Assembly (NCBI RefSeq): GCF_021023085.1
Contig: NZ_PGCK01000006.1
Location: forward strand, 62,001-126,000
Direction: 5' to 3'
Source: Methanooceanicella nereidis
Lineage (GTDB): Archaea > Halobacteriota > Methanocellia > Methanocellales > Methanocellaceae
Length of the DNA stretch: 64,000 bases
Position 1 is the stretch's first letter. Every line of letters begins with the position of its first letter. Below are positions 1-64,000 of the stretch, piece after piece. A program made the position numbers and the translations under genes. The notes beneath the pieces were generated by a model that was given only the letters and a program-made list of their open reading frames with translations, was not told the origin of the DNA and ran no database searches.

Positions 1-139
1 GTCATTTTTTCGTACCTTGATCCGGGTACGCTCTTAACCGGTATGGGGTTTTGATTGATGATATAATACGTTTTTGGTTTGTTTAACAATATTATTTTGG
101 TTCTACTACGATTTTTGGGATGATGTTTTATTGTTTCTT

Positions 140-664
140 TCGGATGGCAGGTAGATACTAATTTCACAGAGACACAGAACCACTAAAATTTTTTTAGGAT
201 TTTTAAGGGCGCTAAAGCTCTAAGAAGTTACTCACCAAACCACTAATGCTCTAGTATCACAGTCAACGCACTAACGTCCCAAACGCCCGACTCAACGCTC
301 AAAGTGCACAAAGACACTAACGCTAAAACAAGGCCCGAACCTCCCCAAAGCACGAAAATTTAAACCACTGTTTGTGTCGTGCCTTATTGATCATCATTAT
401 ATCCGGTATGTTCGGTCGTGTTAAACGGAAACCGCGCTATTGAACTTTGGTGGTTTGGAGAGGTTCGGGTCTTGTTTTAGCGTTAGTGAATTAGAGAGTT
501 TAGTACGTTGAGTCGGGCGTTTGGGACGTTTGAGCGTTGACGGTGATACTAGAGCATTAGAGATTTCGTGAGTATGTTTTTGGTGCTTTAGAGACCTTAA
601 AAAATCATAAAAAAAATTAGTGGTTCTGTGTTTCTGTGAAATTAGTATCTACCTGCCATCCGAC
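140..664. repeat. Long imperfect palindrome (foldback element), copy 1
   Basis: The left end TCGGATGGCAGGTAG at 140 reappears as its reverse complement near 650-663. Between them the two arms stay complementary over most of about 250 bases each: CACAGAGACACAGAACCAC pairs with GTGGTTCTGTGTTTCTGTG, and the inner AACGCTAAAACAAG pairs with CTTGTTTTAGCGTT. The centre near 370-430 is unpaired. The same design occurs at 39534, 44856 and 55342. No credible reading frame is present. Nothing else was recognised between position 1 and the first gene. It could be a miniature foldback transposon or a structured non-coding RNA; the sequence alone does not decide. Confidence 0.85.
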
Positions 665-892
665 AGGCATAATTAAAAATTCCCAAAATCTAAGAAGAAC
701 CATAAAAATTAAAGAACAATATACTCATTTTCCTGTCGCAGTAAACACCTATTTCACGGAATCAAGATAAGCATACTTTATATAGCCATTTTAACGCGAA
801 GGTTTACTATGTCGCAGTACATATTTTTTTAATAAACAGGCAGTTATATATGAGATGCCAACAATCCTACTAGACATTGATTGGTGAGTTAT

Positions 893-2131
893 ATGGAAGC
901 TATGAGGGAGATTGAGCTAAAGGGTCATATTATCGACTCCTTTTTGCTGCCCAAAGTCTTCGACAAAGTAATGGATATGAACGGCGAGTTCGAGATAATA
1001 CAGTTCGACATCGGCAGGCAAAAGACCGACACGAGCTACGCTCGCCTTATGATAAAAGGAAGAGACCAGGATCACCTGGAGAACATAATAAGCGAACTAC
1101 ACAGGCTCGGGGCCCAGCTCCCGGAAGCCGAGGACGTAGTCACCGAGACCGCTATCAAGGATAGGGTAGTACCGAAAGGTTTCTATTCTACGACCAACCA
1201 TCCGACGTATGTTAAGATAAACGGGGAATGGAAGAAGGTAGAGAACCAGAAAATGGACGCCATGATAGTGATCACGGACGATCATGCCTTATGCACAACA
1301 ATAGGCCATATCAAGAAAGGCGACAGAGTAGTGGTCGGTAAGAAAGGCATACGTGTCATCCCGCCCGAAAGGCCGAGGGGGCACAGCATTTTTGAGTTCA
1401 TGGACAGCCAGGTATCCTCTGAAAGGCCTTCACAGTCACTGATAAAACAGATAGCCGAGGAGATACTGGAAGTAAAACAGGACGGCGGAAAGATCGTAAT
1501 AGTCGCCGGTCCCGCGGTAGTACATACCGGCGGGCAGCAGGCTCTTGCAGAGTTGATCAGGAACGGCTATGTGGACGTCCTGCTCGCAGGCAATGCGCTG
1601 GCAGTGCACGATATCGAGTATAACCTTTACGGCACATCGCTCGGGATGGACCTCAATACGGTAGAACTGGCTCCCGAGGGACATAAGCACCACATATATG
1701 CCATCAGCGAGATCTGCCGCGCAGGCTCTATAAAGGACGCGGTAGAGCAGGGGATCCTTACAGGCGGCATCATGTATGAATGTATCAAGAACAACGTGCC
1801 GTTCGTCCTCGCCGGGTCGATAAGGGACGACGGGCCGTTGCCTGACGTCATCACCGATACCATGAAAGCGCAGGACATGATGAGAAAGGCGATACAGGAC
1901 GCTGACATCGTGCTTATGATGTCTACGATGCTTCATTCGATCGCGACAGGGAACTGCCTGCCGTCGACCGTAAGAACGATCTGCGTGGACATCAATCCGG
2001 CTACCGTCACTAAACTCATGGACCGCGGCAGCGCCCAGGCCATCGGGATAGTCACGGATGTAGGAACGTTCCTGCCATGGCTTGCTGAAGAGCTGGCCCT
2101 GCTTAAAAAGCAAAAAGCCCAGGGCAAATGA
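893..2131 (+). CDS. TIGR00300 family protein (LOR/SDH-type, probable archaeal ornithine cyclodeaminase)
   Basis: The 412-residue protein matches the archaeal TIGR00300 family, named for its lysine-oxoglutarate reductase/saccharopine dehydrogenase-like region. Members of this family, and the C-terminal domain of cyanobacterial AgrE/ArgZ, have been reported to convert ornithine to proline with release of ammonia. The N-terminal part (about 1-100, beginning [12 protein letters not shown]) is the small domain. The C-terminal half carries the Rossmann-like stretch [17 protein letters not shown] and the conserved [21 protein letters not shown] at 893 is chosen over TTG 881 and GTG 884 because GGTGAG lies five bases upstream. 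The gene stands alone and ends in a clear terminator. The family assignment is firm; the exact reaction is inferred from relatives. Confidence 0.85.
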
Positions 2132-2170
2132 GCTATAAGATGGGTGATCCCATCGCTCTTTTTTATTTTT
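2130..2170 (+). terminator. Intrinsic-type terminator after the TIGR00300 gene
   Basis: GATGGG (2139-2144) and CCCATC (2149-2154) form a stem around a TGAT loop. The outer bases GAGC and GCTC can extend it, and a T-rich run follows at 2158-2170. Confidence 0.7.
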
Positions 2171-2264
2171 CAAGCTTTTAAGTAAAATGATAGAATATTT
2201 ATATTATCCGAATTAAAAGAATGAATCCTTTCACCACTATATATTTTTTTAACCTATTTTTTAG

Positions 2265-4160
2265 TTAAACTTTATCGGCCTCTGGCAGGATCACAATAAA
2301 CCTGCTGCCTTTAGAAGGGTGTCCGGGGACCCGGTCCTCCACCCACACTTTCCCTTTAAAACCTTCCACAAGGGTCTTCACAATGTACAGGCCAAGCCCC
2401 TTACCGATCATTTCATGCCCTTTTTCTCCCCGCAAAAATATCTTGTTTTTTTGCCTGTCTGATATACCCGGACCATTATCATCTACGATGACCTTATAAT
2501 AGTCATTCCCCTCAGCATCAGTCTTTTCAAGCATTATGTCTATGACCAAAGGCTTATCCGGATTGGCATGTTTTATCGCGTTCCCCACGAGATTGTTAAA
2601 TATGTCCTTTACAAGTTCACTTGCGTATACATAACTCCCTTTTAAGGGCTTGTAAGTGATATTGATGTCCCTGCCCGGAACGTGTAAATAGTCTTCTTTA
2701 ACCTCTGTCAGTATTTTATCAAGGTCTACACGCTCAAGAGATAGAATATCTGTCTTGATCTGCTTTATCTTGCTAACGTTGCCTATAAGCCTTGAACTGT
2801 TCTTCAGGGTCTCTAACGGCTTTTCAATTAAAAAGCCGTTATCCTGTTCAAGTTTTCCTTCAAGGTCAATGATATCCAGGGATAGTTCAAGGAAACCCAT
2901 TGCTATCTGGTTCATATTGTTTATATCATGGCTCATAAGATCCACGTAAAGATCTGACTGGGCCTTGGCTTCCTCCAGCGCTTTTTCAGCGCATTTACGC
3001 TCATATATCTCGCCGATCAGTTTTGCAGAAGTTTGCAGCCGGTTCCTGGCGATGTCAATTATGAACTTAGGGCGCGACTCATATTCGTCGGCGAGTTTCT
3101 TAAGCTCCATAGCGTTAACATTATATTTTTTAGCTATTTCACCCAATTTTTTAGGGTCTTTTGGCGGGTCGCCATAACCGATGTTTATTGCGCCTACGAT
3201 CTCGTTTCCCGCCCGGATCGGGACACCGTACAGCCTGATGCCCCCGTGACATTCAATATCCACAGGCCTGCCCGTCTCAATGGCCACTTTTGCATTTTCT
3301 GTCCAGCATGATTCATGGCAAAGCCACTTTCCGCGTTCTAGCGCCTCCGTGTTAATATCAGTGTCGCAAAGGTCTCGTGAAGCCTTATCCAGGAACCTGC
3401 ACCAGCCTGAGCAAAATATTCCCTGCGCATAGTCACCGTTCTTTTCATATACTGCCGAAGAAGTATCAAGAAGGTCCAGAAAATCGCTTACGATATCGCT
3501 TAATATTTCTTCGCCAACAGAATCCAGTAGTTTACGACAGGTATTAAGCTCAAGCAGATTTCCGTATGGCGGCTCATACTTGTTCGATCTTTGACTGTTG
3601 ATCTTAGGTTCCACGCTTTTCTTTAATAGCCATTCTAGCCTTTTCAGCTCTTCTTCAGCTTTTTTGCGATCGGTAATATCGCGGATATGCTCGACGACGC
3701 CTACTACATTATCCCCGGTATCGATCAGGGGAAAAGAATGAATTTCAACCCATCCGTCTGTCCTGTCAGGTCGGATATAAGACGCAATGTGTGTCTGGAT
3801 GGTCTTTGTTTTCATGGCTTTAATGCAGGGACAGTTTTCACATGCTTCTTTTTTCCCATGATAAGCTTCAAAACACTTTTTGCCTAAAATAGGCATGCTA
3901 TGAGAGTACAATTCTTCCATTTTAGGATTTATCCTGATGATATTCAAATCCTTATCCAGGATACTGATACCGTCCTGGATACAGTTAAAAACGTTCTGAA
4001 GAAATTGTTCTCTATCATGAAGAGCCTTTTCGGCTTTTTTTCTTTCGATATCGGCTTCCTTAAGTACCGATAACTGCTCATGAAGCATTTTTAGCTCATT
4101 AAGCAAAAGATCTTTAGAACCATTACTATCCGGGCTATCCCCACCTGAACCTGAACACAT
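2265..4160 (-). CDS. PAS-PocR sensor histidine kinase
   Basis: This is a soluble 631-residue sensor kinase with no predicted membrane segment. The order is a short coiled region (about 15-45), a PAS domain (about 45-165, ending in the PAC-like [20 protein letters not shown]), a PocR-type ligand domain (about 200-385, with [20 protein letters not shown] and several cysteines that could bind a ligand or metal), then a kinase core. The phosphoacceptor box [10 protein letters not shown] lies near residue 408, the N-box [10 protein letters not shown] near 520, the G1 box DDNGPGIS near 563 and the G2 box GKGLGLYIV near 588, so the catalytic parts look intact. No response regulator is adjacent, so the partner is unknown. 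PocR domains are known to sense small organic ligands; the ligand here cannot be read. Confidence 0.9.
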
Positions 4161-4287
4161 CGGTCATCGCAGTTTTAGTTGTATATTCTCAATAATATAA
4201 AACGTTGAGGGTAAACATATGACAGGTAATCGCCGTTTGAACGAATATAATAGTTTGTAAAAAAAAGAAAAAAAGGAAAAGGAAGAT

Positions 4288-4386
4288 CTAATCCTTACTT
4301 GTCATGGTCTTGTAGAGGAAGTATGCAGAACCTCCCCACAGGACCGTTGCTCCGAAAAGGAACATTAAAATGGCTGATAGTTCCAT
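4288..4386 (-). CDS. MetS-like small subunit of NSS amino-acid transporter
   Basis: A 32-residue reading frame starts at ATG 4386, 12 bases after the stop of the NSS transporter gene and directly behind a strong AAGGAGGATC ribosome-binding site. The product MELSAILMFLFGATVLWGG continues with AYFLYKTM and ends in a short charged tail, giving a single membrane helix with a Gly-rich middle. This is the form of the methionine/alanine import NSS transporter small subunit family, represented by MetS, which is needed with MetP for methionine uptake in Corynebacterium. It is co-transcribed with the transporter, which it probably stabilises or activates. Confidence 0.85.
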   Translation of the reverse strand: MELSAILMFLFGATVLWGGSAYFLYKTMTSKD

Positions 4387-4398
4387 CTTTGATCCTCC

Positions 4399-5982
4399 TT
4401 AGGCATCGACGCCCGAGTCACTTTTTGTAATCTTTCCCTGCTTGCCGTTCATATCGGACTCGTCGTCATTCTGCTCCTTCTCTACAAACTCATCCCAGGA
4501 TTCGACCTTCTTAGGCCACGGAAGGAACGGAAGCGCGAAGGATACTATGAAGCTTAACGCCACGACTCCAAGACCAAGGTAAAGGTATATCCACTCATAT
4601 CCGCCATAACCTTCTGACAGGAAGGTCAGTGTATACTGAGCGAGTATGACCAGAAGGATCAAGGGTGCTATTATGCCTACGACATACTTCCAGAGCTTTC
4701 CGATCTTGAGCTCCGACCTGCTGTCGATATATGTTACGAGCTTGTCTCCTTTACATATCCATATCGCGACGAGCACTTCAAGGATGCCCACGATGAGGAG
4801 CATATATTTCGAGAAGAAGTAATCCACTATATCCAGCCAGTAGAGACCTCCCTTTGTCGTATAAATCAAGCCGCAAAGTAGACCGCATATTGTTACCGCG
4901 ACAACCGCCTTGCGCCTGGATACGTTAAACTTATCCATGACAGAGGACGTCACTGACTCTAAGAGGGATGCGGACGAGGATATTCCTGCGATTATCAGGC
5001 AGAAGAAGAAAACTGCCGCAAGTATCTCTCCTCCGACAGGCATTAACGAAAGCGCCTGCGGGAATACGATGAACGCGAGACCAATGCTCTGTGCGACGAC
5101 TTCTTCGAAAGGTACGCCTTTTGACACCGCCATATAGCCCAGCGTTCCGAAAACCGCGAATCCTGCCAGGAATGAGAAACCGCTGTCCATCAGTGATATA
5201 ATGAACGCATTTCTGGTTATGTCGGATTTCTTCGGCAGATAGCTGGAGTATGCTATCATGATACCGAATCCAAGGCTAAGCGAGAAGAACACCTGCCCAC
5301 ATGCGTCGATCCATATCTGCACGTCTGTCAGTTTAGAAAAGTCAGGCGTCAGGTACCACTCGATACCCTCCATTCCACCGACAAGGGTGACACCCCTTAT
5401 TACCAGAGCCAGTATAAGTACGAACAATATAGGCATGAAGACCTTCATGGTTTTTTCAAGCCCTTCCTTAACACCAGAATTGACAATGATGAAGTTGATC
5501 AGCCAGACAGCTACGACAGCGATAAGGACACTGACCGAAAAGCCTCCGAGCACACCGGGGCCGGCTGAAAGCTCTAATATATCATTAAAGAAGAATCCTT
5601 CGAAATCAGTCGGGAACCCGCCAAGTAATATCTTTAAAAGATAAACGGCGCCCCACCCTATAATGATCATATAATAGGTCAGGATAACGAAGCCTGCCAT
5701 GACCCCGAGCCATCCAATCCATTCGGAACCCTTCGCCTTTAACCTCTTTAATGCAAGAGGGGCGGAGCCTTTGGTCGAATGACCGAGAACTAATTCCAGC
5801 ATCATTACTGTGATACCGACCAGTATCAATGCGGTGAAATAAGGGATCAAGAATGCCCCTCCACCGTTACTATACGTCATATATGGGAATCTCCATATAT
5901 TGCCCAGGCCTATCGCCGAACCTACTGCGGCCAGGATAAAGCCCAGTTTTGTACCCCACATTTCTCGTGCGATAACAATCAC
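4399..5982 (-). CDS. Sodium-dependent NSS-family amino-acid symporter (MetP-like)
   Basis: A polytopic membrane protein of the neurotransmitter:sodium symporter family. The family signature in TM1 is present (GFILAAVGSAIGLGNIWRF) and is followed by the conserved GGGAFLIPYF. The length of about 527 residues with roughly 12 hydrophobic helices fits the family. It should import an amino acid, perhaps methionine or alanine given the downstream MetS-like gene, driven by sodium. The start is uncertain: GTG at 5982 puts the N-terminus seven or eight residues before the conserved WGTKLGF, as is usual; ATG 5961 is an alternative, and the longest frame extends to 6027 but adds an atypical N-terminus. 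The last 30 residues are hydrophilic and acidic. Confidence 0.88.
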   Translation of the reverse strand: MIVIAREMWGTKLGFILAAVGSAIGLGNIWRFPYMTYSNGGGAFLIPYFTALILVGITVMMLELVLGHSTKGSAPLALKRLKAKGSEWIGWLGVMAGFVILTYYMIIIGWGAVYLLKILLGGFPTDFEGFFFNDILELSAGPGVLGGFSVSVLIAVVAVWLINFIIVNSGVKEGLEKTMKVFMPILFVLILALVIRGVTLVGGMEGIEWYLTPDFSKLTDVQIWIDACGQVFFSLSLGFGIMIAYSSYLPKKSDITRNAFIISLMDSGFSFLAGFAVFGTLGYMAVSKGVPFEEVVAQSIGLAFIVFPQALSLMPVGGEILAAVFFFCLIIAGISSSASLLESVTSSVMDKFNVSRRKAVVAVTICGLLCGLIYTTKGGLYWLDIVDYFFSKYMLLIVGILEVLVAIWICKGDKLVTYIDSRSELKIGKLWKYVVGIIAPLILLVILAQYTLTFLSEGYGGYEWIYLYLGLGVVALSFIVSFALPFLPWPKKVESWDEFVEKEQNDDESDMNGKQGKITKSDSGVDA

Positions 5983-6027
5983 CTCAAATTTCAACCATAC
6001 AGGGTAATAGCTTACTTGCCATGCCAT

Positions 6028-6460
6028 AGCATGACAGTGATTTACTGCCTTATCCCTGTACTGTAAATAATTTACCTAAAACTATGAAATAACATATAAA
6101 ATTTTTGCTTGGAAGGTATTATTTTATAATATGTTTAGATATTTTTTTGATTTTTATTCACTTTTATATCCCGATAAATGAAAAATATGTTATTTACTAT
6201 TATTTGACATAATTATGGCAGAAATCGAGAGATACGATTTTTGTAGGCAAATATTGTCCAGGTTATAATTTATATAGTTAGCGTTAAGCGAATGAAATTA
6301 TAAAGACACAAAAATAATAACCAGGAATTATAAAACTGGTATGTTTTTATCCATTCAAAAAGGATATCACATAATTGAAAGATCAAACATATGGAATACA
6401 CATCATCCAGAATAGAAATGCTAATAAGAAACCTGGAAGATTCATTTAAAAAAATTTTAA
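6028..6460. other. AT-rich intergenic region upstream of the NSS transporter
   Basis: About 430 bases lie between the transporter start and tRNA-Pro. The region is AT-rich and contains several TATA-like stretches, such as TTTATATAG near 6268. No reading frame or hairpin worth naming was seen. Confidence 0.4.
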
Positions 6461-6535
6461 TGGGGCCACCCGAATTTGAATCGGGGTCTCAAGACCCCCA
6501 GTCTTGAAGGATGGACCAGTCTACCCTATGGCCCC
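6461..6535 (-). tRNA. tRNA-Pro (anticodon GGG)
   Basis: Read on the minus strand the gene starts GGGGCCATAGGG and ends GGTGGCCCCA. The acceptor stem GGGGCCA/TGGCCCC is perfect. The anticodon stem CAAGA/TCTTG encloses the loop CTGGGGG, giving anticodon GGG (Pro, reading CCC/CCU). The T arm is CCCGA-TTCAAAT-TCGGG. The variable loop appears to be four bases. The 3' CCA is not encoded, as is common in archaea. Confidence 0.93.
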
Positions 6536-6921
6536 ATGTTGTAATAATAGAACGTAGTCTAAAATAACTTCAACATATATATCATTTTTGATTCCTGATA
6601 ATATAGATAACCTTAAGATATAAACGTTAAAGCCCGGATCCATCAATGATAAACCCAGTATAGACCATGACGGTGATAATATTATTTTAACTTAAAGCCT
6701 CTGCCCTATAAATTATAAAATTATTTATCCATTGACATTATCATCTATATAAATTAAAAAGCTAAACGATAATAATAAATAAGTACAAAAACTATAATGT
6801 TATTCTTAAAGGATGAAATCGATTTAGAGTTAGCTTCTGGCGTGAGAAATGCCAGCTTTACCATATATCACTCATTAAACGCCTCACCTCCGCACTCTTA
6901 AATTAAAGTTCGTGATCATAA
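6536..6921. other. Intergenic region with leader hairpin before the Lrp-type gene
   Basis: This stretch has no gene. It holds an AT-rich promoter-like region (TTATAAAATTATTTAT near 6711-6726). A small hairpin lies at 6837-6855, CTGGC-GTGAGAAAT-GCCAG, about 65 bases before the regulator start. A similar CTGGCG-GAGAA core occurs near 11442 in front of another small gene. Confidence 0.4.
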
Positions 6922-7488
6922 ATGACCGATATTGACCTCGATGATAAGGACAGAAAGATAATCGCACTGTTCAAGAATGACCCGGATATCTCCCAGATAG
7001 ATATAGCGGAAAAAGTCGGACTTTCCCAGCCATCAGTGGGGGCGAGAGTCAGCAAGCTAAAACAATCCGGCATACTGTCCACGGTCATCGGCATGAATTT
7101 TAAGAAGGTCGGGCTAAGCCTGGCAAAGGTCGATATAACGACCAAGAATTCGATCGATATTATAAACATGTTCAAGGAATGCCCATATTTCCTTAACGGA
7201 TTCATCGTATCGGGACAATCGAACCTGTGCCTGTTTCTGATAGCTGAAAACATATCCACTATAGAGGCCATTGTCGACAGGCATATCAGAAGCGACCCTT
7301 CTGTCATGAACGTGGAACTGGGCATTGTGATAGCGCCTGTTACGGACATGGTAATGCCGGTCAAGATGCATTATGAAAAATCGGATTCATCGCCATGCGG
7401 CATAGACTGCGCCTCATGCCAGTACTTTGCCTGCGATAGATGCCTGGGATGTCCGATAACGGATAACTATAAGGGCAAGTTCTGGTAG
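6922..7488 (+). CDS. Lrp/AsnC-type transcriptional regulator with cysteine-rich C-terminal tail
   Basis: Residues 1-60 form an Lrp/AsnC winged helix-turn-helix (LDDKDRKIIALFKNDPDISQ, then IAEKVGLSQPSVGARVSKLK). Residues 65-150 resemble the Lrp effector domain (RAM-like). The last 35 residues add CGIDCASCQYFACDRCLGC, six cysteines spaced C-x3-C-x2-C-x4-C-x2-C-x2-C, not part of ordinary Lrp proteins. The tail resembles the DUF3795-like cysteine motif and could bind an Fe-S cluster or zinc, which would make this a redox- or metal-responsive regulator. It is convergent with the thioredoxin reductase/glutaredoxin pair, which is suggestive but does not prove a target. Confidence 0.85.
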   Translation: MTDIDLDDKDRKIIALFKNDPDISQIDIAEKVGLSQPSVGARVSKLKQSGILSTVIGMNFKKVGLSLAKVDITTKNSIDIINMFKECPYFLNGFIVSGQSNLCLFLIAENISTIEAIVDRHIRSDPSVMNVELGIVIAPVTDMVMPVKMHYEKSDSSPCGIDCASCQYFACDRCLGCPITDNYKGKFW

Positions 7489-7572
7489 CCATATAGTTCG
7501 TTAGTTTAAAAAACGAAAAACATTTTTTAGACACTAGTCGACTTTGTGTTAAAAAGGTTTTTAATATTGAAC

Positions 7573-8487
7573 TTATTTCAAGGTCGTTATATAGGAGTAC
7601 GCGGCCATTGCTGCTTTAGCCCCTTCGCCTGCGGCTACCACTATCTGTTTTTGAGGTACGTCAGTAACGTCGCCACATGCGAATATGCCCTTTATGCTCG
7701 TGTTGCAAAATTCGTCGATAACGATCTCTCCGCGCTCATTAAACTCAACAAGCCCCTTTATGAACCCGGTATTTGGAAGAAGCCCTATCTCTACGAACAC
7801 TCCGCTCACATCGATAGTCTCTACATTGCCGGTATCTCTTGACCTGATGTTGATCTTCTCCACAAGATCGCTTCCCAGTATCCTTTCCACGGTATATCCT
7901 TTAAAAACGGTCACATTGTCGCTGGCCATTATTTTATCGACGATCATTTTGTCGGCCTTAATCGTGCTCCTGACGACCATATACACTTTACTGGCTATGT
8001 TACTCAGGTCCAGGACTGCTTCGCCTGCAGAGTTCCCGCCCCCTACGACCGCTACATCGGCTCCGGCAAATAACGGGGCGTCGCAGGTGGTGCAATAGCT
8101 TACGCCTTTATTCTTGAACTCCTCCTCGCCGGGAACGCCCATCTCTCTCCAGTGAGACCCGGAGGCGATAATGACGGCAAGGGACTCGAATATGCCCCCG
8201 TCTTCGGTCTTTACGGCGAACTTACCATCGGACGGCACTATATTTGACACTCTTTTCAGGTCCGCAGAAATGCCCAGGCTTTCCATCTGCTCCCTCATTT
8301 TAGAGGTAAGCTCAGGGCCGGTCAGTGATTTATACCCGGGATAGTTCTCAACGCTATCGGTCTTGGACATCTGTCCGCCGACAGAGTCGCTGATCACCTT
8401 TACGTTCAAGCCTTTTCTTTTTGCATAAATAGCGGCGGTCATACCCGAAGGTCCCGCGCCTACGATTATAAGGTCAAGCATTTCCAT
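7573..8487 (-). CDS. trxB: Thioredoxin reductase (FAD/NADPH type)
   Basis: At 304 residues it has the usual length of a low-molecular-weight thioredoxin reductase. The FAD-binding GAGPSGMTAAIYAKR is at the N-terminus, the redox-active CTTC near residue 131, the NAD(P)H-binding GGGNSAGEAVLDL follows it, and the C-terminal FAD motif GIFACGDVTDVPQKQ is present. It transfers electrons from a nicotinamide (or, in some methanogens, another donor) to a small thiol protein. The glutaredoxin-like gene just upstream, 43 bases away, is the likely partner. ATG 8487 and ATG 8481 are both possible starts. Confidence 0.93.
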   Translation of the reverse strand: MEMLDLIIVGAGPSGMTAAIYAKRKGLNVKVISDSVGGQMSKTDSVENYPGYKSLTGPELTSKMREQMESLGISADLKRVSNIVPSDGKFAVKTEDGGIFESLAVIIASGSHWREMGVPGEEEFKNKGVSYCTTCDAPLFAGADVAVVGGGNSAGEAVLDLSNIASKVYMVVRSTIKADKMIVDKIMASDNVTVFKGYTVERILGSDLVEKINIRSRDTGNVETIDVSGVFVEIGLLPNTGFIKGLVEFNERGEIVIDEFCNTSIKGIFACGDVTDVPQKQIVVAAGEGAKAAMAAYSYITTLK

Positions 8488-8530
8488 ATTATACCATATA
8501 GACTATTGCCCCGGGAAGATAAAAAATTTT

Positions 8531-8803
8531 TCAGACTTCTATGGACACGCTCGATAGAAGCTTGTTAAGCTTGGGCACGTTGAACCCGATCATCACCTGA
8601 TCCCCGATGACCACAAGCGGAGTTATCCGGATGCCATATTTTTTTGCCATCTCATCCAGAGCTTCCTTATTTTTAACGACATCAATGTCCTCATAAGGAA
8701 TGTTATTCCTGTCAAGATAGTCCTTCAAGCTGTTACATTCAGGGCAAGTCGGCTGCGTATATACCTTGACTTTATGCTGAGAGATCTTACCGGATTTCTT
8801 CAT
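8531..8803 (-). CDS. Glutaredoxin/NrdH-like redox protein
   Basis: A 90-residue thioredoxin-fold protein with the active-site motif QPTCPECNSLKDYL, the cis-proline RITPLVVIGD and the C-terminal GFNVPKLNKLL, as in glutaredoxin/NrdH-type proteins. It should be reduced by the downstream thioredoxin reductase and in turn reduce ribonucleotide reductase or protein disulfides. ATG 8803 is preferred over 8809 because GAGG lies six bases before it. Confidence 0.88.
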   Translation of the reverse strand: MKKSGKISQHKVKVYTQPTCPECNSLKDYLDRNNIPYEDIDVVKNKEALDEMAKKYGIRITPLVVIGDQVMIGFNVPKLNKLLSSVSIEV

Positions 8804-8900
8804 AAACATCCTCGATTATTATTGTTGCTTATTTATTATAAATATGATTATAAAGAACCTTTCCGCGAAGATAACGGTCACGGTACAATCATATAATGTA

Positions 8901-10808
8901 TCAGGCCGCTACCTCTGCCCCGGGCTCTTTTCCAGTCGGGTAAAGGTCCCTTGCCGCATTCTCAAGCCCGAGCGACAGGAGCTTGACACGGGTCGGCCAG
9001 CCTGTATTCTTATTCCATCCTCTTGCCTCGTAATATTCATCGAGCATTCCTTCGAGATGGACGACGCTCCCTTTTGTCGGCCCGTAAGGCACTGGCGTGG
9101 ACGTAAGTCTTTTAGGAAGACGGTCATCTTTTCTTCCGATACCTTCGCGGACGTTGAACGCACGCTGAAGGTTCCATATACGATCCCCTGTCTCGAGCAA
9201 TTTTTTCCCGTCGATATCAAATCCGGTGACAGCTGACAGATATTTTGCATACTGACCTGGCTCGATAGTATAACAGATTATTGTGAACATGCAGCAGACG
9301 AGCGAATTCACAGCAACGGAATAGTTCTGGGCCGGTATAAGCCACTCCACCTTATTTGCCTCCGATAGCTGGTCAAACTCTTCCGGCATTCCCAGTTCCT
9401 TTGACCTGAAGCCCAGGCATTCTGACGCGGCTGCAAAAGGCCGAAGATTATCCCCTCCGCGATTATCGACTGCATATCCCAGTGCCATTGCTTTACTTCC
9501 GCGTACTTCGATCCCGGGCAGGTCTAGCTTTTTTACACTTAAGGCATATTTCTCGGAGCCGCGCCCTATCTTTTTTGCAGCCTCCTCGACACCGTCGGCA
9601 AGATAGGCCCCAAGCTCCATCCTTGTGGCTATCTTGGGGATCATAGCTACCATGGCCTCATGGTCTCCCCAGTTCAATCCTATGCCGTGAGTATCCTCTT
9701 TATTGATAATGCCGCGCTCATAAAGTTCCATAGCCCACGCGATAACAGCGCCGGTGGAGACAGTGTCCAGCCCGAACATATCGCACCACATGTTCGCTCT
9801 TGATATCGCTTCCAGGTTGTCGTTTCCGCATTGTGAGCCGAACGCGACGGTAGTATCATAGTCAGGGCCCTTTCCTTTCGTCCCATGATAAGGTCCGTAC
9901 GGGATGTCTATGACTCGAGTGCAATGTATCGGACAGCAGAAACACCCTCGTGTACCTTTTAGAATTGTTTCGGCCATCTTTTGCCCGGTCATGTTCTCCG
10001 CGCCCTTAAAAAACCCGGAACTATGGTTCTTTGTCGGTAATACCCCTTTTTCATTCATTAAGCCGATAATGCCGTCGACACCATATTTTGGGAAGACGTC
10101 GCCGGTGATGACATGATCACGGCAGGCATCGAGAAGCTCGTTCATCGATGCGAAACTCTTTGCAGGATCTGCTGCAAAAAGATCCTTTGATCCTTTTACC
10201 GCTATAGCCTTAAGATTCTTCGAGCCCATCACCGCCCCGGTGCCGCCTCTGCTTGCAGAGCGCTGGTAGTCGTTCATGATGCTCGCGATCTTCACAAGGT
10301 TCTCTCCTGCCGGGCCGATGCTTGTGACACATATCTTTTTATCGTTCAACTGCTCTTTTATCAGCCTATCAGTGTCAAAAGTAGTCTTTCCCCATAGCTC
10401 ATCGGCCTCGTAGAATCCGGGCTTGCCGTCGTTGATGAAAAGATAGACGGGACGGGGACTTTTTCCTTTTACTATTATCCCGTCATAGCCGGCGAGCTTT
10501 AATTCTGTACCCCAGTACCCTCCGGCATGGGCCGTCGTCTCGCAATGGGTGAGAGGCGATTTTGTAACGACGCAATGCCTTCCCGATGTCGGGGCCAGAG
10601 TGCCTGTAAGAGGACCGGTCATGAAGATCAATAAGTTGTCCGGCCCCAGAGGATCCGTGTAAGCAGGGACTTCATCATAAAGATATTTTATTCCGAGCCC
10701 TTCACCGCCGATGAAATCTTTCAATACGCTCTCTTCCGGCGCCTCGTCGGAACAGGTTAACGTTGAAAGTTCTACCCTCAATATTTTTCCGGCATAGCCT
10801 CCGGGCAT
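8901..10808 (-). CDS. Tungsten-type aldehyde:ferredoxin oxidoreductase
   Basis: The 635-residue protein belongs to the AOR family, which oxidises aldehydes to acids with a bis-pterin tungsten (or molybdenum) cofactor and passes electrons to ferredoxin. The N-terminal GGEGLGIKYLYDEVP and the pterin-binding CVVTKSPLTHCETTAHAGGY are present. The [4Fe-4S] ligands appear as CFCCPIHC (a CxxCxxxC set near residue 286) plus a distal cysteine in SLVCCMF near residue 504. ATG 10808 is chosen because GGTGAT, which overlaps the stop of the upstream ferredoxin gene, precedes it closely. The adjacent polyferredoxin is the likely electron-transfer partner. The natural aldehyde cannot be read from sequence. 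Confidence 0.93.
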   Translation of the reverse strand: MPGGYAGKILRVELSTLTCSDEAPEESVLKDFIGGEGLGIKYLYDEVPAYTDPLGPDNLLIFMTGPLTGTLAPTSGRHCVVTKSPLTHCETTAHAGGYWGTELKLAGYDGIIVKGKSPRPVYLFINDGKPGFYEADELWGKTTFDTDRLIKEQLNDKKICVTSIGPAGENLVKIASIMNDYQRSASRGGTGAVMGSKNLKAIAVKGSKDLFAADPAKSFASMNELLDACRDHVITGDVFPKYGVDGIIGLMNEKGVLPTKNHSSGFFKGAENMTGQKMAETILKGTRGCFCCPIHCTRVIDIPYGPYHGTKGKGPDYDTTVAFGSQCGNDNLEAISRANMWCDMFGLDTVSTGAVIAWAMELYERGIINKEDTHGIGLNWGDHEAMVAMIPKIATRMELGAYLADGVEEAAKKIGRGSEKYALSVKKLDLPGIEVRGSKAMALGYAVDNRGGDNLRPFAAASECLGFRSKELGMPEEFDQLSEANKVEWLIPAQNYSVAVNSLVCCMFTIICYTIEPGQYAKYLSAVTGFDIDGKKLLETGDRIWNLQRAFNVREGIGRKDDRLPKRLTSTPVPYGPTKGSVVHLEGMLDEYYEARGWNKNTGWPTRVKLLSLGLENAARDLYPTGKEPGAEVAA

Positions 10809-10813
10809 ATTAA

Positions 10814-11230
10814 TCACCCCAGAACCCAGCCGATCGCGTTCGTCGGGCAATATTTAACGCACATTGGCTGGCCCTGGCAAAAATCGCACTTTCTTGGCAT
10901 CTTACGGTCCGGGTAGTATTGAAGCACCTCTGTCGGACAGGCCTCTATACATTTACCGCACCCAGTGCATTTATCCTCGTCCAGTATGAAGATACCGCGC
11001 TCTCCTGTCGTAACTATGGTATAATCCTCATAGATGGCTTCCATAGGGCATGCATCCGCACATCTTCCGCATTGTATGCATATGCGTATGTTGTGCTCGT
11101 CCGGATAGTCAAGGTCGACTATGACCCTGCCTCTTCGAGGATTGAAAACGATATCATGGACCCATGCACATATTGCCTCGCACCTGTGGCATGATATGCA
11201 AACGTCATCATTTTTAGTCAGCCTGCTCAT
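10814..11230 (-). CDS. Four-cluster polyferredoxin, AOR partner subunit
   Basis: The 138-residue protein contains 16 cysteines in ferredoxin spacing: CISCHRCEAIC, CIQCGRCADACP, CTGCGKCIEACP and CDFCQGQPMCVKYCP with preceding ligands. This is the pattern of HycB/AorB-type electron-transfer subunits with four [4Fe-4S] clusters. Its stop overlaps the ribosome-binding site of the AOR gene, so the two are translationally linked. It probably shuttles electrons from the aldehyde oxidoreductase. Confidence 0.92.
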   Translation of the reverse strand: MSRLTKNDDVCISCHRCEAICAWVHDIVFNPRRGRVIVDLDYPDEHNIRICIQCGRCADACPMEAIYEDYTIVTTGERGIFILDEDKCTGCGKCIEACPTEVLQYYPDRKMPRKCDFCQGQPMCVKYCPTNAIGWVLG

Positions 11231-11531
11231 TAATATCCATCTCCACTGCCGCTTGACCGTTTCGAAAAAATCGATGTATTATTTTTTTAAAAAGTCAGGG
11301 ATAAAACATTATTCTACGATTAATGCGAAAACTAAAGTGCCCGCTCAAAATATTGAAATTTCAACCAAATAATTTCAAAAATGTAAGCTAATCTATATAT
11401 AATCAATATGTTGTGGGTAATAATAGATAAATAAGCAAAAGCTGGCGCGAGAAGCCCGGTATCTCATAAATATTCGGAATTTTCGCAAAATATTGAAAAA
11501 GAAGAATTTCCTGACCACGGAGTAACCATCA
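11231..11531. other. Divergent intergenic region with promoter-like elements
   Basis: The region separates the polyferredoxin gene from a small plus-strand gene. It contains a TATA-like TCTATATATAATC near 11391. Next comes a leader with GCTGGCGCGAGAAGCCCGGT at 11441-11460, which can fold weakly and resembles the hairpin before the Lrp-type gene at 6837. Confidence 0.4.
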
Positions 11532-11753
11532 ATGATAGAGATTAGCTTAATCGACTGCATTTATACCGCATCGTTCCTGACCTGTGCAATCGGCTTATCG
11601 ATGTCGCATTTCGCGCCGTCCGAGTATAATTGCGATAAAGTAAGGAACGCTATCGAGGGAAGCATGAATTCTCACGACGAGCCGTCCCAGACTTGCGTCG
11701 AGCGGTTTTGTACCGGCGTCGTCAGGGCAATGCAAAAAATAACCTTAAGGTAA
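11532..11753 (+). CDS. Small cysteine-containing protein, unknown function
   Basis: A 73-residue product not recognised as a named family. It has five cysteines (near residues 9, 18, 34, 55 and 60) and an N-terminal stretch of moderate hydrophobicity. Support for a real gene: GGAG ten bases upstream of ATG, host-like codon use, and a stop codon that meets the convergent TPR gene across a shared hairpin. Function cannot be assigned. Confidence 0.55.
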   Translation: MIEISLIDCIYTASFLTCAIGLSMSHFAPSEYNCDKVRNAIEGSMNSHDEPSQTCVERFCTGVVRAMQKITLR

Positions 11754-11772
11754 TACGGCTCATATGCCGTAT
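11753..11772. terminator. Bidirectional hairpin between convergent stops
   Basis: ATACGGC (11753-11759) pairs with GCCGTAT (11766-11772) around a six-base loop. The hairpin includes the last base of the plus-strand stop (TAA 11751-11753) and the minus-strand stop codon (11760-11762). It has no long T tract, so termination in both directions is plausible but not certain. Confidence 0.5.
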
Positions 11773-13190
11773 AACGATTTTAGATTGTATATCACCCTGT
11801 TAACAGTCTTTAGCGACTTTCCGGCCTCATAAGCCCGAATGTCGTCGCTTCCGTTTTTAAGGATATTATCATAATATTTCAGGATATCGTCAAGGTCCCT
11901 TCCGATATCGCCAAGGTACAGCTCCATTTTCCCCTCGCTGTCATGCACGCCGCTGATAAGCTTTTTCAGCAGCTTTAAACGGTCGTACAGCGTCACCCCG
12001 GATATGGAATTATATTCATTCAAATCGCTTTCCGGGAACGTTCGCTTAAAGAGAACGTCCAGGAAAGACTCCATCCCGAGGATAGAATCAAGGACGCATA
12101 GATCATAATGTTCCTCGTCAAGCAGGCGTTTAGCGTTCAGAAGTAAAGATTTGTATAAGACGTCTTCACCCGAGGACAATAACATATTGACGAGCATGGC
12201 ATCCTCTGTCGTCAATGTCAGGGGGACCACAGGCTTTGTCGACACGACATGATACGCTTCGACCGGATCGCCGAAAGCGTTAATGACCTCAAGCGATCTT
12301 ACCGCGAAATACTTTTTACTGATGGATAAGCTCAGATCTTCCCGTACTATGGCTATGGCCTTCATGAACTTCTTAACATGGTCAAAGGCCTCTTCCTCGA
12401 CGCCTGCAGGACATACTTCCAGGATACGGTCGCCCTCCGACGAAGCAGCTTCGATGGATCTTCTCACTGTATCGTAGCCTGCCTCGAATTCCATCTCGCC
12501 CATGGATACGGGCTCTACGAGGCTGTCGTCGATATTTTGCTCTATAGGCTTTATGCTTATTATCCGGACATGTTTCCCGTGCTCCTTGAACATGAACGGC
12601 TCATTGATGTCAATGGCAAAGCCGTGAAGCAGGAACCTTACTCTCACCATACATGGAAGTCCTGATCTGATAAGATGCTCAAGCGCGCCGGCAGCCGAAG
12701 TCCGCGCCAGCTCCTCTTCCTGTTTTATTTGTAGCTCTTTTACGCGTGCCTCAACTATGCGGTCGTAGACGGGCTGCTCTTTTACGACGATGTCCATAAA
12801 TTCACCGCCGAGCTCCTCGCCGAGGGACCTGAACTCGATAAAATATTTTTCGTAATCGTCTACGTCCATCACGCTGCCTACGCCCAGCAGATTATAGATG
12901 GTGTTAAAAAGCGACTCCTTTGAGCCGTTGGGGTGCTCCTTCTTTATCAGATACGAACTCTCAAAATTTTCCTTTGCATCGGCAGCCTTCCCGTCCTTGA
13001 TGAACGTGATGCCGATATTGTTCAAAGTCTCTGACATCTCTTTGTATGATCCAAGCCTCTCATAGATCTTGAGTGCGACACTGAACTCTTTTCTTGCGGC
13101 AGGGTACTTTTTCATCGATAGCAGATAATTACCGTTTTGGAAGCGCCTGCCGGCTATTTTTTGGGATTTGCTGGCGTCCATTCGTATCAT
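11760..13190 (-). CDS. TPR-repeat protein of unknown function
   Basis: The 476-residue protein starts with tetratricopeptide-like helices (about 5-95: NGNYLLSMKKYPAARKEFSV and ALKIYERLGSYKEMSETLNN show the typical pattern). A large unrecognised region of mixed alpha/beta character follows. The C-terminal 150 residues are mostly helical (DLCVLDSILGMESFLDVLF). TPR regions mediate protein contacts, so this is probably a scaffold or sensor component. No signal peptide or membrane segment is seen. ATG 13181 is an alternative start. Confidence 0.8.
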   Translation of the reverse strand: MIRMDASKSQKIAGRRFQNGNYLLSMKKYPAARKEFSVALKIYERLGSYKEMSETLNNIGITFIKDGKAADAKENFESSYLIKKEHPNGSKESLFNTIYNLLGVGSVMDVDDYEKYFIEFRSLGEELGGEFMDIVVKEQPVYDRIVEARVKELQIKQEEELARTSAAGALEHLIRSGLPCMVRVRFLLHGFAIDINEPFMFKEHGKHVRIISIKPIEQNIDDSLVEPVSMGEMEFEAGYDTVRRSIEAASSEGDRILEVCPAGVEEEAFDHVKKFMKAIAIVREDLSLSISKKYFAVRSLEVINAFGDPVEAYHVVSTKPVVPLTLTTEDAMLVNMLLSSGEDVLYKSLLLNAKRLLDEEHYDLCVLDSILGMESFLDVLFKRTFPESDLNEYNSISGVTLYDRLKLLKKLISGVHDSEGKMELYLGDIGRDLDDILKYYDNILKNGSDDIRAYEAGKSLKTVNRVIYNLKSLYGI

Positions 13191-13307
13191 TTTAGTTATA
13201 GGGCTTGGTATATATAAGCCTTTTAGAGCATGACTTTTTCATAAAGGGATTAGTAAATATTTTTGACTTTTTTACGTTTATGTGGATGATGTTTTTTGTG
13301 TTGTTCC

Positions 13308-13365
13308 TTTCGGATGGCAGTAGATACTAATGTCACAGAAACACAAAAACACTAAAATATTTTCT
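13308..13365. repeat. Solo end of the foldback element family
   Basis: TTTCGGATGGCAG, then TAGATACTAATGTCACAGAA and ACACAAAAACACTAAAAT, match the left end of the palindrome at 140. Even the flanking GATGATGTTTT before it is shared. The opposite arm is absent. It is a remnant or a one-ended copy lying in the divergent promoter region of the next genes. Confidence 0.75.
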
Positions 13366-13446
13366 CAAATAACGAAGAAAAACCCTTTTATAAGACCTTT
13401 ACTTAAGCGTTTCGCCAATTATATTTCACATCTGAAGTTTTACACA

Positions 13447-13456
13447 CATATAAATA
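13447..13456 (+). promoter_or_regulatory. TATA-box-like element of the small Cys-rich gene
   Basis: ACATATAAATAG around 13445-13456 fits the archaeal TATA box. It lies about 75 bases before the GTG start at 13530, implying a leader of roughly 50 bases. Motif match only. Confidence 0.4.
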
Positions 13457-13529
13457 GTATAAATTGAATTAATTATTAGTTGGTTAATTTGCAATAAATT
13501 GACCGGCAACTAAAGGGGGGTTAAGTATA

Positions 13530-13721
13530 GTGATTTCTACAAAGTGTCCTATGACAAAGGACCTATCCAAGGATTGTATCAAGGAAAGATGCGCATGGTT
13601 TGACAGCGACGCCAGCGAATGCTGTGTTAAAAGCTTTGTCATGGGAAGAGCCCTTCTTGCGCAAAAACATTACGGATTTATCAATATCAAAGGGTCCCAG
13701 CTCATTGAAACAACCCAGTGA
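13530..13721 (+). CDS. Small cysteine-rich protein, possible metal binder
   Basis: The product has 63 residues with CPMTKDLSKDCIKERCAWFD and a later CC pair, a spacing seen in small archaeal and bacterial proteins thought to bind a metal or cluster. GTG 13530 is supported by the upstream AAAGGGGGG sequence. Its charged C-terminal half has no recognised domain. It is monocistronic and lies before the DNA ligase gene with its own spacer. Confidence 0.7.
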   Translation: MISTKCPMTKDLSKDCIKERCAWFDSDASECCVKSFVMGRALLAQKHYGFINIKGSQLIETTQ

Positions 13722-13853
13722 TATGCACAAAAACTATTTTTAATATTTACTATATAATATAAATGTAAATTTTTTAAACTTTTTGACAGATCCGTTTAAA
13801 AAATTATAAGATTCAATACGCTGTATAAACTGTCACAGCTTAAAGTGATCCCG

Positions 13854-15554
13854 ATGTTATTTAAAGAGTTAGTTGAAGTTTTCGAGAGGCTTAAAAAAAC
13901 ATCCAGCAGGCTTGAAAAAACGGCAATACTGGCCGATTTCATAAAGGACGTGCCCGCGGATGACCTGCCAATTATAGTAAATTTTTGTACAGGTAAGATA
14001 TTTCCCACGTGGGACGAAAGAAAGATCGGGATAGCCAGCCAGTCGATGGTAAAGATCATTTCATCCGTATCCTATAACAGCGAACCAAAGGTCATCGAGA
14101 GCTATAAACATACAGGACATCTTGGTATAACAGCGGAAGAGATGTTCCAGAAAAAAGCGCAGCAGACATTTTTTGCACCCGAGGACATCACGGTCAGGGA
14201 GCTTTATGATACTTTTGTCTCGCTCTCCGAAATGTCCGGGACCGGCTCGGCCACTAAGAAACAGAAAACACTAATGGGCATACTTCGCAGGGCTGACCCG
14301 AAGGAGGCACACTATATTGTCAGCCTTACTATCGAATATGTTTTGTCCGGCGCTAAAGAAGGCGTGATGGAAGAAGCCATAGCTAAAGCTTTTAACGTCG
14401 ACGCAAGCCTTGTGAGAAGGGCGAGCATGCTGACTAGCGACCTTGGCGAGAGCGCAAGGATAGCGAAAACCGAAGGAAAGGAAGGCCTTGAGAGTATCAG
14501 CATCAAACCCATGAGGCCGGTAAGGCCGATGCTTGCCCAGAACGTTGCGAGCATCGAGGAAGCCATGGAAGCCATGGGCGGGATCGCGGACTTCGAGACC
14601 AAGTATGACGGCGCACGCCTTCAGATACATAAACAGGGAGATAAGGTAAAGCTTTATTCCAGAAGGCTGGAAGACCTGACGGAGGCCCTTCCGGAAATAG
14701 TGACCTACGTGAACAGGAGCGTGAAAGCTGATTCGGCGATACTTGACAGCGAGTGTATTGCCATCGACGCTTCCAGCGGACGCCCCATACCATTCCAGAA
14801 TATTCTTACAAGGCTGAGGCGTATCTATAAGGTCGAGGAGACGCAGAAAAAATACCCGCTCTACCTGAGGCCTTTTGACGTGCTTTACGTTAACGGTAAA
14901 AGCATGATCGATGAGCCGTTTAAAAAACGCAGAATAGCGCTTGAAAATATTATCGAGCCGCTAAATAGCGAATGCAGCGTAGCCCTTGCGATGATCACGA
15001 GCGACCCGGAAAAGGCCAGGATATTATTTAACGAGGCTGTCCAGGGCGGTAACGAAGGACTGATGGCGAAAGACCTTGAAGCTACTTATACTCCCGGAAT
15101 GAGGGGTAAAAAGATGGTCAAGATCAAGTCTGCACTGGATACTCTTGACCTCGCGATAGTCTCGGCAGAATGGGGCCATGGCCGTAAAGCCGGATGGCTT
15201 ACGTCTTTCGAGGTCGCGGCCTTTGACGAGGAGAGCGAGCAGTATGTTGTGTTCGGGAAGGTCGCCAGCGGTTTCTCGGACGAGCAGCTTGAGGATATCA
15301 CTGAAAGACTGAAGCCCCTTAAGATCGGTGAGCATGAAAGGATCATCGATGTCAGTCCGGAGATCATCGTTGAAGTGAAGTTCGAGGAGATCCAGAAGAG
15401 CCCGGTGTATTCAAGCGGGTATGCTCTGAGGTTCCCGAGGCTTGTTAGGATAAGGGATGACCTGAACCCGGAGGAAGTCAACAGCTTCTCAAGGGTCATG
15501 AATATTTATAATATCCAGCAAAGATACGAGCGTAGAGACAAAGGGACGCCGTAG
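13854..15554 (+). CDS. lig: ATP-dependent DNA ligase
   Basis: A 566-residue archaeal replicative DNA ligase of the LIG1 type, which seals nicks between Okazaki fragments and in repair. The domain order is a helical DNA-binding domain (about 1-210), an adenylation domain with the active-site lysine in KYDGAR near residue 250, motif III-like PLYLRPFDVLYVNG, motif IV EGLMAKD, motif V KMVKIK, and a C-terminal OB domain (GKVASGFSDEQ). ATG 13854 is preferred to GTG 13845 because the GTGATC that contains the GTG is an almost perfect ribosome-binding site for the later ATG. The 3' end faces pheT across a foldback repeat. Confidence 0.95.
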   Translation: MLFKELVEVFERLKKTSSRLEKTAILADFIKDVPADDLPIIVNFCTGKIFPTWDERKIGIASQSMVKIISSVSYNSEPKVIESYKHTGHLGITAEEMFQKKAQQTFFAPEDITVRELYDTFVSLSEMSGTGSATKKQKTLMGILRRADPKEAHYIVSLTIEYVLSGAKEGVMEEAIAKAFNVDASLVRRASMLTSDLGESARIAKTEGKEGLESISIKPMRPVRPMLAQNVASIEEAMEAMGGIADFETKYDGARLQIHKQGDKVKLYSRRLEDLTEALPEIVTYVNRSVKADSAILDSECIAIDASSGRPIPFQNILTRLRRIYKVEETQKKYPLYLRPFDVLYVNGKSMIDEPFKKRRIALENIIEPLNSECSVALAMITSDPEKARILFNEAVQGGNEGLMAKDLEATYTPGMRGKKMVKIKSALDTLDLAIVSAEWGHGRKAGWLTSFEVAAFDEESEQYVVFGKVASGFSDEQLEDITERLKPLKIGEHERIIDVSPEIIVEVKFEEIQKSPVYSSGYALRFPRLVRIRDDLNPEEVNSFSRVMNIYNIQQRYERRDKGTP

Positions 15555-15673
15555 AAAAGCAAATGATTTGAAGTTATTTTGTAAAAATTTTTATTCTTCG
15601 ATTATAACTTTTTTTGTTGTCGTAATAACCTTTTCTTGCATAGTTATTATTTAAAAGATTTTAAAATACAAAA

Positions 15674-16272
15674 TGCAACAACCACAAAGGACACAAAGGT
15701 CCACTAGCTCTCACCACAAAGTACACGAAGGTTACTAAGGCACACGGTATCTCACCACAAAGTACACAAGGGCAACAAAGGTCCACTAGCTCTCACCACA
15801 AAGTACACGAAGGTTACTAAGACACACGGTATCTCACCACAAAGGACACAAAGGCAACCAGGGAACACAAAAATTTTTTAAAATAGTTAATTCAAATATG
15901 ATGTCGCAATTTTTCCCTTTTTTAATATTATAATTATAACTTGGAGGTATGATCTTAAAGTTATATTAACTCCAATAAGTCTTTCTAAAAATTTTTGTGT
16001 TCCTTGGTTACCCTTGTGTCCTTTGTGGTTAAGCTAGTGTACCTTGATTACCCTTGTGTCCTTTGTGGTTAAGCTAGTGTACCTTGATTACCCTTGTGTC
16101 CTTTGTGGTTAAGCTAGTGTACCTTGATTACCCTTGTGTCCTTTGTGGTTAAGCTAGTGTACCTTGATTACCCTTGTGTCCTTTGTGGTTAAGCTAGTGT
16201 ACCTTGATTACCCTTGTGTCCTTTGTGGTTAAGCTAGTGTACCTTGATTACCCTTGTGTCCTTTGTGGTGAA
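15674..16272. repeat. Foldback element of the CACAAAGGACACAAAGG type
   Basis: Left arm (15674-15882) and right arm (15986-16272) are built from complementary words (CCACAAAGGACACAAAGG against CCTTTGTGG, and GGGAACACAAAAATTTTT against AAAAATTTTTGTGTTCC) around an AT-rich centre. The left arm contains an ~82-bp unit twice (GGTCCACTAGCTCTCACCAC starts each copy). The right arm contains a different 40-bp unit six times. It occupies the whole gap between the convergent lig and pheT genes. Short words of this kind are widespread in prokaryotic genomes. Confidence 0.85.
16021..16260 (+). repeat. Six perfect 40-bp tandem repeats
   Basis: The unit begins CTTTGTGGTTAAGCTAGTGT and continues ACCTTGATTACCCTTGTGTC. 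It is repeated six times without a single difference, which indicates recent expansion. A partial copy precedes it and a truncated one follows. There are no spacers, so it is not a CRISPR array. Confidence 0.95.
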
Positions 16273-16346
16273 AAAATAGTATCTATCATTATTGAAAATC
16301 AGCAAGTATACAATAATGCCTTGCAAAAAAAATAGAACAGCCACCC

Positions 16347-18014
16347 TTAATTTTTAAGGGCGGATACTTCCATTTCGAACACTGCTACCGGCATCTCAAT
16401 ACCCCAGTTCTTCAAGACCTCCGGGCGTACTTCCCCGATAATGCCTGCCCTTTTATCACCGATAACGATCTCCGCGCATCTGCCATCAATGAACGTCGGA
16501 TCGCTAGCAGGCGGCGTGCTGAGCTTATCGGCAAGCCCGAAGTTGAAGCATAAAGCCTGAAGCTTTGCCTTTACCTCGTTAAACCCTGCTTTCGAGTAAC
16601 ATAACGCGCATGCGACATGATCCTCTTCAAACACACCAGTATCAGTAGTGTCATCGATATGAGCGACGGCTCCGACCTCGAAGATGTTCTGCGGGTATTC
16701 GCGGTGCAGGTTATTCGACAGGACTATCATGAGCGACGGCGTAAGCCATGTCCTCACGACGTTGTACTGTTCGGCATAGGGATTCGAGATCTCGACGATA
16801 TTATTGGTATTCGTCTGGCCCATCTTTGTGGTGATCTCGTCTTTTCCTATGAGGATGAAATTGAGAGTGTCCTGGCATCCTAGCCCGATCATTACCTCTC
16901 TTACCGCGTCGCCTAGCTTATTCCTCTCAGTGAGCTTTCCTATGGACGGCGTGTTGGGGTATGACGGTGTAATATTGTTGTAACCGTAAACCCTGCCGAC
17001 ATCGTCCACAATATCGCGCTTGTGCAATATATCGGCCCTGTATGGCGGTATCTGGACGACCAGGTAGTCATCCTTGACCTCCTTTATGCCGAAGCCCATC
17101 CGCAACAGAAGTTCGCTTATCTTGTTGGACATCAGGCCGAGACCGAGGATGCGGTTTATGTATTCTACATCCATGCGCATCTCGCGTACGCCGAAATCCG
17201 GCCTCGGGAGGTCCTTATCCGGGTACTTGACAGTAACGCTGTAGATCTTAGCTCCTCTCAGGGATAATGAATAAAGCGCTATGTTGAGCATGTAGTCGAT
17301 AGTCCTCATGTCTTCGCCGGTAAGCTCTATCAGGAGCTCTGTCGTGTCAATGGAGACCTCGGTCCGCTTCGAGTTAATGATGGGCGGGAACGAGAAGACT
17401 CCGTCATCGTCGTATATGAGCGGCACCATCTCTTTGCCCTCAAGGACATATCCGTAATCCTTACCTTTGTCATGCCTTTGCATGACCTCTGCGGGTGTCA
17501 TTAATTCGTTGCTTTGAAGGGGCACGAATTTTACCGAATCCTTCGGGACTCCGCGGTAATGGATGGTCTTACCCTTGATCTTTGACAGGTCGTGTACACC
17601 GATAGCGCCTTTCTTTCTTCTCCTGCCGAAAGTGCCGTGAAGCTTCTCCTGCAGGTGCATTATCGACTTGATCGACTCGTCGGTGAAATGAACGCCTCTG
17701 ACTATGGCGCCGGTTATGTACGGCCTTATATCTTCGACTTCCCTGTTGACAACTAGCGTATAGTCGGAACTGTGTATCTCGGGCATTATCATGCCGGTCT
17801 GTAAGCCGTAGAACGCGCGGAGCATCATGGCGATGCCTTCCTCGCTTAAAAGGTCGGCGCGGTCGCTGGTGACCTCGAATGTCACTTCGTCGCCTTCGAT
17901 GGCCTCTGTCTCAAGCCCGAGCTCAAAAAGGTCCTCGCGGACTTTGTCCAGAGTTAGGTCATCCTTGCCTACAAGCTTAACAAGGTCCGGGAAATTAAAT
18001 GTCACTGTCGCCAT
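16347..18014 (-). CDS. pheT: Phenylalanyl-tRNA synthetase beta subunit
   Basis: The 555-residue archaeal/eukaryotic-type PheRS beta subunit pairs with PheS in an alpha2beta2 enzyme that charges tRNA-Phe. The N-terminus ([16 protein letters not shown]), the B3/B4-like region ([13 protein letters not shown]), the B5 domain (about 260-340) and the C-terminal catalytic-like domain with [17 protein letters not shown] are all present. Its start overlaps the end of pheS by 13 bases, so the two are translationally coupled. It is the last gene of the operon. Confidence 0.96.
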
Positions 18015-19495
18015 ATCACAGGCACGCTCCTGAGGAAGTTAATATCGCAAAGAGGACCGTGCAGGTCCCTTATATCTTCATAGCCGTACAATATCATCAT
18101 AAGCCGTTCAAGCGCAAGTCCCCACGCGACCACGTCGCAGTCTATTCCGTAGGGGGCGAGCATCTCTTCACGGAACATTCCGGAGTTACCTACCTCTATC
18201 CACCTGTTAGTGCGGGGATGCCTGCCGTATATCTCAAGGCTCGGCTCGGTGTACGGGTTGTAGGTCGGCTTGAACTTGAGCACCGTTATGCCCATGCGGG
18301 CGTAGAATTCCTTGAAAGTGCCCATCAGCTCTTTAATGTTAAGATTGTGGTCCATTATCCAGCCTTCTATCTGGAAGAACTCTAGCAGGTGAGTGGCGTC
18401 AATAGTGTCGTTCCTGAACACTTTTTCGACGGAGAAGAACTTCTGCGGAGGCGTTTTGTATTTCGCAAGGTATCTGGCTGTCACGGATGTCGTGTGCCCT
18501 CTCAGCACAAGTTTCTTAGCGATCATCTCGTCCCACTGGTAGTTCCAGCCTAGAGATCCTGTGTCGCCTCCGTCCAGGTGTATCTGCGCAACTTTCTTTA
18601 TCAGGTCTTCAGGCAGATAATTGATGTACTGGGGGAACTTCAGGTTGAACTGGTCCCAGTGTGTCCTCGCAGGGTGGTCCTGCGGCATGAACAGGAGATC
18701 GTTCACGTAGAACTCGGCGTCGACCATGGGCCCTTCCATTTCCTTGAAGCCCATCTCTATGAGTGTGCGCTTGACCTTGTCCATCCCCATCCTGAGGATA
18801 TGTTTCCTGCCGCCGTACTCCATCTGTACGGGCTTGTCCACGTCGAACTTCCTGAAGGATTTACCCGCGTATGCGCCGGTCATTATCATCTCCGGCGTAA
18901 GCTGGCCTATCTCCTCTGTGATCTCGATGCCGGCCTCTTTGAGCTTCAAGCCTTCTGACGTGATGACGATGATCCGTTCCTTTTTCTCTTTCTCCTCGAT
19001 AAGGTTACGCTTCAGGAGGTCCTTGAGCTCTTTCTTGTATTCGGACAGGTCGCCGTCAAACTTCTCATGGCTTAAGCATTCAAGCAGCTTCTCGTCCTTT
19101 GACTGCGGTGCGTCCAGCGGTATGAGTATGGTGTCGCCGTCCTTCTTTTCGAACTTAGCCCAGGACTTTTGCCTGAGCCAGCCTATGGCGATGTTGACTA
19201 ACTGCGGCGGGAACTCTTTTTTAACATCGTTAAGCGACATGCCCTCTGCCGGCAGCTTATCATGGATGACGCGCTCGGGCAATCCTTCCACTGCATATTT
19301 CTTTCCTTCCCAGGTAAGCTCAAACCATGACTTTACTTCTTCCTTCAAGTCCGCCAGGCCTTTTTCTGCAAGAATTGAAGCCGCATGGACGACGGTCTCA
19401 ACCTTCAGGCCCGTCATATCGGCCAGTTCGACGGCGTTGATCTCTTTCTCGCCGATGGCCTTCAGGACGATTTTCTCGTTATAAGACAGATCCAT
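18002..19495 (-). CDS. pheS: Phenylalanyl-tRNA synthetase alpha subunit
   Basis: The 497-residue catalytic subunit has N-terminal winged-helix modules (about 1-190), then the class II core: motif 1 near [20 protein letters not shown], motif 2 [20 protein letters not shown], and motif 3 [13 protein letters not shown] near the C-terminus. It is archaeal-type and longer than the bacterial enzyme because of the N-terminal domains. It lies 20 bases after trpS in the same operon. Confidence 0.96.
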
Positions 19496-19515
19496 AACCC
19501 TGATCCCTTCTATGA

Positions 19516-20778
19516 TTAGCGATTCTCATCCAGCTCTTTGATGTTCTTGATGTGGATGCTCTCTCCCTCTTTAACACTATAATATTGCTTCATCGTCTTT
19601 TTTAGCTTTGCTACCTCTTTCTTATCCTGCGGCCTCTTTAGCTTATCATAGGCCGCGCTGTAGTCGCTTACGACGAAGTCGTGGATCTTATCTCTCGCCT
19701 GCTCGCGCTTTTCCTGGTGCTTCTCCAGGAACTTTACAACGCGGTCAGCGAGGTCCTGCTTGCATTCGCCGCACATGATCTCTCCGCGCATGCATTTTTG
19801 CTCGCGCTCGCTCAGTTTTTGCGGGTCATGCTCGAACAGGTAATAGTAATACTGGAATATTGCGCAGACGCCCGGCTCTCCGCCTTTCTCCTTTTGTTCC
19901 TGTATGGAGACGCGGCCTCCGGTGAACGCGCTCATGATCTTCTTTCTAATGACCTTTGGCTCGTCGACAGTATATATCGTCGTCTCGGGCTTTGACGCTG
20001 ACATCTTGTCCGACCCTGCGAGGCTCGGCAGGAACGTGCAGTGTATCGAAGCGGGCTTGTAGTACCCTATCTTCGGCGCTACGTCCCTGGTAATGCGGAA
20101 ATGCGGGTCCTGGTCAATTGCATGCGGTATCAGTACCGGTATGTTCTTGCCCGCCTCTATCGACGGCAGGAATGCCGGAGCGGACTGCATTGAAGTGAAA
20201 TAGATAAGACCTATGTTGGTGCTGTTGTCAAAGCCGAAAACTGCTTTTGTCGTCGAGAAGGTCACTCTCTTGGCCACCTCTATGGCTATAGGATAGAGAG
20301 TCTTGATGTACTCTACGTCCGAGAATATCTTAGTCTTCTTCGGGTCAAACCCTAACGCGATGATGTCAAGCGTGTTCTCATAAGTGAAAGACTTCGCTTC
20401 CTTGAGCGACAAATCCTGCTTGAACATGAACTTCTCGTCGTCGGTCATCTGGAAATATAGCGGCGCGTCAAAGGCGTCCTGCAGGTATTTCGTGAACATC
20501 CAGGGCATCAGGTGGCCTAAATGCGTATGTCCCGAAGGGCCTCTGCCCGTATAAAGCACAAACTTTTCCCCGGCCTCATACCTGTCAAGCAGCCATTTCA
20601 GGTCGCGGTGCGAGAAGAATATCTTCCTCTGCATCATCATGGGTATGCTGCCCGTCAGTCGCTCCCATCTCGCAAGAAGCTCGTCGTCTATCGGCTCGGT
20701 GCCGAAATCCTCTATCAGCTTCTTATAGTCAACTTTTCCTGTGACGTCCCACGGCGTGACCTTGAATTCTTCGTTCAT
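19516..20778 (-). CDS. trpS: Tryptophanyl-tRNA synthetase
   Basis: A 420-residue class I synthetase of the archaeal/eukaryotic type. The HIGH-equivalent is GHTHLGH in [18 protein letters not shown], and the KMSKS-equivalent is KMSAS ([14 protein letters not shown]). The long C-terminal tail after the anticodon-binding helices ([10 protein letters not shown]) is typical of archaea. ATG 20778 is preceded by AGGAAGAT. It sits 10 bases after endA. Confidence 0.96.
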
Positions 20779-20788
20779 CGCTATCTTC

Positions 20789-21847
20789 CTATAATTTTAT
20801 ACGTCCGAGACTGAAATACTGTATCTCGCCGTTCTTTTCGAACGCGAATACCATCTCTTTCCTTACGCTGTTAGCCAGTCTTATAGACCTCGACATGTCC
20901 TGGAGCTGGAAAACATGGCCCGCCCCGACCGAATCGACGAGGAATTTTGAGTGGGGTATCTTTTCCGCCGACTCAACCTTTTCATAGACTCTAAAGTTGC
21001 TTCCGAACTTGAAGCCTGTCTTGACCACAAGACCTCTGTTTCTTAGGTCAGTATATACCTTAAGCTTACCCTCGAACAACTCTTCTATCCTGGATGCCTT
21101 CTCTATGAAATCCCCTATCTCAAGGGGCTTTCCTGTGGCAGAGTCCAGGACTTCGAGCCTGCCGGTCGATAAAAGGTATGCCGACTCGACAAGCGATAGC
21201 TGAAGCCTTTTATCGTCCAGCATGTTTCCGTGGAAGCCGTTATTGTGAAGGAACTTTGAAAGCTCCGTGTCCCATATGACGACACGGTCCTCGAGAAACG
21301 TTGCCGCTCCCGGGACTGACGGCACTTTTAGCTCTCCCATGCCGCCTTTCAGGTTGTTGAACTTGACGCCGTAGTACGTTATGTCGCTTTCCTCGTCCAC
21401 TATGGCGAGGATCATTTCCTTGCGGACATTCACTGCAGCCTGTAAATTAGATACGAGCTGCTGCATCGGCATCGGCTTTCTTTCTGTTACCACGTGCATG
21501 AAATATTTTGACGGGCTCACGTTTGGCTTTCCGCCTCTCGGGTATATGCGGAAGTCCGTGACGCTCGGCTGTACGTAATAGCCTCTTTCGCGGAGATCCC
21601 TGTATACGATATATTTCAGCTCAAAATATTCCTGTGCCTGCGAGGCGATGATAAAGAAGTCTCTAAAGCTCAGCTTTTTGCCTTCATGCTCGACGGAGAT
21701 CTTATCCCTGTCCAGAAGATAGGCTGCCTCGACTAAAGCTAATTCTAACTCGTTCTCCTTTAGTCTTCCATAGTAGAGGGTGTTATATAACTCGTCTATG
21801 GATTCTTTGCCGAGGGCTACCCTGTCGCCTTTTAATGTCCCTATCAT
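20789..21847 (-). CDS. endA: tRNA-splicing endonuclease, fused two-domain type
   Basis: At 352 residues this is the fused homodimeric form of archaeal splicing endonuclease, with two tandem copies of the fold. The N-terminal copy is degenerate and structural. The C-terminal copy keeps the catalytic triad: Tyr288 (FRVY), His299 (PHSKFL) and Lys330 (VRKEM). It cuts bulge-helix-bulge introns from pre-tRNAs. Both copies show the YRDLRERGYYV / YTDLRNRGLVV signature. Being in one operon with two aminoacyl-tRNA synthetases fits its tRNA role. Confidence 0.95.
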   Translation of the reverse strand: MIGTLKGDRVALGKESIDELYNTLYYGRLKENELELALVEAAYLLDRDKISVEHEGKKLSFRDFFIIASQAQEYFELKYIVYRDLRERGYYVQPSVTDFRIYPRGGKPNVSPSKYFMHVVTERKPMPMQQLVSNLQAAVNVRKEMILAIVDEESDITYYGVKFNNLKGGMGELKVPSVPGAATFLEDRVVIWDTELSKFLHNNGFHGNMLDDKRLQLSLVESAYLLSTGRLEVLDSATGKPLEIGDFIEKASRIEELFEGKLKVYTDLRNRGLVVKTGFKFGSNFRVYEKVESAEKIPHSKFLVDSVGAGHVFQLQDMSRSIRLANSVRKEMVFAFEKNGEIQYFSLGRIKL

Positions 21848-21896
21848 GCCATCATCTTTTGGTTACACTTATAGGTAATAATATAAAAAATGTTTG

Positions 21897-22841
21897 TCAG
21901 TCCTTTATTTCGTCGAACACAAGGTCTTCCCACTTTCTTAGTCCCTTAAGTATCTCAAACTCTACGGGAGTGAGCACGGGAACGGGAAAACGGCCCGCGT
22001 CGTCGATGGCTACTCTTGGGCAGACAGTCGATACATATGCATCCACTTTGAACGATAAAAGCCGGTCCGCGGATATCTCTCGTATCGATATAAGGACTGC
22101 GTCCTCTGCGAGCCCTTTAAGCTGCTGTGCCAGCTCAAGCCTTTTTTGCCCGGATTTCATGCCTATTATGATGCCCCATTTCTTTGCGTCCATGGCCTTT
22201 GCTATTACCGCGTATCTCTGGCGCATTATCTTCTCTACGTCTACGATACGGGCCTCGCCTGTGAACGGGTCTGCCGCCACGACCGGGACCTTTGCAGATA
22301 GCCTGATCCCCATGGGGTGGAAGTTGCCGGTGCCGATGAATAGTATGGTGTCTACGTCCTTTGGGGCGGACGTGAAGTTGCATCCCAGGACCTGGCCGGG
22401 ATAGGCGATGCGTGTGTCGCCTTTTTGTATCACTGGCTCCTTGCCTGCCTTTTTTAGCAGCTCTATGATCCTGTCCATCATGTGGATGTGCTGGACTGTG
22501 GTCACTACGCCGACTTTATGGCCCAGTAATGGTAATGCCGCTTCTACTGCGTTGTTCACGTCTACTTCGTGGTAGTATTCTATGTATACGACGCGGTCGT
22601 CGTCCAGCAGCCGGGAGTGGCCGAAGTGGAACATTACGTCTACCATTTCGAGCAGGTCTTCGTCTATATCGCAGGCTCCGTAGCAGGGGTCTCCGGAAAT
22701 GATGACGGTTATGCCGGTCCTTTTTTCTATTTCTTTTGCGATCTCGGGGCCTTTTCTTTTCAGGCCTTCGGGGAATTGAAGTCCTGCCGAGGTTGCTTGG
22801 CGGTCTTTTATGACTGATATGATCTCTTCTATATCGAACAT
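21897..22841 (-). CDS. dph2: Diphthamide biosynthesis enzyme Dph2
   Basis: A 314-residue archaeal Dph2, the radical enzyme that transfers the 3-amino-3-carboxypropyl group from S-adenosylmethionine to the conserved histidine of elongation factor 2. Three cysteines that bind the [4Fe-4S] cluster in the family are visible: one in GDPCYGAC (residue 53), one in LGCNFTSAP and one in TVCPRVAIDD. It is the first gene of the dph2-endA-trpS-pheS-pheT operon. Confidence 0.95.
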   Translation of the reverse strand: MFDIEEIISVIKDRQATSAGLQFPEGLKRKGPEIAKEIEKRTGITVIISGDPCYGACDIDEDLLEMVDVMFHFGHSRLLDDDRVVYIEYYHEVDVNNAVEAALPLLGHKVGVVTTVQHIHMMDRIIELLKKAGKEPVIQKGDTRIAYPGQVLGCNFTSAPKDVDTILFIGTGNFHPMGIRLSAKVPVVAADPFTGEARIVDVEKIMRQRYAVIAKAMDAKKWGIIIGMKSGQKRLELAQQLKGLAEDAVLISIREISADRLLSFKVDAYVSTVCPRVAIDDAGRFPVPVLTPVEFEILKGLRKWEDLVFDEIKD

Positions 22842-23065
22842 TGTTTCAACACTTTTATTTTGTATTTGATTTATTTAATAAATGATGCTATTAAAGGCGA
22901 GCCTTTGTCGTGTTTACTAATGTTTTTGTATGGTATATAGGTTCACCGCTTTTTGTCTAGCTTTAAGAGTAGTTTGCGCGGTGTTCAACAGTAACCTTTA
23001 TAATGGAGTTTTGACATTATATCGGGTGCGTCTGAAATATGGCGCTTCGTTGTTTGTTGACATAT

Positions 23066-23139
23066 GCCTCTGTGGCTCAGCCTGGCAGAGCGGCTGACTT
23101 GTAATCAGCAGGCCGCGAGTTCAAATCTCGCCGGGGGCT
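23066..23139 (+). tRNA. tRNA-Thr (anticodon TGT)
   Basis: The acceptor stem GCCTCTG/CGGGGGC includes two G-T pairs. The anticodon stem GCTGA/TCAGC encloses CTTGTAA, giving anticodon TGT (Thr). The T arm is GCGAG-TTCAAAT-CTCGC and the discriminator is T. CCA is not encoded. The 3' half is duplicated in degenerate form at 24016. Confidence 0.95.
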
Positions 23140-23163
23140 CTCTTTATTTAATTATCCAATTTT

Positions 23164-23237
23164 GCGACTCCGAAGGAGTCGCTACCGTAAAAAGTTTTTG
23201 AAAGGCTAGCGGAAAACTTTTTGATAAAAAGTTTTCC
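23164..23237. repeat. Two perfect stem-loops downstream of tRNA-Thr
   Basis: GCGACTCC-GAA-GGAGTCGC (23164-23182) and GGAAAACTTTTT-GAT-AAAAAGTTTTCC (23211-23237) are perfect hairpins with three-base loops. They lie in the 320-base gap between the tRNA and the next gene, inside the segment bounded by the tRNA and its relic. They may be termination signals or recombination/replication structures of an integrated element. Confidence 0.7.
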
Positions 23238-23460
23238 TGTGAAATAAAATAGGTCCCTATTTGTCTTATGTGCTTATTTCCAGGTACTGACAAACAAAAC
23301 CATCTATATTTGGCCTCTTATGCTAACTATAGGATTTTATAAAGTTCTACGAGCAGCTATCATATAAACAGTTATGTTTTAAGCAAGCTCAGCCGGTATG
23401 AATTTGTTATAGCAATTGTTAAAAGAGCGACTGAAATATTAATATTTAGAGTTTGAAATC

Positions 23461-23979
23461 ATGCCGGAAATTAAGAAAGCTAGACCATTCCATGAATATA
23501 TGGATGAATATAAAAAACAGATGGAGAAAGGAGATATCAAAGAGGCATATAGAGGATTGATGGAATATATTCTGGGATTGAGGACATATTTTGAAAATAA
23601 ATATCCTGATCATATCGTATCGGGGAGTATTTATCAGGGATATATGGATATGACGTATTTTTCCTTCTTCCCGGAATCATTAAAAAATCGAAAATTGAAA
23701 GTTGCGATAGTTTTTATTCATGACACATGTAGATTTGAAGTCTGGTTAGCAGGATATAATAAACAGGTTCAAACGAAATACTGGAAACTGTTTAAAGAAA
23801 GTGATTGGAATAAATACAGCATTCCATCGACGACAAAAGGCGTTGATTCTATTATAGAGTATGTTTTAGTTGAAAACCCGGATTTTAGTGATCTGGATAC
23901 GTTAACAAAGCAAATAGAAAGAGGGACATTGAAATTTATTAAGGATGTTGAGGACTTCCTATCTAAACTTAAAAACTAA
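23461..23979 (+). CDS. DUF7000-like conserved protein of unknown function
   Basis: A 172-residue soluble protein recalled as a widespread archaeal/bacterial family (DUF7000-like), with GSIYQGYMDMTYFSFFPESL as the most characteristic stretch, followed by KQVQTKYWKLFKESDWNKY. It has no catalytic motif I can name. It is the only gene between tRNA-Thr and the degenerate tRNA copy at 24016, which suggests it was carried in as cargo. Base composition is already AT-rich, like the island that follows. Confidence 0.8.
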   Translation: MPEIKKARPFHEYMDEYKKQMEKGDIKEAYRGLMEYILGLRTYFENKYPDHIVSGSIYQGYMDMTYFSFFPESLKNRKLKVAIVFIHDTCRFEVWLAGYNKQVQTKYWKLFKESDWNKYSIPSTTKGVDSIIEYVLVENPDFSDLDTLTKQIERGTLKFIKDVEDFLSKLKN

Positions 23980-24015
23980 CTCTGATAATGCTATTTCTTT
24001 TTAACAAACAAAAAA

Positions 24016-24060
24016 TTGTAATCAGCAAATCCTGAGTTAAAATCTCTCCGTAGCTCTTTC
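24016..24060 (+). repeat. Degenerate tRNA-Thr 3' half (probable att-site relic)
   Basis: TTGTAATCAGCA (24016-24027) is identical to tRNA-Thr positions 23099-23110. The following sequence keeps GAGTTNAAATCTC and GGCTCT-like matches and even the T-rich flank, with scattered changes. It cannot fold as a tRNA because the 5' half is missing. This is the usual footprint of a tyrosine-integrase element inserted into a tRNA gene. Confidence 0.8.
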
Positions 24061-24307
24061 TTTTATAAACCATATAGTCGATTAATCGATTTACTTCATT
24101 TTTCGGGATGATACATAAAACTAAATTTATAAATATCTAACCCCAGATGATTAATATATAATTTACTACATATCTAGAGGTTAATATTATTTATTCGCTA
24201 TAATTTCCCTATACCCTATTTATTTTATTATATAGATTAATCGTTTAATATAAAACAGTTTATTTTGTATATATTCTGACTGATACAATAATTATTTAAA
24301 TCATGAA
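24061..24307. other. AT-rich spacer after the att relic
   Basis: Very AT-rich, with several TATA-like stretches (TATATAATTTACTAC, TTATATAGATTA). No reading frame, tRNA or hairpin worth naming was seen. Confidence 0.4.
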
Positions 24308-26812
24308 CTAATCTACGTCTTTTATTAGATGTGCTTCAACCTTTGCGGCATCTAACACACGGTTTTCAAAGGGTTTGCTTCTAATTATGTTGAATAACTC
24401 GGATATTTTTGTTTTATCAATATCTGAGTATATTGACTCTTTGTCTATTTTATCAAGTAGCTTGAAAAATTCCTCATAGAACAAGTTAGGCTTATACATT
24501 AAATCTGTTTGGTGTTGACTATATTGTTTGTGTAATTCAATTAAAGCATCAGTATGGAATAGCACTACGTTTCTTTTTCCGTGCCATAATTTTTTTCGAT
24601 TTAATGCAGCTGCAAAATTTTGGAATACTTTAGGGTCTATAGAATTAGAAATAATAATATAATTGTTCAGTTGTTTGTTGAAATTTTTTAATTCCTCAGA
24701 ATTAAGTGTTGCACGGATATATCTCCAAGCCTTATCAATTTCGCTTTGGTCGAGATTATAAGTATCTTTCTGAGCAAGCTTACAATCCCACTCAAATACT
24801 CGCTTATATTTTTTATCAGTTTCGTACTCTATACCAACAAAGCCTTCCGGAACGAATTTCCCTCCAGCTTTATAAGCACTTGGGAAAATTTGTTTTAATA
24901 TATTAAATACATCAGTTTCAAACTCTTTTGGTTGATATTTATCAGGTTGTGATATTTTTTTATTAAGCGAATTATATGATACGCGCGCAGCTCTAAAAAT
25001 TTTATCTAATGAATAAGCCTGTAAACGTTCAAGACGATCCTCTATTCCATTTAAACATAAATCTTCATTTATTACAATATCGCTTAGACTTATTTGTTCA
25101 AAGAGTTGCTCTTCCATATCGGAAGTATTAACGATATGAGAAATATTCACAAAAAGAATAGGTAATCCTGATTTTACTAAATATTCAAGAATATTTTTAT
25201 TAACTCGGGTTGAGTTTAAATGAACAAAAACTGGTTTGTTATTAAGTAATATTTCATTAACTTTAAAATCAGTTTTCTTTATAGTAAATACTCTATCATT
25301 CCATCCTATAACTTTAGTACTTTTCGCAAAAATATTCTGTAAAAATTTACGTGTTCCTCTTTCTGAAACTTTGAGTTGGACAACTTCTTTTAATACATAT
25401 GTCCGTGAATCGCAGTCTCGACAATAATTTATTTCTTGATGAGAATACATCTTATGCCCACAATTAGTGCATTTTAATTGATACTCGTTATTTGTAGTTA
25501 TTATACCAAGTTCCATAAGTTTTTGGATAGCATCCATTTGAAATTTTCTAGGATTATCTATATGTTCTTCTGATAGTAAAAAATCAAATACGTGTTTTTG
25601 GGTAGCCATTAAGTGAGTGGGATCAAGAGGGATATTTAACCCAATTCCAAATCTTTGCGTAAATAATGTTGAAAAATCTTGACGCTCATCGTCTTTCAAT
25701 TCTTTGTTATTTAATTTTAATGTTACAGTACCATCCACATTCTCAAGAATTTTTATAGTTTTTCGTTTTCCATTACTTTTTGTTTTTGAATAACTTACAG
25801 TAAATTGATCAATGTCTGATAGGTTATTTAATATAATAATATCTCTATCGACTAATTCGGTTATTGCCTTTGAAATGTCACTTCCACCTACGAAATTATC
25901 GATTTCGACAGGGACACCTTTATCAAGTTTTGAGTGTTTTGCTTTTAAAGATATTATTTCAAACTCATCACTTTTGTCCGTATTCCTTAATCGATTTATA
26001 AAAGTTTCTAAATTTCCTTTTGTGGGTGTTAATGATTCATCGATAAGTTCCAATGAAAACTGTGTTTCGATTATTTTTTTGATGCTCTCCAAAATTTTAA
26101 CACTTCTAGATCTTACTTCGCGTATTTCGAAATACTGTTGGTGTACTTTTATAAGTAGATATCTTGAAGGTTTTATTCGCTTGTGCCCCGAAGTTGTTTG
26201 AAATACTCTATCTCCGACTTGTTTATCAAAAATAAATATTGAATCTGTTGAACCAATAAACCGAATCTTCTTTTTACCCATGTACCAATTTTTTGATGAT
26301 AATTTTTTTGCAAAGGCAAAGGCTTCTTCTGAAAACTTTTGTGTTATGTCTCCAGGTAGACCCGCATTGCATTTATATATCGTACCAGTCGAAGCTGCAT
26401 TCCAATTATGATAGATAAATATGTTAAGAAGGTAGTCTTTTGAAGGTTTTAAGAATAAAATTAACAGATTTATAAATAGATTTTGCGACTTATCTATTTC
26501 TGAGATTCTATTACAATAATCTAAGATACTTTTTTCATATTTATCAAAGAACAGAAATAATAATGATACTTTTAATGCATTTTCTGATTCAATAATAGAT
26601 TCTATATAATGTTTTTCATCAATTATTTTTGGTGGATCCAGATTTAAAATTTGATGTATGGATTTTAACTCTTCTATTGAGAAAGTTTCAAGACGAGATA
26701 TTAGTTGTTTCTTACCGTTACTTTTCCAGCGTTCAGATAACAGTCCGTAGTTAATCTCTTTCTCATACCAATATTGATCAATTTTTTTGTCTTTATTTTT
26801 TATTTCTGACAT
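24308..26812 (-). CDS. Large protein with zinc ribbon and candidate PD-(D/E)XK nuclease domain
   Basis: I do not recognise this 834-residue protein as a named family. The first 250 residues are mainly helical. The middle carries a zinc ribbon (CTNCGHKMYS and NYCRDCDSRTYV, CxxC-x(n)-CxxC, about residues 446-472). The C-terminal part (about 630-760) looks like a restriction-endonuclease fold: FETDVFNILKQIFPSAY, then VGIEYETDKKYKRVFEWDCK with the acidic/lysine pair, then SEIDKAWRYI. No helicase or methylase motif is present. It is alone on its strand in an AT-rich island beside a type III restriction system, so a defence role is a reasonable inference. No partner gene is adjacent on the same strand. 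Confidence 0.7.
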   Translation of the reverse strand: MSEIKNKDKKIDQYWYEKEINYGLLSERWKSNGKKQLISRLETFSIEELKSIHQILNLDPPKIIDEKHYIESIIESENALKVSLLFLFFDKYEKSILDYCNRISEIDKSQNLFINLLILFLKPSKDYLLNIFIYHNWNAASTGTIYKCNAGLPGDITQKFSEEAFAFAKKLSSKNWYMGKKKIRFIGSTDSIFIFDKQVGDRVFQTTSGHKRIKPSRYLLIKVHQQYFEIREVRSRSVKILESIKKIIETQFSLELIDESLTPTKGNLETFINRLRNTDKSDEFEIISLKAKHSKLDKGVPVEIDNFVGGSDISKAITELVDRDIIILNNLSDIDQFTVSYSKTKSNGKRKTIKILENVDGTVTLKLNNKELKDDERQDFSTLFTQRFGIGLNIPLDPTHLMATQKHVFDFLLSEEHIDNPRKFQMDAIQKLMELGIITTNNEYQLKCTNCGHKMYSHQEINYCRDCDSRTYVLKEVVQLKVSERGTRKFLQNIFAKSTKVIGWNDRVFTIKKTDFKVNEILLNNKPVFVHLNSTRVNKNILEYLVKSGLPILFVNISHIVNTSDMEEQLFEQISLSDIVINEDLCLNGIEDRLERLQAYSLDKIFRAARVSYNSLNKKISQPDKYQPKEFETDVFNILKQIFPSAYKAGGKFVPEGFVGIEYETDKKYKRVFEWDCKLAQKDTYNLDQSEIDKAWRYIRATLNSEELKNFNKQLNNYIIISNSIDPKVFQNFAAALNRKKLWHGKRNVVLFHTDALIELHKQYSQHQTDLMYKPNLFYEEFFKLLDKIDKESIYSDIDKTKISELFNIIRSKPFENRVLDAAKVEAHLIKDVD

Positions 26813-26947
26813 TGCTTACGCTTAAATTATATAAGTAGGATTTATTTTAAAATCCATAATAATTTTATATAAGCGATTACCCACCCATTAGTAACTTATC
26901 AATACCTTTATATTAATTTATTTACACATTTATCGTTTTCTATAATA

Positions 26948-27295
26948 AAGAGGGTGTTGCGTAATTTGGTGAAAAATATTTGGGGGTATCTTGTCTAGTC
27001 GTTTTTATGACCAATAAAAACCTTTGTCTAGCTTTGCAGATACCCTATTCGTGTTTTGATTGTCATATTAAAATAGTTTCTGACGTGTCTCTTCGTTTGT
27101 TGGAAGCGGTTGATTGTCCTTGTTCAGATTTTTAGAAGAACGCAGCGAAGGGGAAGGCCTTGTTTTCATAATAAATTGGTGTTGATCAAGGCTCTAGTCT
27201 ACAAAGAAATCTCGAGGATAAATAATATTCGGGAGTTGGTAAGAATCCTGAATCTGGATTGGGAAGCCTGGCCATATTGTTTAAAGGAGTCGTGA
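26948..27295 (+). mobile_element. 5' stub of an insertion sequence, plus-strand copy
   Basis: The segment starts near GTGTTGCGTAATTTGGTG and encodes, with frame breaks, the N-terminus of a DDE-type transposase (RRGRPCFHNKLVLIKALVYK, then SRINNIRELVRILNL), similar to the N-terminal domain of IS4/IS5-group transposases. The catalytic part and the 3' end are missing. It matches, in inverse orientation, the stub that occupies 27296-27700. Confidence 0.75.
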
Positions 27296-27700
27296 TCCGG
27301 TCAATGTGTTTGCTTAGTAGTTTTTTGAATTTGCTAAAAGGGCTATAGTCAGGCAAACTGTTAAGACCAAAAATTTTTACAATATTTTTATCACTCCCCA
27401 GGACTTTTACCAGTTGTCTAATACTCCCGATCTTTATCAAATCCCGGTATAATAAAGCCCTGAGCATAGCCACCTTGCTATGAACAGGACGCCTGCCACG
27501 AGAGTTACACTTCTCAAGAAACTTGAAGAAGCCCAATCAACCGCTTCCAACACAGCAATAATAACATCAGAATGTATTTTACACCTGCAATCCAGACAAG
27601 AATAGGGCTTCTGCAAGCCCATAACAACGTTTTTATTGGACATAAAAACGCCTATGGCAAGAAGCCCCAAATACTTTTATCTAATTACGCCACATCCTCT
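27296..27700 (-). mobile_element. 5' stub of the same insertion sequence family, minus-strand copy
   Basis: Read on the minus strand from 27700 it begins GATGTGGCGTAATTAGATAA and continues through sequence clearly related to the plus-strand copy: GTTTTTATGTCCAATAAAAA against GTTTTTATGACCAATAAAAA, and TTGGAAGCGGTTGATTG in both. It encodes a broken transposase N-terminus (GRRPVHSKVAMLRALLYRDL). The two stubs face each other head to head, and both lack their 3' ends. Confidence 0.75.
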
Positions 27701-27791
27701 AATTAGATAGTTATTCCTAATAATATCTCTATATACTTTTTTTAATTACCTATGAAATATTTATAATGTTATTTATTCGTTATATATTTTT

Positions 27792-28688
27792 ATGAGATTA
27801 AGAAGTACTGAAGCAAATCGTGCGACTATATGGATTGAACTACAAGAAAAAATAAATTTTTGCGATCTTGGCGGGTTAATAATTGGTGGTAATCAGCAAG
27901 CAATGGAATCGGAATTAATCACTAGACGGTTTGATATTCCACTTACGGGTATAGAAGCACTACAACTTGATGATTCCGAGGTTTTAGACGATATTGATAC
28001 ATTTTTTAAACCTAGTGAATTGGAAAATAAATACTATTTAATGACTGCTCTTGAAGGGCCATTATATGTGATTGTATATGCTAACGATGTATTTCATATT
28101 TTTGAAGTAGTTGAGAGTTTATCGGAATCTACGTCTATAATACTGAGTAAAAAAGAAACGTTAGATTCCGAAGGGTTTGTTAAATGGTGGAGTTCACGCA
28201 AGAGGACAGAGCAGTATAAGGCTACTTTCGAAGCAAGACCATTACAAAATAAAACAATTTTTGATAATGTTCTAGAGTCTAAAGGCGTTGCCTGGGGAGG
28301 GAACATTGATGGAGCAATTATTGATGAAGAAGGCAACATATCTGCAATTATTGAAATACGTCATTCTAGATCTTTCGCTATAACCAGTTATGATCCAAAT
28401 AACTTTTTCAGGGGGACTTTTAGAAGACCGGGGGACTATATGACTTGGCTTCCATTGGTATATTTTTCCAGTAGAATTAATATCCCCCTATTTTTAGTTA
28501 CATTCAGCGATGTCTCCGGATCTGAAGGGAAATGTGGGGTTGCAGTAATTTCTAGTATGAGTAAAAGGGGCCTAAAGTATAAAAATGGTCCGCCGAACTC
28601 TAATATATTAAATTCTAGTAATGAACTTAAAAAATGGATTGAAGATAATATAAATGAAGACACTCCTACACTCAATATAGATTCATAG
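27792..28688 (+). CDS. Unrecognised 298-residue protein with a nuclease-like motif
   Basis: No family is recognised. Residues 160-195 read VAWGGNIDGAIIDEEGNISA followed by IIEIRHSRSF, which has the layout of a PD-(D/E)XK core: an acidic residue in a beta-turn, then a beta-strand ending in E-x-R where E-x-K is usual. The N-terminal 140 residues are of mixed structure without signal or membrane segments. TATATATT lies just upstream of ATG, so the transcript may be leaderless or nearly so. It is 167 bases upstream of mod/res and on the same strand, so it may belong to that defence module. Confidence 0.65.
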   Translation: MRLRSTEANRATIWIELQEKINFCDLGGLIIGGNQQAMESELITRRFDIPLTGIEALQLDDSEVLDDIDTFFKPSELENKYYLMTALEGPLYVIVYANDVFHIFEVVESLSESTSIILSKKETLDSEGFVKWWSSRKRTEQYKATFEARPLQNKTIFDNVLESKGVAWGGNIDGAIIDEEGNISAIIEIRHSRSFAITSYDPNNFFRGTFRRPGDYMTWLPLVYFSSRINIPLFLVTFSDVSGSEGKCGVAVISSMSKRGLKYKNGPPNSNILNSSNELKKWIEDNINEDTPTLNIDS

Positions 28689-28854
28689 ATGATACGCTGT
28701 AGTATTATCTTCGGAAGATATTGATTTAATAAATTACTTTCAATGTATATGAGGTAATCTACTAAATATTTATGAAATAAACATTATCAATAGTATTAAA
28801 TTAGGGAATACCCTTATCTATAAAAGTATAATTAATGCGTAGGTAGGCTATAAA

Positions 28855-30753
28855 ATGGTTGGAGCTCATGTTGATAATATAAAAGTCGAGAAAATTAACG
28901 TTTCATCAAATAAGATTGATTGTGAAAAAATTAGGGCGTTAAAGTCCATATTCCCTGAAGTTTTTTCTGAGGGGAAGATTGATTTCGAAAAGTTAAAAAC
29001 AATGTTAGGGGAATTCGTTAATTCTAATAGGGAAAGATATTATTTTACCTGGGCGGGTAAGAATGAGTCAACTAGCCTTATGCAGACTCCAAGTATCAAT
29101 ACTTTGAAGGTATGTGAGAGCGAATCCGTAGATTTTAATAAGACTAATAATATTTTTATTGAGGGAGATAACCTTGAAGTATTAAAACTTTTATATAAAT
29201 CGTATTTTGGCATGGTTAAGGTTATTTATATTGATCCTCCCTACAATACTGGTTCGGATTTTATTTATGAAGATAATTATAAGGACCCTTTAGGTTCTTA
29301 CTTAGTTTATACTGGACAAAAAGATTCAATGGGTAATGCACTTACAAGTAAACCAGAAAAAAATGGTCGCTATCATTCTTCATGGCTTTCAATGATGTAT
29401 CCTCGATTATTTTTGGCCCGGCAATTGTTAACGGAAGATGGTGTTATCTTTGTTAGCATAGATGACCATGAGGTACATAACTTGAGAATGATAATGAACG
29501 AGATATATGGGGAAGAAAACTTTATAGCCAGTATTGTGTGGCAGAAGAAAGCAAGTCCTCAAAATGATGCTACGTACTTGTCTGATACTCATGATTATAT
29601 CTTAGTGTATGCTCGAAAAGCTAAAGAGACTAAGAATGATCCGAATGGTTGGGATATGCAACTTTTACCGAGAACAGCAAAACAAGATGCATTATATAAA
29701 AATCCAGATAATGATCCAAGGGGAGACTGGGCATCAGGAGGTCTTGATGTAAAGACATACTCTGAATCATATGATTATCCTATTACAACCCCATCTGGTA
29801 GAATAGTATATCCACCAAAAGGTTATTGTTGGCGAGTGTCAAAAGAACGATTCCAAGAATTGGTAGCTGATAATCGTATTTGGTTTGGTGAAAAAGGAGA
29901 TAATGTACCGCGAATAAAACGATTTTTATCTGAAGTACGGCAGGGTATAGTACCTACTACATGGTGGAGAAGAGATGATTGTGGCGATAATCAGGAAGCA
30001 AAACAGGAATTGAAGAGTTTAATGCCTGATGTAGATATAATATTCGATACTCCAAAGCCTGTTAGATTAATTAAGAGAATACTTGAGATAGCAACCGTAA
30101 AAGATGAAAATAACCTGGTTATGGATTTTTTTGCGGGATCCTGTACGACTGCACATGCAGTTTTAGAATTAAATCAAAATGACGGGGGAAATAGACGTTT
30201 TATTATGGTACAACTTCCTGAACCCACTAATAACAATAAATTCCCGACCATATCTGAAATAAGTAAAGAACGTTTAATGTGCGTTATTAAAAAATTAAAT
30301 GAATCGGATGCTCAGACAAGTTTAGAATCGTTCAATAAAAATGAAGATAGAGGTTTTAAAGTATTTAAGCTATCTAAATCAAACTTCAGGCAATGGCAAC
30401 CTTTATCAAATGATGTGAACGCTGAAAAATATATAAAACAAATGGAATTGTTTAATGATCCAATAATAGATGGCAGTAGAAATGAAGATGTTATTTATGA
30501 GGTCGCTTTAAAGGAAGGATATGACCTTAATTTAAAGATAGAAAAAATAACGGGAGTTAATGCACTTGTATGGAAGGTAAAGGATGTAGAAAAGAATCAA
30601 TATTTCTATATCTGTTTAGAAGAAAACATTGACTTCAATATTATTAAATTATTAAATCTTGAGGCAAATGATTTGTTTATTTGCAGAAGTATTGCTCTTA
30701 ATGACACGGCTTCAGCTAACTTGGCTTTACAATGTAGACTTAAATTAATCTGA
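28855..30753 (+). CDS. mod: Type III restriction-modification methyltransferase (Mod)
   Basis: A 632-residue beta-class adenine methyltransferase. The catalytic motif DPPYNTGSDF is near residue 125 and precedes the S-adenosylmethionine motif MDFFAGSCTTAHA near residue 422, the order typical of type III Mod and other beta-class enzymes. The second G of the usual FxGxG is replaced by cysteine (FAGSC), a variation to note but not evidence of inactivity. The region between should recognise the target sequence. Mod modifies the target adenine and forms a complex with Res. Its stop codon abuts the res gene. Confidence 0.93.
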   Translation: MVGAHVDNIKVEKINVSSNKIDCEKIRALKSIFPEVFSEGKIDFEKLKTMLGEFVNSNRERYYFTWAGKNESTSLMQTPSINTLKVCESESVDFNKTNNIFIEGDNLEVLKLLYKSYFGMVKVIYIDPPYNTGSDFIYEDNYKDPLGSYLVYTGQKDSMGNALTSKPEKNGRYHSSWLSMMYPRLFLARQLLTEDGVIFVSIDDHEVHNLRMIMNEIYGEENFIASIVWQKKASPQNDATYLSDTHDYILVYARKAKETKNDPNGWDMQLLPRTAKQDALYKNPDNDPRGDWASGGLDVKTYSESYDYPITTPSGRIVYPPKGYCWRVSKERFQELVADNRIWFGEKGDNVPRIKRFLSEVRQGIVPTTWWRRDDCGDNQEAKQELKSLMPDVDIIFDTPKPVRLIKRILEIATVKDENNLVMDFFAGSCTTAHAVLELNQNDGGNRRFIMVQLPEPTNNNKFPTISEISKERLMCVIKKLNESDAQTSLESFNKNEDRGFKVFKLSKSNFRQWQPLSNDVNAEKYIKQMELFNDPIIDGSRNEDVIYEVALKEGYDLNLKIEKITGVNALVWKVKDVEKNQYFYICLEENIDFNIIKLLNLEANDLFICRSIALNDTASANLALQCRLKLI

Positions 30754-30762
30754 GTGGGTATA

Positions 30763-33447
30763 ATGGAATTCAGGTTTGATGCAAATCAAGAATATCAGCT
30801 TCAAGCTGTAAACTCTATATGTGATTTATTTATTGGTCAACCAAAAGTTGAACTTGAGTTAATATTTGGAATATCCTCTATAGCAAATAGACTAGATATA
30901 AGTGATGCCGATATCCTGGAGAACTTAAAAAATGTTCAGAGTGGTAACGGGATTAAAATAGATGATTCACTGGATAAAATTGAGGCAGAAATAAATACTG
31001 CAAATGGAACTATATTATGCAGTTTTCCTAATTTTTCAGTGGAGATGGAAACCGGAACGGGTAAAACATACGTATATTTACGAACTATATTTGAACTCTA
31101 TAAGCAATATGGTATGCGTAAGTTCATAGTTGTTGTACCAAGTGTTGCGATACGTGAAGGTGTCATTAAAACTTTAAAAATTACGAAAAAACATTTCCAA
31201 GAATTATATAGTAATATCCCATATCGGTTTTATACATATGATTCTGCGAGTTTAACAAGGGTGAGGCAATTTGCACAGTCCGATAGTATTGAAATTATGG
31301 TAATGACGATTGCGGCATTTAACAAAGATATCAATATTATCAAGCAGTCAACCGATCGACTCCAAGGCGATACCCCGATACATATGATCCAAGCAACTAG
31401 GCCCATTCTAATTCTGGATGAGCCGCAAAATATGGAAAGTGAAAAGAGTATTGCTGCATTATCTGCCTTATTCCCACTCTTTGCTCTTCGTTATAGTGCA
31501 ACACATAGAAATCCGTATAACGTCATATATAGATTGACCCCTTATGATGCTTATAAGAAGAATCTTGTAAAAAAAATTGAAGTTGCATCTGTGATAGAGA
31601 AGGATGGATATAATAAACCATTTATAAAAATAATGAATATGGATACTAATAAGAATACAATAACTGCGAGTTTATTAGTACATAAATTGAAAAAAAATGG
31701 TAGTGTTCATGAAGCAATTATAAAAGTTAAACCCGGCGACTCCTTATTGAGTAAGACACTGAGGCAAGAATATGAAAATTATATAGTAGATGAGATAAAT
31801 CCTGGTAGAAAGGCTATAATATTTAGTAATGGTGTAGAACTTTCAATAGGCGAGACAGAAGGTTTGGATAAAAATGCAATATTTAAAGCTCAGATAAGCA
31901 CTACAATTGAAGAACATTTTAAGAAACAAGTATGGCTAAAAAAGAATAATATTAAAGTGTTATCTTTGTTCTTCATTGATCAGGTAAATAACTATATTTC
32001 TCATGAAGGCATAATCCGCAGACTTTTTAATGAATCTTTTAATCAAATAAAACTAAAATATGAGGATTGGCTACAGGTAAATCCTGAAGAAGTTCAGGCT
32101 GCCTACTTTGCACAAACTCGCAAAAAAGATGGTACAATAATATATGAAGATAGTACCTCAGGTATTTCAAAGAAAGATGAAGAAGCTTATAATCTTATAA
32201 TGAAGGATAAGGAGAGAATTTTATCGTTTAACGAACCAGTTTCTTTTATCTTTTCTCATTCCGCATTAAGAGAAGGATGGGACAACCCTAATATTTTCCA
32301 AATATGCACCCTCAATCAAACTTCATCCGAAATAAAAAAACGTCAAGAGATTGGACGAGGTATACGACTCGCAGTGGATCAATCAGGACAAAGAGTACAC
32401 GATGAAACCATAAATGTACTTACAGTAATTGCTAACGAGAGTTATGATAGATACGCAGAAGCTCTACAAAAAGAATATGAAGTCGAATATGGTACGGATG
32501 GTATACCAGATAAACCCGGTAACGCTTATAAATCTGTACAATCGAGACTACGGAATCAATTTATTTTATGCCCAGAATTTATTGAGCTTTGGGATAGAAT
32601 TAAATATAAAACTCAATATTCAGTCGACATCGATACAGACAGCCTGATAAGAGAAGTAGTTGAAGACCTTGATAAAATCGAAATAAAACCACCTCGTATC
32701 ATAACCGTCAAAGCATCACTTAAAGTAGAAGATGAAAAAAATAAGGATGTAATGAAATCTTATCAGATAGGAGCAGAAAAATTAATGGAAATAACTCCAG
32801 GACAATACCTGCCTGACATCGTTAGTGTAATTATTCATTTATTAAGAAATTCATCTCCGCCTATATGTTTAACGAGAAACACTATATTAGAAATAATAAA
32901 ATGCACAATAAAAAAACATGAAGCAATTAAAAACCCGCAAGAATTTGCTCTAATTACTGCTAGACTAATTAAAAACAGTATCGCAGAGCAATTAGTTAAT
33001 GGTATAAAATACGAAAAAAATGGCAAATGGTATGAAATGCAACAGTTTGAAGAAATTATTAGGTTTCCAGATAATACATTTATTCCATCTGAACGTTCTA
33101 TATATACTTATGTGAAATATGATTCGAATGTAGAGAAAGAATTCATTAAAAAGTTAGATGAAAGAAAAGATGTAAAAATGTTTGTCAAATTACCAAGTTG
33201 GTTCCTAGTATCAACACCAGTGGGTAACTATAATCCCGATTGGGCAATAATAATGGAAGAAAACAGGGAAAATCAAAATATTGTAAATAAACCATTATTA
33301 TATTTGGTAAGAGAAACGAAAAGCCAAGATTGGGATAAAAATCCTCGTAGAATTGAGAAGTATAAGACAAGATGTGCAGAGAAACATTTTAAGAATGCAC
33401 TAAATGTTGATTATAAAATTATTGATAATGCAGATCAACTACCTTAA
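30763..33447 (+). CDS. res: Type III restriction enzyme helicase-nuclease subunit (Res)
   Basis: The 894-residue Res subunit has a superfamily 2 helicase core and a C-terminal endonuclease. Walker A is METGTGKTY (near residue 94), Walker B/DEAD-type is DEPQNM (near 218), motif III-like SATHR follows, and motif VI is QEIGRGIR. The nuclease has NPDWAIIM near 825 and LVRETKSQ near 850, a complete PD...ExK set. With Mod it cuts DNA after ATP-dependent communication between two sites. The longest frame begins at GTG 30754, directly after the mod stop; ATG 30763 is an equally good start. The pair looks intact. Confidence 0.93.
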   Translation: MEFRFDANQEYQLQAVNSICDLFIGQPKVELELIFGISSIANRLDISDADILENLKNVQSGNGIKIDDSLDKIEAEINTANGTILCSFPNFSVEMETGTGKTYVYLRTIFELYKQYGMRKFIVVVPSVAIREGVIKTLKITKKHFQELYSNIPYRFYTYDSASLTRVRQFAQSDSIEIMVMTIAAFNKDINIIKQSTDRLQGDTPIHMIQATRPILILDEPQNMESEKSIAALSALFPLFALRYSATHRNPYNVIYRLTPYDAYKKNLVKKIEVASVIEKDGYNKPFIKIMNMDTNKNTITASLLVHKLKKNGSVHEAIIKVKPGDSLLSKTLRQEYENYIVDEINPGRKAIIFSNGVELSIGETEGLDKNAIFKAQISTTIEEHFKKQVWLKKNNIKVLSLFFIDQVNNYISHEGIIRRLFNESFNQIKLKYEDWLQVNPEEVQAAYFAQTRKKDGTIIYEDSTSGISKKDEEAYNLIMKDKERILSFNEPVSFIFSHSALREGWDNPNIFQICTLNQTSSEIKKRQEIGRGIRLAVDQSGQRVHDETINVLTVIANESYDRYAEALQKEYEVEYGTDGIPDKPGNAYKSVQSRLRNQFILCPEFIELWDRIKYKTQYSVDIDTDSLIREVVEDLDKIEIKPPRIITVKASLKVEDEKNKDVMKSYQIGAEKLMEITPGQYLPDIVSVIIHLLRNSSPPICLTRNTILEIIKCTIKKHEAIKNPQEFALITARLIKNSIAEQLVNGIKYEKNGKWYEMQQFEEIIRFPDNTFIPSERSIYTYVKYDSNVEKEFIKKLDERKDVKMFVKLPSWFLVSTPVGNYNPDWAIIMEENRENQNIVNKPLLYLVRETKSQDWDKNPRRIEKYKTRCAEKHFKNALNVDYKIIDNADQLP

Positions 33448-33541
33448 TAATAAATTTTCTACGTTTGTATAATTTGAAAATTGTTTGGAATATGTTGGAC
33501 GGAACAAATTCGACTGTCAAATTCAGGCTAGGTTAAAAATT

Positions 33542-33640
33542 TTATGTAATTTTTTCATTCATTATTTCTTTTATTACTCTTTCCATGAGCTGGTTTCGTT
33601 CTGTAGGTGAAAGTGTTAATTTTCTCATAAGGGGATTCAT
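33542..33640 (-). CDS. Possible 32-residue protein downstream of integrase fragment
   Basis: ATG 33640 opens a frame encoding MNPLMRKLTLSPTERNQLME and ending at 33542. It is predicted to be helical and charged. It follows the integrase fragment on the same strand and could be a small gene of the decayed element or chance. No clear ribosome-binding site is seen. Confidence 0.3.
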   Translation of the reverse strand: MNPLMRKLTLSPTERNQLMERVIKEIMNEKIT

Positions 33641-33700
33641 TGATTTGGCCCATATCTAGAAGATGATGATAAAATGTGTTAATGCATGTCTAAAACGTAT

Positions 33701-33892
33701 TCACAGATAACTTTTGTATTTCTTTTCATTCAATAAATAATCTAAATAGTTAATTATCTCATCACGAGATACGTGATCTAATGGCTTTCCTACATAACGA
33801 TGAAAATTCGTAAGATGCGATCTATAATTCTTGACAGTTTTTGGACTTCTGAATAATTTTAACTCTTCCAAGTATGCTTCTATTATGTCCAT
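33701..33892 (-). pseudogene. Truncated tyrosine recombinase (integrase), N-terminal part only
   Basis: The 63 residues MDIIEAYLEELKLFRSPKTV plus NYRSHLTNFHRYVG and EIINYLDYLLNEKKY form the core-binding SAM-like domain of archaeal XerC/D-type integrases. The catalytic domain with the R-H-R-Y residues is missing, and no continuation was found in other frames downstream. It is a decayed integrase and supports insertion of a mobile element here. Confidence 0.75.
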
Positions 33893-33933
33893 ACTTTTAC
33901 CTCCAAAAATTCACTTAAATTTAAACTACAATT

Positions 33934-34089
33934 TCAAATGTAGCTCTTTTTCAACTTTATTGCACATCTCAGATAATCGACTTTAACTGCTTTTTTCTTT
34001 TTACCTTTTTTGTGGCCATAGAGTTTAGTCGCCACAGCATCAAGTCTGATTTCCAAGTCATCAGGTATATCAAATGGTATTCTACCCAT
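33934..34089 (-). CDS. Small ribbon-helix-helix-like protein
   Basis: ATG 34089 opens a 51-residue frame beginning MGRIPFDIPDDLEIRLDAVA. This matches the start of archaeal ribbon-helix-helix (CopG/VapB-like) DNA-binding proteins, which often occur with integrases or as antitoxins. The second half is lysine-rich (GHKKGKKKKAVKV) and less typical, so a frameshift or divergence is possible. No toxin gene is adjacent. Confidence 0.55.
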   Translation of the reverse strand: MGRIPFDIPDDLEIRLDAVATKLYGHKKGKKKKAVKVDYLRCAIKLKKSYI

Positions 34090-34221
34090 ACTTTCACTTA
34101 ATAAGTATATGATATAATTATATTTAATATGAACATATAAGCATAATTATTATAAATTTACGTTTTTTAAAATACGAATATCGTTTACTTGAATGATGAA
34201 CCTGATCTACAGAGATTATAT

Positions 34222-34278
34222 ATGCCAGCTATAACTTCAAAAGTCAATAATAAATCGTATTTTGTAAAAGATGCGTAA
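34222..34278 (+). CDS. Possible 18-residue peptide overlapping the next small gene
   Basis: The frame ATGCCAGCT... encodes MPAITSKVNNKSYFVKDA. Its stop overlaps the start of the next frame in the sequence ATGCGTAA, the arrangement of translational coupling. Very short; it may be chance. Confidence 0.2.
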   Translation: MPAITSKVNNKSYFVKDA

Positions 34279-34381
34279 AGTACTAATTCGTTACATTAAA
34301 ATTGATGAGAAAAAGAAGTGTAAAGATATTTGTGATACTTGTCCTGGATATATCTTTGAGAATAGTTGCGATATCTTTTAA
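34271..34381 (+). CDS. Possible 36-residue four-cysteine protein
   Basis: The frame from ATG 34271 encodes MRKVLIRYIKIDEKKKCKDI, then CDTCPGYIFENSCDIF. The four cysteines (CKDICDTCPGYIFENSC) could form a small metal-binding knuckle. It lies among remnants of an integrated element and is not otherwise recognised. Confidence 0.35.
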   Translation: MRKVLIRYIKIDEKKKCKDICDTCPGYIFENSCDIF

Positions 34382-34393
34382 TGCGATATAGCT

Positions 34394-34789
34394 TTAATGA
34401 CAATATGAATTCTCGAGTATTCTACCATAGTATTCCTCAAACCTTTTATAATTTAGTTTAAGTTGTATTTTAGGTCTTCCCATTGGTGTTTTTAGCTTTT
34501 CTTCTTCAATGATACCCATGTTATTGAGTAAGTTTTTTCTTCTTGACAGTGTTGACGTTGACGTTATATTATTAGTTTTAGCCCAATAGCTTAACACATA
34601 AAATTGTTCTTGGTTTTTTGCAGCTGCTATTAATACTATTGTAATTATATCAATTGTATTTTTCCTAAAAAGTGTATATTTACCATGTGATATTTGTTCA
34701 ACAATAGTTTGATAGTCATGTATTGTTTGGTCTTTTAATTTACCTACCATTGTTTTACAAATATTATTAAGTAGTAGATCTGTTTTCAT
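34394..34789 (-). CDS. Putative winged-helix DNA-binding protein
   Basis: A 131-residue protein with a helical N-terminus (DIITIVLIAAAKNQEQFYVL) and a winged-helix-like C-terminal part (TSTSTLSRRKNLLNNMGIIE followed by GRPKIQLKLNY). It resembles regulators found near integrases in methanogen plasmids and integrated elements. No operon partner is obvious. The function as a regulator is inferred from the fold pattern only. Confidence 0.55.
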   Translation of the reverse strand: MKTDLLLNNICKTMVGKLKDQTIHDYQTIVEQISHGKYTLFRKNTIDIITIVLIAAAKNQEQFYVLSYWAKTNNITSTSTLSRRKNLLNNMGIIEEEKLKTPMGRPKIQLKLNYKRFEEYYGRILENSYCH

Positions 34790-34946
34790 TTTATCAGCTA
34801 AATTCTAAATTTCATTAGGTTGTATTTAAGTCTAATCTTACCAAAATAAAAGTATGAACTCTAATAAAGTTATTTTAAACTAAAATATATATAATAATGA
34901 TATTTTATAAAAATAGTCGAGTTTAAATCGAATTTGATGGTTTTCT

Positions 34947-35168
34947 CTATATATTGTCATATTTTTGCCTACTAGTTAACTTTAAAGTGAATCTACCATA
35001 ATTTAGTTTTTTGATTTTTCGAACTGAATCATATACTGTTTCGTTAGGCGTTATTAATTCTTTACCATTAATTCCAAAATCATACTCATAAGCTACAGCA
35101 AAGTCAATTATTAAAAATTTACTACCTAATTTATAATATATCACATTGTTCTTGTATGAAGTCAGCAA
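34947..35168 (-). CDS. Hypothetical short protein or gene remnant
   Basis: A 73-residue frame with a TTG start, KELITPNETVYDSVRKIKKL being the most structured part. No family is recognised. The composition is very AT-rich, and the upstream region lacks a good ribosome-binding site. It may be a fragment of a larger gene of the decayed element. Confidence 0.25.
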   Translation of the reverse strand: MLTSYKNNVIYYKLGSKFLIIDFAVAYEYDFGINGKELITPNETVYDSVRKIKKLNYGRFTLKLTSRQKYDNI

Positions 35169-35414
35169 ATGTTGATCTTTTTAATATAACTTCTAGTCTT
35201 TATAAGATATTATTTTCTTGATATATTCGAAAAAACATGTTTTAATTTTTTTATAATAGAAGTTAAACAACTAACGGGGAAACGCACCTTGTAGTATAAA
35301 ACGAAAATAGATTTAGTTCAGGCATACAGCAATAACATATTAATAAGAGCTTGTTAAATAAGTATATACAATATATTAGTAAACTTTATGTATTGTTAAA
35401 ATGGGTGTGTTTTT

Positions 35415-37988
35415 GTGGTTGATTTTAGAAAGTTATTAGGCAAAGAAGTAATTGCACCTGAAACTGAACCAATAAAAATTTTCGAAAAATTAGATAAAGC
35501 AAGCACGGTAGATGGACTAAGGCCTGCACAGCAGCAAATATTGGAAGAATGGGTCAGCAAATATCAAGATAAAAGAGATATCATCGTTAAATTACCCACA
35601 GGATATGGAAAAACCCTTATTGGTCTAATAATATTGCAATCACTTCTAAACCAAAAAAAAGGACCTGCTGTTTATTTATGTCCTACGACATATCTTGTTG
35701 ATCAAACATTAGCACAAGCAGAAACTTTTGGTATAAAAACTACCGAAATTGGCGCTGATAACAGACTGCCCATCGATTTTAAAAATTCGGAAGCAATTTT
35801 AGTCACAACTTGTAGTAAAATGATAAATGGTAAAACCATATTTGGAGTTAGCGGATCTGGCAGAGAAGAAATTGAGATTGGGGCTATTGTTATTGATGAT
35901 GCGCATAAATGTCTTGAGATGATTAGACAATCATATACGATTCATATTAAAAAATATAATAATCCAGAGATTAATCGTATAAATAAGGTTTATTCTGGTT
36001 TAATGGGACTTTTCGAGTCAGCACTTTTTACTCAATCGCCAGGTAAATATGCAGATATTAAAAAGGGTAAAACAGATAGCTTCATGGCCGTTCCGCATTG
36101 GATATGGTCAGATAATATAAAATCAGTTGTTGAACTTTTAAGTACCTATAAAGACGCCTATAAAGATGATGGTAATGAGGAGCATAAAAATTTATTTTTT
36201 ACATGGGATTTAATTAAAGATTGTATAAGAGATTGTACCTGTGTAATTTCTGGCAATGATATCGAAATTTCTCCACGCCTTATACCTATTGCAAAAATTC
36301 CTGCTTTTAAAAATGCAAATAAAAGATTTTTTATGTCGGCTACGCTTACAGAGGATGCATTTTTAGTTAAGGATTTAGGAATTGATCCGGATAGCGTAAA
36401 AAATCCATTAACAGATAATAAATTGACTTATAGTGGGGAAAGATTAGTGCTATTACCCACAAGAATAAATGCTGATTTAGATAAAGAAACATTGATTAGA
36501 TGGGTATCTAATTTAACAAGAGCTAATGGACATTTTGGAACCGTAGCAATCGTACCATCCGGTATAAAAGCTATGAAATGGGAGGAAAAGGGAGCAAAAA
36601 CAACAATTGCGAAGTATTTAACATCGAATGTTAATATTTTAAATGAAGATGTTAAAAAGAAAGTTGCAAAGTATGTGTTAGTTTTGCTAAATGCATATGA
36701 TGGCATAGATTTGGCGGATTCTAAGTGCAGAGTTTTAGTATTGGATTCTCTACCATCTTATGATGCATTAATCGATAGATATACACAATACATACGACCA
36801 AAATCTAAATTTACAAAACGTCTGCTCGCTCAAAGAATTGAACAAGGGATGGGTAGAGCAATTCGTGGTCCAAATGATTGGTGTATACTCATAGTAATAG
36901 GAAACGATATTACTGAATTCTTTTCCGAAAAAAATAAAATAAAATATTTGTCAAATGAAGCTCAAAAACAAATAGAAATTGGAGAACAATTAATATCCAT
37001 AATTAAAGCAGAGGGCGGCACACTTTTAAAAATACAAGAGATTGTACTTCAATCACTGAATAGAGACCCAAGTTTAAAAGAATATTATAAACAACAAATG
37101 AGCCAGATTAACATAAAAGAGTCTGAAAGTAATGAATATCTAAATAACGCTTTAAGCGAAAGAGATGCAGAATTACATTATTTGAATGGTAAAATTAGAA
37201 TTGCGGTTGATATTGTACAAAATCTTCACGACAATTCGGATAACTACGACGATAAAGGCTGGTATTTACAGTTAAAATCCATATATTTATATGAATCAGA
37301 TAAAACGAGAGCTATGGATGCCCAATTAAGAGCTTTTGAGAAAAATAATAATCTTTTTAGACCACCATCCGGTGTAAAATATTCGAAAATATCTAAGGGT
37401 AGGCCAAGGGCCGTCAATATTAAAGAGTTCATTAAAGAACATGATACAATTATTTCGTTAATAATTAATGTTGGAAACATTCTTGACCAAGTTAGTTTTA
37501 GTAATAATAGTGATAACTTTGAAGAAGGTATCAAACAAGTGGGTAGGCTATTAGGTTTTGAGTCTCAAAGACCAGATAAAGAATCAGGTTGCGGACCAGA
37601 TAATCTTTGGCAATTAGATCTTAATCATTATTGGGTTATTGAATGTAAAAATGAAGTAGATGGAAGAGATTTTGTGTCAAAGAACGAAGTTGGACAGATG
37701 CATAATAGTATCTCATGGTTTAAAGTAAACTACGAGGGAAGCAATTTTATTCCTCTTTTTATTCATCCTGCGACATTTATAGATAAGAACACAGAACTAC
37801 TAGATCCTATATATGTTATTGATGAGTCATCGATAGAATCACTAAAGAGGAATATAAGCGGTTTTTATAAATCACTACCGTCACTTGAAGATAAATCGGA
37901 AAAATTCATTCTTGAACGCTTAGTTGAATACAACCTAGATAATAATTCGTTAAATAAGTACTTTACACGTTTAAAACATAAAAAATAA
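35415..37988 (+). CDS. Helicase-nuclease fusion, candidate single-gene defence protein
   Basis: The 857-residue protein combines a superfamily 2 helicase and a nuclease-like tail. Walker A is KLPTGYGKTLIG (near residue 65), Walker B is IDDAH (near 160), motif III MSATLTE (near 307) and motif VI EQGMGRAIRG (near 477). The second helicase domain (VLDSLPSYDALIDRY) recalls XPD/DinG-type helicases. The C-terminal 150 residues hold PDNLWQLDLNHYWVIECKN, a PD...E-x-K arrangement of restriction nucleases (about 728-742). It resembles Hna-like helicase-nuclease phage-defence proteins in architecture, but equivalence is inferred. GTG 35415 is chosen with GGTG seven bases upstream. It is monocistronic in the AT-rich island. 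Confidence 0.8.
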   Translation: MVDFRKLLGKEVIAPETEPIKIFEKLDKASTVDGLRPAQQQILEEWVSKYQDKRDIIVKLPTGYGKTLIGLIILQSLLNQKKGPAVYLCPTTYLVDQTLAQAETFGIKTTEIGADNRLPIDFKNSEAILVTTCSKMINGKTIFGVSGSGREEIEIGAIVIDDAHKCLEMIRQSYTIHIKKYNNPEINRINKVYSGLMGLFESALFTQSPGKYADIKKGKTDSFMAVPHWIWSDNIKSVVELLSTYKDAYKDDGNEEHKNLFFTWDLIKDCIRDCTCVISGNDIEISPRLIPIAKIPAFKNANKRFFMSATLTEDAFLVKDLGIDPDSVKNPLTDNKLTYSGERLVLLPTRINADLDKETLIRWVSNLTRANGHFGTVAIVPSGIKAMKWEEKGAKTTIAKYLTSNVNILNEDVKKKVAKYVLVLLNAYDGIDLADSKCRVLVLDSLPSYDALIDRYTQYIRPKSKFTKRLLAQRIEQGMGRAIRGPNDWCILIVIGNDITEFFSEKNKIKYLSNEAQKQIEIGEQLISIIKAEGGTLLKIQEIVLQSLNRDPSLKEYYKQQMSQINIKESESNEYLNNALSERDAELHYLNGKIRIAVDIVQNLHDNSDNYDDKGWYLQLKSIYLYESDKTRAMDAQLRAFEKNNNLFRPPSGVKYSKISKGRPRAVNIKEFIKEHDTIISLIINVGNILDQVSFSNNSDNFEEGIKQVGRLLGFESQRPDKESGCGPDNLWQLDLNHYWVIECKNEVDGRDFVSKNEVGQMHNSISWFKVNYEGSNFIPLFIHPATFIDKNTELLDPIYVIDESSIESLKRNISGFYKSLPSLEDKSEKFILERLVEYNLDNNSLNKYFTRLKHKK

Positions 37989-38013
37989 TCTTTTTTACAA
38001 AATGGTGAAATAT

Positions 38014-39411
38014 ATGCCCGACGATAAGGACATTGAAAAATGGCTCAGGATAACTGGCTGGGAAGGAACTATCAGCATTAGCGTAAATCAGCAGCTATGC
38101 GATTATACATCACAATACGACATTTCCATAGACGAATCATATAAGGCTTCGGTAAAGCTCGAAGGCGGTCTGTGCGAAGGCTCGGACTCGATGTTCGTAT
38201 GGAAAGGCAATCTCGAGAACATCACCGGCAGCGTTAACGATGTGATCACAGGTCCCGACTATACATCCCTTGCGGACATATTTATAGTACTGGGGAAAGC
38301 GCTGGAGAGCGGAGGCAAAGGCGAAGGCCCCGCAGATTTTCCAAAGCACCCTTTCAAAATATCCTTTAATGGAAGCACTGTTGAAAAAGAAAAATATTCT
38401 GCAAGCCTTTCCGTAGATATAGATGATGATACGTATACCCTATACGCTCCGCAGGTAGGCATCATTACCGAGCACTCGGCGCCGAATGCGGAAATAGGAA
38501 AGGACGAGAAGGAACAAAAGATCATCTATGTCGAAGAGCCGGACTTATTTAACGCAGGAAAAAACGAATACAGGAAACTTCCAGGGCCGGGAGCGACCAT
38601 CAAAGGAAGCTTTGAAGGGCCGGCACATTTACCCCACATACCTTTCGGGTCGGCAACGCAGATAAAAGCCCGCATCGAATGGGAACTTACCCCGGTAGAA
38701 GAAAAGATCTATGAGCTAAAATATACCGCAGAAAAGAAGGATATGAAGGCTACGCACGGATCATTAAAGTCGTTTAAGAGCGTTTCAGGTATCACTACTC
38801 TGGCAGTAGACCCGGATGAAATATCTCCAATAACTCTGGCAGTGCACGGGAATAACCGCATTAAGGTCTTAAAGAAAGGCAAGGACGTAAGCTCGAAATA
38901 TCGTGTTTTCAGGCTCTGGCGAGTATGGGACGCAAAGATAGACCCGGCCACCATGGAGCGGACAGGCAATTACAGTATGAGCTCCGGTGGATATTATACA
39001 CACGGCCCGAGAGAATACATGCAGGATACAAATGTTATTGATAGCCGGGGGAAGAACATCTGGACAGACTGTCCCGGCATAATGACGCTTAGCGCCCCGT
39101 TCCACGAACGCAACTTACTGGAATTCCTGGTGGGAGTGAATGACCATCCCGAATGGGGAGGGCTATACCTGATCACGATAATAGACATCACAGCAGACAG
39201 GTATAGAGTAAGGCTATACGAGCCTAAGACCATGAACATGAAGGAATGGAACAGTAAGATCTCTGATAAAAACATGAAAAAAATGGCCAACGATAACGGG
39301 CCGGAGATGGACGAAAACAGGAATAACGGCCTGATATATGATTCTTGGAAGGACAAGAACCGCGAAAAGGCTTTTAAAGCATATGCTGACATTGTTTCCA
39401 GGCTTCATTAA
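38014..39411 (+). CDS. Conserved-looking protein of unknown function, 465 residues
   Basis: No domain is recognised. The protein is rich in beta-strand-like segments with many acidic and lysine residues and lacks signal or membrane segments. Two related segments appear (FPKHPFKISFNGS near 115 and LPHIPFGSATQIKARIEW near 205), hinting at an internal duplication. ATG 38014 is preferred over 38002 because GGTGA lies five bases before it. Codon use is host-like, unlike the island just upstream, so the island boundary falls between 37988 and this gene. Confidence 0.7.
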   Translation: MPDDKDIEKWLRITGWEGTISISVNQQLCDYTSQYDISIDESYKASVKLEGGLCEGSDSMFVWKGNLENITGSVNDVITGPDYTSLADIFIVLGKALESGGKGEGPADFPKHPFKISFNGSTVEKEKYSASLSVDIDDDTYTLYAPQVGIITEHSAPNAEIGKDEKEQKIIYVEEPDLFNAGKNEYRKLPGPGATIKGSFEGPAHLPHIPFGSATQIKARIEWELTPVEEKIYELKYTAEKKDMKATHGSLKSFKSVSGITTLAVDPDEISPITLAVHGNNRIKVLKKGKDVSSKYRVFRLWRVWDAKIDPATMERTGNYSMSSGGYYTHGPREYMQDTNVIDSRGKNIWTDCPGIMTLSAPFHERNLLEFLVGVNDHPEWGGLYLITIIDITADRYRVRLYEPKTMNMKEWNSKISDKNMKKMANDNGPEMDENRNNGLIYDSWKDKNREKAFKAYADIVSRLH

Positions 39412-39533
39412 AATAGCTTTGAAGGAACAATGTCCCAATTTTACTTTTTTATTATTTAATACAGTATAGACAGTACAAATATCCGGCTAAAAATTTTTTT
39501 TATCTTTCTCCAATATTGAGATGATATTTTTAT

Positions 39534-40076
39534 GGTTGTGCCTGACGGATGGCAGGTAGGCACGTAATTTCACAGAAACACAGAACCACAAAAATTTTTA
39601 TACGATTTTTTAAGGACACAAAAAGCACCAAAATCTACTCACCAAACCACGAATACTCAAGTATCACCGTCAACGCACAAACACCTCTAACGCCCGGCTC
39701 AACGCACTAACCTCTCCAAGTCACCAACGCTAAAACAAAGCCCGAGCATTCCCAAAAACACTAAATTTTAACTGCACGGTCGACGCTTACACGATCAATA
39801 TACCTGGTAAGGGATCAGGGATACACAAACTGGGATATTGAACTTTAGTGTTATTAGAGAATGTTCGGGCTTTGTTTTAGCGTTAGTGACTTAGAGCACT
39901 TCGAGCATTAAGCCGTGCATTTGAGACTTTAGTGCGTTGACGGTGATACTGGAGCATTTGTGGTTTTTGTGAGTGAACATTTGAGATTTCGTGACCTTAA
40001 AAAATCATATAAAAAAATTTGTGTTTCTGCGTTTCTGTGAGGTTACGTGCCTACCTGCCATCCGACAGGCACAACC
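39534..40076. repeat. Long imperfect palindrome (foldback element), copy 2
   Basis: The ends GGTTGTGCCTGACGGATGGC and GCCATCCGACAGGCACAACC are inverted repeats differing at one base. The outer bases GTGCCT...AGGCAC also form a short hairpin inside each end. The arms share CACAGAAACACAGAACCAC, AACGCCCGGCTCAACGC and AACGCTAAAACAAAGCCCGA with the other copies. The centre near 39780-39840 is unpaired. It lies between two plus-strand genes. Confidence 0.88.
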
Positions 40077-40265
40077 AAAAAAACATCTTCCGAAAAAACC
40101 GAAGCACATATTTTAATGTTGAGATACAGTACAGGTTACAATTATGCATTTATCGACTAATAGAAACTTATATATTTACTTTTAACTTATAATAAAAACC
40201 TATTACATCACCCTTTAAAATACCAAAACAGATGATGAATACTTAAAATATTGTGGTTTGATATC

Positions 40266-40871
40266 TTGAAAACATCATTAAAATATTTACTTATACTGAT
40301 ATTGATAGGAGCTTTAGTATCGGTCAGCGGATGCACCGCGACACCGACAGCAACGCCGACAGCTACACCCACAGCTACACCCACAGCAACGCCGGAACCG
40401 ACAGAGACACCCTCGCCGACAACAACGCCGACACCACAGCCGACAGTTGAACCATCAGGCATTATCCAGGGATCAAACGAGCCCAGAATATTCCAGGCAG
40501 ATTACCCCCTGGGTACCTACTCCGTAGACTGGCCTGGTAAAGGCGAAACCCCGTTCATACTCATAAGATCTTACTTTTTAGTAGAACATGACATGGACCG
40601 TATGAAGTGTTACAATACAGGCTTATTGGTCATCGTAGTTCTTAAGCCGGGCATGACGGCCGATTTGAATGACGTATCGTTAGAAGCTGTGATAGACGGT
40701 AAAAAACACACGTTCGGCTCTGATATACTGGGTATCCGGACAATGGAGAACGGCTACATATTGTTAGAGATGGAAAACATTCTTGACGAGAACACATCAA
40801 GTCTGACCTTTGTCAAAGTACGATACCACGGGTCAAGGCTTGATGCAATGCCTACGGCCTCTGCAGTTTAG
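40266..40871 (+). CDS. Lipoprotein with Thr-Pro-rich linker, unknown function
   Basis: The protein starts with a signal peptide (KTSLKYLLILILIGALVSVS) ending in a lipobox cysteine (VSGC), then a linker of TATPTATP repeats with PEPTETPSP, then a 140-residue domain of unknown type that contains RIFQADYPLGTYSVDWPGKG and a short C-terminus. TTG 40266 gives a signal peptide of normal length. It should be anchored in the membrane facing outside. The Thr-Pro-rich linker is of the kind seen in methanogen surface proteins, including the large one downstream. Confidence 0.7.
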   Translation: MKTSLKYLLILILIGALVSVSGCTATPTATPTATPTATPTATPEPTETPSPTTTPTPQPTVEPSGIIQGSNEPRIFQADYPLGTYSVDWPGKGETPFILIRSYFLVEHDMDRMKCYNTGLLVIVVLKPGMTADLNDVSLEAVIDGKKHTFGSDILGIRTMENGYILLEMENILDENTSSLTFVKVRYHGSRLDAMPTASAV

Positions 40872-40907
40872 CCGGATTATAAGATACGTCATAACTTAAA
40901 AATTAAA

Positions 40908-40940
40908 AAGTGGAGCAACTTCTCCGCCTTTTTTTCATAT
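40908..40940 (+). terminator. Intrinsic-type terminator after the lipoprotein gene
   Basis: GTGGAG (40910-40915) pairs with CTCCGC around CAACTT, followed by a run of seven T residues. Confidence 0.6.
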
Positions 40941-41398
40941 TTAAGTTTTAGGTAAAAAATTCGCAAACAATATACTGTCTTAATATTGATCGCAAGATAA
41001 GTAAAACAGGTACAAAGCAGTATATGGAACTGGAAAATACTACTGTTTTGCATGGAACAATATTTACCATATCATCGGCATCATTAACAGGAAATGTAAA
41101 CAAAAAATAACGTGAAGATAAAGTAATTTAATAATACCAGATCATCACTTAGTTAATACGCAAATTTATAATTTATATTATCAAAAGTAATACTCAGACA
41201 TCATTATAATAAAAATAGATTTTATGTAAAATTAACAAATAAAAATATTTTTTATAATGATATTTATGTAGTTCATAATCATAAAAATTTAAATATTATA
41301 AGATATTTAAAACTTTAAAATAGGTCAATAGATATTCTGGTAAATAAAATTCCGAATGACCTCATTAAATATTAGAGTAAAAATGGGGGGCAATAAAT
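40941..41398. other. AT-rich region upstream of the surface protein gene
   Basis: About 460 bases without a gene. It is very AT-rich and contains TATA-like stretches around 41160-41310. The sequence ends in the poly-G ribosome-binding site GGGGGG at 41385-41390. No hairpin or reading frame of note was seen. Confidence 0.35.
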
Positions 41399-44300
41399 AT
41401 TAAAAGATATACTTTAGTATTAACCATATTATTTTTCAGTTGTATCATATTCAGCACACAGGCATTGGCTATGATAGATTATCAATCTCCAAGTACCTAT
41501 ATCGTAAATGATGATATTCGCGGCTGGTATCATGGTTACATAATCCTTCATGCGTTTGATGACACAGGTGTTGCAAATATTACTTATCGTGTCGATTCCG
41601 GGACTGCGACAGTAGTCGCTGGTGATGACGCTACCGTCAGTATGACTGACGGTTATCATACGCTGGAATACTGGAGTATCGATCTGGCCGGACATGAGGA
41701 AACCCACCACAGCGTTAATGTAAGATCCGACAGAACGGACCCGTCTACCAGTATTTCGCCGCCTACGGCCTACGGGTGGTACAAAGGAGAAATAATCCTG
41801 AACGCAACGGACAATTTATCCGGAGTCTATAATATCTCATACAGGATCGATTCAGGAATTACTCGTACGATCTCGGGCAGTTCCGGTCCTGTAAATTACC
41901 CGAAAGATGGTACTTATACGCTGGAATACTGGAGTACCGATATGGCGGGTAATGAGGAGTCCCGAAAAAGCGCAACGATAAAGGTTGATAACACTGCTCC
42001 CGTAACGGATGTTTATAAACCTATTGGTTATAATGGCTGGTTCGTGGACCAGATATACATTTATGCAGATGATAATAGCGGATGCGGTGTGGCAAATATC
42101 TCTTACCGGATCGATAATGGGCCTGTGGTAGTAGTTAATGGTAGCACGGCCATTTTGAATGTGCCTGACGGCATCTACAGCCTGGAATATTGGGGTACGG
42201 ACAAGGTCGGAAATGTAGAATACTCACACGGTGAAACCATAAAGAAGGATACCCAGGACCCGGTAACCTCTTTAGATCCGCCCACGGGAAATGATAGCTG
42301 GTATATTATCCAGCCGAGGTTAAAAGCTTCTGATAACTTATCCGGTATATACAGGCTTTATTACATGATCGATTCAGGTAGCTGGAATTGGACCGGTCCT
42401 ACTATCCGTATTGATGTGCCGGACGGTAGCCATACGCTGAAATACTATAGTGTGGATATAGCAGGTAACAGGGAAGGCACGCATACCGCTGCCTTTAAAC
42501 AAGATCTGAATGAACCGAGGACTACTGCATTATTTTCGGGGACTACTGGCAATAACGGATGGTATACCAGCGATGTTTCCGCAACGCTTACTGCCGATGA
42601 CGGAGGCGGTTCATGGGTCACGAATATAAGCTACTATCTGGACTCTGCGCCCGCTCAGACCGTAAACGGTAACAGAGTCACGGTGGATATAAAAGGAACA
42701 GGAATTCATACTCTGGGCTACTGGAGTAATGATATTGCCGGTAATACTGAATATAAAAACATCTCTACGATAAAAATAGACAATATCGCCCCCACAACTT
42801 CAGTGTCCGCTTCGGACGGCAACAATGGCTGGTATACCGGCCCCGTCATACTAACGGCATCAGATAATGTATCGGGGATCGCGAATATCTCCTACAGGAT
42901 CGATTCCGGGCCGGTAATGAACGTTTCTGCCAGTTCGGCTACTGTTAATGTACCTGACGGTTCTCATACGTTATATTACTGGAGCACTGACATGGCCGGA
43001 AATGTTGAAAGCGAGAAAAGCGTAGCGATAAAAGCAGACCTTAGTGCTCCTGTGACATCCGTTTCCGCTCCGGACGGCAACAATGGCTGGTATACAGGGC
43101 CTCTGACTCTCTCTGCAAATGATACTGTGTCCGGTGTATTGAATTTAACTTACCGGCTCGACTCAGGTTCCCCTATAGAGATCACTGGCAGTTCAGTAAT
43201 ATTAAATTTGCAGGATGGCGCTCACACTCTTGAATACTGGAGCGCTGATAAAGCAGGGAATGTAGAAGTCCATCAAAATAAAGTGGTCAATGTCGATAAG
43301 CGTGCGCCGGTGACCTCTGTCTCAGCTCCTGACGGCGATAATGGCTGGTATATTGGTCCGCTTACCCTGACCGCGTCTGACCATCCAGGTATGGACGGAA
43401 TATTGTATTCGGATGTAGCCAGTATTTTCTATCAGGTGGATTCGGGAGCCGTACAGAGGTATAATGGCAGTTCATTAACTATATCCATCCCTGACGGGAC
43501 ACATACTCTAAGCTATTGGAGTGTGGATAATTCAGGGAATGTTGAGAGTACTATTAACACTACTGTGAAAGTTGATACGGTATTGCCGTCTGTTTTCTGG
43601 GCTGCGAACTCTACCCCTAACGCATACGGATGGTACAATCATGACGTGCTGATCGAGTTTACGCCGGTCGTAGGCATATCGGGCGTCCAATCAATTATTC
43701 CGGGGAGTGAACTGGTATTGACATCATCCTCAAACCCGATAACATGCACGGTCACTGACGGCGCAGGCCGTACGGCGAACGTTACGACTGATGCGATCTA
43801 CATTGACAAGGTCATCCCGACGATAACTGCATTCACGACACCTGCCGATCCAAATACGAATGGCTGGTTCAACACAAGCGTCACCGTCAACTTCACCGCT
43901 ACAAACGGACCTTCCGGCATTGATACCATGATCGGAAATACTACGCTCACGGGTGAAGGGGCCGATCAAAAGGTAACTGGAACCGTAACCAGCAGATCGG
44001 GCAACACAAACAGTACGACGGCCAGTATAAACATTGATATGACGGAGCCCGTAATATCGTGCAGCCTTGAAGGCCATCTATCCGATAAGGGATGGTTCGA
44101 CTCTGACGTTCAGGTCACCCTGACATCGACAGACATATTGTCCGGCGTGAACAAGACTGAGTACAGCATGGACGGCATCAACTGGAATAACTATACGGGA
44201 CCTTTCAAGATCGCATTAGGCAAACAGATGTATGTCTATTACAGGTCAGCCGATAATGCGGGGAATACAGCGACAGGAGAACAATTCATTTTCTTCCCGC

Positions 44301-44554
44301 CGGTCAGTATAAGCATGAGCTTAGTCCAGGGTACAACAGGACCTACAGCTACGCCGACACCAGAGCCGTCGGTAACGGTGTCGCCTGTCCCGACAGCTAC
44401 ACCGTCCCCTGTATCTTCAGTAACGGCTACGCCCTCGCCTGAACCTACAGCGACAGAGCAGGCCGGACCTGTCGATCTGACGATGCTGTCGTTACTGATA
44501 GCGCTGGCAGTTGCCGGACTGGGAGCTGTGTACTTCCTGTTCATGAGAAAGTAA
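41399..44554 (+). CDS. Giant surface protein with 11 Ig-like repeats and C-terminal anchor
   Basis: A protein of about 1051 residues. An N-terminal signal peptide (KRYTLVLTILFFSCIIFSTQ-ALA) is visible only if initiation is taken from ATT at 41399, eight bases after GGGGGG; the first ordinary start, TTG 41465, would remove it. The body contains about 11 copies of an ~87-residue beta-sandwich repeat, each starting near GW(Y/F) and most ending DGxHTLxYWSxDxAGNxE, similar to OmpL47/bacterial Ig-like repeats. The last three copies are more divergent. A Thr-Pro-rich linker and a C-terminal membrane helix followed by FMRK anchor it. It is likely a cell-surface adhesin or sheath-type protein; the exact role is unknown. 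Confidence 0.85.
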   Translation: MKRYTLVLTILFFSCIIFSTQALAMIDYQSPSTYIVNDDIRGWYHGYIILHAFDDTGVANITYRVDSGTATVVAGDDATVSMTDGYHTLEYWSIDLAGHEETHHSVNVRSDRTDPSTSISPPTAYGWYKGEIILNATDNLSGVYNISYRIDSGITRTISGSSGPVNYPKDGTYTLEYWSTDMAGNEESRKSATIKVDNTAPVTDVYKPIGYNGWFVDQIYIYADDNSGCGVANISYRIDNGPVVVVNGSTAILNVPDGIYSLEYWGTDKVGNVEYSHGETIKKDTQDPVTSLDPPTGNDSWYIIQPRLKASDNLSGIYRLYYMIDSGSWNWTGPTIRIDVPDGSHTLKYYSVDIAGNREGTHTAAFKQDLNEPRTTALFSGTTGNNGWYTSDVSATLTADDGGGSWVTNISYYLDSAPAQTVNGNRVTVDIKGTGIHTLGYWSNDIAGNTEYKNISTIKIDNIAPTTSVSASDGNNGWYTGPVILTASDNVSGIANISYRIDSGPVMNVSASSATVNVPDGSHTLYYWSTDMAGNVESEKSVAIKADLSAPVTSVSAPDGNNGWYTGPLTLSANDTVSGVLNLTYRLDSGSPIEITGSSVILNLQDGAHTLEYWSADKAGNVEVHQNKVVNVDKRAPVTSVSAPDGDNGWYIGPLTLTASDHPGMDGILYSDVASIFYQVDSGAVQRYNGSSLTISIPDGTHTLSYWSVDNSGNVESTINTTVKVDTVLPSVFWAANSTPNAYGWYNHDVLIEFTPVVGISGVQSIIPGSELVLTSSSNPITCTVTDGAGRTANVTTDAIYIDKVIPTITAFTTPADPNTNGWFNTSVTVNFTATNGPSGIDTMIGNTTLTGEGADQKVTGTVTSRSGNTNSTTASINIDMTEPVISCSLEGHLSDKGWFDSDVQVTLTSTDILSGVNKTEYSMDGINWNNYTGPFKIALGKQMYVYYRSADNAGNTATGEQFIFFPPVSISMSLVQGTTGPTATPTPEPSVTVSPVPTATPSPVSSVTATPSPEPTATEQAGPVDLTMLSLLIALAVAGLGAVYFLFMRK

Positions 44555-44562
44555 TATAAAAA

Positions 44563-44597
44563 GGGGGTCTGAAAAGCCCCCGAGTTTTCTTTTTTAT
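44563..44597 (+). terminator. Strong terminator after the surface protein gene
   Basis: GGGGG (44563-44567) and CCCCC (44577-44581) form the stem of a hairpin with loop TCTGAAAAG, followed by GAGTTTTCTTTTTT. Confidence 0.75.
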
Positions 44598-44774
44598 CCT
44601 GACTATCTATTCCTATACTGGAGAGTGGCACTATTGTCAGGTCACGTGTTGATGCCGGTAAAGCAGCCTTGAACAGGATAGGTAACTAAATCCAAAGGAA
44701 CATACATCAAAAGAAAAAAGATCATTGAGGCTCAGTAGTTTCGGTGTGTGTATGTACTGGTTGGTTTTTAGTGG

Positions 44775-45476
44775 GTGTTCCCATGAATAACTTTTTGATG
44801 GTCATTGTAAAGACGTGCATGTAATAATCATTATGGGATCGGTGTTCTGCCGTTGTGCCTGTCGGATGGCAGGTAGGCACGTAATTTCACAGAAACACAG
44901 AACCACAAAAATTTTTTATATGATTTTTTAAGGTCACAAAAAACGCTAAAGTTCACTCACTAAACCTCTAAGGCTCCAGTATCACCGTCAACGCTCTAAC
45001 ACCTCTAACGCCCGGCTCAACGCTCGAAGTGCTCTAAGTCACCAACGCTAAAACAAGGCACGAATATTCTCCAAAACACTAAAGTTTAACTGCACGGTTG
45101 ACGCTTAAACGACTATGATATCTGTTATAGGTCAGGTGAACACAGACCGGGATATTATACTTTAGTGGTTTGGGGAATGTTCGGGCTTTGTTTTAGCGTT
45201 AGTGACTTGGAGAGGTTAGTGCGTTGAGCCGGGCGTTAGAGGTGTTTGTGCGTTGACGGTGATACTTGCGTATTCGTGGTTTGGTGAGTAAATTTTTAGC
45301 GTTTTTGTGCCCTTAAAAATCATATAAAAAAATTTGTGTTTCCGTGTTTCTGTGAGGTTACGTGCCTACCTGCCATCCGACAGGCATAGCCACAAAAGCT
45401 TCATATCAGATATCATTGAGTAAGACACGTTTTTTATTCTTAAAACCTGAGTAAGACCCCGCTCATCCAAAATTTT
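44775..45476. repeat. Foldback element copy 3 with shared flanks (~700 bp)
   Basis: The palindrome proper spans about 44856-45386, with arms as in the other copies. In addition, about 80 bases upstream (TCCCATGAATAACTTTTTGA) and about 90 bases downstream (TTCTTAAAACCTGAGTAAGA) match the flanks of the copy at 55342. This copy and the one at 55262-55969 are therefore ~700-bp repeats. It lies between the convergent surface-protein and MFS genes. Confidence 0.85.
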
Positions 45477-45572
45477 TTGTTTTTGTGGTTGGTTGTAGCA
45501 AGTGGTGTTGTTTGATGGTGTTTTTATGAAAACAACAAAAAACAACAAAAACCAGGACAAACCCCACCAAAA

Positions 45573-46898
45573 CTACTGAAGCTCCAGCCCGAAATTCTTC
45601 ACTTCTTTAGATAGAGCCGCAATTACCCCGGTCAGGAATATCAGTACGCCGCACGTGACAAATAAACCTTCTAGGCTAATCTTTATCAGAACGCCCGATA
45701 ATGCCTGAGATATCGGCACAAGCCCGGTCGATGCGAAGATCGTCAGGCTCATCAGCCTCCCCATCATATCTGGAGGCGTATTTTTCTGCAGCATCGTTAT
45801 GATGACTATGCCGAGATAACCGTTGAACATCCCGAGTACGAACACTATGCCGGAGCAAACCCAGGTAGAGGTCATAAAACCTGTGATGGCAAGGCCTATG
45901 CCGAACACGCAGATGACGCCTGAAGCGATGAGCCCGATATTTTGCGGCTTGATCTTTATTACTCCTGATCCGATCAAGCCTATCAGGTTACCAAGGCCAT
46001 GGGCGGACATGATTATCCCGAAAGCAGCCGCGCCCTCTATTAGCCTGCTGTTCGCGATAGTCGGTATTCCCACTAGGAAGGGGCCGACGAACAAGAAATT
46101 TACCGCAGACAGTATGAGGAACATATAGAGTATTTTCGGAGTACCGATAACGAAGTTTATGCCTTCCCTGATCGATGACAGGATCTCGGTCATGCCTGTC
46201 GCAGAAGCCTGCGGTACGCTTACCTTCATAAGCCATAGCGATACGATCGAGATCAGGTATGTGAGCGCGTCGAAAGCGAAAGCGGCCCCGACACCCACCA
46301 TTGCCGCGGAATTGCCGCCCAGTGCCATAGAACTATTCGCGAATAAAGCTATTAATCCTCCGGCAAGAAGGGGCCCAATGAAAACGCTTATCTGGGCGGT
46401 GCCCTGTATGATGGAGTTACCGACCATCAGCTCTTCGCTTTTCACGATACGCGGCACCATGGATCCGGAAGCAGGAAGGAAAAAGCCCGATACGATACCG
46501 AATGCCAGCGATATAGCATATAGCATCCACATCTGGATGCTGCCCGTCAACACCATAGCGGCAAGCATTGCGACGAGCAGGAAACGGAGAATGTCGGAGA
46601 TGAGCATTACGGTACGCTGTGAGAACCTATCGGTAACAGCGCCGCCGAAGAGCATGAAAACGGCCCTTGGCACCCCTTCGAACGCGAGGACCAGCCCGAG
46701 CGCAAGCGGATCGCCGGTCACGAGAAGCACAAGCCATGGAAGAGCGATCATCGTGAACTGGTCGCCTATCAGCGATGTACACTGGCCAAGCCATAATAAT
46801 AGAAAATTGCGATTACGTAATACGTTTTTTGCCGGACTCCCGACATTCACGTTTTTCTGGCCTAATGAACTATCAAGGCCTTCATTTTGAAACACCAT
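45573..46898 (-). CDS. MFS transporter (probable drug/metabolite exporter)
   Basis: A 441-residue major facilitator superfamily protein with about 12 hydrophobic helices. The loop after helix 2, GGAVTDRFSQRTVMLISD, matches the family's G-x-x-x-D-R-x-x-R signature. FLLLWLGQCTSLIGDQF at the N-terminus is typical of MFS_3-type exporters. The start is placed at the second of two adjacent ATGs behind GGTGAT. It is 20 bases downstream of an ArsR-like regulator, an arrangement common for regulated efflux pumps. Substrate unknown. Confidence 0.9.
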   Translation of the reverse strand: MVFQNEGLDSSLGQKNVNVGSPAKNVLRNRNFLLLWLGQCTSLIGDQFTMIALPWLVLLVTGDPLALGLVLAFEGVPRAVFMLFGGAVTDRFSQRTVMLISDILRFLLVAMLAAMVLTGSIQMWMLYAISLAFGIVSGFFLPASGSMVPRIVKSEELMVGNSIIQGTAQISVFIGPLLAGGLIALFANSSMALGGNSAAMVGVGAAFAFDALTYLISIVSLWLMKVSVPQASATGMTEILSSIREGINFVIGTPKILYMFLILSAVNFLFVGPFLVGIPTIANSRLIEGAAAFGIIMSAHGLGNLIGLIGSGVIKIKPQNIGLIASGVICVFGIGLAITGFMTSTWVCSGIVFVLGMFNGYLGIVIITMLQKNTPPDMMGRLMSLTIFASTGLVPISQALSGVLIKISLEGLFVTCGVLIFLTGVIAALSKEVKNFGLELQ

Positions 46899-46917
46899 CA
46901 TATCACCTTTAAATAAT

Positions 46918-47655
46918 TCACTTTTTCCCCATCTTTCTCTCATTCATCCGGCCCTGAAGTTCCAGCATTTTACCGTAATTGACAAGGCTTCCGATAAAAA
47001 CATAAGGCTTCTTCTCATCGGGAGAGACCTCTCTAAGGCTGGCAGCTTTTTGTCTCAGCTCTGATAAAAATTCCAGGAATTGCCGGTACTGGGCTTCATT
47101 CAAATAGCATATCTCCATGTAAAAATCCTGGCCGAAAACATATGAATCGAAAACCTGTCTGGCTTTTTCTGGATCGTCCATTTGCGATTCCAGATAGTCG
47201 GTCATATCATGGATCATGTCAAAATTTTCTTTAGATATATCCACGCCAGTACGAAGCAATTCTATCAGGTCATGGTAAAACTTCATTTGCCCTTCAGTGC
47301 CCGCCGCGTAATTGGCCTCGACAGCGGTCACCTTCTTTTTGAACTCTTCCGATATCCTGTAGTACTTTGGAGTTATACGTCCTGCGATCTCTTGATCTTT
47401 GAAGGCTTCTTTACAGTCGACGATGACGCCTTCCATTTCGGCCAGATGCCTTGAGATCGTCGACTTGCTCTTATGTAAAGTATTACTTATCTCTGTGATA
47501 TTCAATTCTCCATGGGTAAGCAGCAGCATCAAGATCCTGAATTTTAGCTTATCTTTAAGAAGAGAGATATACTCCAGTTGCTTCTCACCGTTAGAAGATC
47601 TGATATTCGGTGTTCCGGATTGTAGTTCTGCGTTATCCATAGTTATCGTATCCAT
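46918..47655 (-). CDS. ArsR-like winged-helix transcriptional regulator
   Basis: A 245-residue regulator with an N-terminal winged helix (about 28-100: LLKDKLKFRILMLLLTHGEL, TEISNTLHKSKSTISRHLAE) and a helical C-terminal domain of about 140 residues that may bind a ligand. It has no cysteine pair of the arsenic type. It is the first gene of an operon with the MFS exporter and probably represses it. Direct repeats lie upstream. Confidence 0.88.
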   Translation of the reverse strand: MDTITMDNAELQSGTPNIRSSNGEKQLEYISLLKDKLKFRILMLLLTHGELNITEISNTLHKSKSTISRHLAEMEGVIVDCKEAFKDQEIAGRITPKYYRISEEFKKKVTAVEANYAAGTEGQMKFYHDLIELLRTGVDISKENFDMIHDMTDYLESQMDDPEKARQVFDSYVFGQDFYMEICYLNEAQYRQFLEFLSELRQKAASLREVSPDEKKPYVFIGSLVNYGKMLELQGRMNERKMGKK

Positions 47656-47670
47656 ACATGTTTGAGATAT

Positions 47671-47711
47671 AACGTTCTATTTTATGTTAAAAACAAAACG
47701 TTCTTTTTATG
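47671..47711 (-). promoter_or_regulatory. Direct-repeat candidate operator upstream of the ArsR-like gene
   Basis: AACGTTCTATTTTATG (47671-47686) and AACGTTCTTTTTATG (47697-47711) are near-identical copies spaced 26 bases start to start. A weaker GTTACGTTA follows at 47721. Position 16-56 bases upstream of the regulator start suits autoregulation. Confidence 0.5.
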
Positions 47712-48071
47712 ACTAATAATGTTACGTTATATTTATAGATTGCTGTTCAAATGATACATAGCCAGAAAAATATACCAGTACATTATGGGCTAAACATACC
47801 TACATACGCTATCTGGCTACCTACCCTTTTGCCCGATGAAATGAAAGAGATAAAAATAATTGAATACTATTTGTAAATGCAATTTTTAATAGATACGATC
47901 TCTGGATCGTAGAGCATAATAATTCCTAAAATAATAAAAATCTTAGTTAAATGTAAAATTTTACCGGATGATAACAGTATGTTCATTTCAAATCTTTATT
48001 TTAAATTCATGAGATAAAATTTTTATAAATAAACATTTATGGTTATTAGTCTAGTATTAAATGGTCTTAAT
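47712..48071. other. Divergent promoter region
   Basis: The region contains no gene. TTTTTATAAATAAAC near 48013-48026 is a likely TATA element for the plus-strand membrane protein. Confidence 0.4.
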
Positions 48072-48632
48072 ATGTCTGATTACCTAAGAGCAGTGAAATG
48101 GGGGATTTTCGGCGGGATCATCATCCTATTGGGCCTGTTACTTATTCTTGCTGCAGCATCATTCTCTGATATACTCTCCGAACAGAAAAGATCAGATATT
48201 CAATATACCGCAGACGGTAAACTTGTACCAGTACCCGCATCGGAGGATATGTGGGAGTTCATGGCCTGGGCAATATGGGGCATGTTGATCGCACTGATAA
48301 TACCAATAACAGGCGCAATGACAGTCAGGAATATTCTGCATAAAAGCGCCAATATAAAAGATAGCGTCATCATCTCTGCAATAGCAGGGGTGGTATCGGC
48401 CATTACACTTCACACTGGTGACGTCGCGATAAGAATCATAACAATATTTACTAAAAACCCTGAATACTTCGGCGCGTATTGGTCCATTAATGACGAGATA
48501 TTATGGCAACTAAACATCTACAAAGACGGATTATTAGGTATCATTATCATAGGGATGATATTATCCATTATCGGAGGACTGGCATATATAGCATATTTAA
48601 AACTCGCACATAGCGATAACATTATCAATTAA
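48072..48632 (+). CDS. Integral membrane protein of unknown function
   Basis: A 186-residue protein with about four hydrophobic helices (WGIFGGIIILLGLLLILAAA, MAWAIWGMLIALIIPITGAM, DSVIISAIAGVVSAITLH, LLGIIIIGMILSIIGGLAYI). The loop after helix 1 is charged. No family is recognised. ATG 48072 is preferred to the longest frame at 48039 because the likely TATA box near 48017 would put transcription start close to 48045. Confidence 0.7.
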   Translation: MSDYLRAVKWGIFGGIIILLGLLLILAAASFSDILSEQKRSDIQYTADGKLVPVPASEDMWEFMAWAIWGMLIALIIPITGAMTVRNILHKSANIKDSVIISAIAGVVSAITLHTGDVAIRIITIFTKNPEYFGAYWSINDEILWQLNIYKDGLLGIIIIGMILSIIGGLAYIAYLKLAHSDNIIN

Positions 48633-48696
48633 AAATTTTTCAAAAAAACGTTTAAGTATTAATATTTATGACAAATGTGCATCGGGATTATCCTGT

Positions 48697-49479
48697 TTAC
48701 GATTTTTTTATCTTTTCCCTGTCTTCCGGATAAGCCACCTGCGGCCTTTTACCTATGAACGACTTATCAATATCCTCAACCAACCCTGTAGCGATCTTTA
48801 CAGGAATACCGATAGCCATAAAATTTTCCGGCAACCAGCAATTCCCTGTCGGGTCAACTGGCCCGATGAATGCCGCATCCTTCGGCGCCTTCTCCGCCAG
48901 TCCTGCAGGGTACGTGGCGAAAGTCGCACAGGAAGGACCCCACGGCTCAAGCACAGAGAAGAACGGGTCTGTACTGTTAAAATGGATCAGGCTGCTCATG
49001 TTTCTTATCTGCTCTCCATTACCGAAACACAGGAAAGACCTTACATCGATGTTATCTTCAATATCTTCGCAAGCCTGGATAACAAGATACTTACCGGGCG
49101 GCGTTATAGTGCCGACGTTCTCCCTTGTTTTATCGAAGATATCAGGCGATGCCTTAAGGTATTCAGCCGCACCGTCCCGAAACTGGCTGGAACCGGTCGA
49201 TACAAAATACCTGATAAACGGCGGGGACTTCATAAAACCAAGCCATGCGGAGCCTCCGAAACAGCTTCCCTTTAACGTCTCTTTGCCAATATACAGCGGA
49301 GGCATATCATCGTTCACTGCGGCCATAAGCATCGCTTTAGCTACGCACCTATCCGCTTCGGTCGTAGGGATACCACCCTCCGGCACCGTTTCCGAGCCAT
49401 AGATACATAATGGCCTGACAGTAAGCCTGCCTGCCCTGGCCAAATTCTCTCCTATAATCTTGATCGATATATGAGTCAT
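48697..49479 (-). CDS. DUF169 family protein
   Basis: The 260-residue protein matches the DUF169 family by RPLCIYGSETVPEGG, KGSCFGGSAWLGFM and the C-terminal GIPVKIATGLVEDIDKSFIG. Members are common in methanogens and other anaerobes and of unknown function; conserved cysteines (near 30, 44, 73) could bind a metal or cofactor. The gene is monocistronic and divergent from the HTH-cupin gene. Confidence 0.85.
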   Translation of the reverse strand: MTHISIKIIGENLARAGRLTVRPLCIYGSETVPEGGIPTTEADRCVAKAMLMAAVNDDMPPLYIGKETLKGSCFGGSAWLGFMKSPPFIRYFVSTGSSQFRDGAAEYLKASPDIFDKTRENVGTITPPGKYLVIQACEDIEDNIDVRSFLCFGNGEQIRNMSSLIHFNSTDPFFSVLEPWGPSCATFATYPAGLAEKAPKDAAFIGPVDPTGNCWLPENFMAIGIPVKIATGLVEDIDKSFIGKRPQVAYPEDREKIKKS

Positions 49480-49889
49480 TATTATGTCCCCATATTTTTA
49501 AAGAACGATCGATTAAATAGATTTTACCTTTGAGCAAAATTGTGACGTATAATAATAGTCAGAATATCTTACCATATAAGCGCATAATCAGCGATATTTT
49601 CAGAAATAAAATATTATTCATCGGTAAATGAGGCCATAAGCGACCGGATGGTTAAAGCATAATCATGATAATTGATTCTATTGCATTTATAACGATTATA
49701 CCAGAAGTCTTAAATTAATGAAGGATATACACAATTTCCGATATACCAAAGAGTATTTACATCGTTTACACCTCTAAATAAACCAGATAAAAAATAACCG
49801 AACAAAGCCTTAACACTGACTTTAATAATCATAAAGGTCCATACTGATACGAAATAAAGATAATAGATTTGTTCAAGAGGATAGATCAC
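49480..49889. other. Divergent intergenic region, no gene seen
   Basis: AT-rich, with TATA-like stretches (TTAAATAGATTTT near 49513, and ATAATTGATT near 49668). No hairpin or reading frame of note was seen. Confidence 0.35.
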
Positions 49890-50447
49890 ATGCAGGAAAA
49901 GATCAAAGAAGTGGCAGAAAGGGTGAGAGAGCTCAGGGATATTCTTAACATCAGCTTAGAGGACATGTCGTCCTACCTCAGGATAAGCCCGGAGAAATAC
50001 CTGAGATACGAAAAGGGCGAGGAAGACATTCCGGCCAGCATCTTATACGAGATCTCCCACAAGCTCGGCGTGGAGATGAGCATTCTTCTTACGGGCGAAG
50101 CGCCGAGGATGCACTATTTCACCGTGACCAGAAAGGGACAGGGAGTTAGCGTCGAAAGGAGGAAGCAGTACAAATACCAGAACCTGGCCTCCAATTTCAT
50201 CAACAAAAAAGCCGAGCCCTTCATCGTGACGGTGGAGCCGAAGCCCGAAACCTCCGGGATCCAGACCAACTCGCATCCCGGCCAGGAATTCAACTACATT
50301 CTGGAAGGCAGCCTCAAGCTGATCATCAAAGATAACGAGTTCATCCTTGAGGAAGGCGATTCCATCTATTTCGATTCGGGCTGCGAACATGCAATGGTAG
50401 CCCTCGGGAACAAGCCGGCTCGCTTTTTGGCCATAATCATGGGATAA
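49890..50447 (+). CDS. HTH-cupin transcriptional regulator
   Basis: A 185-residue protein with an XRE-type helix-turn-helix (about 10-65: [20 protein letters not shown]) and a C-terminal cupin domain (about 110-185: [37 protein letters not shown]). Such proteins often sense a small acid or metabolite. It lies 51 bases upstream of the acyl-CoA synthetase gene on the same strand and probably regulates it. ATG 49890 is favoured over 49869. Confidence 0.9.
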
Positions 50448-50498
50448 AACAGGGTATTGAGAGAAAAGAGGTTATAAAGCTGATAAATGGAGTAAAAT

Positions 50499-52163
50499 AT
50501 GTCACTACTTGACAGGTTCTTATACAAAACGGAATTTGAATCATATAAAGATTTCATAGAAAATTACCGCGTAAAGGTCCCGGAAAACTTCAACTTCGCC
50601 TTTGACGTGGTAGACGTTATCGCACAGGAGACTCCGGACAAGATCGCCCTGATATGGTGCGACGATAATGATGCCGAGAAGATCATTACCTTCGCAGATA
50701 TGAAACTCATGAGCGACAGGGCGGCTAACTTCTTTAAAAACCTGGGAATAAAGAAAGGCGACGGAGTAATGGTAGCCCTTAAGGGAAGGTACGAGTTCTG
50801 GTATTGTATCCTCGGCCTTCATAAGATCGGCGCTATCACCATTCCGGCGACACACATGCTCACCAAAAAAGACCTGGTGTACAGGATCGAGCTGGCTGAT
50901 ATTAAAATGGTCGTGGCCGCCGACGATAAGTCGCTCATCAAGTCAGTGGACGAGGCGCAAAAAGACTGCGCCGATATTCTTAAAATAAAGGCAGTCGTTA
51001 ACGGAAAACATGACGGCTGGATAGACTTTGACAGCGAGATCGAAAAGGCCGGTGACGATTTTGTGCGGCCGTCCGGGAACGAGGCAGTGAAAAACGAGGA
51101 TGTATCCCTGCTTTACTTTACTTCAGGCACTACAAGCCTGCCAAAGATGGTGATACACAACTTCGTTTACCCTCTAGGCCACATGCTTACGGCAAAATAC
51201 TGGCAGAACGTCATCGACGACGGGCTCCACTTCACGGTAGCTGACACCGGATGGGCGAAAGCGGTATGGGGTAAAATATACGGCCAGTGGATAGCAGGCA
51301 CGGCGGTCTTCGTTTACGATTACGAGGTCTTCAATCCTCAAAAGCTGTTAAAGAAGCTCGAGCAGTACAAGGTCACGACATTCTGTGCCCCGCCGACGAT
51401 ATACAGGTTCATGATCAACGAGGATATGACCAAATTCGATTTCTCTAACCTGAAATACTGTGTCGTGGCAGGCGAGCCCCTTAACCCCGAAGTATATAAT
51501 AAGTTCCTGAAATACACAGGGCTAAAGCTCATGGAAGGGTTCGGGCAGACAGAAATGACCGTAGCAGTTGCCACATATCCATGGATAGATCCCAAGCCCG
51601 GCTCGATGGGCAAACCTTCGCCCGGATACAATATCGAGCTTATCAACTTAGACGGAAAACCCTGCGAGGTAGGCGAAGAGGGCGAGATAGTCATCAATAC
51701 CGTCAAAGGGATACCTGTGGGGTTATTTGACGGGTACTATCGCGATGAAAAGAAAACGTCGTCTGTCTGGAATAACGGATATTACCATACTGGCGACATG
51801 GCCTGGATGGATGAGGACGGCTACCTGTGGTTCGTGGGCAGGTCTGACGACGTCATAAAGAGCTCCGGCTACAGGATCGGCCCGTTCGAGGTCGAGAGCG
51901 CCCTTATACAGCACCCTGCGGTCATAGAGTGCGCTATCACAGCAGTGCCTGACGAGATCAGAGGACAGGTAGTCAAGGCCACGGTCGTTCTTAGAAAAGG
52001 CTATGAGCCCGGCGATGCCCTCAGAAAGGAGCTTCAGGACCATGTGAAAAAGGTCACTGCGCCGTATAAGTATCCCAGGATCGTGGAGTTCGTCCCGGCG
52101 CTTCCCAAGACCATCAGCGGCAAGATCCGCAGGGTGGAGATCAGGGACAAGGATAAAAAGTAA
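50499..52163 (+). CDS. AMP-forming acyl-CoA synthetase (medium-chain type)
   Basis: A 554-residue ANL-superfamily enzyme that activates a carboxylic acid with ATP and CoA. The P-loop-like motif is [13 protein letters not shown]5 is EGFGQTEM, the hinge aspartate motif is [14 protein letters not shown], and the catalytic lysine lies in [12 protein letters not shown]. The N-terminal segment [17 protein letters not shown] resembles the Methanosarcina acetivorans medium-chain acyl-CoA synthetase, which prefers branched short acids. It is preceded by its likely regulator. The true substrate is inference. Confidence 0.92.
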
Positions 52164-52184
52164 AGTGGATAATGATGCATGCTG

Positions 52185-52217
52185 CCGTCGTAGAGACGCA
52201 TGACGTTTCTACGATGG
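52185..52217 (+). terminator. Stem-loop after the acyl-CoA synthetase gene
   Basis: CCGTCGTAGA (52185-52194) pairs with TCTACGATGG (52208-52217) with one G-T pair, around a 13-base loop. No long T run follows directly, so it may be a stability element rather than a terminator. Confidence 0.45.
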
Positions 52218-52444
52218 TTAACCTGTATGTATCCTGGATACCAGACTTTTTTAAGTGTCGATAAATTTTGCTAAAAAACAAATCTTCTCGGGATAATTAA
52301 TAAAGTATTATATCGGATTGTAGGTAAACATTGAATGTGTCTATTATTTTATGATTCATACATGTACATTAAGGCCGTAATGTAGAATTTACATAATAAT
52401 TGTGACATTATCCTCATTAGATAATTTATAACATATTATGTGTT

Positions 52445-52768
52445 TTACCTGATCGGCCATTCGCATATTAGCTTACCGTTAAGTAATTTTTCTAGCGCCA
52501 GGTCAACGTCGCCTTCAACACCCTTGTAGACCATCATACCGTTTCCCAGTAAAGTGTTCAGCGAGTCATCATCTATGTCGTAAGTAATGAGATGCGTTAC
52601 GCCTCGCTCTCGAACGACGTCGGTCGCAGGCCTGCATTCTTCACTTTCATCCTTAAATGTCAGCTTGCCCGCTATCTGGTTGTCCCGGATATAGAAAAGA
52701 ACGAACTCCGATGCCTTGTCGAAGTTTTCTGATATCATATCATTATACTTCGGTATGCAGACCTTCAT
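52445..52768 (-). CDS. MTH1175/NifX-like protein (dinitrogenase Fe-Mo cofactor domain)
   Basis: A 107-residue single-domain protein of the NifB/NifX C-terminal family: MKVCIPKYNDMISENFDKAS, FVLFYIRD and RGVTHLITYDI. Members bind metal-cluster intermediates or regulate them. There is no nif cluster here, so it is one of the orphan copies common in methanogens. A second one is at 60391. ATG 52768 follows GGTGGG. Confidence 0.85.
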   Translation of the reverse strand: MKVCIPKYNDMISENFDKASEFVLFYIRDNQIAGKLTFKDESEECRPATDVVRERGVTHLITYDIDDDSLNTLLGNGMMVYKGVEGDVDLALEKLLNGKLICEWPIR

Positions 52769-53234
52769 AATACCCACCCAATAAAATATTTGGATAATTT
52801 AATAATAATACTTTGGCCCGGATAAGTGGATATGATCAGAATCAATAAATAGATAGATTGAATCATAATGAACATACAGACATCCATGATCGGATTCTGG
52901 AAAGGCCCATTTTCACAGCAATATTACCAGTATAGACTGCCAAAAAATGATTTAAGGTTACATACCACCAATTTTAGAACGTACAATAAGGTCGAATAGA
53001 CCTATTAATTACTATTGGAAAATGACCGCCGCATACAAGATACGCAAAAACACTTTTCTCGACATCATAAAAGAGTTACATCGGCCATCTCTACGGGTAC
53101 TGAACACTGATAAAAGCTTACTATTGGCCTTGCTATAAAATTATTTTAAACCCGGACTTTCAATTTTTTTTAATGATTATTTGATGTTAAAAATAATAAA
53201 TTACTGTACTTTTTATAAAAATGGTGAATGATAA
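52769..53234. other. Intergenic region between NifX-like and FAS1 genes
   Basis: About 465 bases. A small hairpin AGGTC-GAATA-GACCT lies near 52989-53003. A 38-codon frame at 53023 (starting MTAAYKIRKNTFLD) is present but lacks a ribosome-binding site and is not called. TACTTTTTATAAA near 53207 is a TATA candidate for the FAS1 gene. Confidence 0.35.
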
Positions 53235-54323
53235 ATGGCAGATATTAGAAAGATACTGGCAATACTCATATTATTGACACTGATATTTGGGTTTGCTTTA
53301 CCGGTTATTGCCCAGACGTCGGTGCAGAATACTATGCTCGAAAATCTGGCGGCCAATAAAGAATTCTCCACCCTGGCTACAGCCATAAGAGCTGCAGGCC
53401 TGGATAAAGTATTGAGCGGAATGGAATCCTACACATTGTTCGCGCCGAACAATGCCGCGTTCGACAAGTTCCCGAAAGAATCGATCAGCGCCCTGGTAAA
53501 CGATAAAACAAAACTTGGCGAACTGCTGAAGTACCATGTCGTCCCGGGTAAATTGACTTACGCGGACCTCTCAAAAATGACAGAGATCAAGACTGTCGAC
53601 GGAAAGACATTGCCCATAGGCAGGCAGGACGGGATGGTCACTGTCGACGGAACAAAATTAATGGGACCGGGCATTGAAAGCAAGAACGGCATGATATACC
53701 CGATAAGCAACGTGATGACCCCGCCGGGCTTCGCTATGCCGCAGGTCGCAAGGTCCACCGGGATAGAGATGGGATGGCTTCCATGGTTGCTTGGTGCTCT
53801 TGGACTGGGATTGATCGCGCTGTACTTCTTGACCCGTGCCGGAAGAAAGGGTTATGAAGCTCCTGAAGCAGCATATGAAAAAGAGAGAGTAAAGGAGCGT
53901 GTAAAGCCCTGGTCGGAAGAGACGGAGAGAGCTGAAGAAACGATGAAGAGAGTCAAAGAGTCAGTCTCGGCTTACCGCGAGCCTTCGATATCCGATATCA
54001 CTAATATCGCCAGGAACCTCGAATTGCCGCTTGCAGGCGATTCGCTGGCAGGGCTGAATAAGCTCATCAGCAACGGCGTATTCAGCGATAAGCAGGATTT
54101 CCTTAGCTTCCTGGTAAAGAGCTATTTCCAAAACGACGTGGGTTCCATGATGGCAGGCGGTAAAGAGCCGGGCATATCCTCGATAATGGACATCATTGAC
54201 AAGACAGGGATAGCCAGAGGATTTTTGGATAGCGATATTAAGAAATACATAGTGCCGCTTTTAATGGCCGGGTTCACAGCAGTATACAATTACCTCCGGA
54301 AGCCAGCAGTTAAGCCGGCTTAA
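53235..54323 (+). CDS. Fasciclin (FAS1) domain membrane protein
   Basis: The 362-residue protein begins with a signal peptide (ILAILILLTLIFGFALPVIA). A FAS1 domain follows (about 30-160), with YTLFAPNNAAFDKFP and LLKYHVVPGKLTYADL. A membrane helix (WLPWLLGALGLGLIALYFLT) comes next, then a charged segment and a C-terminal helical domain of about 100 residues that would lie in the cytoplasm and ends in KPAVKPA. FAS1 domains act in cell adhesion. The combination with a cytoplasmic domain is unusual and suggests signalling or attachment to an inner component. Confidence 0.85.
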   Translation: MADIRKILAILILLTLIFGFALPVIAQTSVQNTMLENLAANKEFSTLATAIRAAGLDKVLSGMESYTLFAPNNAAFDKFPKESISALVNDKTKLGELLKYHVVPGKLTYADLSKMTEIKTVDGKTLPIGRQDGMVTVDGTKLMGPGIESKNGMIYPISNVMTPPGFAMPQVARSTGIEMGWLPWLLGALGLGLIALYFLTRAGRKGYEAPEAAYEKERVKERVKPWSEETERAEETMKRVKESVSAYREPSISDITNIARNLELPLAGDSLAGLNKLISNGVFSDKQDFLSFLVKSYFQNDVGSMMAGGKEPGISSIMDIIDKTGIARGFLDSDIKKYIVPLLMAGFTAVYNYLRKPAVKPA

Positions 54324-54542
54324 AATTTTTTTTCATTATTTTTTATTACCATGACAATATCCTGTACTCATTCTACCCGGATGTCAAAAAGATAACAGGC
54401 GCTTGCCATGCATAGAATCAATCCCTGCTGGATCATGCTGTCAAGTTCAGCCTGTGATGATGGGCTGCTTTTGGAATATATGATAAATGCTTGCCTTTTT
54501 ACCAGTTAAATTATTATAGGTATACAAAAATCAAATATATTT

Positions 54543-55112
54543 ATGACAGATGTGCTGGTCTTACTGGAAAAAGGAGATATGTTCGGCCCGGTATTGCGCA
54601 GTTATGGCTATAACAGCCAGCCTATCGTTCCCAATGCTTTCGGGTCTCAGTTCTGCCCTCCGGTAAAACTACTGATCGTTCCGGCAGGGTTCCCTCGTCC
54701 GAATTTTTACTCTTTTCTCCGATCCACACTTGAACGTAACAAAGACAGGATCGACAATTTTGTAAGGAATGGTGGAATAGTGTTTTCATACGGAGCGCTC
54801 ATGGAAGAATATACCTATGACTGGCTTCCGGTGAACGTCAAATATTGTTCCGACCCTAAAAAACAGAGCGTTAAGACCATAAATGTGGACAGCCCCGCAG
54901 CTATGATATTTGAGCAGGGGGTGCAGGGATGTGACGGATACCTGAAGGAATTTGACGGCGAGAAAATAATGGCCTCTGAAGACGATAAAGCGGTCCTGGT
55001 CCATAAACAATTGGGAGACGGGCATATCATAGTTTCGGGGATGTACGATTTTCCCGGAAAAAGGTTCATCGACTGGGCTTGTTCGCCTGATAGAAAGCCG
55101 GTTAAGATATGA
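54543..55112 (+). CDS. Conserved hypothetical protein, possible glutamine-amidotransferase-like fold
   Basis: The product has 189 residues. It has the layout of a class I glutamine-amidotransferase-like or ThuA-like fold: VKLLIVPAGFP, then NFVRNGGIVFSYGA, then GDGHIIVSGMYDFPGKRF. A canonical nucleophile cysteine is not evident, so it is probably a non-enzymatic member. It is monocistronic and convergent with the CDGSH gene across a foldback repeat. Confidence 0.65.
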   Translation: MTDVLVLLEKGDMFGPVLRSYGYNSQPIVPNAFGSQFCPPVKLLIVPAGFPRPNFYSFLRSTLERNKDRIDNFVRNGGIVFSYGALMEEYTYDWLPVNVKYCSDPKKQSVKTINVDSPAAMIFEQGVQGCDGYLKEFDGEKIMASEDDKAVLVHKQLGDGHIIVSGMYDFPGKRFIDWACSPDRKPVKI

Positions 55113-55261
55113 TGTTCTTTTTTGTGTTCATCAGAGCTTATACTTTTAAAGAACTTAAACATTAATATATTGATTTTTTATTTTTGAGCGTATTTAGGGA
55201 TTTTTTAAAAGTATGATCATCTTCAAAAGAAATCCTTAATGTACCTGACTCGCCTTTGTGC

Positions 55262-55969
55262 GCTCCCATGAAAAACTTTTGATGGTCTCTGTAAAAATGG
55301 GCATATAACATCAGTTCTGAGATCGATGTTCTGGCATTGTGCCTGTCGGATAGCAGGTAGACACATAACCTCACAGAAACACAGAAACACAAAAATTTTT
55401 TAAATGATTTTTTAAGGGCACAAAAACCCAAAGGTTCACTCACCAAACCTCTAAGGCTCTAGCATCACCGTCAATGCACAAACACCTCTAACGCCCGGCT
55501 CAACGCTCAAAAACACGAAATCACCAACGCTAAAACAAGGCCCGAACAATTCTCCAAGGGCACGAAAGTTTAACTGCACGGTTGACGTTTCACGATCGAT
55601 ATAATTCTTGATGGATCATGGGGGTACACAAACCGGGATATTAAATTTTAGTGTTATTGGAGAATGTTCGGGCCTTGTTTTAGCGTTGGTGAATTAGAGA
55701 GGTTAGTGCGTTGAGCCGAGCGTTAGGGATGTTAGTGCGTTGACGGTGATACTAGAGCCCTTCGTGATTTAGTGAGTAAGATTTTGGGGTCTTTGAGCCC
55801 TTAAAAAATCATAAAAAAATTTTGTGTTTCTGTGTTTCTGTGAGGTTATGTGTCTACCTGCCATCCGACAGGAACTACCTAAAAAAACTTCATCTCAAAG
55901 ACCGGGTAAGTACGACACGTTCTTTCATTCTTAAAACCTGAGCAAGACCCCGCTCATCAAAGATTTCGT
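55262..55969. repeat. Foldback element copy 4 with shared flanks (~700 bp)
   Basis: The palindrome proper spans about 55342-55872 and begins CCTGTCGGATAGCAGGTAG. It has the same arms as the other copies (AACGCCCGGCTCAACGC and AACGCTAAAACAAGGCCCGA). The flanks CTCCCATGAAAAACTTTTGA upstream and TTCTTAAAACCTGAGCAAGA downstream are shared with the copy at 44775. It lies between convergent genes. Confidence 0.85.
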
Positions 55970-56098
55970 GGTGAAAAGGAGACAGAATACAAATGTAACG
56001 AATATGTGACCTATATCTAATTCCATAAAGACGCGATCAATCACAAAATAAAGAAAAAAGCTCGTTTTTAATATTAAGCTTATTAGTCAAGGCCTCTT

Positions 56099-56872
56099 CT
56101 AAAATATCTTATGTATAAGATCCTTGATCTCCTTCACATAATCCTTATGCGTATGCGTGCCGTCACAGTATGGCTTGTTCCCCGACCTTCCGCAGCGGCA
56201 TAAAGTAACACGGTTCCTGGTCTCATACTTGAAACCCTCAGAAGATTCGAACGGTATTCCGCCTTTTAGCCATATAGGTCCAAGAGCTTCCTCTTTCGGG
56301 CCCTCTACAAGGCTGACGGATGGCACGAATTTAGGCTCGATAGGCTTCCCTGTCGTTTTATCCCACATCACGAGCCTTCCGGAAGGGCAATTACCGGCTA
56401 TCTTTATCGCAAGTTCCCTTATTTCAGGGTCATCTGTGAACTTGACAAGGTCCCAGATGCCTCCTGCCCTGTGACAGAAGCGTGCCATGGCGCAAAGCTC
56501 TGGAGCGTCGGTTAGATCAACGCCAGGCCCCGGTATCTTATTAGCCAGCTCAAGATATTTTTTACCGCTGGCCGATTCTGTGCCGTTAAAGCCGGTCTCG
56601 GTATGAGTACCGTCGCAGTACGGCTTGTTCTTTGACTGGCCGCAGCGGCAAAGTGCGTAGGTTTCCTGTACAGGGAACTCTTCACCTTTGCTCCATTCAA
56701 GGGGGACGCCGTGATCGTCAGTTACAATGATCTCCTTTGCCAGTGGCAGACCACCCGTAACAAGATAAGGCCCGTCCTTTGTCACAACGACTTTGACATT
56801 CTCCTTTTTCTGGACATCGGAAGAAGTTTGGACAACCTCCTGCCCGGTATAATCTTTTTTATCGTTGATCAT
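56099..56872 (-). CDS. Double CDGSH iron-sulfur protein
   Basis: The 257-residue protein has two CDGSH-type [2Fe-2S] motifs: CRCGQSKNKPYCDGTH (about residues 75-90) and CRCGRSGNKPYCDGTH (about 226-241), each C-x-C-x8-C-x3-H. Between them is a 100-residue region (CAMARFCHRAGGIWDLVKF and NCPSGRLVMWDKTTGKP) resembling the divergent iron-sulfur domain often fused to CDGSH in prokaryotes. It is a cytoplasmic redox or iron-sulfur trafficking protein. Confidence 0.9.
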   Translation of the reverse strand: MINDKKDYTGQEVVQTSSDVQKKENVKVVVTKDGPYLVTGGLPLAKEIIVTDDHGVPLEWSKGEEFPVQETYALCRCGQSKNKPYCDGTHTETGFNGTESASGKKYLELANKIPGPGVDLTDAPELCAMARFCHRAGGIWDLVKFTDDPEIRELAIKIAGNCPSGRLVMWDKTTGKPIEPKFVPSVSLVEGPKEEALGPIWLKGGIPFESSEGFKYETRNRVTLCRCGRSGNKPYCDGTHTHKDYVKEIKDLIHKIF

Positions 56873-57220
56873 AATATAACCAAAATAATGATATTAGTGT
56901 TTATTATTAAATAGCTTATCTAAGAACGGATTTTATGACCGGATAAGTGAAAGTAAGCCTGATCTGATAAGTCTTTAAAGATCATTATCAGTAAAATAAA
57001 AATTAGATCATTTAATGATAAAACGTAAAAGACAAGAAACACTTATTTTATTCGAACTTTGAAAAATATCAGGAGAATATTGAATTATTTTTATCGAATA
57101 GAGCTCTTAACGTATTTCAGTATATTTAATATTAATTAAGAGGATAATTAAACTATAAAATATTAAATAGAATCGGTAACTTTATTTACATTTGTTAATT
57201 TAATTTAATTTCGGTAAATT
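56873..57220. other. Divergent promoter region
   Basis: AT-rich, with a likely TATA region near 57150-57170 (AACTATAAAATATTAAATAG) upstream of the YkoE-like gene. No gene or structure was seen. Confidence 0.35.
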
Positions 57221-58285
57221 ATGGCTGAAAGCTTAAGCAAATATTACTTTTCAACAAAAGATCTTGCGACCATCACAATACTGGGCGCCCTTGGAGGCGG
57301 TTTTTCTGTATATATGGGCTACATAATCGCCGAGATCTTTAACATCATGAAAGTATGGTTCCCGGTAGGCGAATCTCTAAGCGGCGTCCATTTGATATGG
57401 ATAGTGCTCGTGCTCGGCATCACTAATAAGAAAGGCAGCGGTGTTATGGCAGGATTGCTAAAGGGATGCGTAGAGTTCCTTATGGGCAGCCGGCTCGGCA
57501 TATTCGTCGTTGTCCTGTCATTGCTTGAGGGCCTGTTCGCCGAGCTGGGTTTCTGGCCTTTCAGGAAGTACAGGAAACTAGCATATATTATGGCGGGTGG
57601 CATCGGCACTGCATCCAACGTAGTGACTTTCCAGCTCATATCGCCGTTCCAGGACATGTCTCTCTTTGCGCTGGCCACCTTCATGGCATTCATATCCGGA
57701 GCAGTATTTGCCGGCATATTAAGCCTGGGCGTCGTCGACAGCCTGGAAGATGCGGGGATCCTGAGAAAGGAGAAGAACAAGAAGGAAGGGATACGCATCA
57801 CGGCTACCAAAGCCGCGGCTATCCTTGTCGGCCTGTCGATGATCATCATGGTCGGCTCTGTAGTATTTATGCCGCCGCAGCAAACGCCGGATCCATCAGT
57901 ACAGGACCCTGCAGCGACTCCCGTAGATGATAAAATGATGAAATTTACCGTTACGGGCAGTGTAAATAATGAAAAGGAATATAATTTCTACGATCATAAA
58001 GAACACTTTGTCGTAATGGAATCACAGGTCATATGCAACCCGCATAAACTAACGAACTATACAGGGCTGCCGTTAAAATTCATACTTGAGGATGCGGGAG
58101 TGAAACCCGAAGCCACAAAAGTGGATATCGTCGCCTGGGACAGTTACTATAACACATTCGATCTTTCAAAGGCGATGAGCGATGATGTCATTATGGTGGA
58201 CACTGGCGGGCAGCTCAAGATCATTGCCAATGGCTTAAGCCAGGAATACTGGGTCGGGATGATAAAGACGATAAGAGTATATTGA
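57221..58285 (+). CDS. YkoE/ECF-like membrane protein fused to a sulfite-oxidase-fold domain
   Basis: The 354-residue protein has two parts. Residues 1-215 form about six membrane helices (GALGGGFSVYMGYIIAEIFN; GSGVMAGLLKGCVEFLMGSR) like the S component of ECF-type vitamin or metal transporters (YkoE-like). Residues 240-354, on the outer face after a Pro-rich linker, have the molybdopterin-binding sulfite-oxidase-like fold: FTVTGSVNNEKEYNFYDHKE, NYTGLPLKFILEDAGVK, IVAWDSYYNTFDLSKAM. A cofactor-ligand cysteine appears to be missing. Probably it binds a ligand outside and passes it to the membrane part. An FmdE-like gene follows 12 bases later. Confidence 0.75.
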   Translation: MAESLSKYYFSTKDLATITILGALGGGFSVYMGYIIAEIFNIMKVWFPVGESLSGVHLIWIVLVLGITNKKGSGVMAGLLKGCVEFLMGSRLGIFVVVLSLLEGLFAELGFWPFRKYRKLAYIMAGGIGTASNVVTFQLISPFQDMSLFALATFMAFISGAVFAGILSLGVVDSLEDAGILRKEKNKKEGIRITATKAAAILVGLSMIIMVGSVVFMPPQQTPDPSVQDPAATPVDDKMMKFTVTGSVNNEKEYNFYDHKEHFVVMESQVICNPHKLTNYTGLPLKFILEDAGVKPEATKVDIVAWDSYYNTFDLSKAMSDDVIMVDTGGQLKIIANGLSQEYWVGMIKTIRVY

Positions 58286-58297
58286 GGTCGTGATATA

Positions 58298-58930
58298 TTG
58301 GATACCCCCTGGGAAAGCGAAATGAAAAAAGTCTTTTCGGACCTGAAGGAAAAATATGCTGTCAGCGGCCGCGCAGGACAATTCATAGATAAGGCGGTAC
58401 AATATCATGGATTTCCCGCCCCCGGTGTCATCCTGGGAGCTTATATGATAGACCTTGCGCTGGAAAAGCTCGACACCGGCCCCGATGAAAAGCTATTCGC
58501 CATAGCTGAAACAAGCAAGTGCCTTTCGGATTCCATCGGCATCATAACGGGCTGTACTCCGGGCAGCAGTAAATTTTTATTATTCGATACAGGCCGACTT
58601 TCGCTGGCGATAGGAAAAGACGATGGTACAGGCATTGCGAAATGCGTGCGAGCCTTTGTAGCGCACGAAAAAACCGAAGGATATCCCGCCTTAATGACAT
58701 GGTATTATAATGAGCCGGACAGTAAAAATGACCTTCCTGCTTTACTTGAGGATATTCTAAAGGCAGGCAGATCCATCCTGTTATGGGAATATGTCAATGC
58801 GCCGATCCCCCCGAAGGATCAAGACTGGAAACCGGCTTTTTGCATAAAGTGCGGCGAAATGATCCCTGATAAAAAGCTCGAGAACGGCCTGTGCAAGGCA
58901 TGCGCTACAGGTTCTTGTTATATTATTTGA
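58298..58930 (+). CDS. FmdE-like protein with C-terminal zinc ribbon
   Basis: A 210-residue protein of the FmdE family (named from the molybdenum formylmethanofuran dehydrogenase operon): YHGFPAPGVILGAYMIDLAL, ETSKCLSDSIGIITGCTPGS, FDTGRLSLAIGKDDGTG. A zinc ribbon (CIKCGEMIPDKKLENGLCKAC) follows near 182-205. FmdE-type domains bind metals or metal-cofactor complexes. The TTG start is supported by GTGAT four bases upstream. It is cotranscribed with the YkoE-like gene, suggesting a ligand taken up by that protein. Confidence 0.88.
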   Translation: MDTPWESEMKKVFSDLKEKYAVSGRAGQFIDKAVQYHGFPAPGVILGAYMIDLALEKLDTGPDEKLFAIAETSKCLSDSIGIITGCTPGSSKFLLFDTGRLSLAIGKDDGTGIAKCVRAFVAHEKTEGYPALMTWYYNEPDSKNDLPALLEDILKAGRSILLWEYVNAPIPPKDQDWKPAFCIKCGEMIPDKKLENGLCKACATGSCYII

Positions 58931-58951
58931 AAAGATCAAAAAGATTGAAAA

Positions 58952-58969
58952 GATGGCCTGGTAGCCATC
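58952..58969. terminator. Bidirectional hairpin between convergent genes
   Basis: GATGGC (58952-58957) pairs with GCCATC (58964-58969) around CTGGTA. T-rich sequence lies on the right and A-rich on the left, so it can serve both strands. Confidence 0.6.
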
Positions 58970-58979
58970 TTTACCTGTT

Positions 58980-59453
58980 TTATTCGATCTCGATCGTTAC
59001 GAGGCCGCCAACCCATGCGCCCTTTGACTCGCCTGGGATGACCGCTTTCAATGTCTTGTCTTCCTCGATAGCGATGATGGCGTCCTGGGATGCGGTGATG
59101 TTAGCTATCGGGAGCGACTTTGAGTAACCGTCAGCGCCGATCATTGTTGCGCTGGCTGCACCGCCCTTAAGCTTTGCGTCTTCCAGAAGTTTACTGTAGG
59201 ATACGCCGGTGTATGTCATCATAACACCATCTTTGCCTTCGACGGATATGGTCTTGGTCCCGTATGCGTTGAGGTCGGCCATCGTCAGGTCAAGCTGGTT
59301 GTCTACGTTCCCCTTGACCGTTAATACGACCGGCCCGGGCTCTGGCGTCGGTGTCGCGGCCGGAGTTGCCGTCGGCTGAGTGCAGCCGGAAATAGCGACT
59401 ATGAACGCGACCATTGTGATCAATAAAAGTATTGATTTTCCGTTTAGTTTCAT
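58980..59453 (-). CDS. Lipoprotein with sulfite-oxidase-like fold
   Basis: The 157-residue protein has a signal peptide with lipobox (AFIVAISGC), a short Pro-Thr linker and a domain (about 42-157) that aligns with the C-terminal domain of the YkoE-like protein: LTVKGNVDN, TYTGVSYSKLLEDA and AWVGGLVTIEIE have counterparts in VTGSVNN, NYTGLPLKFILEDA and YWVGMIKTIRVY. It has the molybdopterin-oxidoreductase fold without visible cofactor-binding cysteine, so it is likely a ligand-binding lipoprotein on the outer membrane face. It is convergent with the uptake genes. Confidence 0.8.
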   Translation of the reverse strand: MKLNGKSILLLITMVAFIVAISGCTQPTATPAATPTPEPGPVVLTVKGNVDNQLDLTMADLNAYGTKTISVEGKDGVMMTYTGVSYSKLLEDAKLKGGAASATMIGADGYSKSLPIANITASQDAIIAIEEDKTLKAVIPGESKGAWVGGLVTIEIE

Positions 59454-59736
59454 ATTATACCTCCCTTTGGAAAAGATTGGATAGTAATATTATGATATAA
59501 CGATATAAATGTAATGTTACTAAGAATGATTACATAGAAAAATGTAATAGATCCAGTAATGTTCGAATAAAATTAAAATATTAGTATGCATTCTGAAAAT
59601 CTTTAAAAAATTACAAGAATATTTATAAACTTTCTTCGGAAAACTTTTCATATTATCATTTTTTAGTTAGCTGATCCTGACATAATTCATATATAATACG
59701 TCAGATATTAAACAATTTATCTTAAAGGTGTGTCAG

Positions 59737-60264
59737 GTGGATCAAATAGAGATAATCATTAGAAATCTACAGTTATGGCCATTTTTCCTCATCATATCTT
59801 TTATTATCGGATTGGCGGCAGGAGCATACGCATTTCTTCTACATTTCATAAAAAATAAGTATGTAACATATAGTATTCCATTCGTATTGATCGCTATATG
59901 GTTATTATGGGAAGCAGCCCAGGAATATCCGGGGCCAATGCTCCCGCTCATAAACATTAGCGCATTTTTCCTGATATATCCTATGGCTGTGGTCGCGCTT
60001 TATCCTATTGCGGACTATTTTATCAAACCAAAGAACGGCTGGTTGATCGTGCTTATCGTAACAACTTTAGCCATGTTCACGAATTTTTTAGCAGGCTACG
60101 GGGAAGATGTCATACCTGTGATGACGGATGCACCTCCGACTTACCTGGACAATCTGATCAAAGGAGCTACGGGAATATTGAATTATATGACATATGGGAT
60201 GATTTTTTATATTATCATTATACTGATAGCTAAAATTTTTAAATTTAAAAAGAAGAGTGGCTAG
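59737..60264 (+). CDS. Membrane protein of unknown function
   Basis: A 175-residue protein with about five hydrophobic helices (FFLIISFIIGLAAGAYAFLL, SIPFVLIAIWLLWEAA, ISAFFLIYPMAVVALYPIAD, GWLIVLIVTTLAMFTNFLAG, YGMIFYIIIILIAKIF) and a basic C-terminus. No family is recognised. GTG 59737 is preferred because AAAGGTGTG precedes it. AT-rich DNA upstream has no other features. Confidence 0.65.
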   Translation: MDQIEIIIRNLQLWPFFLIISFIIGLAAGAYAFLLHFIKNKYVTYSIPFVLIAIWLLWEAAQEYPGPMLPLINISAFFLIYPMAVVALYPIADYFIKPKNGWLIVLIVTTLAMFTNFLAGYGEDVIPVMTDAPPTYLDNLIKGATGILNYMTYGMIFYIIIILIAKIFKFKKKSG

Positions 60265-60390
60265 AATAGATCATTCAAAATAATTAGTGTTAAGTTTAGA
60301 TAATAAAATTATCAAAAGACGTTAGAGGATAACAATACAAACGGGATGAGATATTAGTATTTATGAAAGTCATCTTATACGGCCAGGATA

Positions 60391-60741
60391 TTAAAACCCG
60401 GTCTTCTGCACTTCCATCAGTTTTCCCGCCATATGATCTTTAAAGGCATCTTCTGCCGTACCCTCGGCCCCCATGAACACTTTGACTCCCCGGTCATGCA
60501 GTATGCTTTTCATACATGGCCCTATGCTTCCTGCCAGCACGACATTAACGCCATTATCTGCCAGGAAATCGGCAGCTTTCTTTTCGCCTTCCTCTGAAGG
60601 AACATTATGAAGAACGTCGACAGAAACTATCTTATCTTCCTCCGCTTCCAGGATAACGAAATATTCGCTCTTTGCAAAATGTTCCTTGACCGGCGATGAA
60701 AGACCTTCGGGAGATGTTATAGGTATCGCATACCTTGTCAT
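60391..60741 (-). CDS. MTH1175/NifX-like protein, second copy
   Basis: A 116-residue single-domain protein of the dinitrogenase iron-molybdenum cofactor family: YAIPITSPEGLSSPVKEHFA, LADNGVNVVLAGSIGPCMKS, LHDRGVKVFMGAEGTAEDAF. One cysteine (GPCM) is conserved in part of the family. No nitrogenase genes are nearby. ATG 60741 lies at a clear start. Confidence 0.85.
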   Translation of the reverse strand: MTRYAIPITSPEGLSSPVKEHFAKSEYFVILEAEEDKIVSVDVLHNVPSEEGEKKAADFLADNGVNVVLAGSIGPCMKSILHDRGVKVFMGAEGTAEDAFKDHMAGKLMEVQKTGF

Positions 60742-60895
60742 ATAATTATACTATTTACAGGTCAGGCTTTAAAGTTAATCGTATAAGTTAGCATTAGTTA
60801 TGACGTTAGGGAAAATACTGACTTCTTCTCAGCATATTTTTGTCAGGACTTTATCTTAATAAAATTGATATATGGCCGTTTAATAATAGAGATAT

Positions 60896-61588
60896 ATGCC
60901 ACATCAGTTTACGATCAAAGGGTTAGATAAAAATAAGTACCCCGAGGTCTACGATTCGATAAGCAGGGTCATGGGCTATTATGGCATTGATAAGATCAGT
61001 TTCAAGTATCCCGTGTTTTTTAAAAAATTAAATCTCATAAAGGGACAGTCCCTTATGGGGGATTCGATAAAAATATCCGAAAGGTCATTATCATTTTTGG
61101 AGAGCCTGGACTATGAGGAGAGAGATAGCGTACTTGCTCATGAACTGAGCCATGTTTATAACAGGGATGAAGTTTTATACACATTGATCTTCGTATTTTT
61201 GATATTCCCGTTATTCATTTTTGAACTATCATTGTTAATATTATCCTCATTGTTACTGTTCGGGGACATTTTCATCATATCGCTCATTATTGCCGGTATG
61301 CTGGTTTTTATCTTAAGTGTCAGGTTTTTTATGTGGGTATCGCGCAATTCGGAAATAAGATGCGACAGAGACGCCGTTTTAAAAATAAAAAGACCCGAAG
61401 CATTTAAAAGAGCTTTGATATCCTATTATAAGAATATAGACAGGTCGCAGGGCCGTCCGGGGATACCTGTAATACTGTTTAGCCTATTGTTGCTGGTCTT
61501 TTATTTTGTAGCGGGAAGCTCGCATCCGACCTTAAAAGAAAGGATAGAGCATATGGACCATGTAGGAAAAGCGATAGTACAACAATAA
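60896..61588 (+). CDS. M48-family zinc metalloprotease
   Basis: A 230-residue membrane protease with the zinc motif HELSH (near residue 82-86) in AHELSHVYNRDE, two membrane helices (VFLIFPLFIFELSLLILSSL and IISLIIAGMLVFILSVRFF), and the downstream conserved EIRCDRDAV and SSHPTLKERIEHM typical of HtpX/M48 proteins. It degrades damaged membrane proteins. A short N-terminal segment without a signal precedes. Confidence 0.88.
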   Translation: MPHQFTIKGLDKNKYPEVYDSISRVMGYYGIDKISFKYPVFFKKLNLIKGQSLMGDSIKISERSLSFLESLDYEERDSVLAHELSHVYNRDEVLYTLIFVFLIFPLFIFELSLLILSSLLLFGDIFIISLIIAGMLVFILSVRFFMWVSRNSEIRCDRDAVLKIKRPEAFKRALISYYKNIDRSQGRPGIPVILFSLLLLVFYFVAGSSHPTLKERIEHMDHVGKAIVQQ

Positions 61589-61634
61589 TTTAAGATATGC
61601 ATCCAAATCTACAAAATACATTTTTAAAAAATTC

Positions 61635-62132
61635 TTATTTTATCATATATTTTTTAAGGATATCATAGAGTCCGGGAGTTTCAGGAAGAAACTTTTCCTT
61701 CCCCAGTTTTTCACCTAATTCTTTCATCGTCATAAAAATGCCCTGTCTGATCTCTCCGGGATCGATGATCAGCTCTCTGCAGGTCATAAAAGCATATACG
61801 TTGACATTTTCCTTATCATTTTCATCGAATCTCTTTTTAAAACTGGTGATAAAGATCGGTCTTTCGACTATGCCGGCTTCTTCTTCAACTTCCCTGATGA
61901 CGGCATCCTCGTATGTTTCTCCGGCATGGACGTGCCCTCCGAAGACGATACTCCAGTAGCCGGGATAGAACTCTTTGTTCATAGTTCTTTGGTTTACGAA
62001 AACCCTGTTCTCTTTATCGAATATATAGAAGAGAACGCTTCTATGGACATGACCTTTCGAATGGACCTCTTTTCGCGTAGCGCGACCGATCACTTCATCG
62101 TTATCGTTTACAATGTCGAAAAATTCATCCAT
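61635..62132 (-). CDS. Nudix hydrolase of the isopentenyl-diphosphate-isomerase-like type
   Basis: A 165-residue protein with a complete Nudix box, GGHVHAGETYEDAVIREVEE followed by EAGI, near 63-86. The N-terminal FFDIVNDNDEVIGRATRKEV and the stretch HRSVLFYIFDKENRVFVNQR are shared by Nudix proteins related to IPP isomerase. It could be a nucleotide or isoprenoid-diphosphate hydrolase/isomerase; the substrate is not readable. It is monocistronic and convergent with the protease. Confidence 0.85.
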   Translation of the reverse strand: MDEFFDIVNDNDEVIGRATRKEVHSKGHVHRSVLFYIFDKENRVFVNQRTMNKEFYPGYWSIVFGGHVHAGETYEDAVIREVEEEAGIVERPIFITSFKKRFDENDKENVNVYAFMTCRELIIDPGEIRQGIFMTMKELGEKLGKEKFLPETPGLYDILKKYMIK

Positions 62133-62426
62133 TAAAATTAGAGTCTATCTTTTACTATAAAAAATGAGTTGATATGGATCTGTATGCGGCGCGTTAAAAA
62201 AAATGATTAAAAAATGAAAATATAGACGTTCCTTTAAGAAAAATCCGGGCAAATATTATTATTAAAATGATAATATTTTCAGTTTGTAAGGTATTATTGG
62301 CACATACTTTCAAATTTGTAAATATTTTTGAGTAATTTCACAAAAGTATTAAATACTAAAATATGGATTATTTCATTTGTACATAATAAACAATAGCGTG
62401 CTTAGCGCTTAATTGGGGGGTATATA

Positions 62427-62714
62427 GTGAGTAATCAATATTTACATGAATCAGCTACCGGCATTTTGGTCGGCTTTCGCAGATGGAATCCATTATCGAC
62501 GGCGGCAATCGCGCTAGTCAAAGTAGATAACCGCATCATAAGAGTGCCTATTGATTGCAGGCAGATACCGCACATACTGAAGGAATATCCCGAAGGAAGT
62601 AATGTGACATTAAAATTTTTTGAAAATAAATGGCACATAGTGAGCGAGATCACATCCGCGTACGAACTTCAGGTTGACATGGTAGTGATGCCGTTTAATA
62701 ATGTTAAGGCATAA
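62427..62714 (+). CDS. Small conserved-looking protein of unknown function
   Basis: A 95-residue protein starting at GTG 62427 behind GGGGGGTAT. The sequence LVGFRRWNPLSTAAIALVKV and RIIRVPIDCRQIPHILKEYP suggests a compact mixed alpha/beta or OB-like fold. No family is named. It is monocistronic, with a weak hairpin CCGG-AAGATG-CCGG and a T run after it. Confidence 0.65.
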   Translation: MSNQYLHESATGILVGFRRWNPLSTAAIALVKVDNRIIRVPIDCRQIPHILKEYPEGSNVTLKFFENKWHIVSEITSAYELQVDMVVMPFNNVKA

Positions 62715-62789
62715 ATATACCATAAAAAATTACCGGAAGATGCCGGATCCAATCTTTTTTTAATCGTATTAATTTATTGTGTAAGACCG

Positions 62790-62927
62790 TTATTTAGAAA
62801 TTTTCCTGCGCTCTTTTAAGAAAATATCAATGAACTGGAATACTTTATAAAGCACATAGAAAAATGCAATGAATAAGATCAATGATAAAAATACCAGGAC
62901 GATCTCTTGATAACCTATCATTCCCAT
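62790..62927 (-). CDS. 45-residue single-span membrane protein
   Basis: The frame from ATG 62927 encodes MGMIGYQEIVLVFLSLILFI, then AFFYVLYKVFQFIDIFLKER, then RKISK. One membrane helix is followed by a basic tail, with GGTG eight bases upstream of the start. No family is recognised. Confidence 0.5.
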   Translation of the reverse strand: MGMIGYQEIVLVFLSLILFIAFFYVLYKVFQFIDIFLKERRKISK

Positions 62928-63208
62928 GATATTGACACCATAAATATATTTTAATTCATATAGGTGTATAAAATATTTCTGTCATGATCCAATAACCGTT
63001 TTAATACATCTGAGGAAAATCTTAAAAGTCGTAAACACCCTAAAAATTGCTGTACAGGGAAAGTTCAGTCATTTTATCGAGATTTGTAAAGAATCGTCCC
63101 GGATATAAATTGTAGAATAATAAATTAACCGGCCATTATTGCAGTTTAATGACGAAATTTATTAATACTGATAAAAAAATCTGGTTTTTAAAAAAAATTT
63201 ATGCTCAG

Positions 63209-63373
63209 TTATTGCGTTACCTGAAGGTAAGACAGATCAAGCTTTTTCAGCACTTCGTCTGCATTATCCCTGAATTCCTGCTCTACCTGTCTGATATAAG
63301 CCTTCTCATAGTCTCTTCCTAAGAAACGGTTGCATATACCTGTAGCTTGCGCTAATACACTTTCCCCAATCAT
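63209..63373 (-). CDS. 54-residue helical protein, unknown function
   Basis: The frame from ATG 63373 is preceded by GGGGAT and encodes MIGESVLAQATGICNRFLGR, then DYEKAYIRQVEQEFRDNADE and a short C-terminal tail. It looks like a small helical protein. No family is recognised, but the ribosome-binding site and host-like codon use support a real gene. Confidence 0.55.
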   Translation of the reverse strand: MIGESVLAQATGICNRFLGRDYEKAYIRQVEQEFRDNADEVLKKLDLSYLQVTQ

Positions 63374-63568
63374 TTAAATATCCCCTACTTTAACAGCACT
63401 TGCAGTGCTGTAATTTTTATTTATTATACAAGTACATATAAAGCTTTCTATTATACTAATTTAAAAAATAATTATTTGGTTTATTTACATTTAGTGGAAA
63501 AACATCTGCCTATTTATAGATGTATAGCTTATTGATATATATCAAAAAGATATATGTTGGTGATCCTA

Positions 63569-64000
63569 ATGCCATCAGCGATGATCCATTACTTTTCGGG
63601 CACTGGCAACACGTACCATACAGTGAGCCTGATCCGGAAAAAGCTGGAGGATTCGGGTTATACGGTCGCCGTCAACCGTGTCGAATGCGGCACCATGCCT
63701 CCTGAAAACAAATATGATTTACACGTATTCGCATTCCCGGTATACGCGGCGGACGTCCCGGACGTTATGATAAAGTATTTACACAGGCTGCCACCGGGAA
63801 ACGGGTCGAAGGCAGCGGTACTGTCAGTGTATGGTAAAATATTCCAGGACCACAGGTTCCCCGGCGACCAGGGAGATCCGGGCTCTTCTTATGATCACGC
63901 GCGCTCGATCATATCGAGAAAGGGATATGACGTGCTGCTCACCGGCGGCGTAGGATATCCACATAGTATAACGCAGTTCATACCTCCTCCTGATGAGGCC
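63569..64000 (+). CDS. Flavodoxin-type protein, EFR1-like, truncated by window end
   Basis: ATG 63569 is directly behind the perfect ribosome-binding site GGTGATC. The visible 144 residues begin MPSAMIHYFSGTGNTYHTVS, with the FMN-binding FSGTGNT motif of flavodoxins, then LHVFAFPVYAADVP. The pattern matches EFR1-type proteins, in which a flavodoxin domain is followed by a ferredoxin domain; the latter would lie beyond the window. The reading frame is open to the end. Confidence 0.75.
   Translation, partial: MPSAMIHYFSGTGNTYHTVSLIRKKLEDSGYTVAVNRVECGTMPPENKYDLHVFAFPVYAADVPDVMIKYLHRLPPGNGSKAAVLSVYGKIFQDHRFPGDQGDPGSSYDHARSIISRKGYDVLLTGGVGYPHSITQFIPPPDEA

Follow-up and report, generated by a model that had tools for sequence, protein, structure and literature searches.

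The foldback elements of Methanooceanicella nereidis were found to belong to a family of about 80 copies in the 3.19-Mb genome, three of which hold a GxxExxY gene between the same arms. The explanation favoured here, to which we give a probability of about two in three, derives the 530-bp foldbacks, as gene-less (MITE-like) forms, from a mobile element with GxxExxY as its single gene, whose protein would bind and cut the arrays of the arms and thereby move the element. Foldbacks, gene and the inverted arrays of a related short motif around GxxExxY genes elsewhere together suggest a little-known kind of mobile DNA, its mobility and the action of its enzyme being predicted from sequence.

A repeat search of the window, i.e. 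the whole 64-kb stretch of DNA that was analysed, detected inverted repeats at the positions of the four copies of about 530 bp reported in the preliminary description. The features located in the window were the following:

~99-701 including extended termini (core 131-672): foldback copy 1, without the A/B outer flanks
13280..13363, + strand: decayed fragment of the 530-bp foldback family, with a terminus and the first ~55 bases of one arm (64-base match at 13300-13363)
15683..15870, + strand: left inverted array of a type-2 gene-less foldback, CACAAAGG-type, 41-bp units
15990..16270, - strand: right inverted array of the type-2 gene-less foldback, 40-bp units, CCTTTGTGG on the + strand
39517..40090 (core 39534-40076): foldback copy 2, between co-oriented ORFs, without the A/B outer flanks
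44770..44851 (borders approximate): outer flank type B of copy 3, one half of a type-2 element centre
44845..45397 (core 44852-45386): foldback copy 3, between convergent ORFs
45387..45470 (borders approximate): outer flank type A of copy 3
55265..55336 (borders approximate): outer flank type B of copy 4
55337..55879: foldback copy 4, between convergent ORFs, with a 99% identical twin at C2:229622-230154
55880..55985 (borders approximate): outer flank type A of copy 4

The inverted-repeat arms were 123-363/440-680 in copy 1, 39520-39623/39987-40090 and 39644-39756/39854-39966 in copy 2, and 44925-45098/45146-45319 and 44845-44916/45326-45397 in copy 3; in copy 4 the search joined just the 64-base outer pair 55339-55402/55812-55875 (95%), and the remainder pairs in the fold. 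The positions first assigned to the copies were retained and their termini were revised, as complementarity reaches further out, in copy 1 to ~99-701, where the ends read from the sequence are GGTTCTAC and GAAGAACC. The copies are related in sequence, which accounts for the direct repeat families D2, D3, D5 and D6 and for most inverted pairs. They form a single dispersed family of foldback design that carries no gene inside the four window copies, and the gene contexts described earlier (convergent, co-oriented, before the first gene) agree with the ORF list. The inverted pair I7 in the window is a separate feature. No GxxExxY gene was found in the 64-kb window.

The count of four copies is correct for the window, but the whole-genome search placed the family far above that number. 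The end motif, with up to two mismatches, had 83 + 86 matches in the genome compared to 1 + 0 for a reversed-pattern control, and the arm profile search of the genome scored at least 150 arms. A homologous set occurs in Methanocella paludicola, where 85 arms matched the arm profile, while two genomes from another genus of the host family gave just two weak matches each. The copies are intergenic, frequently lie between convergent genes and avoid divergent gene intervals (3/54, versus 12/42 window ORF pairs, p 0.0035).

The analysis of 67 copies (134 arms, 234 columns) revealed that arm conservation is bimodal, with 136 of the 234 columns at least 97% identical and 67 below 85%, and that its pattern matches a recurring CNCNAA motif, which reads TTNGNG in the opposite arm. 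Conservation of at least 97% was reached by 89% of the motif-specified positions, 21% of the motif N positions and 52% of all others. Each arm comprises approximately 15 degenerate C-N-C-N-A-A copies, often 8-10 bases apart and directed toward the centre, and an alignment of 53 arms, 32 of the 134 of the M. nereidis genome and 21 of a second genus, had 50 invariant columns. Mean arm identity was 85% despite the near-invariant motif positions. The arms of the same element agreed at variable columns in 53.5% of cases versus 52.9 ± 1.0% for permuted pairs, so that no arm-arm covariation was present within elements at variable sites (permutation p = 0.25); mismatch types between arms were equally frequent (GU 510, AC 507), and arm identity was 0.857 within and 0.848-0.852 between elements. 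The association of variable sites fell off with distance along the arms, suggesting that the copies exchange sequence and do not evolve in isolation. In accordance with the hairpin potential noticed earlier, the RNA folds of copies 4 and 1 both had energies near -330 kcal/mol, with z scores of -24 and -31, respectively, versus 20 shuffles. Strong hairpins do form in the folded copies, yet pairing is not the conserved property, and the emphasis placed on the hairpin was abandoned, there being neither pairing covariation nor an RNA-strand bias. The most plausible reading of the palindrome is a pair of inverted arrays of a putative binding motif.

In three copies of the family, one of them with an intact gene, the arms enclose a centre of about 560 bp that contains the GxxExxY gene:

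C5:171063-171952: gene-bearing foldback
C5:178691-179571: gene-bearing foldback
C2:45512-46389: gene-bearing foldback

By the terms of the preliminary description, its interpretation would be refuted if copies elsewhere enclosed an open reading frame for a transposase; the gene found comes close to this but is no known transposase. It is a clear member of TIGR04256 (E 4.7e-36) and PF13366 (E 2.6e-34), of the PD-(D/E)XK superfamily, and the intact L138 gene, which encodes a protein of 136 aa, scored 123.7 bits against a curated TIGR04256 cut-off of 35. These were the only families matched by the central gene, and no DDE, HUH, serine or tyrosine transposase was found between the arms of the three gene-bearing copies. 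Across an alignment of 24 GxxExxY proteins, D79 and K91 were invariant and E89 near-invariant, and these residues, of the D...ExK type of PD-(D/E)XK enzymes, are probably catalytic. The only solved structure matched by sequence was 3cae 'Endonuclease I' of phage T7, and this match was not significant (E 0.86). Assignment as a defence gene was rejected (0 PADLOC families for the L138 protein), as was that as a phage gene (0 PHROGs for two proteins, and no match of the L185 protein in the phage collection); two single-protein scans of viral contigs returned no relative. The literature passages found under the GxxExxY name concern one gene beside a reverse transcriptase and one entry in a virus gene list, and flanking inverted arrays are not mentioned in them; nor did the passages searched contain a published name for the foldback element. 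Only one intact gene with these exact arms was found, arms of the 530-bp family type occurred at none of the six GxxExxY loci of M. paludicola, and most gene-bearing loci of the host's family have other arms.

An inverted-repeat score of at least 19, a threshold picked after inspection of the data, was obtained at 34 of the 47 archaeal GxxExxY loci examined, not all of which are independent (14/16 in the host's family and 20/31 elsewhere in the phylum), compared to 2/25 window genes and 0/27 M. paludicola intervals as controls. This count excludes the weak or partial matches L157, L161, L162, L170-L178 and L180-L183, retains L169, which is broken but over the cut-off, and includes as positive L193, for which one shuffle exceeded its own score. 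The arms of the flanked loci are mostly locus-specific CRCNRAN heptamers, a motif defined after inspection of the arms; the arm pair of L150 departs from it, and that of L208 contains no match. The CRCNRA count was 10.3 in the convergent and 4.9 in the divergent orientation, compared to 2.5 and 2.0, and 4.6 and 4.0, in two controls; the convergent count exceeded the divergent one at 34 loci and fell below it at 9 (p 4e-7). Of nine bacterial plasmid loci, four lie between inverted repeats, and the six plasmid loci in the wider count showed weak convergence (8.0 versus 6.7); a clear inverted pair is missing at 13/47 archaeal and 5/9 plasmid loci. Arm 5-mer content tracked protein distance among 23 deduplicated loci (r 0.22, p 0.002), a set that omits L199 and L219 (stop in the reading frame) and loci scoring below 19. 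At the level of sequence statistics, GxxExxY genes are linked to inverted CRCNRAN arrays. In M. paludicola, a 644-bp arm-gene-arm unit (98.6%) is present at two loci and units of 764-790 bp (90-95.5%) at three; the borders of these units coincide with the arm ends or lie close to them. The TIGR02436 four-helix-bundle genes, meant as a control, became partly a second array-flanked case: 14/29 loci (of 30, those with sufficient flank) lie between inverted arrays of other motifs, and such genes in the same phylum showed no CRCNRA convergence (3.2 versus 4.8).

The 530-bp foldback is itself nested inside a second, type-2 array family, whose array at 15683..15870 has the motif kind of the arms of GxxExxY loci L146 and L149. 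No exact pre-insertion site was found among the candidates L213-L217: in L213 the foldback seems to have been deleted between CCTG repeats, L214-L216 represent type-2 elements that lack the foldback but have different centres, and L217 retains just the first part of one arm, so that none is a clean empty site.

According to the favoured explanation, the parent element would have the layout arm - GxxExxY gene - inverted arm. The protein, a predicted PD-(D/E)XK nuclease, would most likely bind the arrays on both arms and bring these into contact, perhaps by way of a loop or cruciform extrusion; it would also cut the DNA, whereupon the unit would be copied or moved via repair and recombination. 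Such action would take place in cis on gene-bearing copies and in trans on gene-less ones.

The near-invariance of the old, diverged gene-less copies exceeds the expectation for a dead MITE and counts against this explanation. A rival explanation is that of host-functional architectural sites, in which the arrays would be maintained by selection at each locus as binding sites of a chromosomal protein (at a domain boundary, or for condensin-like loading or for segregation), the nuclease gene being a former or occasional passenger. The diverged arms with near-invariant motif positions, the avoidance of divergent intervals, the arm skeleton preserved in two genera and the other arms of most gene-bearing loci in the host's family all agree with such sites. 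We nevertheless consider them unlikely: the two weak arm matches per genome in another genus indicate that members of the family can do without the sites, units with the gene are found repeatedly at scattered places, and the decay of variable-site association suggests exchange between copies.

Somewhat less likely still is that another transposase moves the foldbacks, as a MITE or tandem-array family of their own, and that GxxExxY genes merely insert into such arrays or are captured by them. GxxExxY is not a known transposase, the foldback is nested in another array family, and the TIGR02436 genes between inverted arrays indicate that arrays may be a general landing place; however, each protein family has its own class of motif, which changes along with GxxExxY sequence, the gene is central between convergent arrays, and arms and gene recur as one unit. 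A structured RNA, in which transcribed copies would act as long hairpins (processing, termination or dsRNA), is very improbable. The stable predicted folds and the intergenic, often convergent location of the copies would suit it, but covariation between arms is absent, GU is not in excess of AC, arms of different elements match nearly as well as those of the same element, and no Rfam family matched at the gathering threshold in the window apart from one tRNA. A selected RNA hairpin was rejected on the covariation and mismatch data, and membership of a known RNA family on the Rfam search.

Low-complexity intergenic repeats of the CACAGAG/CGCAGAG/CACAAAG kind are widespread. We tentatively propose, as a possibility somewhat short of even odds, that a widespread but undescribed class of mobile elements in prokaryotes has GxxExxY proteins as its enzymes, PD-(D/E)XK nucleases that read inverted CRCNRAN arrays, that these repeats are their footprints, and that TIGR02436, with mostly TAG-type arrays, represents a parallel second class. 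The analysis ties an uncharacterised nuclease-like family, found here in archaea and bacterial plasmids, to a concrete candidate DNA partner, and a possible origin is offered for the short CACAGAG/CGCAGAG-type repeats of prokaryotic genomes. The approximately 80 palindromes in one chromosome provide a natural system in which arm sequence is conserved and pairing is not, so that the purpose of long prokaryotic palindromes becomes a question of binding and cleavage by one small protein.

Comparison with known systems showed partial likenesses. Like prokaryotic MITEs, the 530-bp foldbacks are short, gene-less and dispersed in many copies, with terminal inverted repeats, and probably derive from a gene-bearing form, here represented by the three copies with the same termini and a central gene. 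Unlike MITEs, they have no recognised transposase parent, and their arms fill nearly the whole element. Inspection by eye of the element ends at L158/L160, at L148/L155/L152 and in several solo copies revealed no clear target-site duplication. Drosophila foldback (FB) elements share the very long inverted termini of short repeats and the variable centre, a comparison of architecture only, as they are eukaryotic with different repeats and are not known to be homologous to the foldbacks. The 23S rRNA intervening sequence with an S23/four-helix-bundle ORF forms a hairpin. It is a selfish element with one small ORF (PMC4990558), which resembles the foldback, but it sits in rRNA and encodes another protein family. 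A close parallel is REP/BIME with RAYT (TnpA-REP), where many gene-less intergenic palindromes accompany few loci with a small gene between the same repeats. RAYT is a HUH Y1 transposase, while the foldback gene encodes a PD-(D/E)XK-superfamily protein. Repeat and protein diversify together in REP/RAYT (PMC2817692, PMC3686654, PMC8266576), and REPs measure 20-40 bp (PMC3733652), whereas each arm here is an array about 30 to 250 bp long. The best reading of this comparison is that the foldbacks would follow a logic resembling that of REP/RAYT, but with another enzyme.

The four foldbacks of the window were borne out by repeat search as real inverted repeats, and of the long hairpins envisaged in the preliminary description 2 of 4 were folded, with z scores of -24 and -31. 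In the source genome (3.19 Mb in 41 contigs, the window being C6:62001-126000), a 15-base end motif with up to 2 mismatches gave 83 + 86 matches as compared to 1 + 0 for the control, thus indicating about 80-85 foldback copies. An arm profile search without the structure term revealed at least 150 arms in this genome and 85 in M. paludicola; two further family members yielded 2 weak arms apiece. Copy 4 as query had no match in 37 genomes outside the family. After merging of near-identical pieces, 72 distinct foldback pieces were extracted; the analysis used 67 near-full copies, including the four of the window. Contigs C2, C3, C5, C6, C7, C10, C13, C15, C18, and C19 each carry a foldback copy or end no further than a few hundred bases from a contig end, so that the assembly is probably often broken near this family. 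Five foldbacks, two of them gene-bearing, are clustered 3 to 4.5 kb apart at C5:167595-182127.

The context of 63 copies, determined with a crude ORF finder, was co-oriented in 28, convergent in 23 and divergent in 3, while 2 overlapped a long ORF and 7 received no call; on these crude ORFs, divergent intervals were rarer for foldbacks than among ORF pairs of the window (3/54 as compared to 12/42, p = 0.0035). Elsewhere in the window, the stretch at 26972-27678 is probably a decayed insertion sequence, in which an ORF of 116 aa carrying a DUF772 transposase domain is enclosed by inverted 165-base arms (72% complementary). A 1029-aa ORF (41465-44554) with repeats of about 86 aa (258 bases) and Ig-like (Big_13) matches lies directly before copy 3. 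A DEAD/Helicase_C_2 protein is encoded at 35415-37988, and its sole relative in the genome-contig scan was 31% identical, on an uncultured Clostridia contig.

The foldback arms are motif arrays. In the alignment of 134 arms, 136 of the 234 columns were at least 97% identical and 67 were under 85%; C.C.AA recurs frequently in the conserved skeleton, often at spacings of 8-10 bases. The specified positions of this motif, which was picked after the arms had been seen, were conserved at 0.97 or above in 89% of cases, as compared to 21% for its two N positions and 52% for the remaining arm positions. The elements of M. paludicola are about 500 bp long and differ in terminal sequence from the window-genome family; over 53 arms (32 from the window genome and 21 from M. 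paludicola), 50 invariant columns were common to both.

In three foldback copies the profiled arms stand about 560 bases apart, as compared to the usual 70 or so. The minus strand of this centre codes for a predicted nuclease of the GxxExxY family (TIGR04256, E = 4.7e-36; PF13366, E = 2.6e-34; profile searches). In an alignment of 24 GxxExxY proteins, most or all members retain D79, E89, and K91.

Gene-bearing foldback copies and a gene-less foldback of the second array family
L138:886-1296 (contig C5), minus strand: intact GxxExxY gene, 136 aa
Contig C2: GxxExxY profile match in a single open frame of 120 codons; from the first ATG only 91 aa
C5:171271-171608: broken GxxExxY copy, match in two pieces with a stop
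Window 15683-16270: gene-less second-family foldback, two inverted CACAAAGG-type arrays of 40/41-bp units

When the arm profile was searched at 16 GxxExxY loci of the family, foldback-type arms were present only at L138 and the C2 copy; those of the broken copy, which is outside this set, were found in other searches.

Judged from sequence, the link between GxxExxY genes and inverted arrays is general. When the two 500-base flanks of each gene were compared for their best inverted match, the score was at least 19 in 34 of 47 archaeal loci (14/16 in the family and 20/31 elsewhere in the phylum), a threshold set after the data were seen and with L193 counted as positive though one shuffle exceeded its score, as compared to 2 of 25 window genes and 0 of 27 M. 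paludicola intervals. The arms mostly consist of arrayed copies of a heptamer that is specific to the locus (CGCGAAG, CGCCAAG, CGCAGAG, CACAGAT, CGCGAAT, CACGGAA, CACAAAG); L150 (CGCGACG) deviates from the general form and L208 has none. Motif counts were 10.3 in convergent and 4.9 in divergent orientation, the convergent count being higher in 34 loci and lower in 9 (p = 4e-7), and arm 5-mer content co-varied with GxxExxY protein distance (r = 0.22, p = 0.002, 23 deduplicated loci). On bacterial plasmids, an inverted pair adjoins the gene in 4 of 9 loci (Sphingomonas, Bacteroides, Bernardetia, and one of Gemmatirosa), with 0 of 500 shuffles as good; no clear pair was seen in the other five (Fusobacteria, the second Gemmatirosa, Treponema, Prevotella, and Persicobacter). 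The Sphingomonas gene (L184, 1516-1944) has fabD and fabG as its neighbours, and inverted repeats of the CGCGAAG type lie at both its start and end. Four-helix-bundle genes (TIGR02436) of the same phylum, used as control, showed no CRCNRA convergence (convergent 3.2, divergent 4.8), and in 14 of 29 such loci a score of at least 19 was reached by inverted arrays whose motifs are different, for the most part TAG-type (e.g., TTTAGCGG, AATAGCC, CTAAGGG); L225, L227, L228, L230, L231, L234, L238, and L245 lie between such arrays.

Separate loci of M. paludicola share arm-gene-arm units, one of 644 bp (L158/L160, 98.6% identical) and one of 764-790 bp (L148/L155/L152, 90-95.5%), which may be taken as signs of movement. 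The shared DNA ends with the arms at L155/L152, continues about 12 bases beyond one arm at L158/L160 and falls short of one arm end at L148; no target-site duplication was recognised at the borders of these units or of the solo copies inspected. In the window genome, 42 of 67 copies were bordered by flank A at one end and by flank B at the opposite end, 2 had A at both ends, 4 had one recognisable flank and 19 neither. Flanks A and B are the halves of the second array family, with outer CACAAAGG arrays, and one foldback family is therefore nested in another. The second family also occurs without the foldback (L214-L216), its arrays at window 15683-16270 being separated by about 120 bases that hold no gene, and arms of this CACAAAGG kind occur at the GxxExxY loci L146 and L149. 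Relative to A and B, the foldback centre occurs in both orientations (26 and 16), the outcome expected of inversion between the arms. At L213 only fused termini are left, as would be expected had the DNA between CCTG repeats been deleted.

Selection for a hairpin should make variable sites match more within an element than between strangers. The match was 53.5% for arms of the same element and 52.9 +/- 1.0% for strangers (p = 0.25), with arm identities of 0.857 within and 0.848-0.852 between elements, and arm-arm pairing is therefore not conserved for itself. Mismatches were GU in 510 cases and AC in 507, numbers expected to be unequal if a particular RNA strand were important, and a selected hairpin was rejected on these two grounds. 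The association between variable arm sites decays with distance, consistent with exchange between copies. The strict retention of the motif in diverged gene-less copies needs either repeated mobilisation with exchange among them or a host function. Most likely, the GxxExxY nuclease would bind the arrays on both arms and cut the arm-bounded unit, which repair or recombination would then copy.

Within the literature naming GxxExxY that was open to search, most subscription papers falling outside it, flanking arrays are not described, and the main text of the M. paludicola genome paper uses "repeat" once, concerning the replication origin (PMC3146512). In the PDB sequence search, the sole hint for GxxExxY was 3cae, "Endonuclease I", at a non-significant E value of 0.86. 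Endonuclease I is the junction-resolving enzyme of phage T7.

Follow-up and report, generated by a model that had tools for sequence, protein, structure and literature searches.

The closest described relative of the membrane protein studied here is YkoE of B. subtilis (PDB 5EDL), the S-component of the group I ECF transporter YkoEDC, whose thiamine contacts include Tyr46, Trp49 and Asp131, with Glu77 touching the pyrimidine (PMC5037267). Its outer domain, and the lipoprotein encoded nearby, share their fold and Pfam family with the sulfite oxidase (SO) family enzymes SorA, SoxCD and YedY/MsrP. The same fold is found in the periplasmic protein PruR (PDB 7KOS, 7RKB and 7KP2), which lacks the Mo-ligating Cys and binds reduced pterins via Tyr104 and Trp160, position 102 being Asn or Asp (PMC13259868). 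The means by which pterins pass through membranes are described as unknown (PMC13259868); work in C. elegans raises the question of how the Mo cofactor enters from outside (PMC9793310). In the literature searched, neither a molybdopterin transporter nor a YkoE/SO fusion has been described in prokaryotes.

Three genes occupy positions 57221-59453 of the window, by which we mean the whole 64,000-nucleotide stretch of DNA that was analysed. An earlier note on this DNA had placed all three correctly, and their features are as follows:

57221..58285, + strand: fusion of a YkoE-type ECF S-component and a PruR-like SO domain, 354 aa (PF09819 and PF00174)
57242..57772, + strand: S-component domain of the fusion, residues 8-184, six membrane helices
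57803..57868, + strand: seventh membrane helix of the fusion, residues 195-216, from DSSP of the AF2 model and the sequence
57938..58282, + strand: SO-fold domain of the fusion, predicted to lie outside, residues 240-354, with Gln269 at the Mo-Cys position and Asp307, Tyr309 and Trp344
58298..58930, + strand: FmdE-like protein with a C-terminal C4 zinc finger, TTG start (PF02663)
58980..59453, − strand: SO-fold lipoprotein, 157 aa, lipobox ISGC24 (PF00174)
58983-59327, − strand: SO domain of the lipoprotein, residues 43-157, with Lys74 at the Mo-Cys position

The FmdE-like gene follows the stop codon of the fusion gene after a gap of 12 bp, and the lipoprotein gene is convergent with both; thus cotranscription, as envisaged in the earlier note, is possible for the fusion and FmdE-like genes only and is excluded for the lipoprotein gene. 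The gene divergent from that of the fusion (56099-56872, − strand) encodes two CDGSH iron-sulfur domains in addition to a Fer4_19 domain. Other surrounding genes encode a membrane protein with a fasciclin domain (53235-54323, + strand), a membrane protein of no recognised family (59728-60264, + strand) and, on both flanks, small NifX/NafY-type proteins (PF02579, FeMo-cofactor-binding-like; 52445-52777 and 60391-60741, both − strand).

The fusion matched ABC_cobalt/YkoE (PF09819, E=2e-17) and Oxidored_molyb (PF00174, E=2e-5), and its AF2 model (pLDDT 80) consists of six helices with the fold of an S-component, a basic loop, a seventh helix and a beta domain. YkoE 5EDL was the best Foldseek match (E=6e-7) and was also recovered by sequence (E=3e-10); further Foldseek matches were to the S-components 4HZU_S and TmRibU, to SO enzymes and to the PruR-neopterin complex 7RKB (E=8e-4). 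The protein is a YkoE-family ECF S-component with an extra helix and an outer SO-fold domain. A Lys/Arg-rich loop precedes the seventh helix (positive-inside), which, as modelled, should put the C-terminal SO domain outside. With YkoEDC the fusion shares the sequence family and fold of the S-component and, at its ECF-linked relatives, the presence of adjoining dedicated motor genes; it differs in the added helix and outside domain, in altered thiamine contacts and, for the window copy, in lacking adjacent motor genes.

A paralogous fusion with 43% identity is encoded on another contig of the same genome (C2). The cluster there contains the motor components, a fused EcfA-EcfA ATPase (TIGR04520, 407 bits) and EcfT, together with two lipoproteins, one SO and the other double-SO, a CxxCH-SO protein and a PF01663 phosphodiesterase whose N-terminal part appears SO-like by eye. 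Clusters of this type were also found in two other Methanocellaceae genomes. Among 394 sampled genomes of the phylum the full fusion was restricted to Methanocellaceae, and a scan of named genomes identified carriers in Methanofastidiosa, in Hermod-, Heimdall-, Hod- and Thorarchaeota and in Chloroflexota. Where the sequence of an ECF-linked locus extends far enough, EcfAA is encoded downstream of the fusion (19 of 19 loci), as is EcfT (18 of 18), and at least one further SO-fold protein adjoins the fusion in 17 of 19. Uptake by the fusion and its matching lipoprotein, as the earlier note had proposed, is strongly supported because relatives of the fusion directly precede EcfAA and EcfT. SO proteins with the c-type heme motif CxxCH occur at Methanocella and Chloroflexota loci; these partners and the phosphoesterases at the loci fit a redox-active, phosphorylated ligand. 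At two Asgard loci a calcineurin-like phosphoesterase is encoded upstream of the fusion in place of the PF01663 phosphodiesterase (L060:7298-8887 and L066:7427-8974). A second ECF set, next to a Chloroflexota fusion locus (L101:14163-18558), comprises an S-component (PF12822), a CbiQ protein and an extracellular protein that is squalene-cyclase-like; it resembles a transcobalamin-type B12 system.

The arrangement seen in the window, with the fusion and FmdE-like genes in tandem and the lipoprotein gene convergent, recurred in Methanocella sp. PtaU1.Bin125 alone, so that the co-occurrence of the three genes extends to one other Methanocellaceae genome and was found nowhere else. The flanking genes differ between these two loci, and the three-gene block is therefore conserved as such. 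Both genomes also carry an ECF-linked copy. No ECF motor is encoded beside the window copy, and its contig yielded no CbiQ-family gene.

Used as a whole-genome query, the fusion retrieved the lipoprotein (E=1.4e-8), showing that the motif common to the two proteins reflects homology, and the AF2 models of both have the SO fold, in agreement with the common fold suggested earlier. The lipoprotein matched PF00174 (E=2.5e-9), and its model (pLDDT 84) matched SorA (1.7e-7) and PruR 7KOS (3e-7) in Foldseek and aligned to the PruR-neopterin complex 7RKB with TM 0.67/0.72 and rmsd 2.2. The molybdopterin Cys is indeed absent from both proteins: at the SorA Mo-Cys column the fusion has Gln269 and the lipoprotein Lys74. 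In contrast to the sulfite oxidase enzymes, these SO domains have neither the Mo-ligating Cys nor additional enzyme domains, and a Mo enzyme in the outer domains was ruled out for lack of a Cys at the Mo position. The window fusion does have a Cys272, three residues past Gln269, where a 63%-identical orthologue has Gln. Matches of the lipoprotein to fuculose aldolase (NCBIfam, PDB) were rejected as short chance matches.

The likeness to PruR is weak when taken from sequence search alone (E=0.01-0.5), but profile-profile comparison aligned the full length of PruR with E=1.7e-9, pairing Tyr104 with Tyr309 and Trp160 with Trp344. Here PruR chain numbering plus 19 aligns Asn102-Asp-Tyr104 with Asp307-x-Tyr309, and the C-terminal Trp of PruR was assigned number 160 by counting residues backwards from the end of the chain. 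Across 20 fusions the pterin-contact positions are kept almost without exception (Asp307 in 20/20, Tyr309 and Trp344 each in 19/20). The SO domains thus have in common with PruR the SO fold without a Mo-Cys, export and the Tyr104/Trp160 positions; PruR signals through DcpA and c-di-GMP, whereas here the SO domain is fused to, or encoded beside, an importer. Positions of the Tyr309/Trp344 type are general SO-fold features, and as aligned they point to a pocket of the pterin type but do not establish its ligand.

The membrane pocket was compared with that of YkoE at Tyr46, Trp49, Glu77, Gln95 and Asp131. All 20 fusions have His for Trp49, Gln for Asp131 and Ala, Ser or Gly for Tyr46; the pyrimidine-contacting Glu77 is kept in all 20 and is the sole invariant residue of the thiamine pocket, and the Gln95 position varies between Gln, Glu and Ala. 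The corresponding pocket residues of the window fusion include His57, Glu85, Glu103 and Gln138. The thiamine/HMP pocket of YkoE is thus not preserved in these fusions, and judged from the alignment this change would fit the loss of the thiazole half and the gain of another ring. Pterins, too, carry an aminopyrimidine. Since the pocket is altered but Glu77 is kept, the ligand is probably a pterin.

The FmdE-like protein matched PF02663 above the cut-off (E=2e-23), with a weak C4 zinc finger, and is closest to PDB 3D00 (4e-20), Syntrophus SYN_00638. The core metal ligands of FmdE are His15, His17, Cys19 and Cys55 (PMC2954224). In the window protein the core motif FHGHxC reads YHGFPA, so that His17 is replaced by Phe and Cys19 by Ala, the first and last ligands being retained, and the His/His/Cys/Cys site is incomplete. 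SYN_00638 has the same domain order and the same core ligand loss, and no core zinc is seen in 3D00 itself; the window gene differs in lying outside any formylmethanofuran dehydrogenase operon. FmdE is present at both window-type loci and at none of the ECF-linked fusion loci. It is a local Methanocella addition, and as a core part of the system it was ruled out by its absence from all other fusion loci. The earlier suggestion that it forms an integral handler of the ligand inside the cell is weakened by this absence and by the loss of two of the four core ligands. The closest FmdE paralogue in the genome adjoins a MOT1-like transporter (by eye), FwdB, FdhD and MoeA, surroundings that an orthologue shares in another genome; with the paralogue beside MOT1-like and formylmethanofuran dehydrogenase genes, a Mo/W link remains plausible. 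Two other FmdE-type genes were noted: a second FmdE core gene, flanked on either side by a ZnuABC-like metal ABC transporter set (L049:13385-13825), and a gene in the vicinity of Mo/W genes that joins an FmdE-like domain to a TsaA/TrmO-like one (L048:9136-9897).

We propose that the fusion acts as the substrate-binding S-component of an ECF importer, and that its outside SO domain and the SO lipoprotein would capture a small pterin-type ligand in the fashion of PruR and hand it to the membrane pocket of the fusion. ATP-driven import would require an EcfAA/EcfT motor, probably borrowed from the paralogous C2 cluster, and the FmdE-like protein may be a lineage-specific cytoplasmic partner, possibly tying the ligand to Mo/W enzyme assembly. 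There is good support for an ECF uptake variant that has capture domains like PruR. A pterin, which the earlier note had named among its candidate ligands, is the best guess from the PruR match and the most likely ligand, at about even odds, and we give the explanation as a whole a probability of roughly 0.5. Counting against a pterin importer are the lack of a motor beside the window copy and the absence of FmdE at every fusion locus not of the window type.

As a special case of this proposal, we tentatively consider a ligand that is the Mo/W cofactor itself, a precursor or a dinucleotide form, which the linked phosphodiesterase would trim outside the cell ahead of import. The system would then be the first prokaryotic importer of molybdopterin/tungstopterin, letting archaea and bacteria that lack MoaA and MoaC run Mo/W enzymes, a possibility that we regard as rather doubtful. 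MoaC and MoaA are both missing from 16 of the 17 carrier genomes outside Methanocellaceae, with Pterin_bind nonetheless found in 14 of the 17, and MoaC occurs in 96 of 228 Asgard genomes (42%) as background and in 0/10 carriers (naive p 0.004, from about three lineages only). Beside the transporter, at most a few kilobases away, genomes without MoaA/MoaC encode FwdA (L054), an aldehyde ferredoxin oxidoreductase (L060) or xanthine-dehydrogenase-type FAD and 2Fe-2S subunits with a 742-aa ORF resembling, by eye, a molybdopterin subunit (L103/L111); the FmdE family is likewise linked to Mo/W enzymes. However, the carrier lineages are few and the ten Asgard carriers are not ten independent cases, MoaA is present in one carrier (G404) and in the Methanocella genomes, and the PruR pocket is reportedly too small for Moco (PMC13259868). 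ThiC is also missing from the carriers that lack MoaA/MoaC, so auxotrophy alone cannot choose the ligand. MoaC was not found in the window genome, which is rated 100% complete; the idea that this organism is a molybdopterin auxotroph was dropped since it has MoaA and a MoaD-like gene, and the missing MoaC may be an assembly gap or a real loss.

Import of thiamine, or of HMP, its pyrimidine precursor, in the manner of B. subtilis YkoE is unlikely. YkoE is the best characterised relative of the fusion in sequence and fold, and ThiC is missing from all 17 carriers outside Methanocella, but ThiC is retained in the Methanocella genomes and the substituted contacts include the thiamine-stacking Trp49. 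No TPP riboswitch was found in the window or in a search of five loci from Methanocella and Methanofastidiosa, nor was any other riboswitch pointing to a ligand, and we know of no SO-fold thiamine binder. Somewhat less probable again is a metal or oxyanion complex (molybdate, tungstate or cobalt), as suggested by the Pfam name ABC_cobalt, the FmdE neighbour with the Mo/W link of its family, and His57/Glu85/Glu103 in the membrane pocket. The core metal site of that neighbour is incomplete, however, the Ni/Co S-components NikM/CbiM form a separate family, and the SO fold is, to our knowledge, a binder of pterins and not of bare metals. Least probable of all is uptake of heme or a different tetrapyrrole, in which the SO proteins would serve as hemophores: a CcsB-like heme-handling gene is divergent from the ECF-linked fusion in 3/3 Methanocella loci and SO proteins with CxxCH are encoded in Methanocella and Chloroflexota, but the non-Methanocella fusion loci have no CcsB-like gene, maturation of the CxxCH partner explains it sufficiently, and no heme-ligand pair is conserved across all SO-domain copies.

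A set of proteins here annotated as ‘molybdopterin-dependent oxidoreductase’ is unlikely to consist of enzymes. The ECF family described here, conserved in archaea and bacteria and equipped with PruR-like domains, provides a concrete candidate for pterin uptake, with defined genes.
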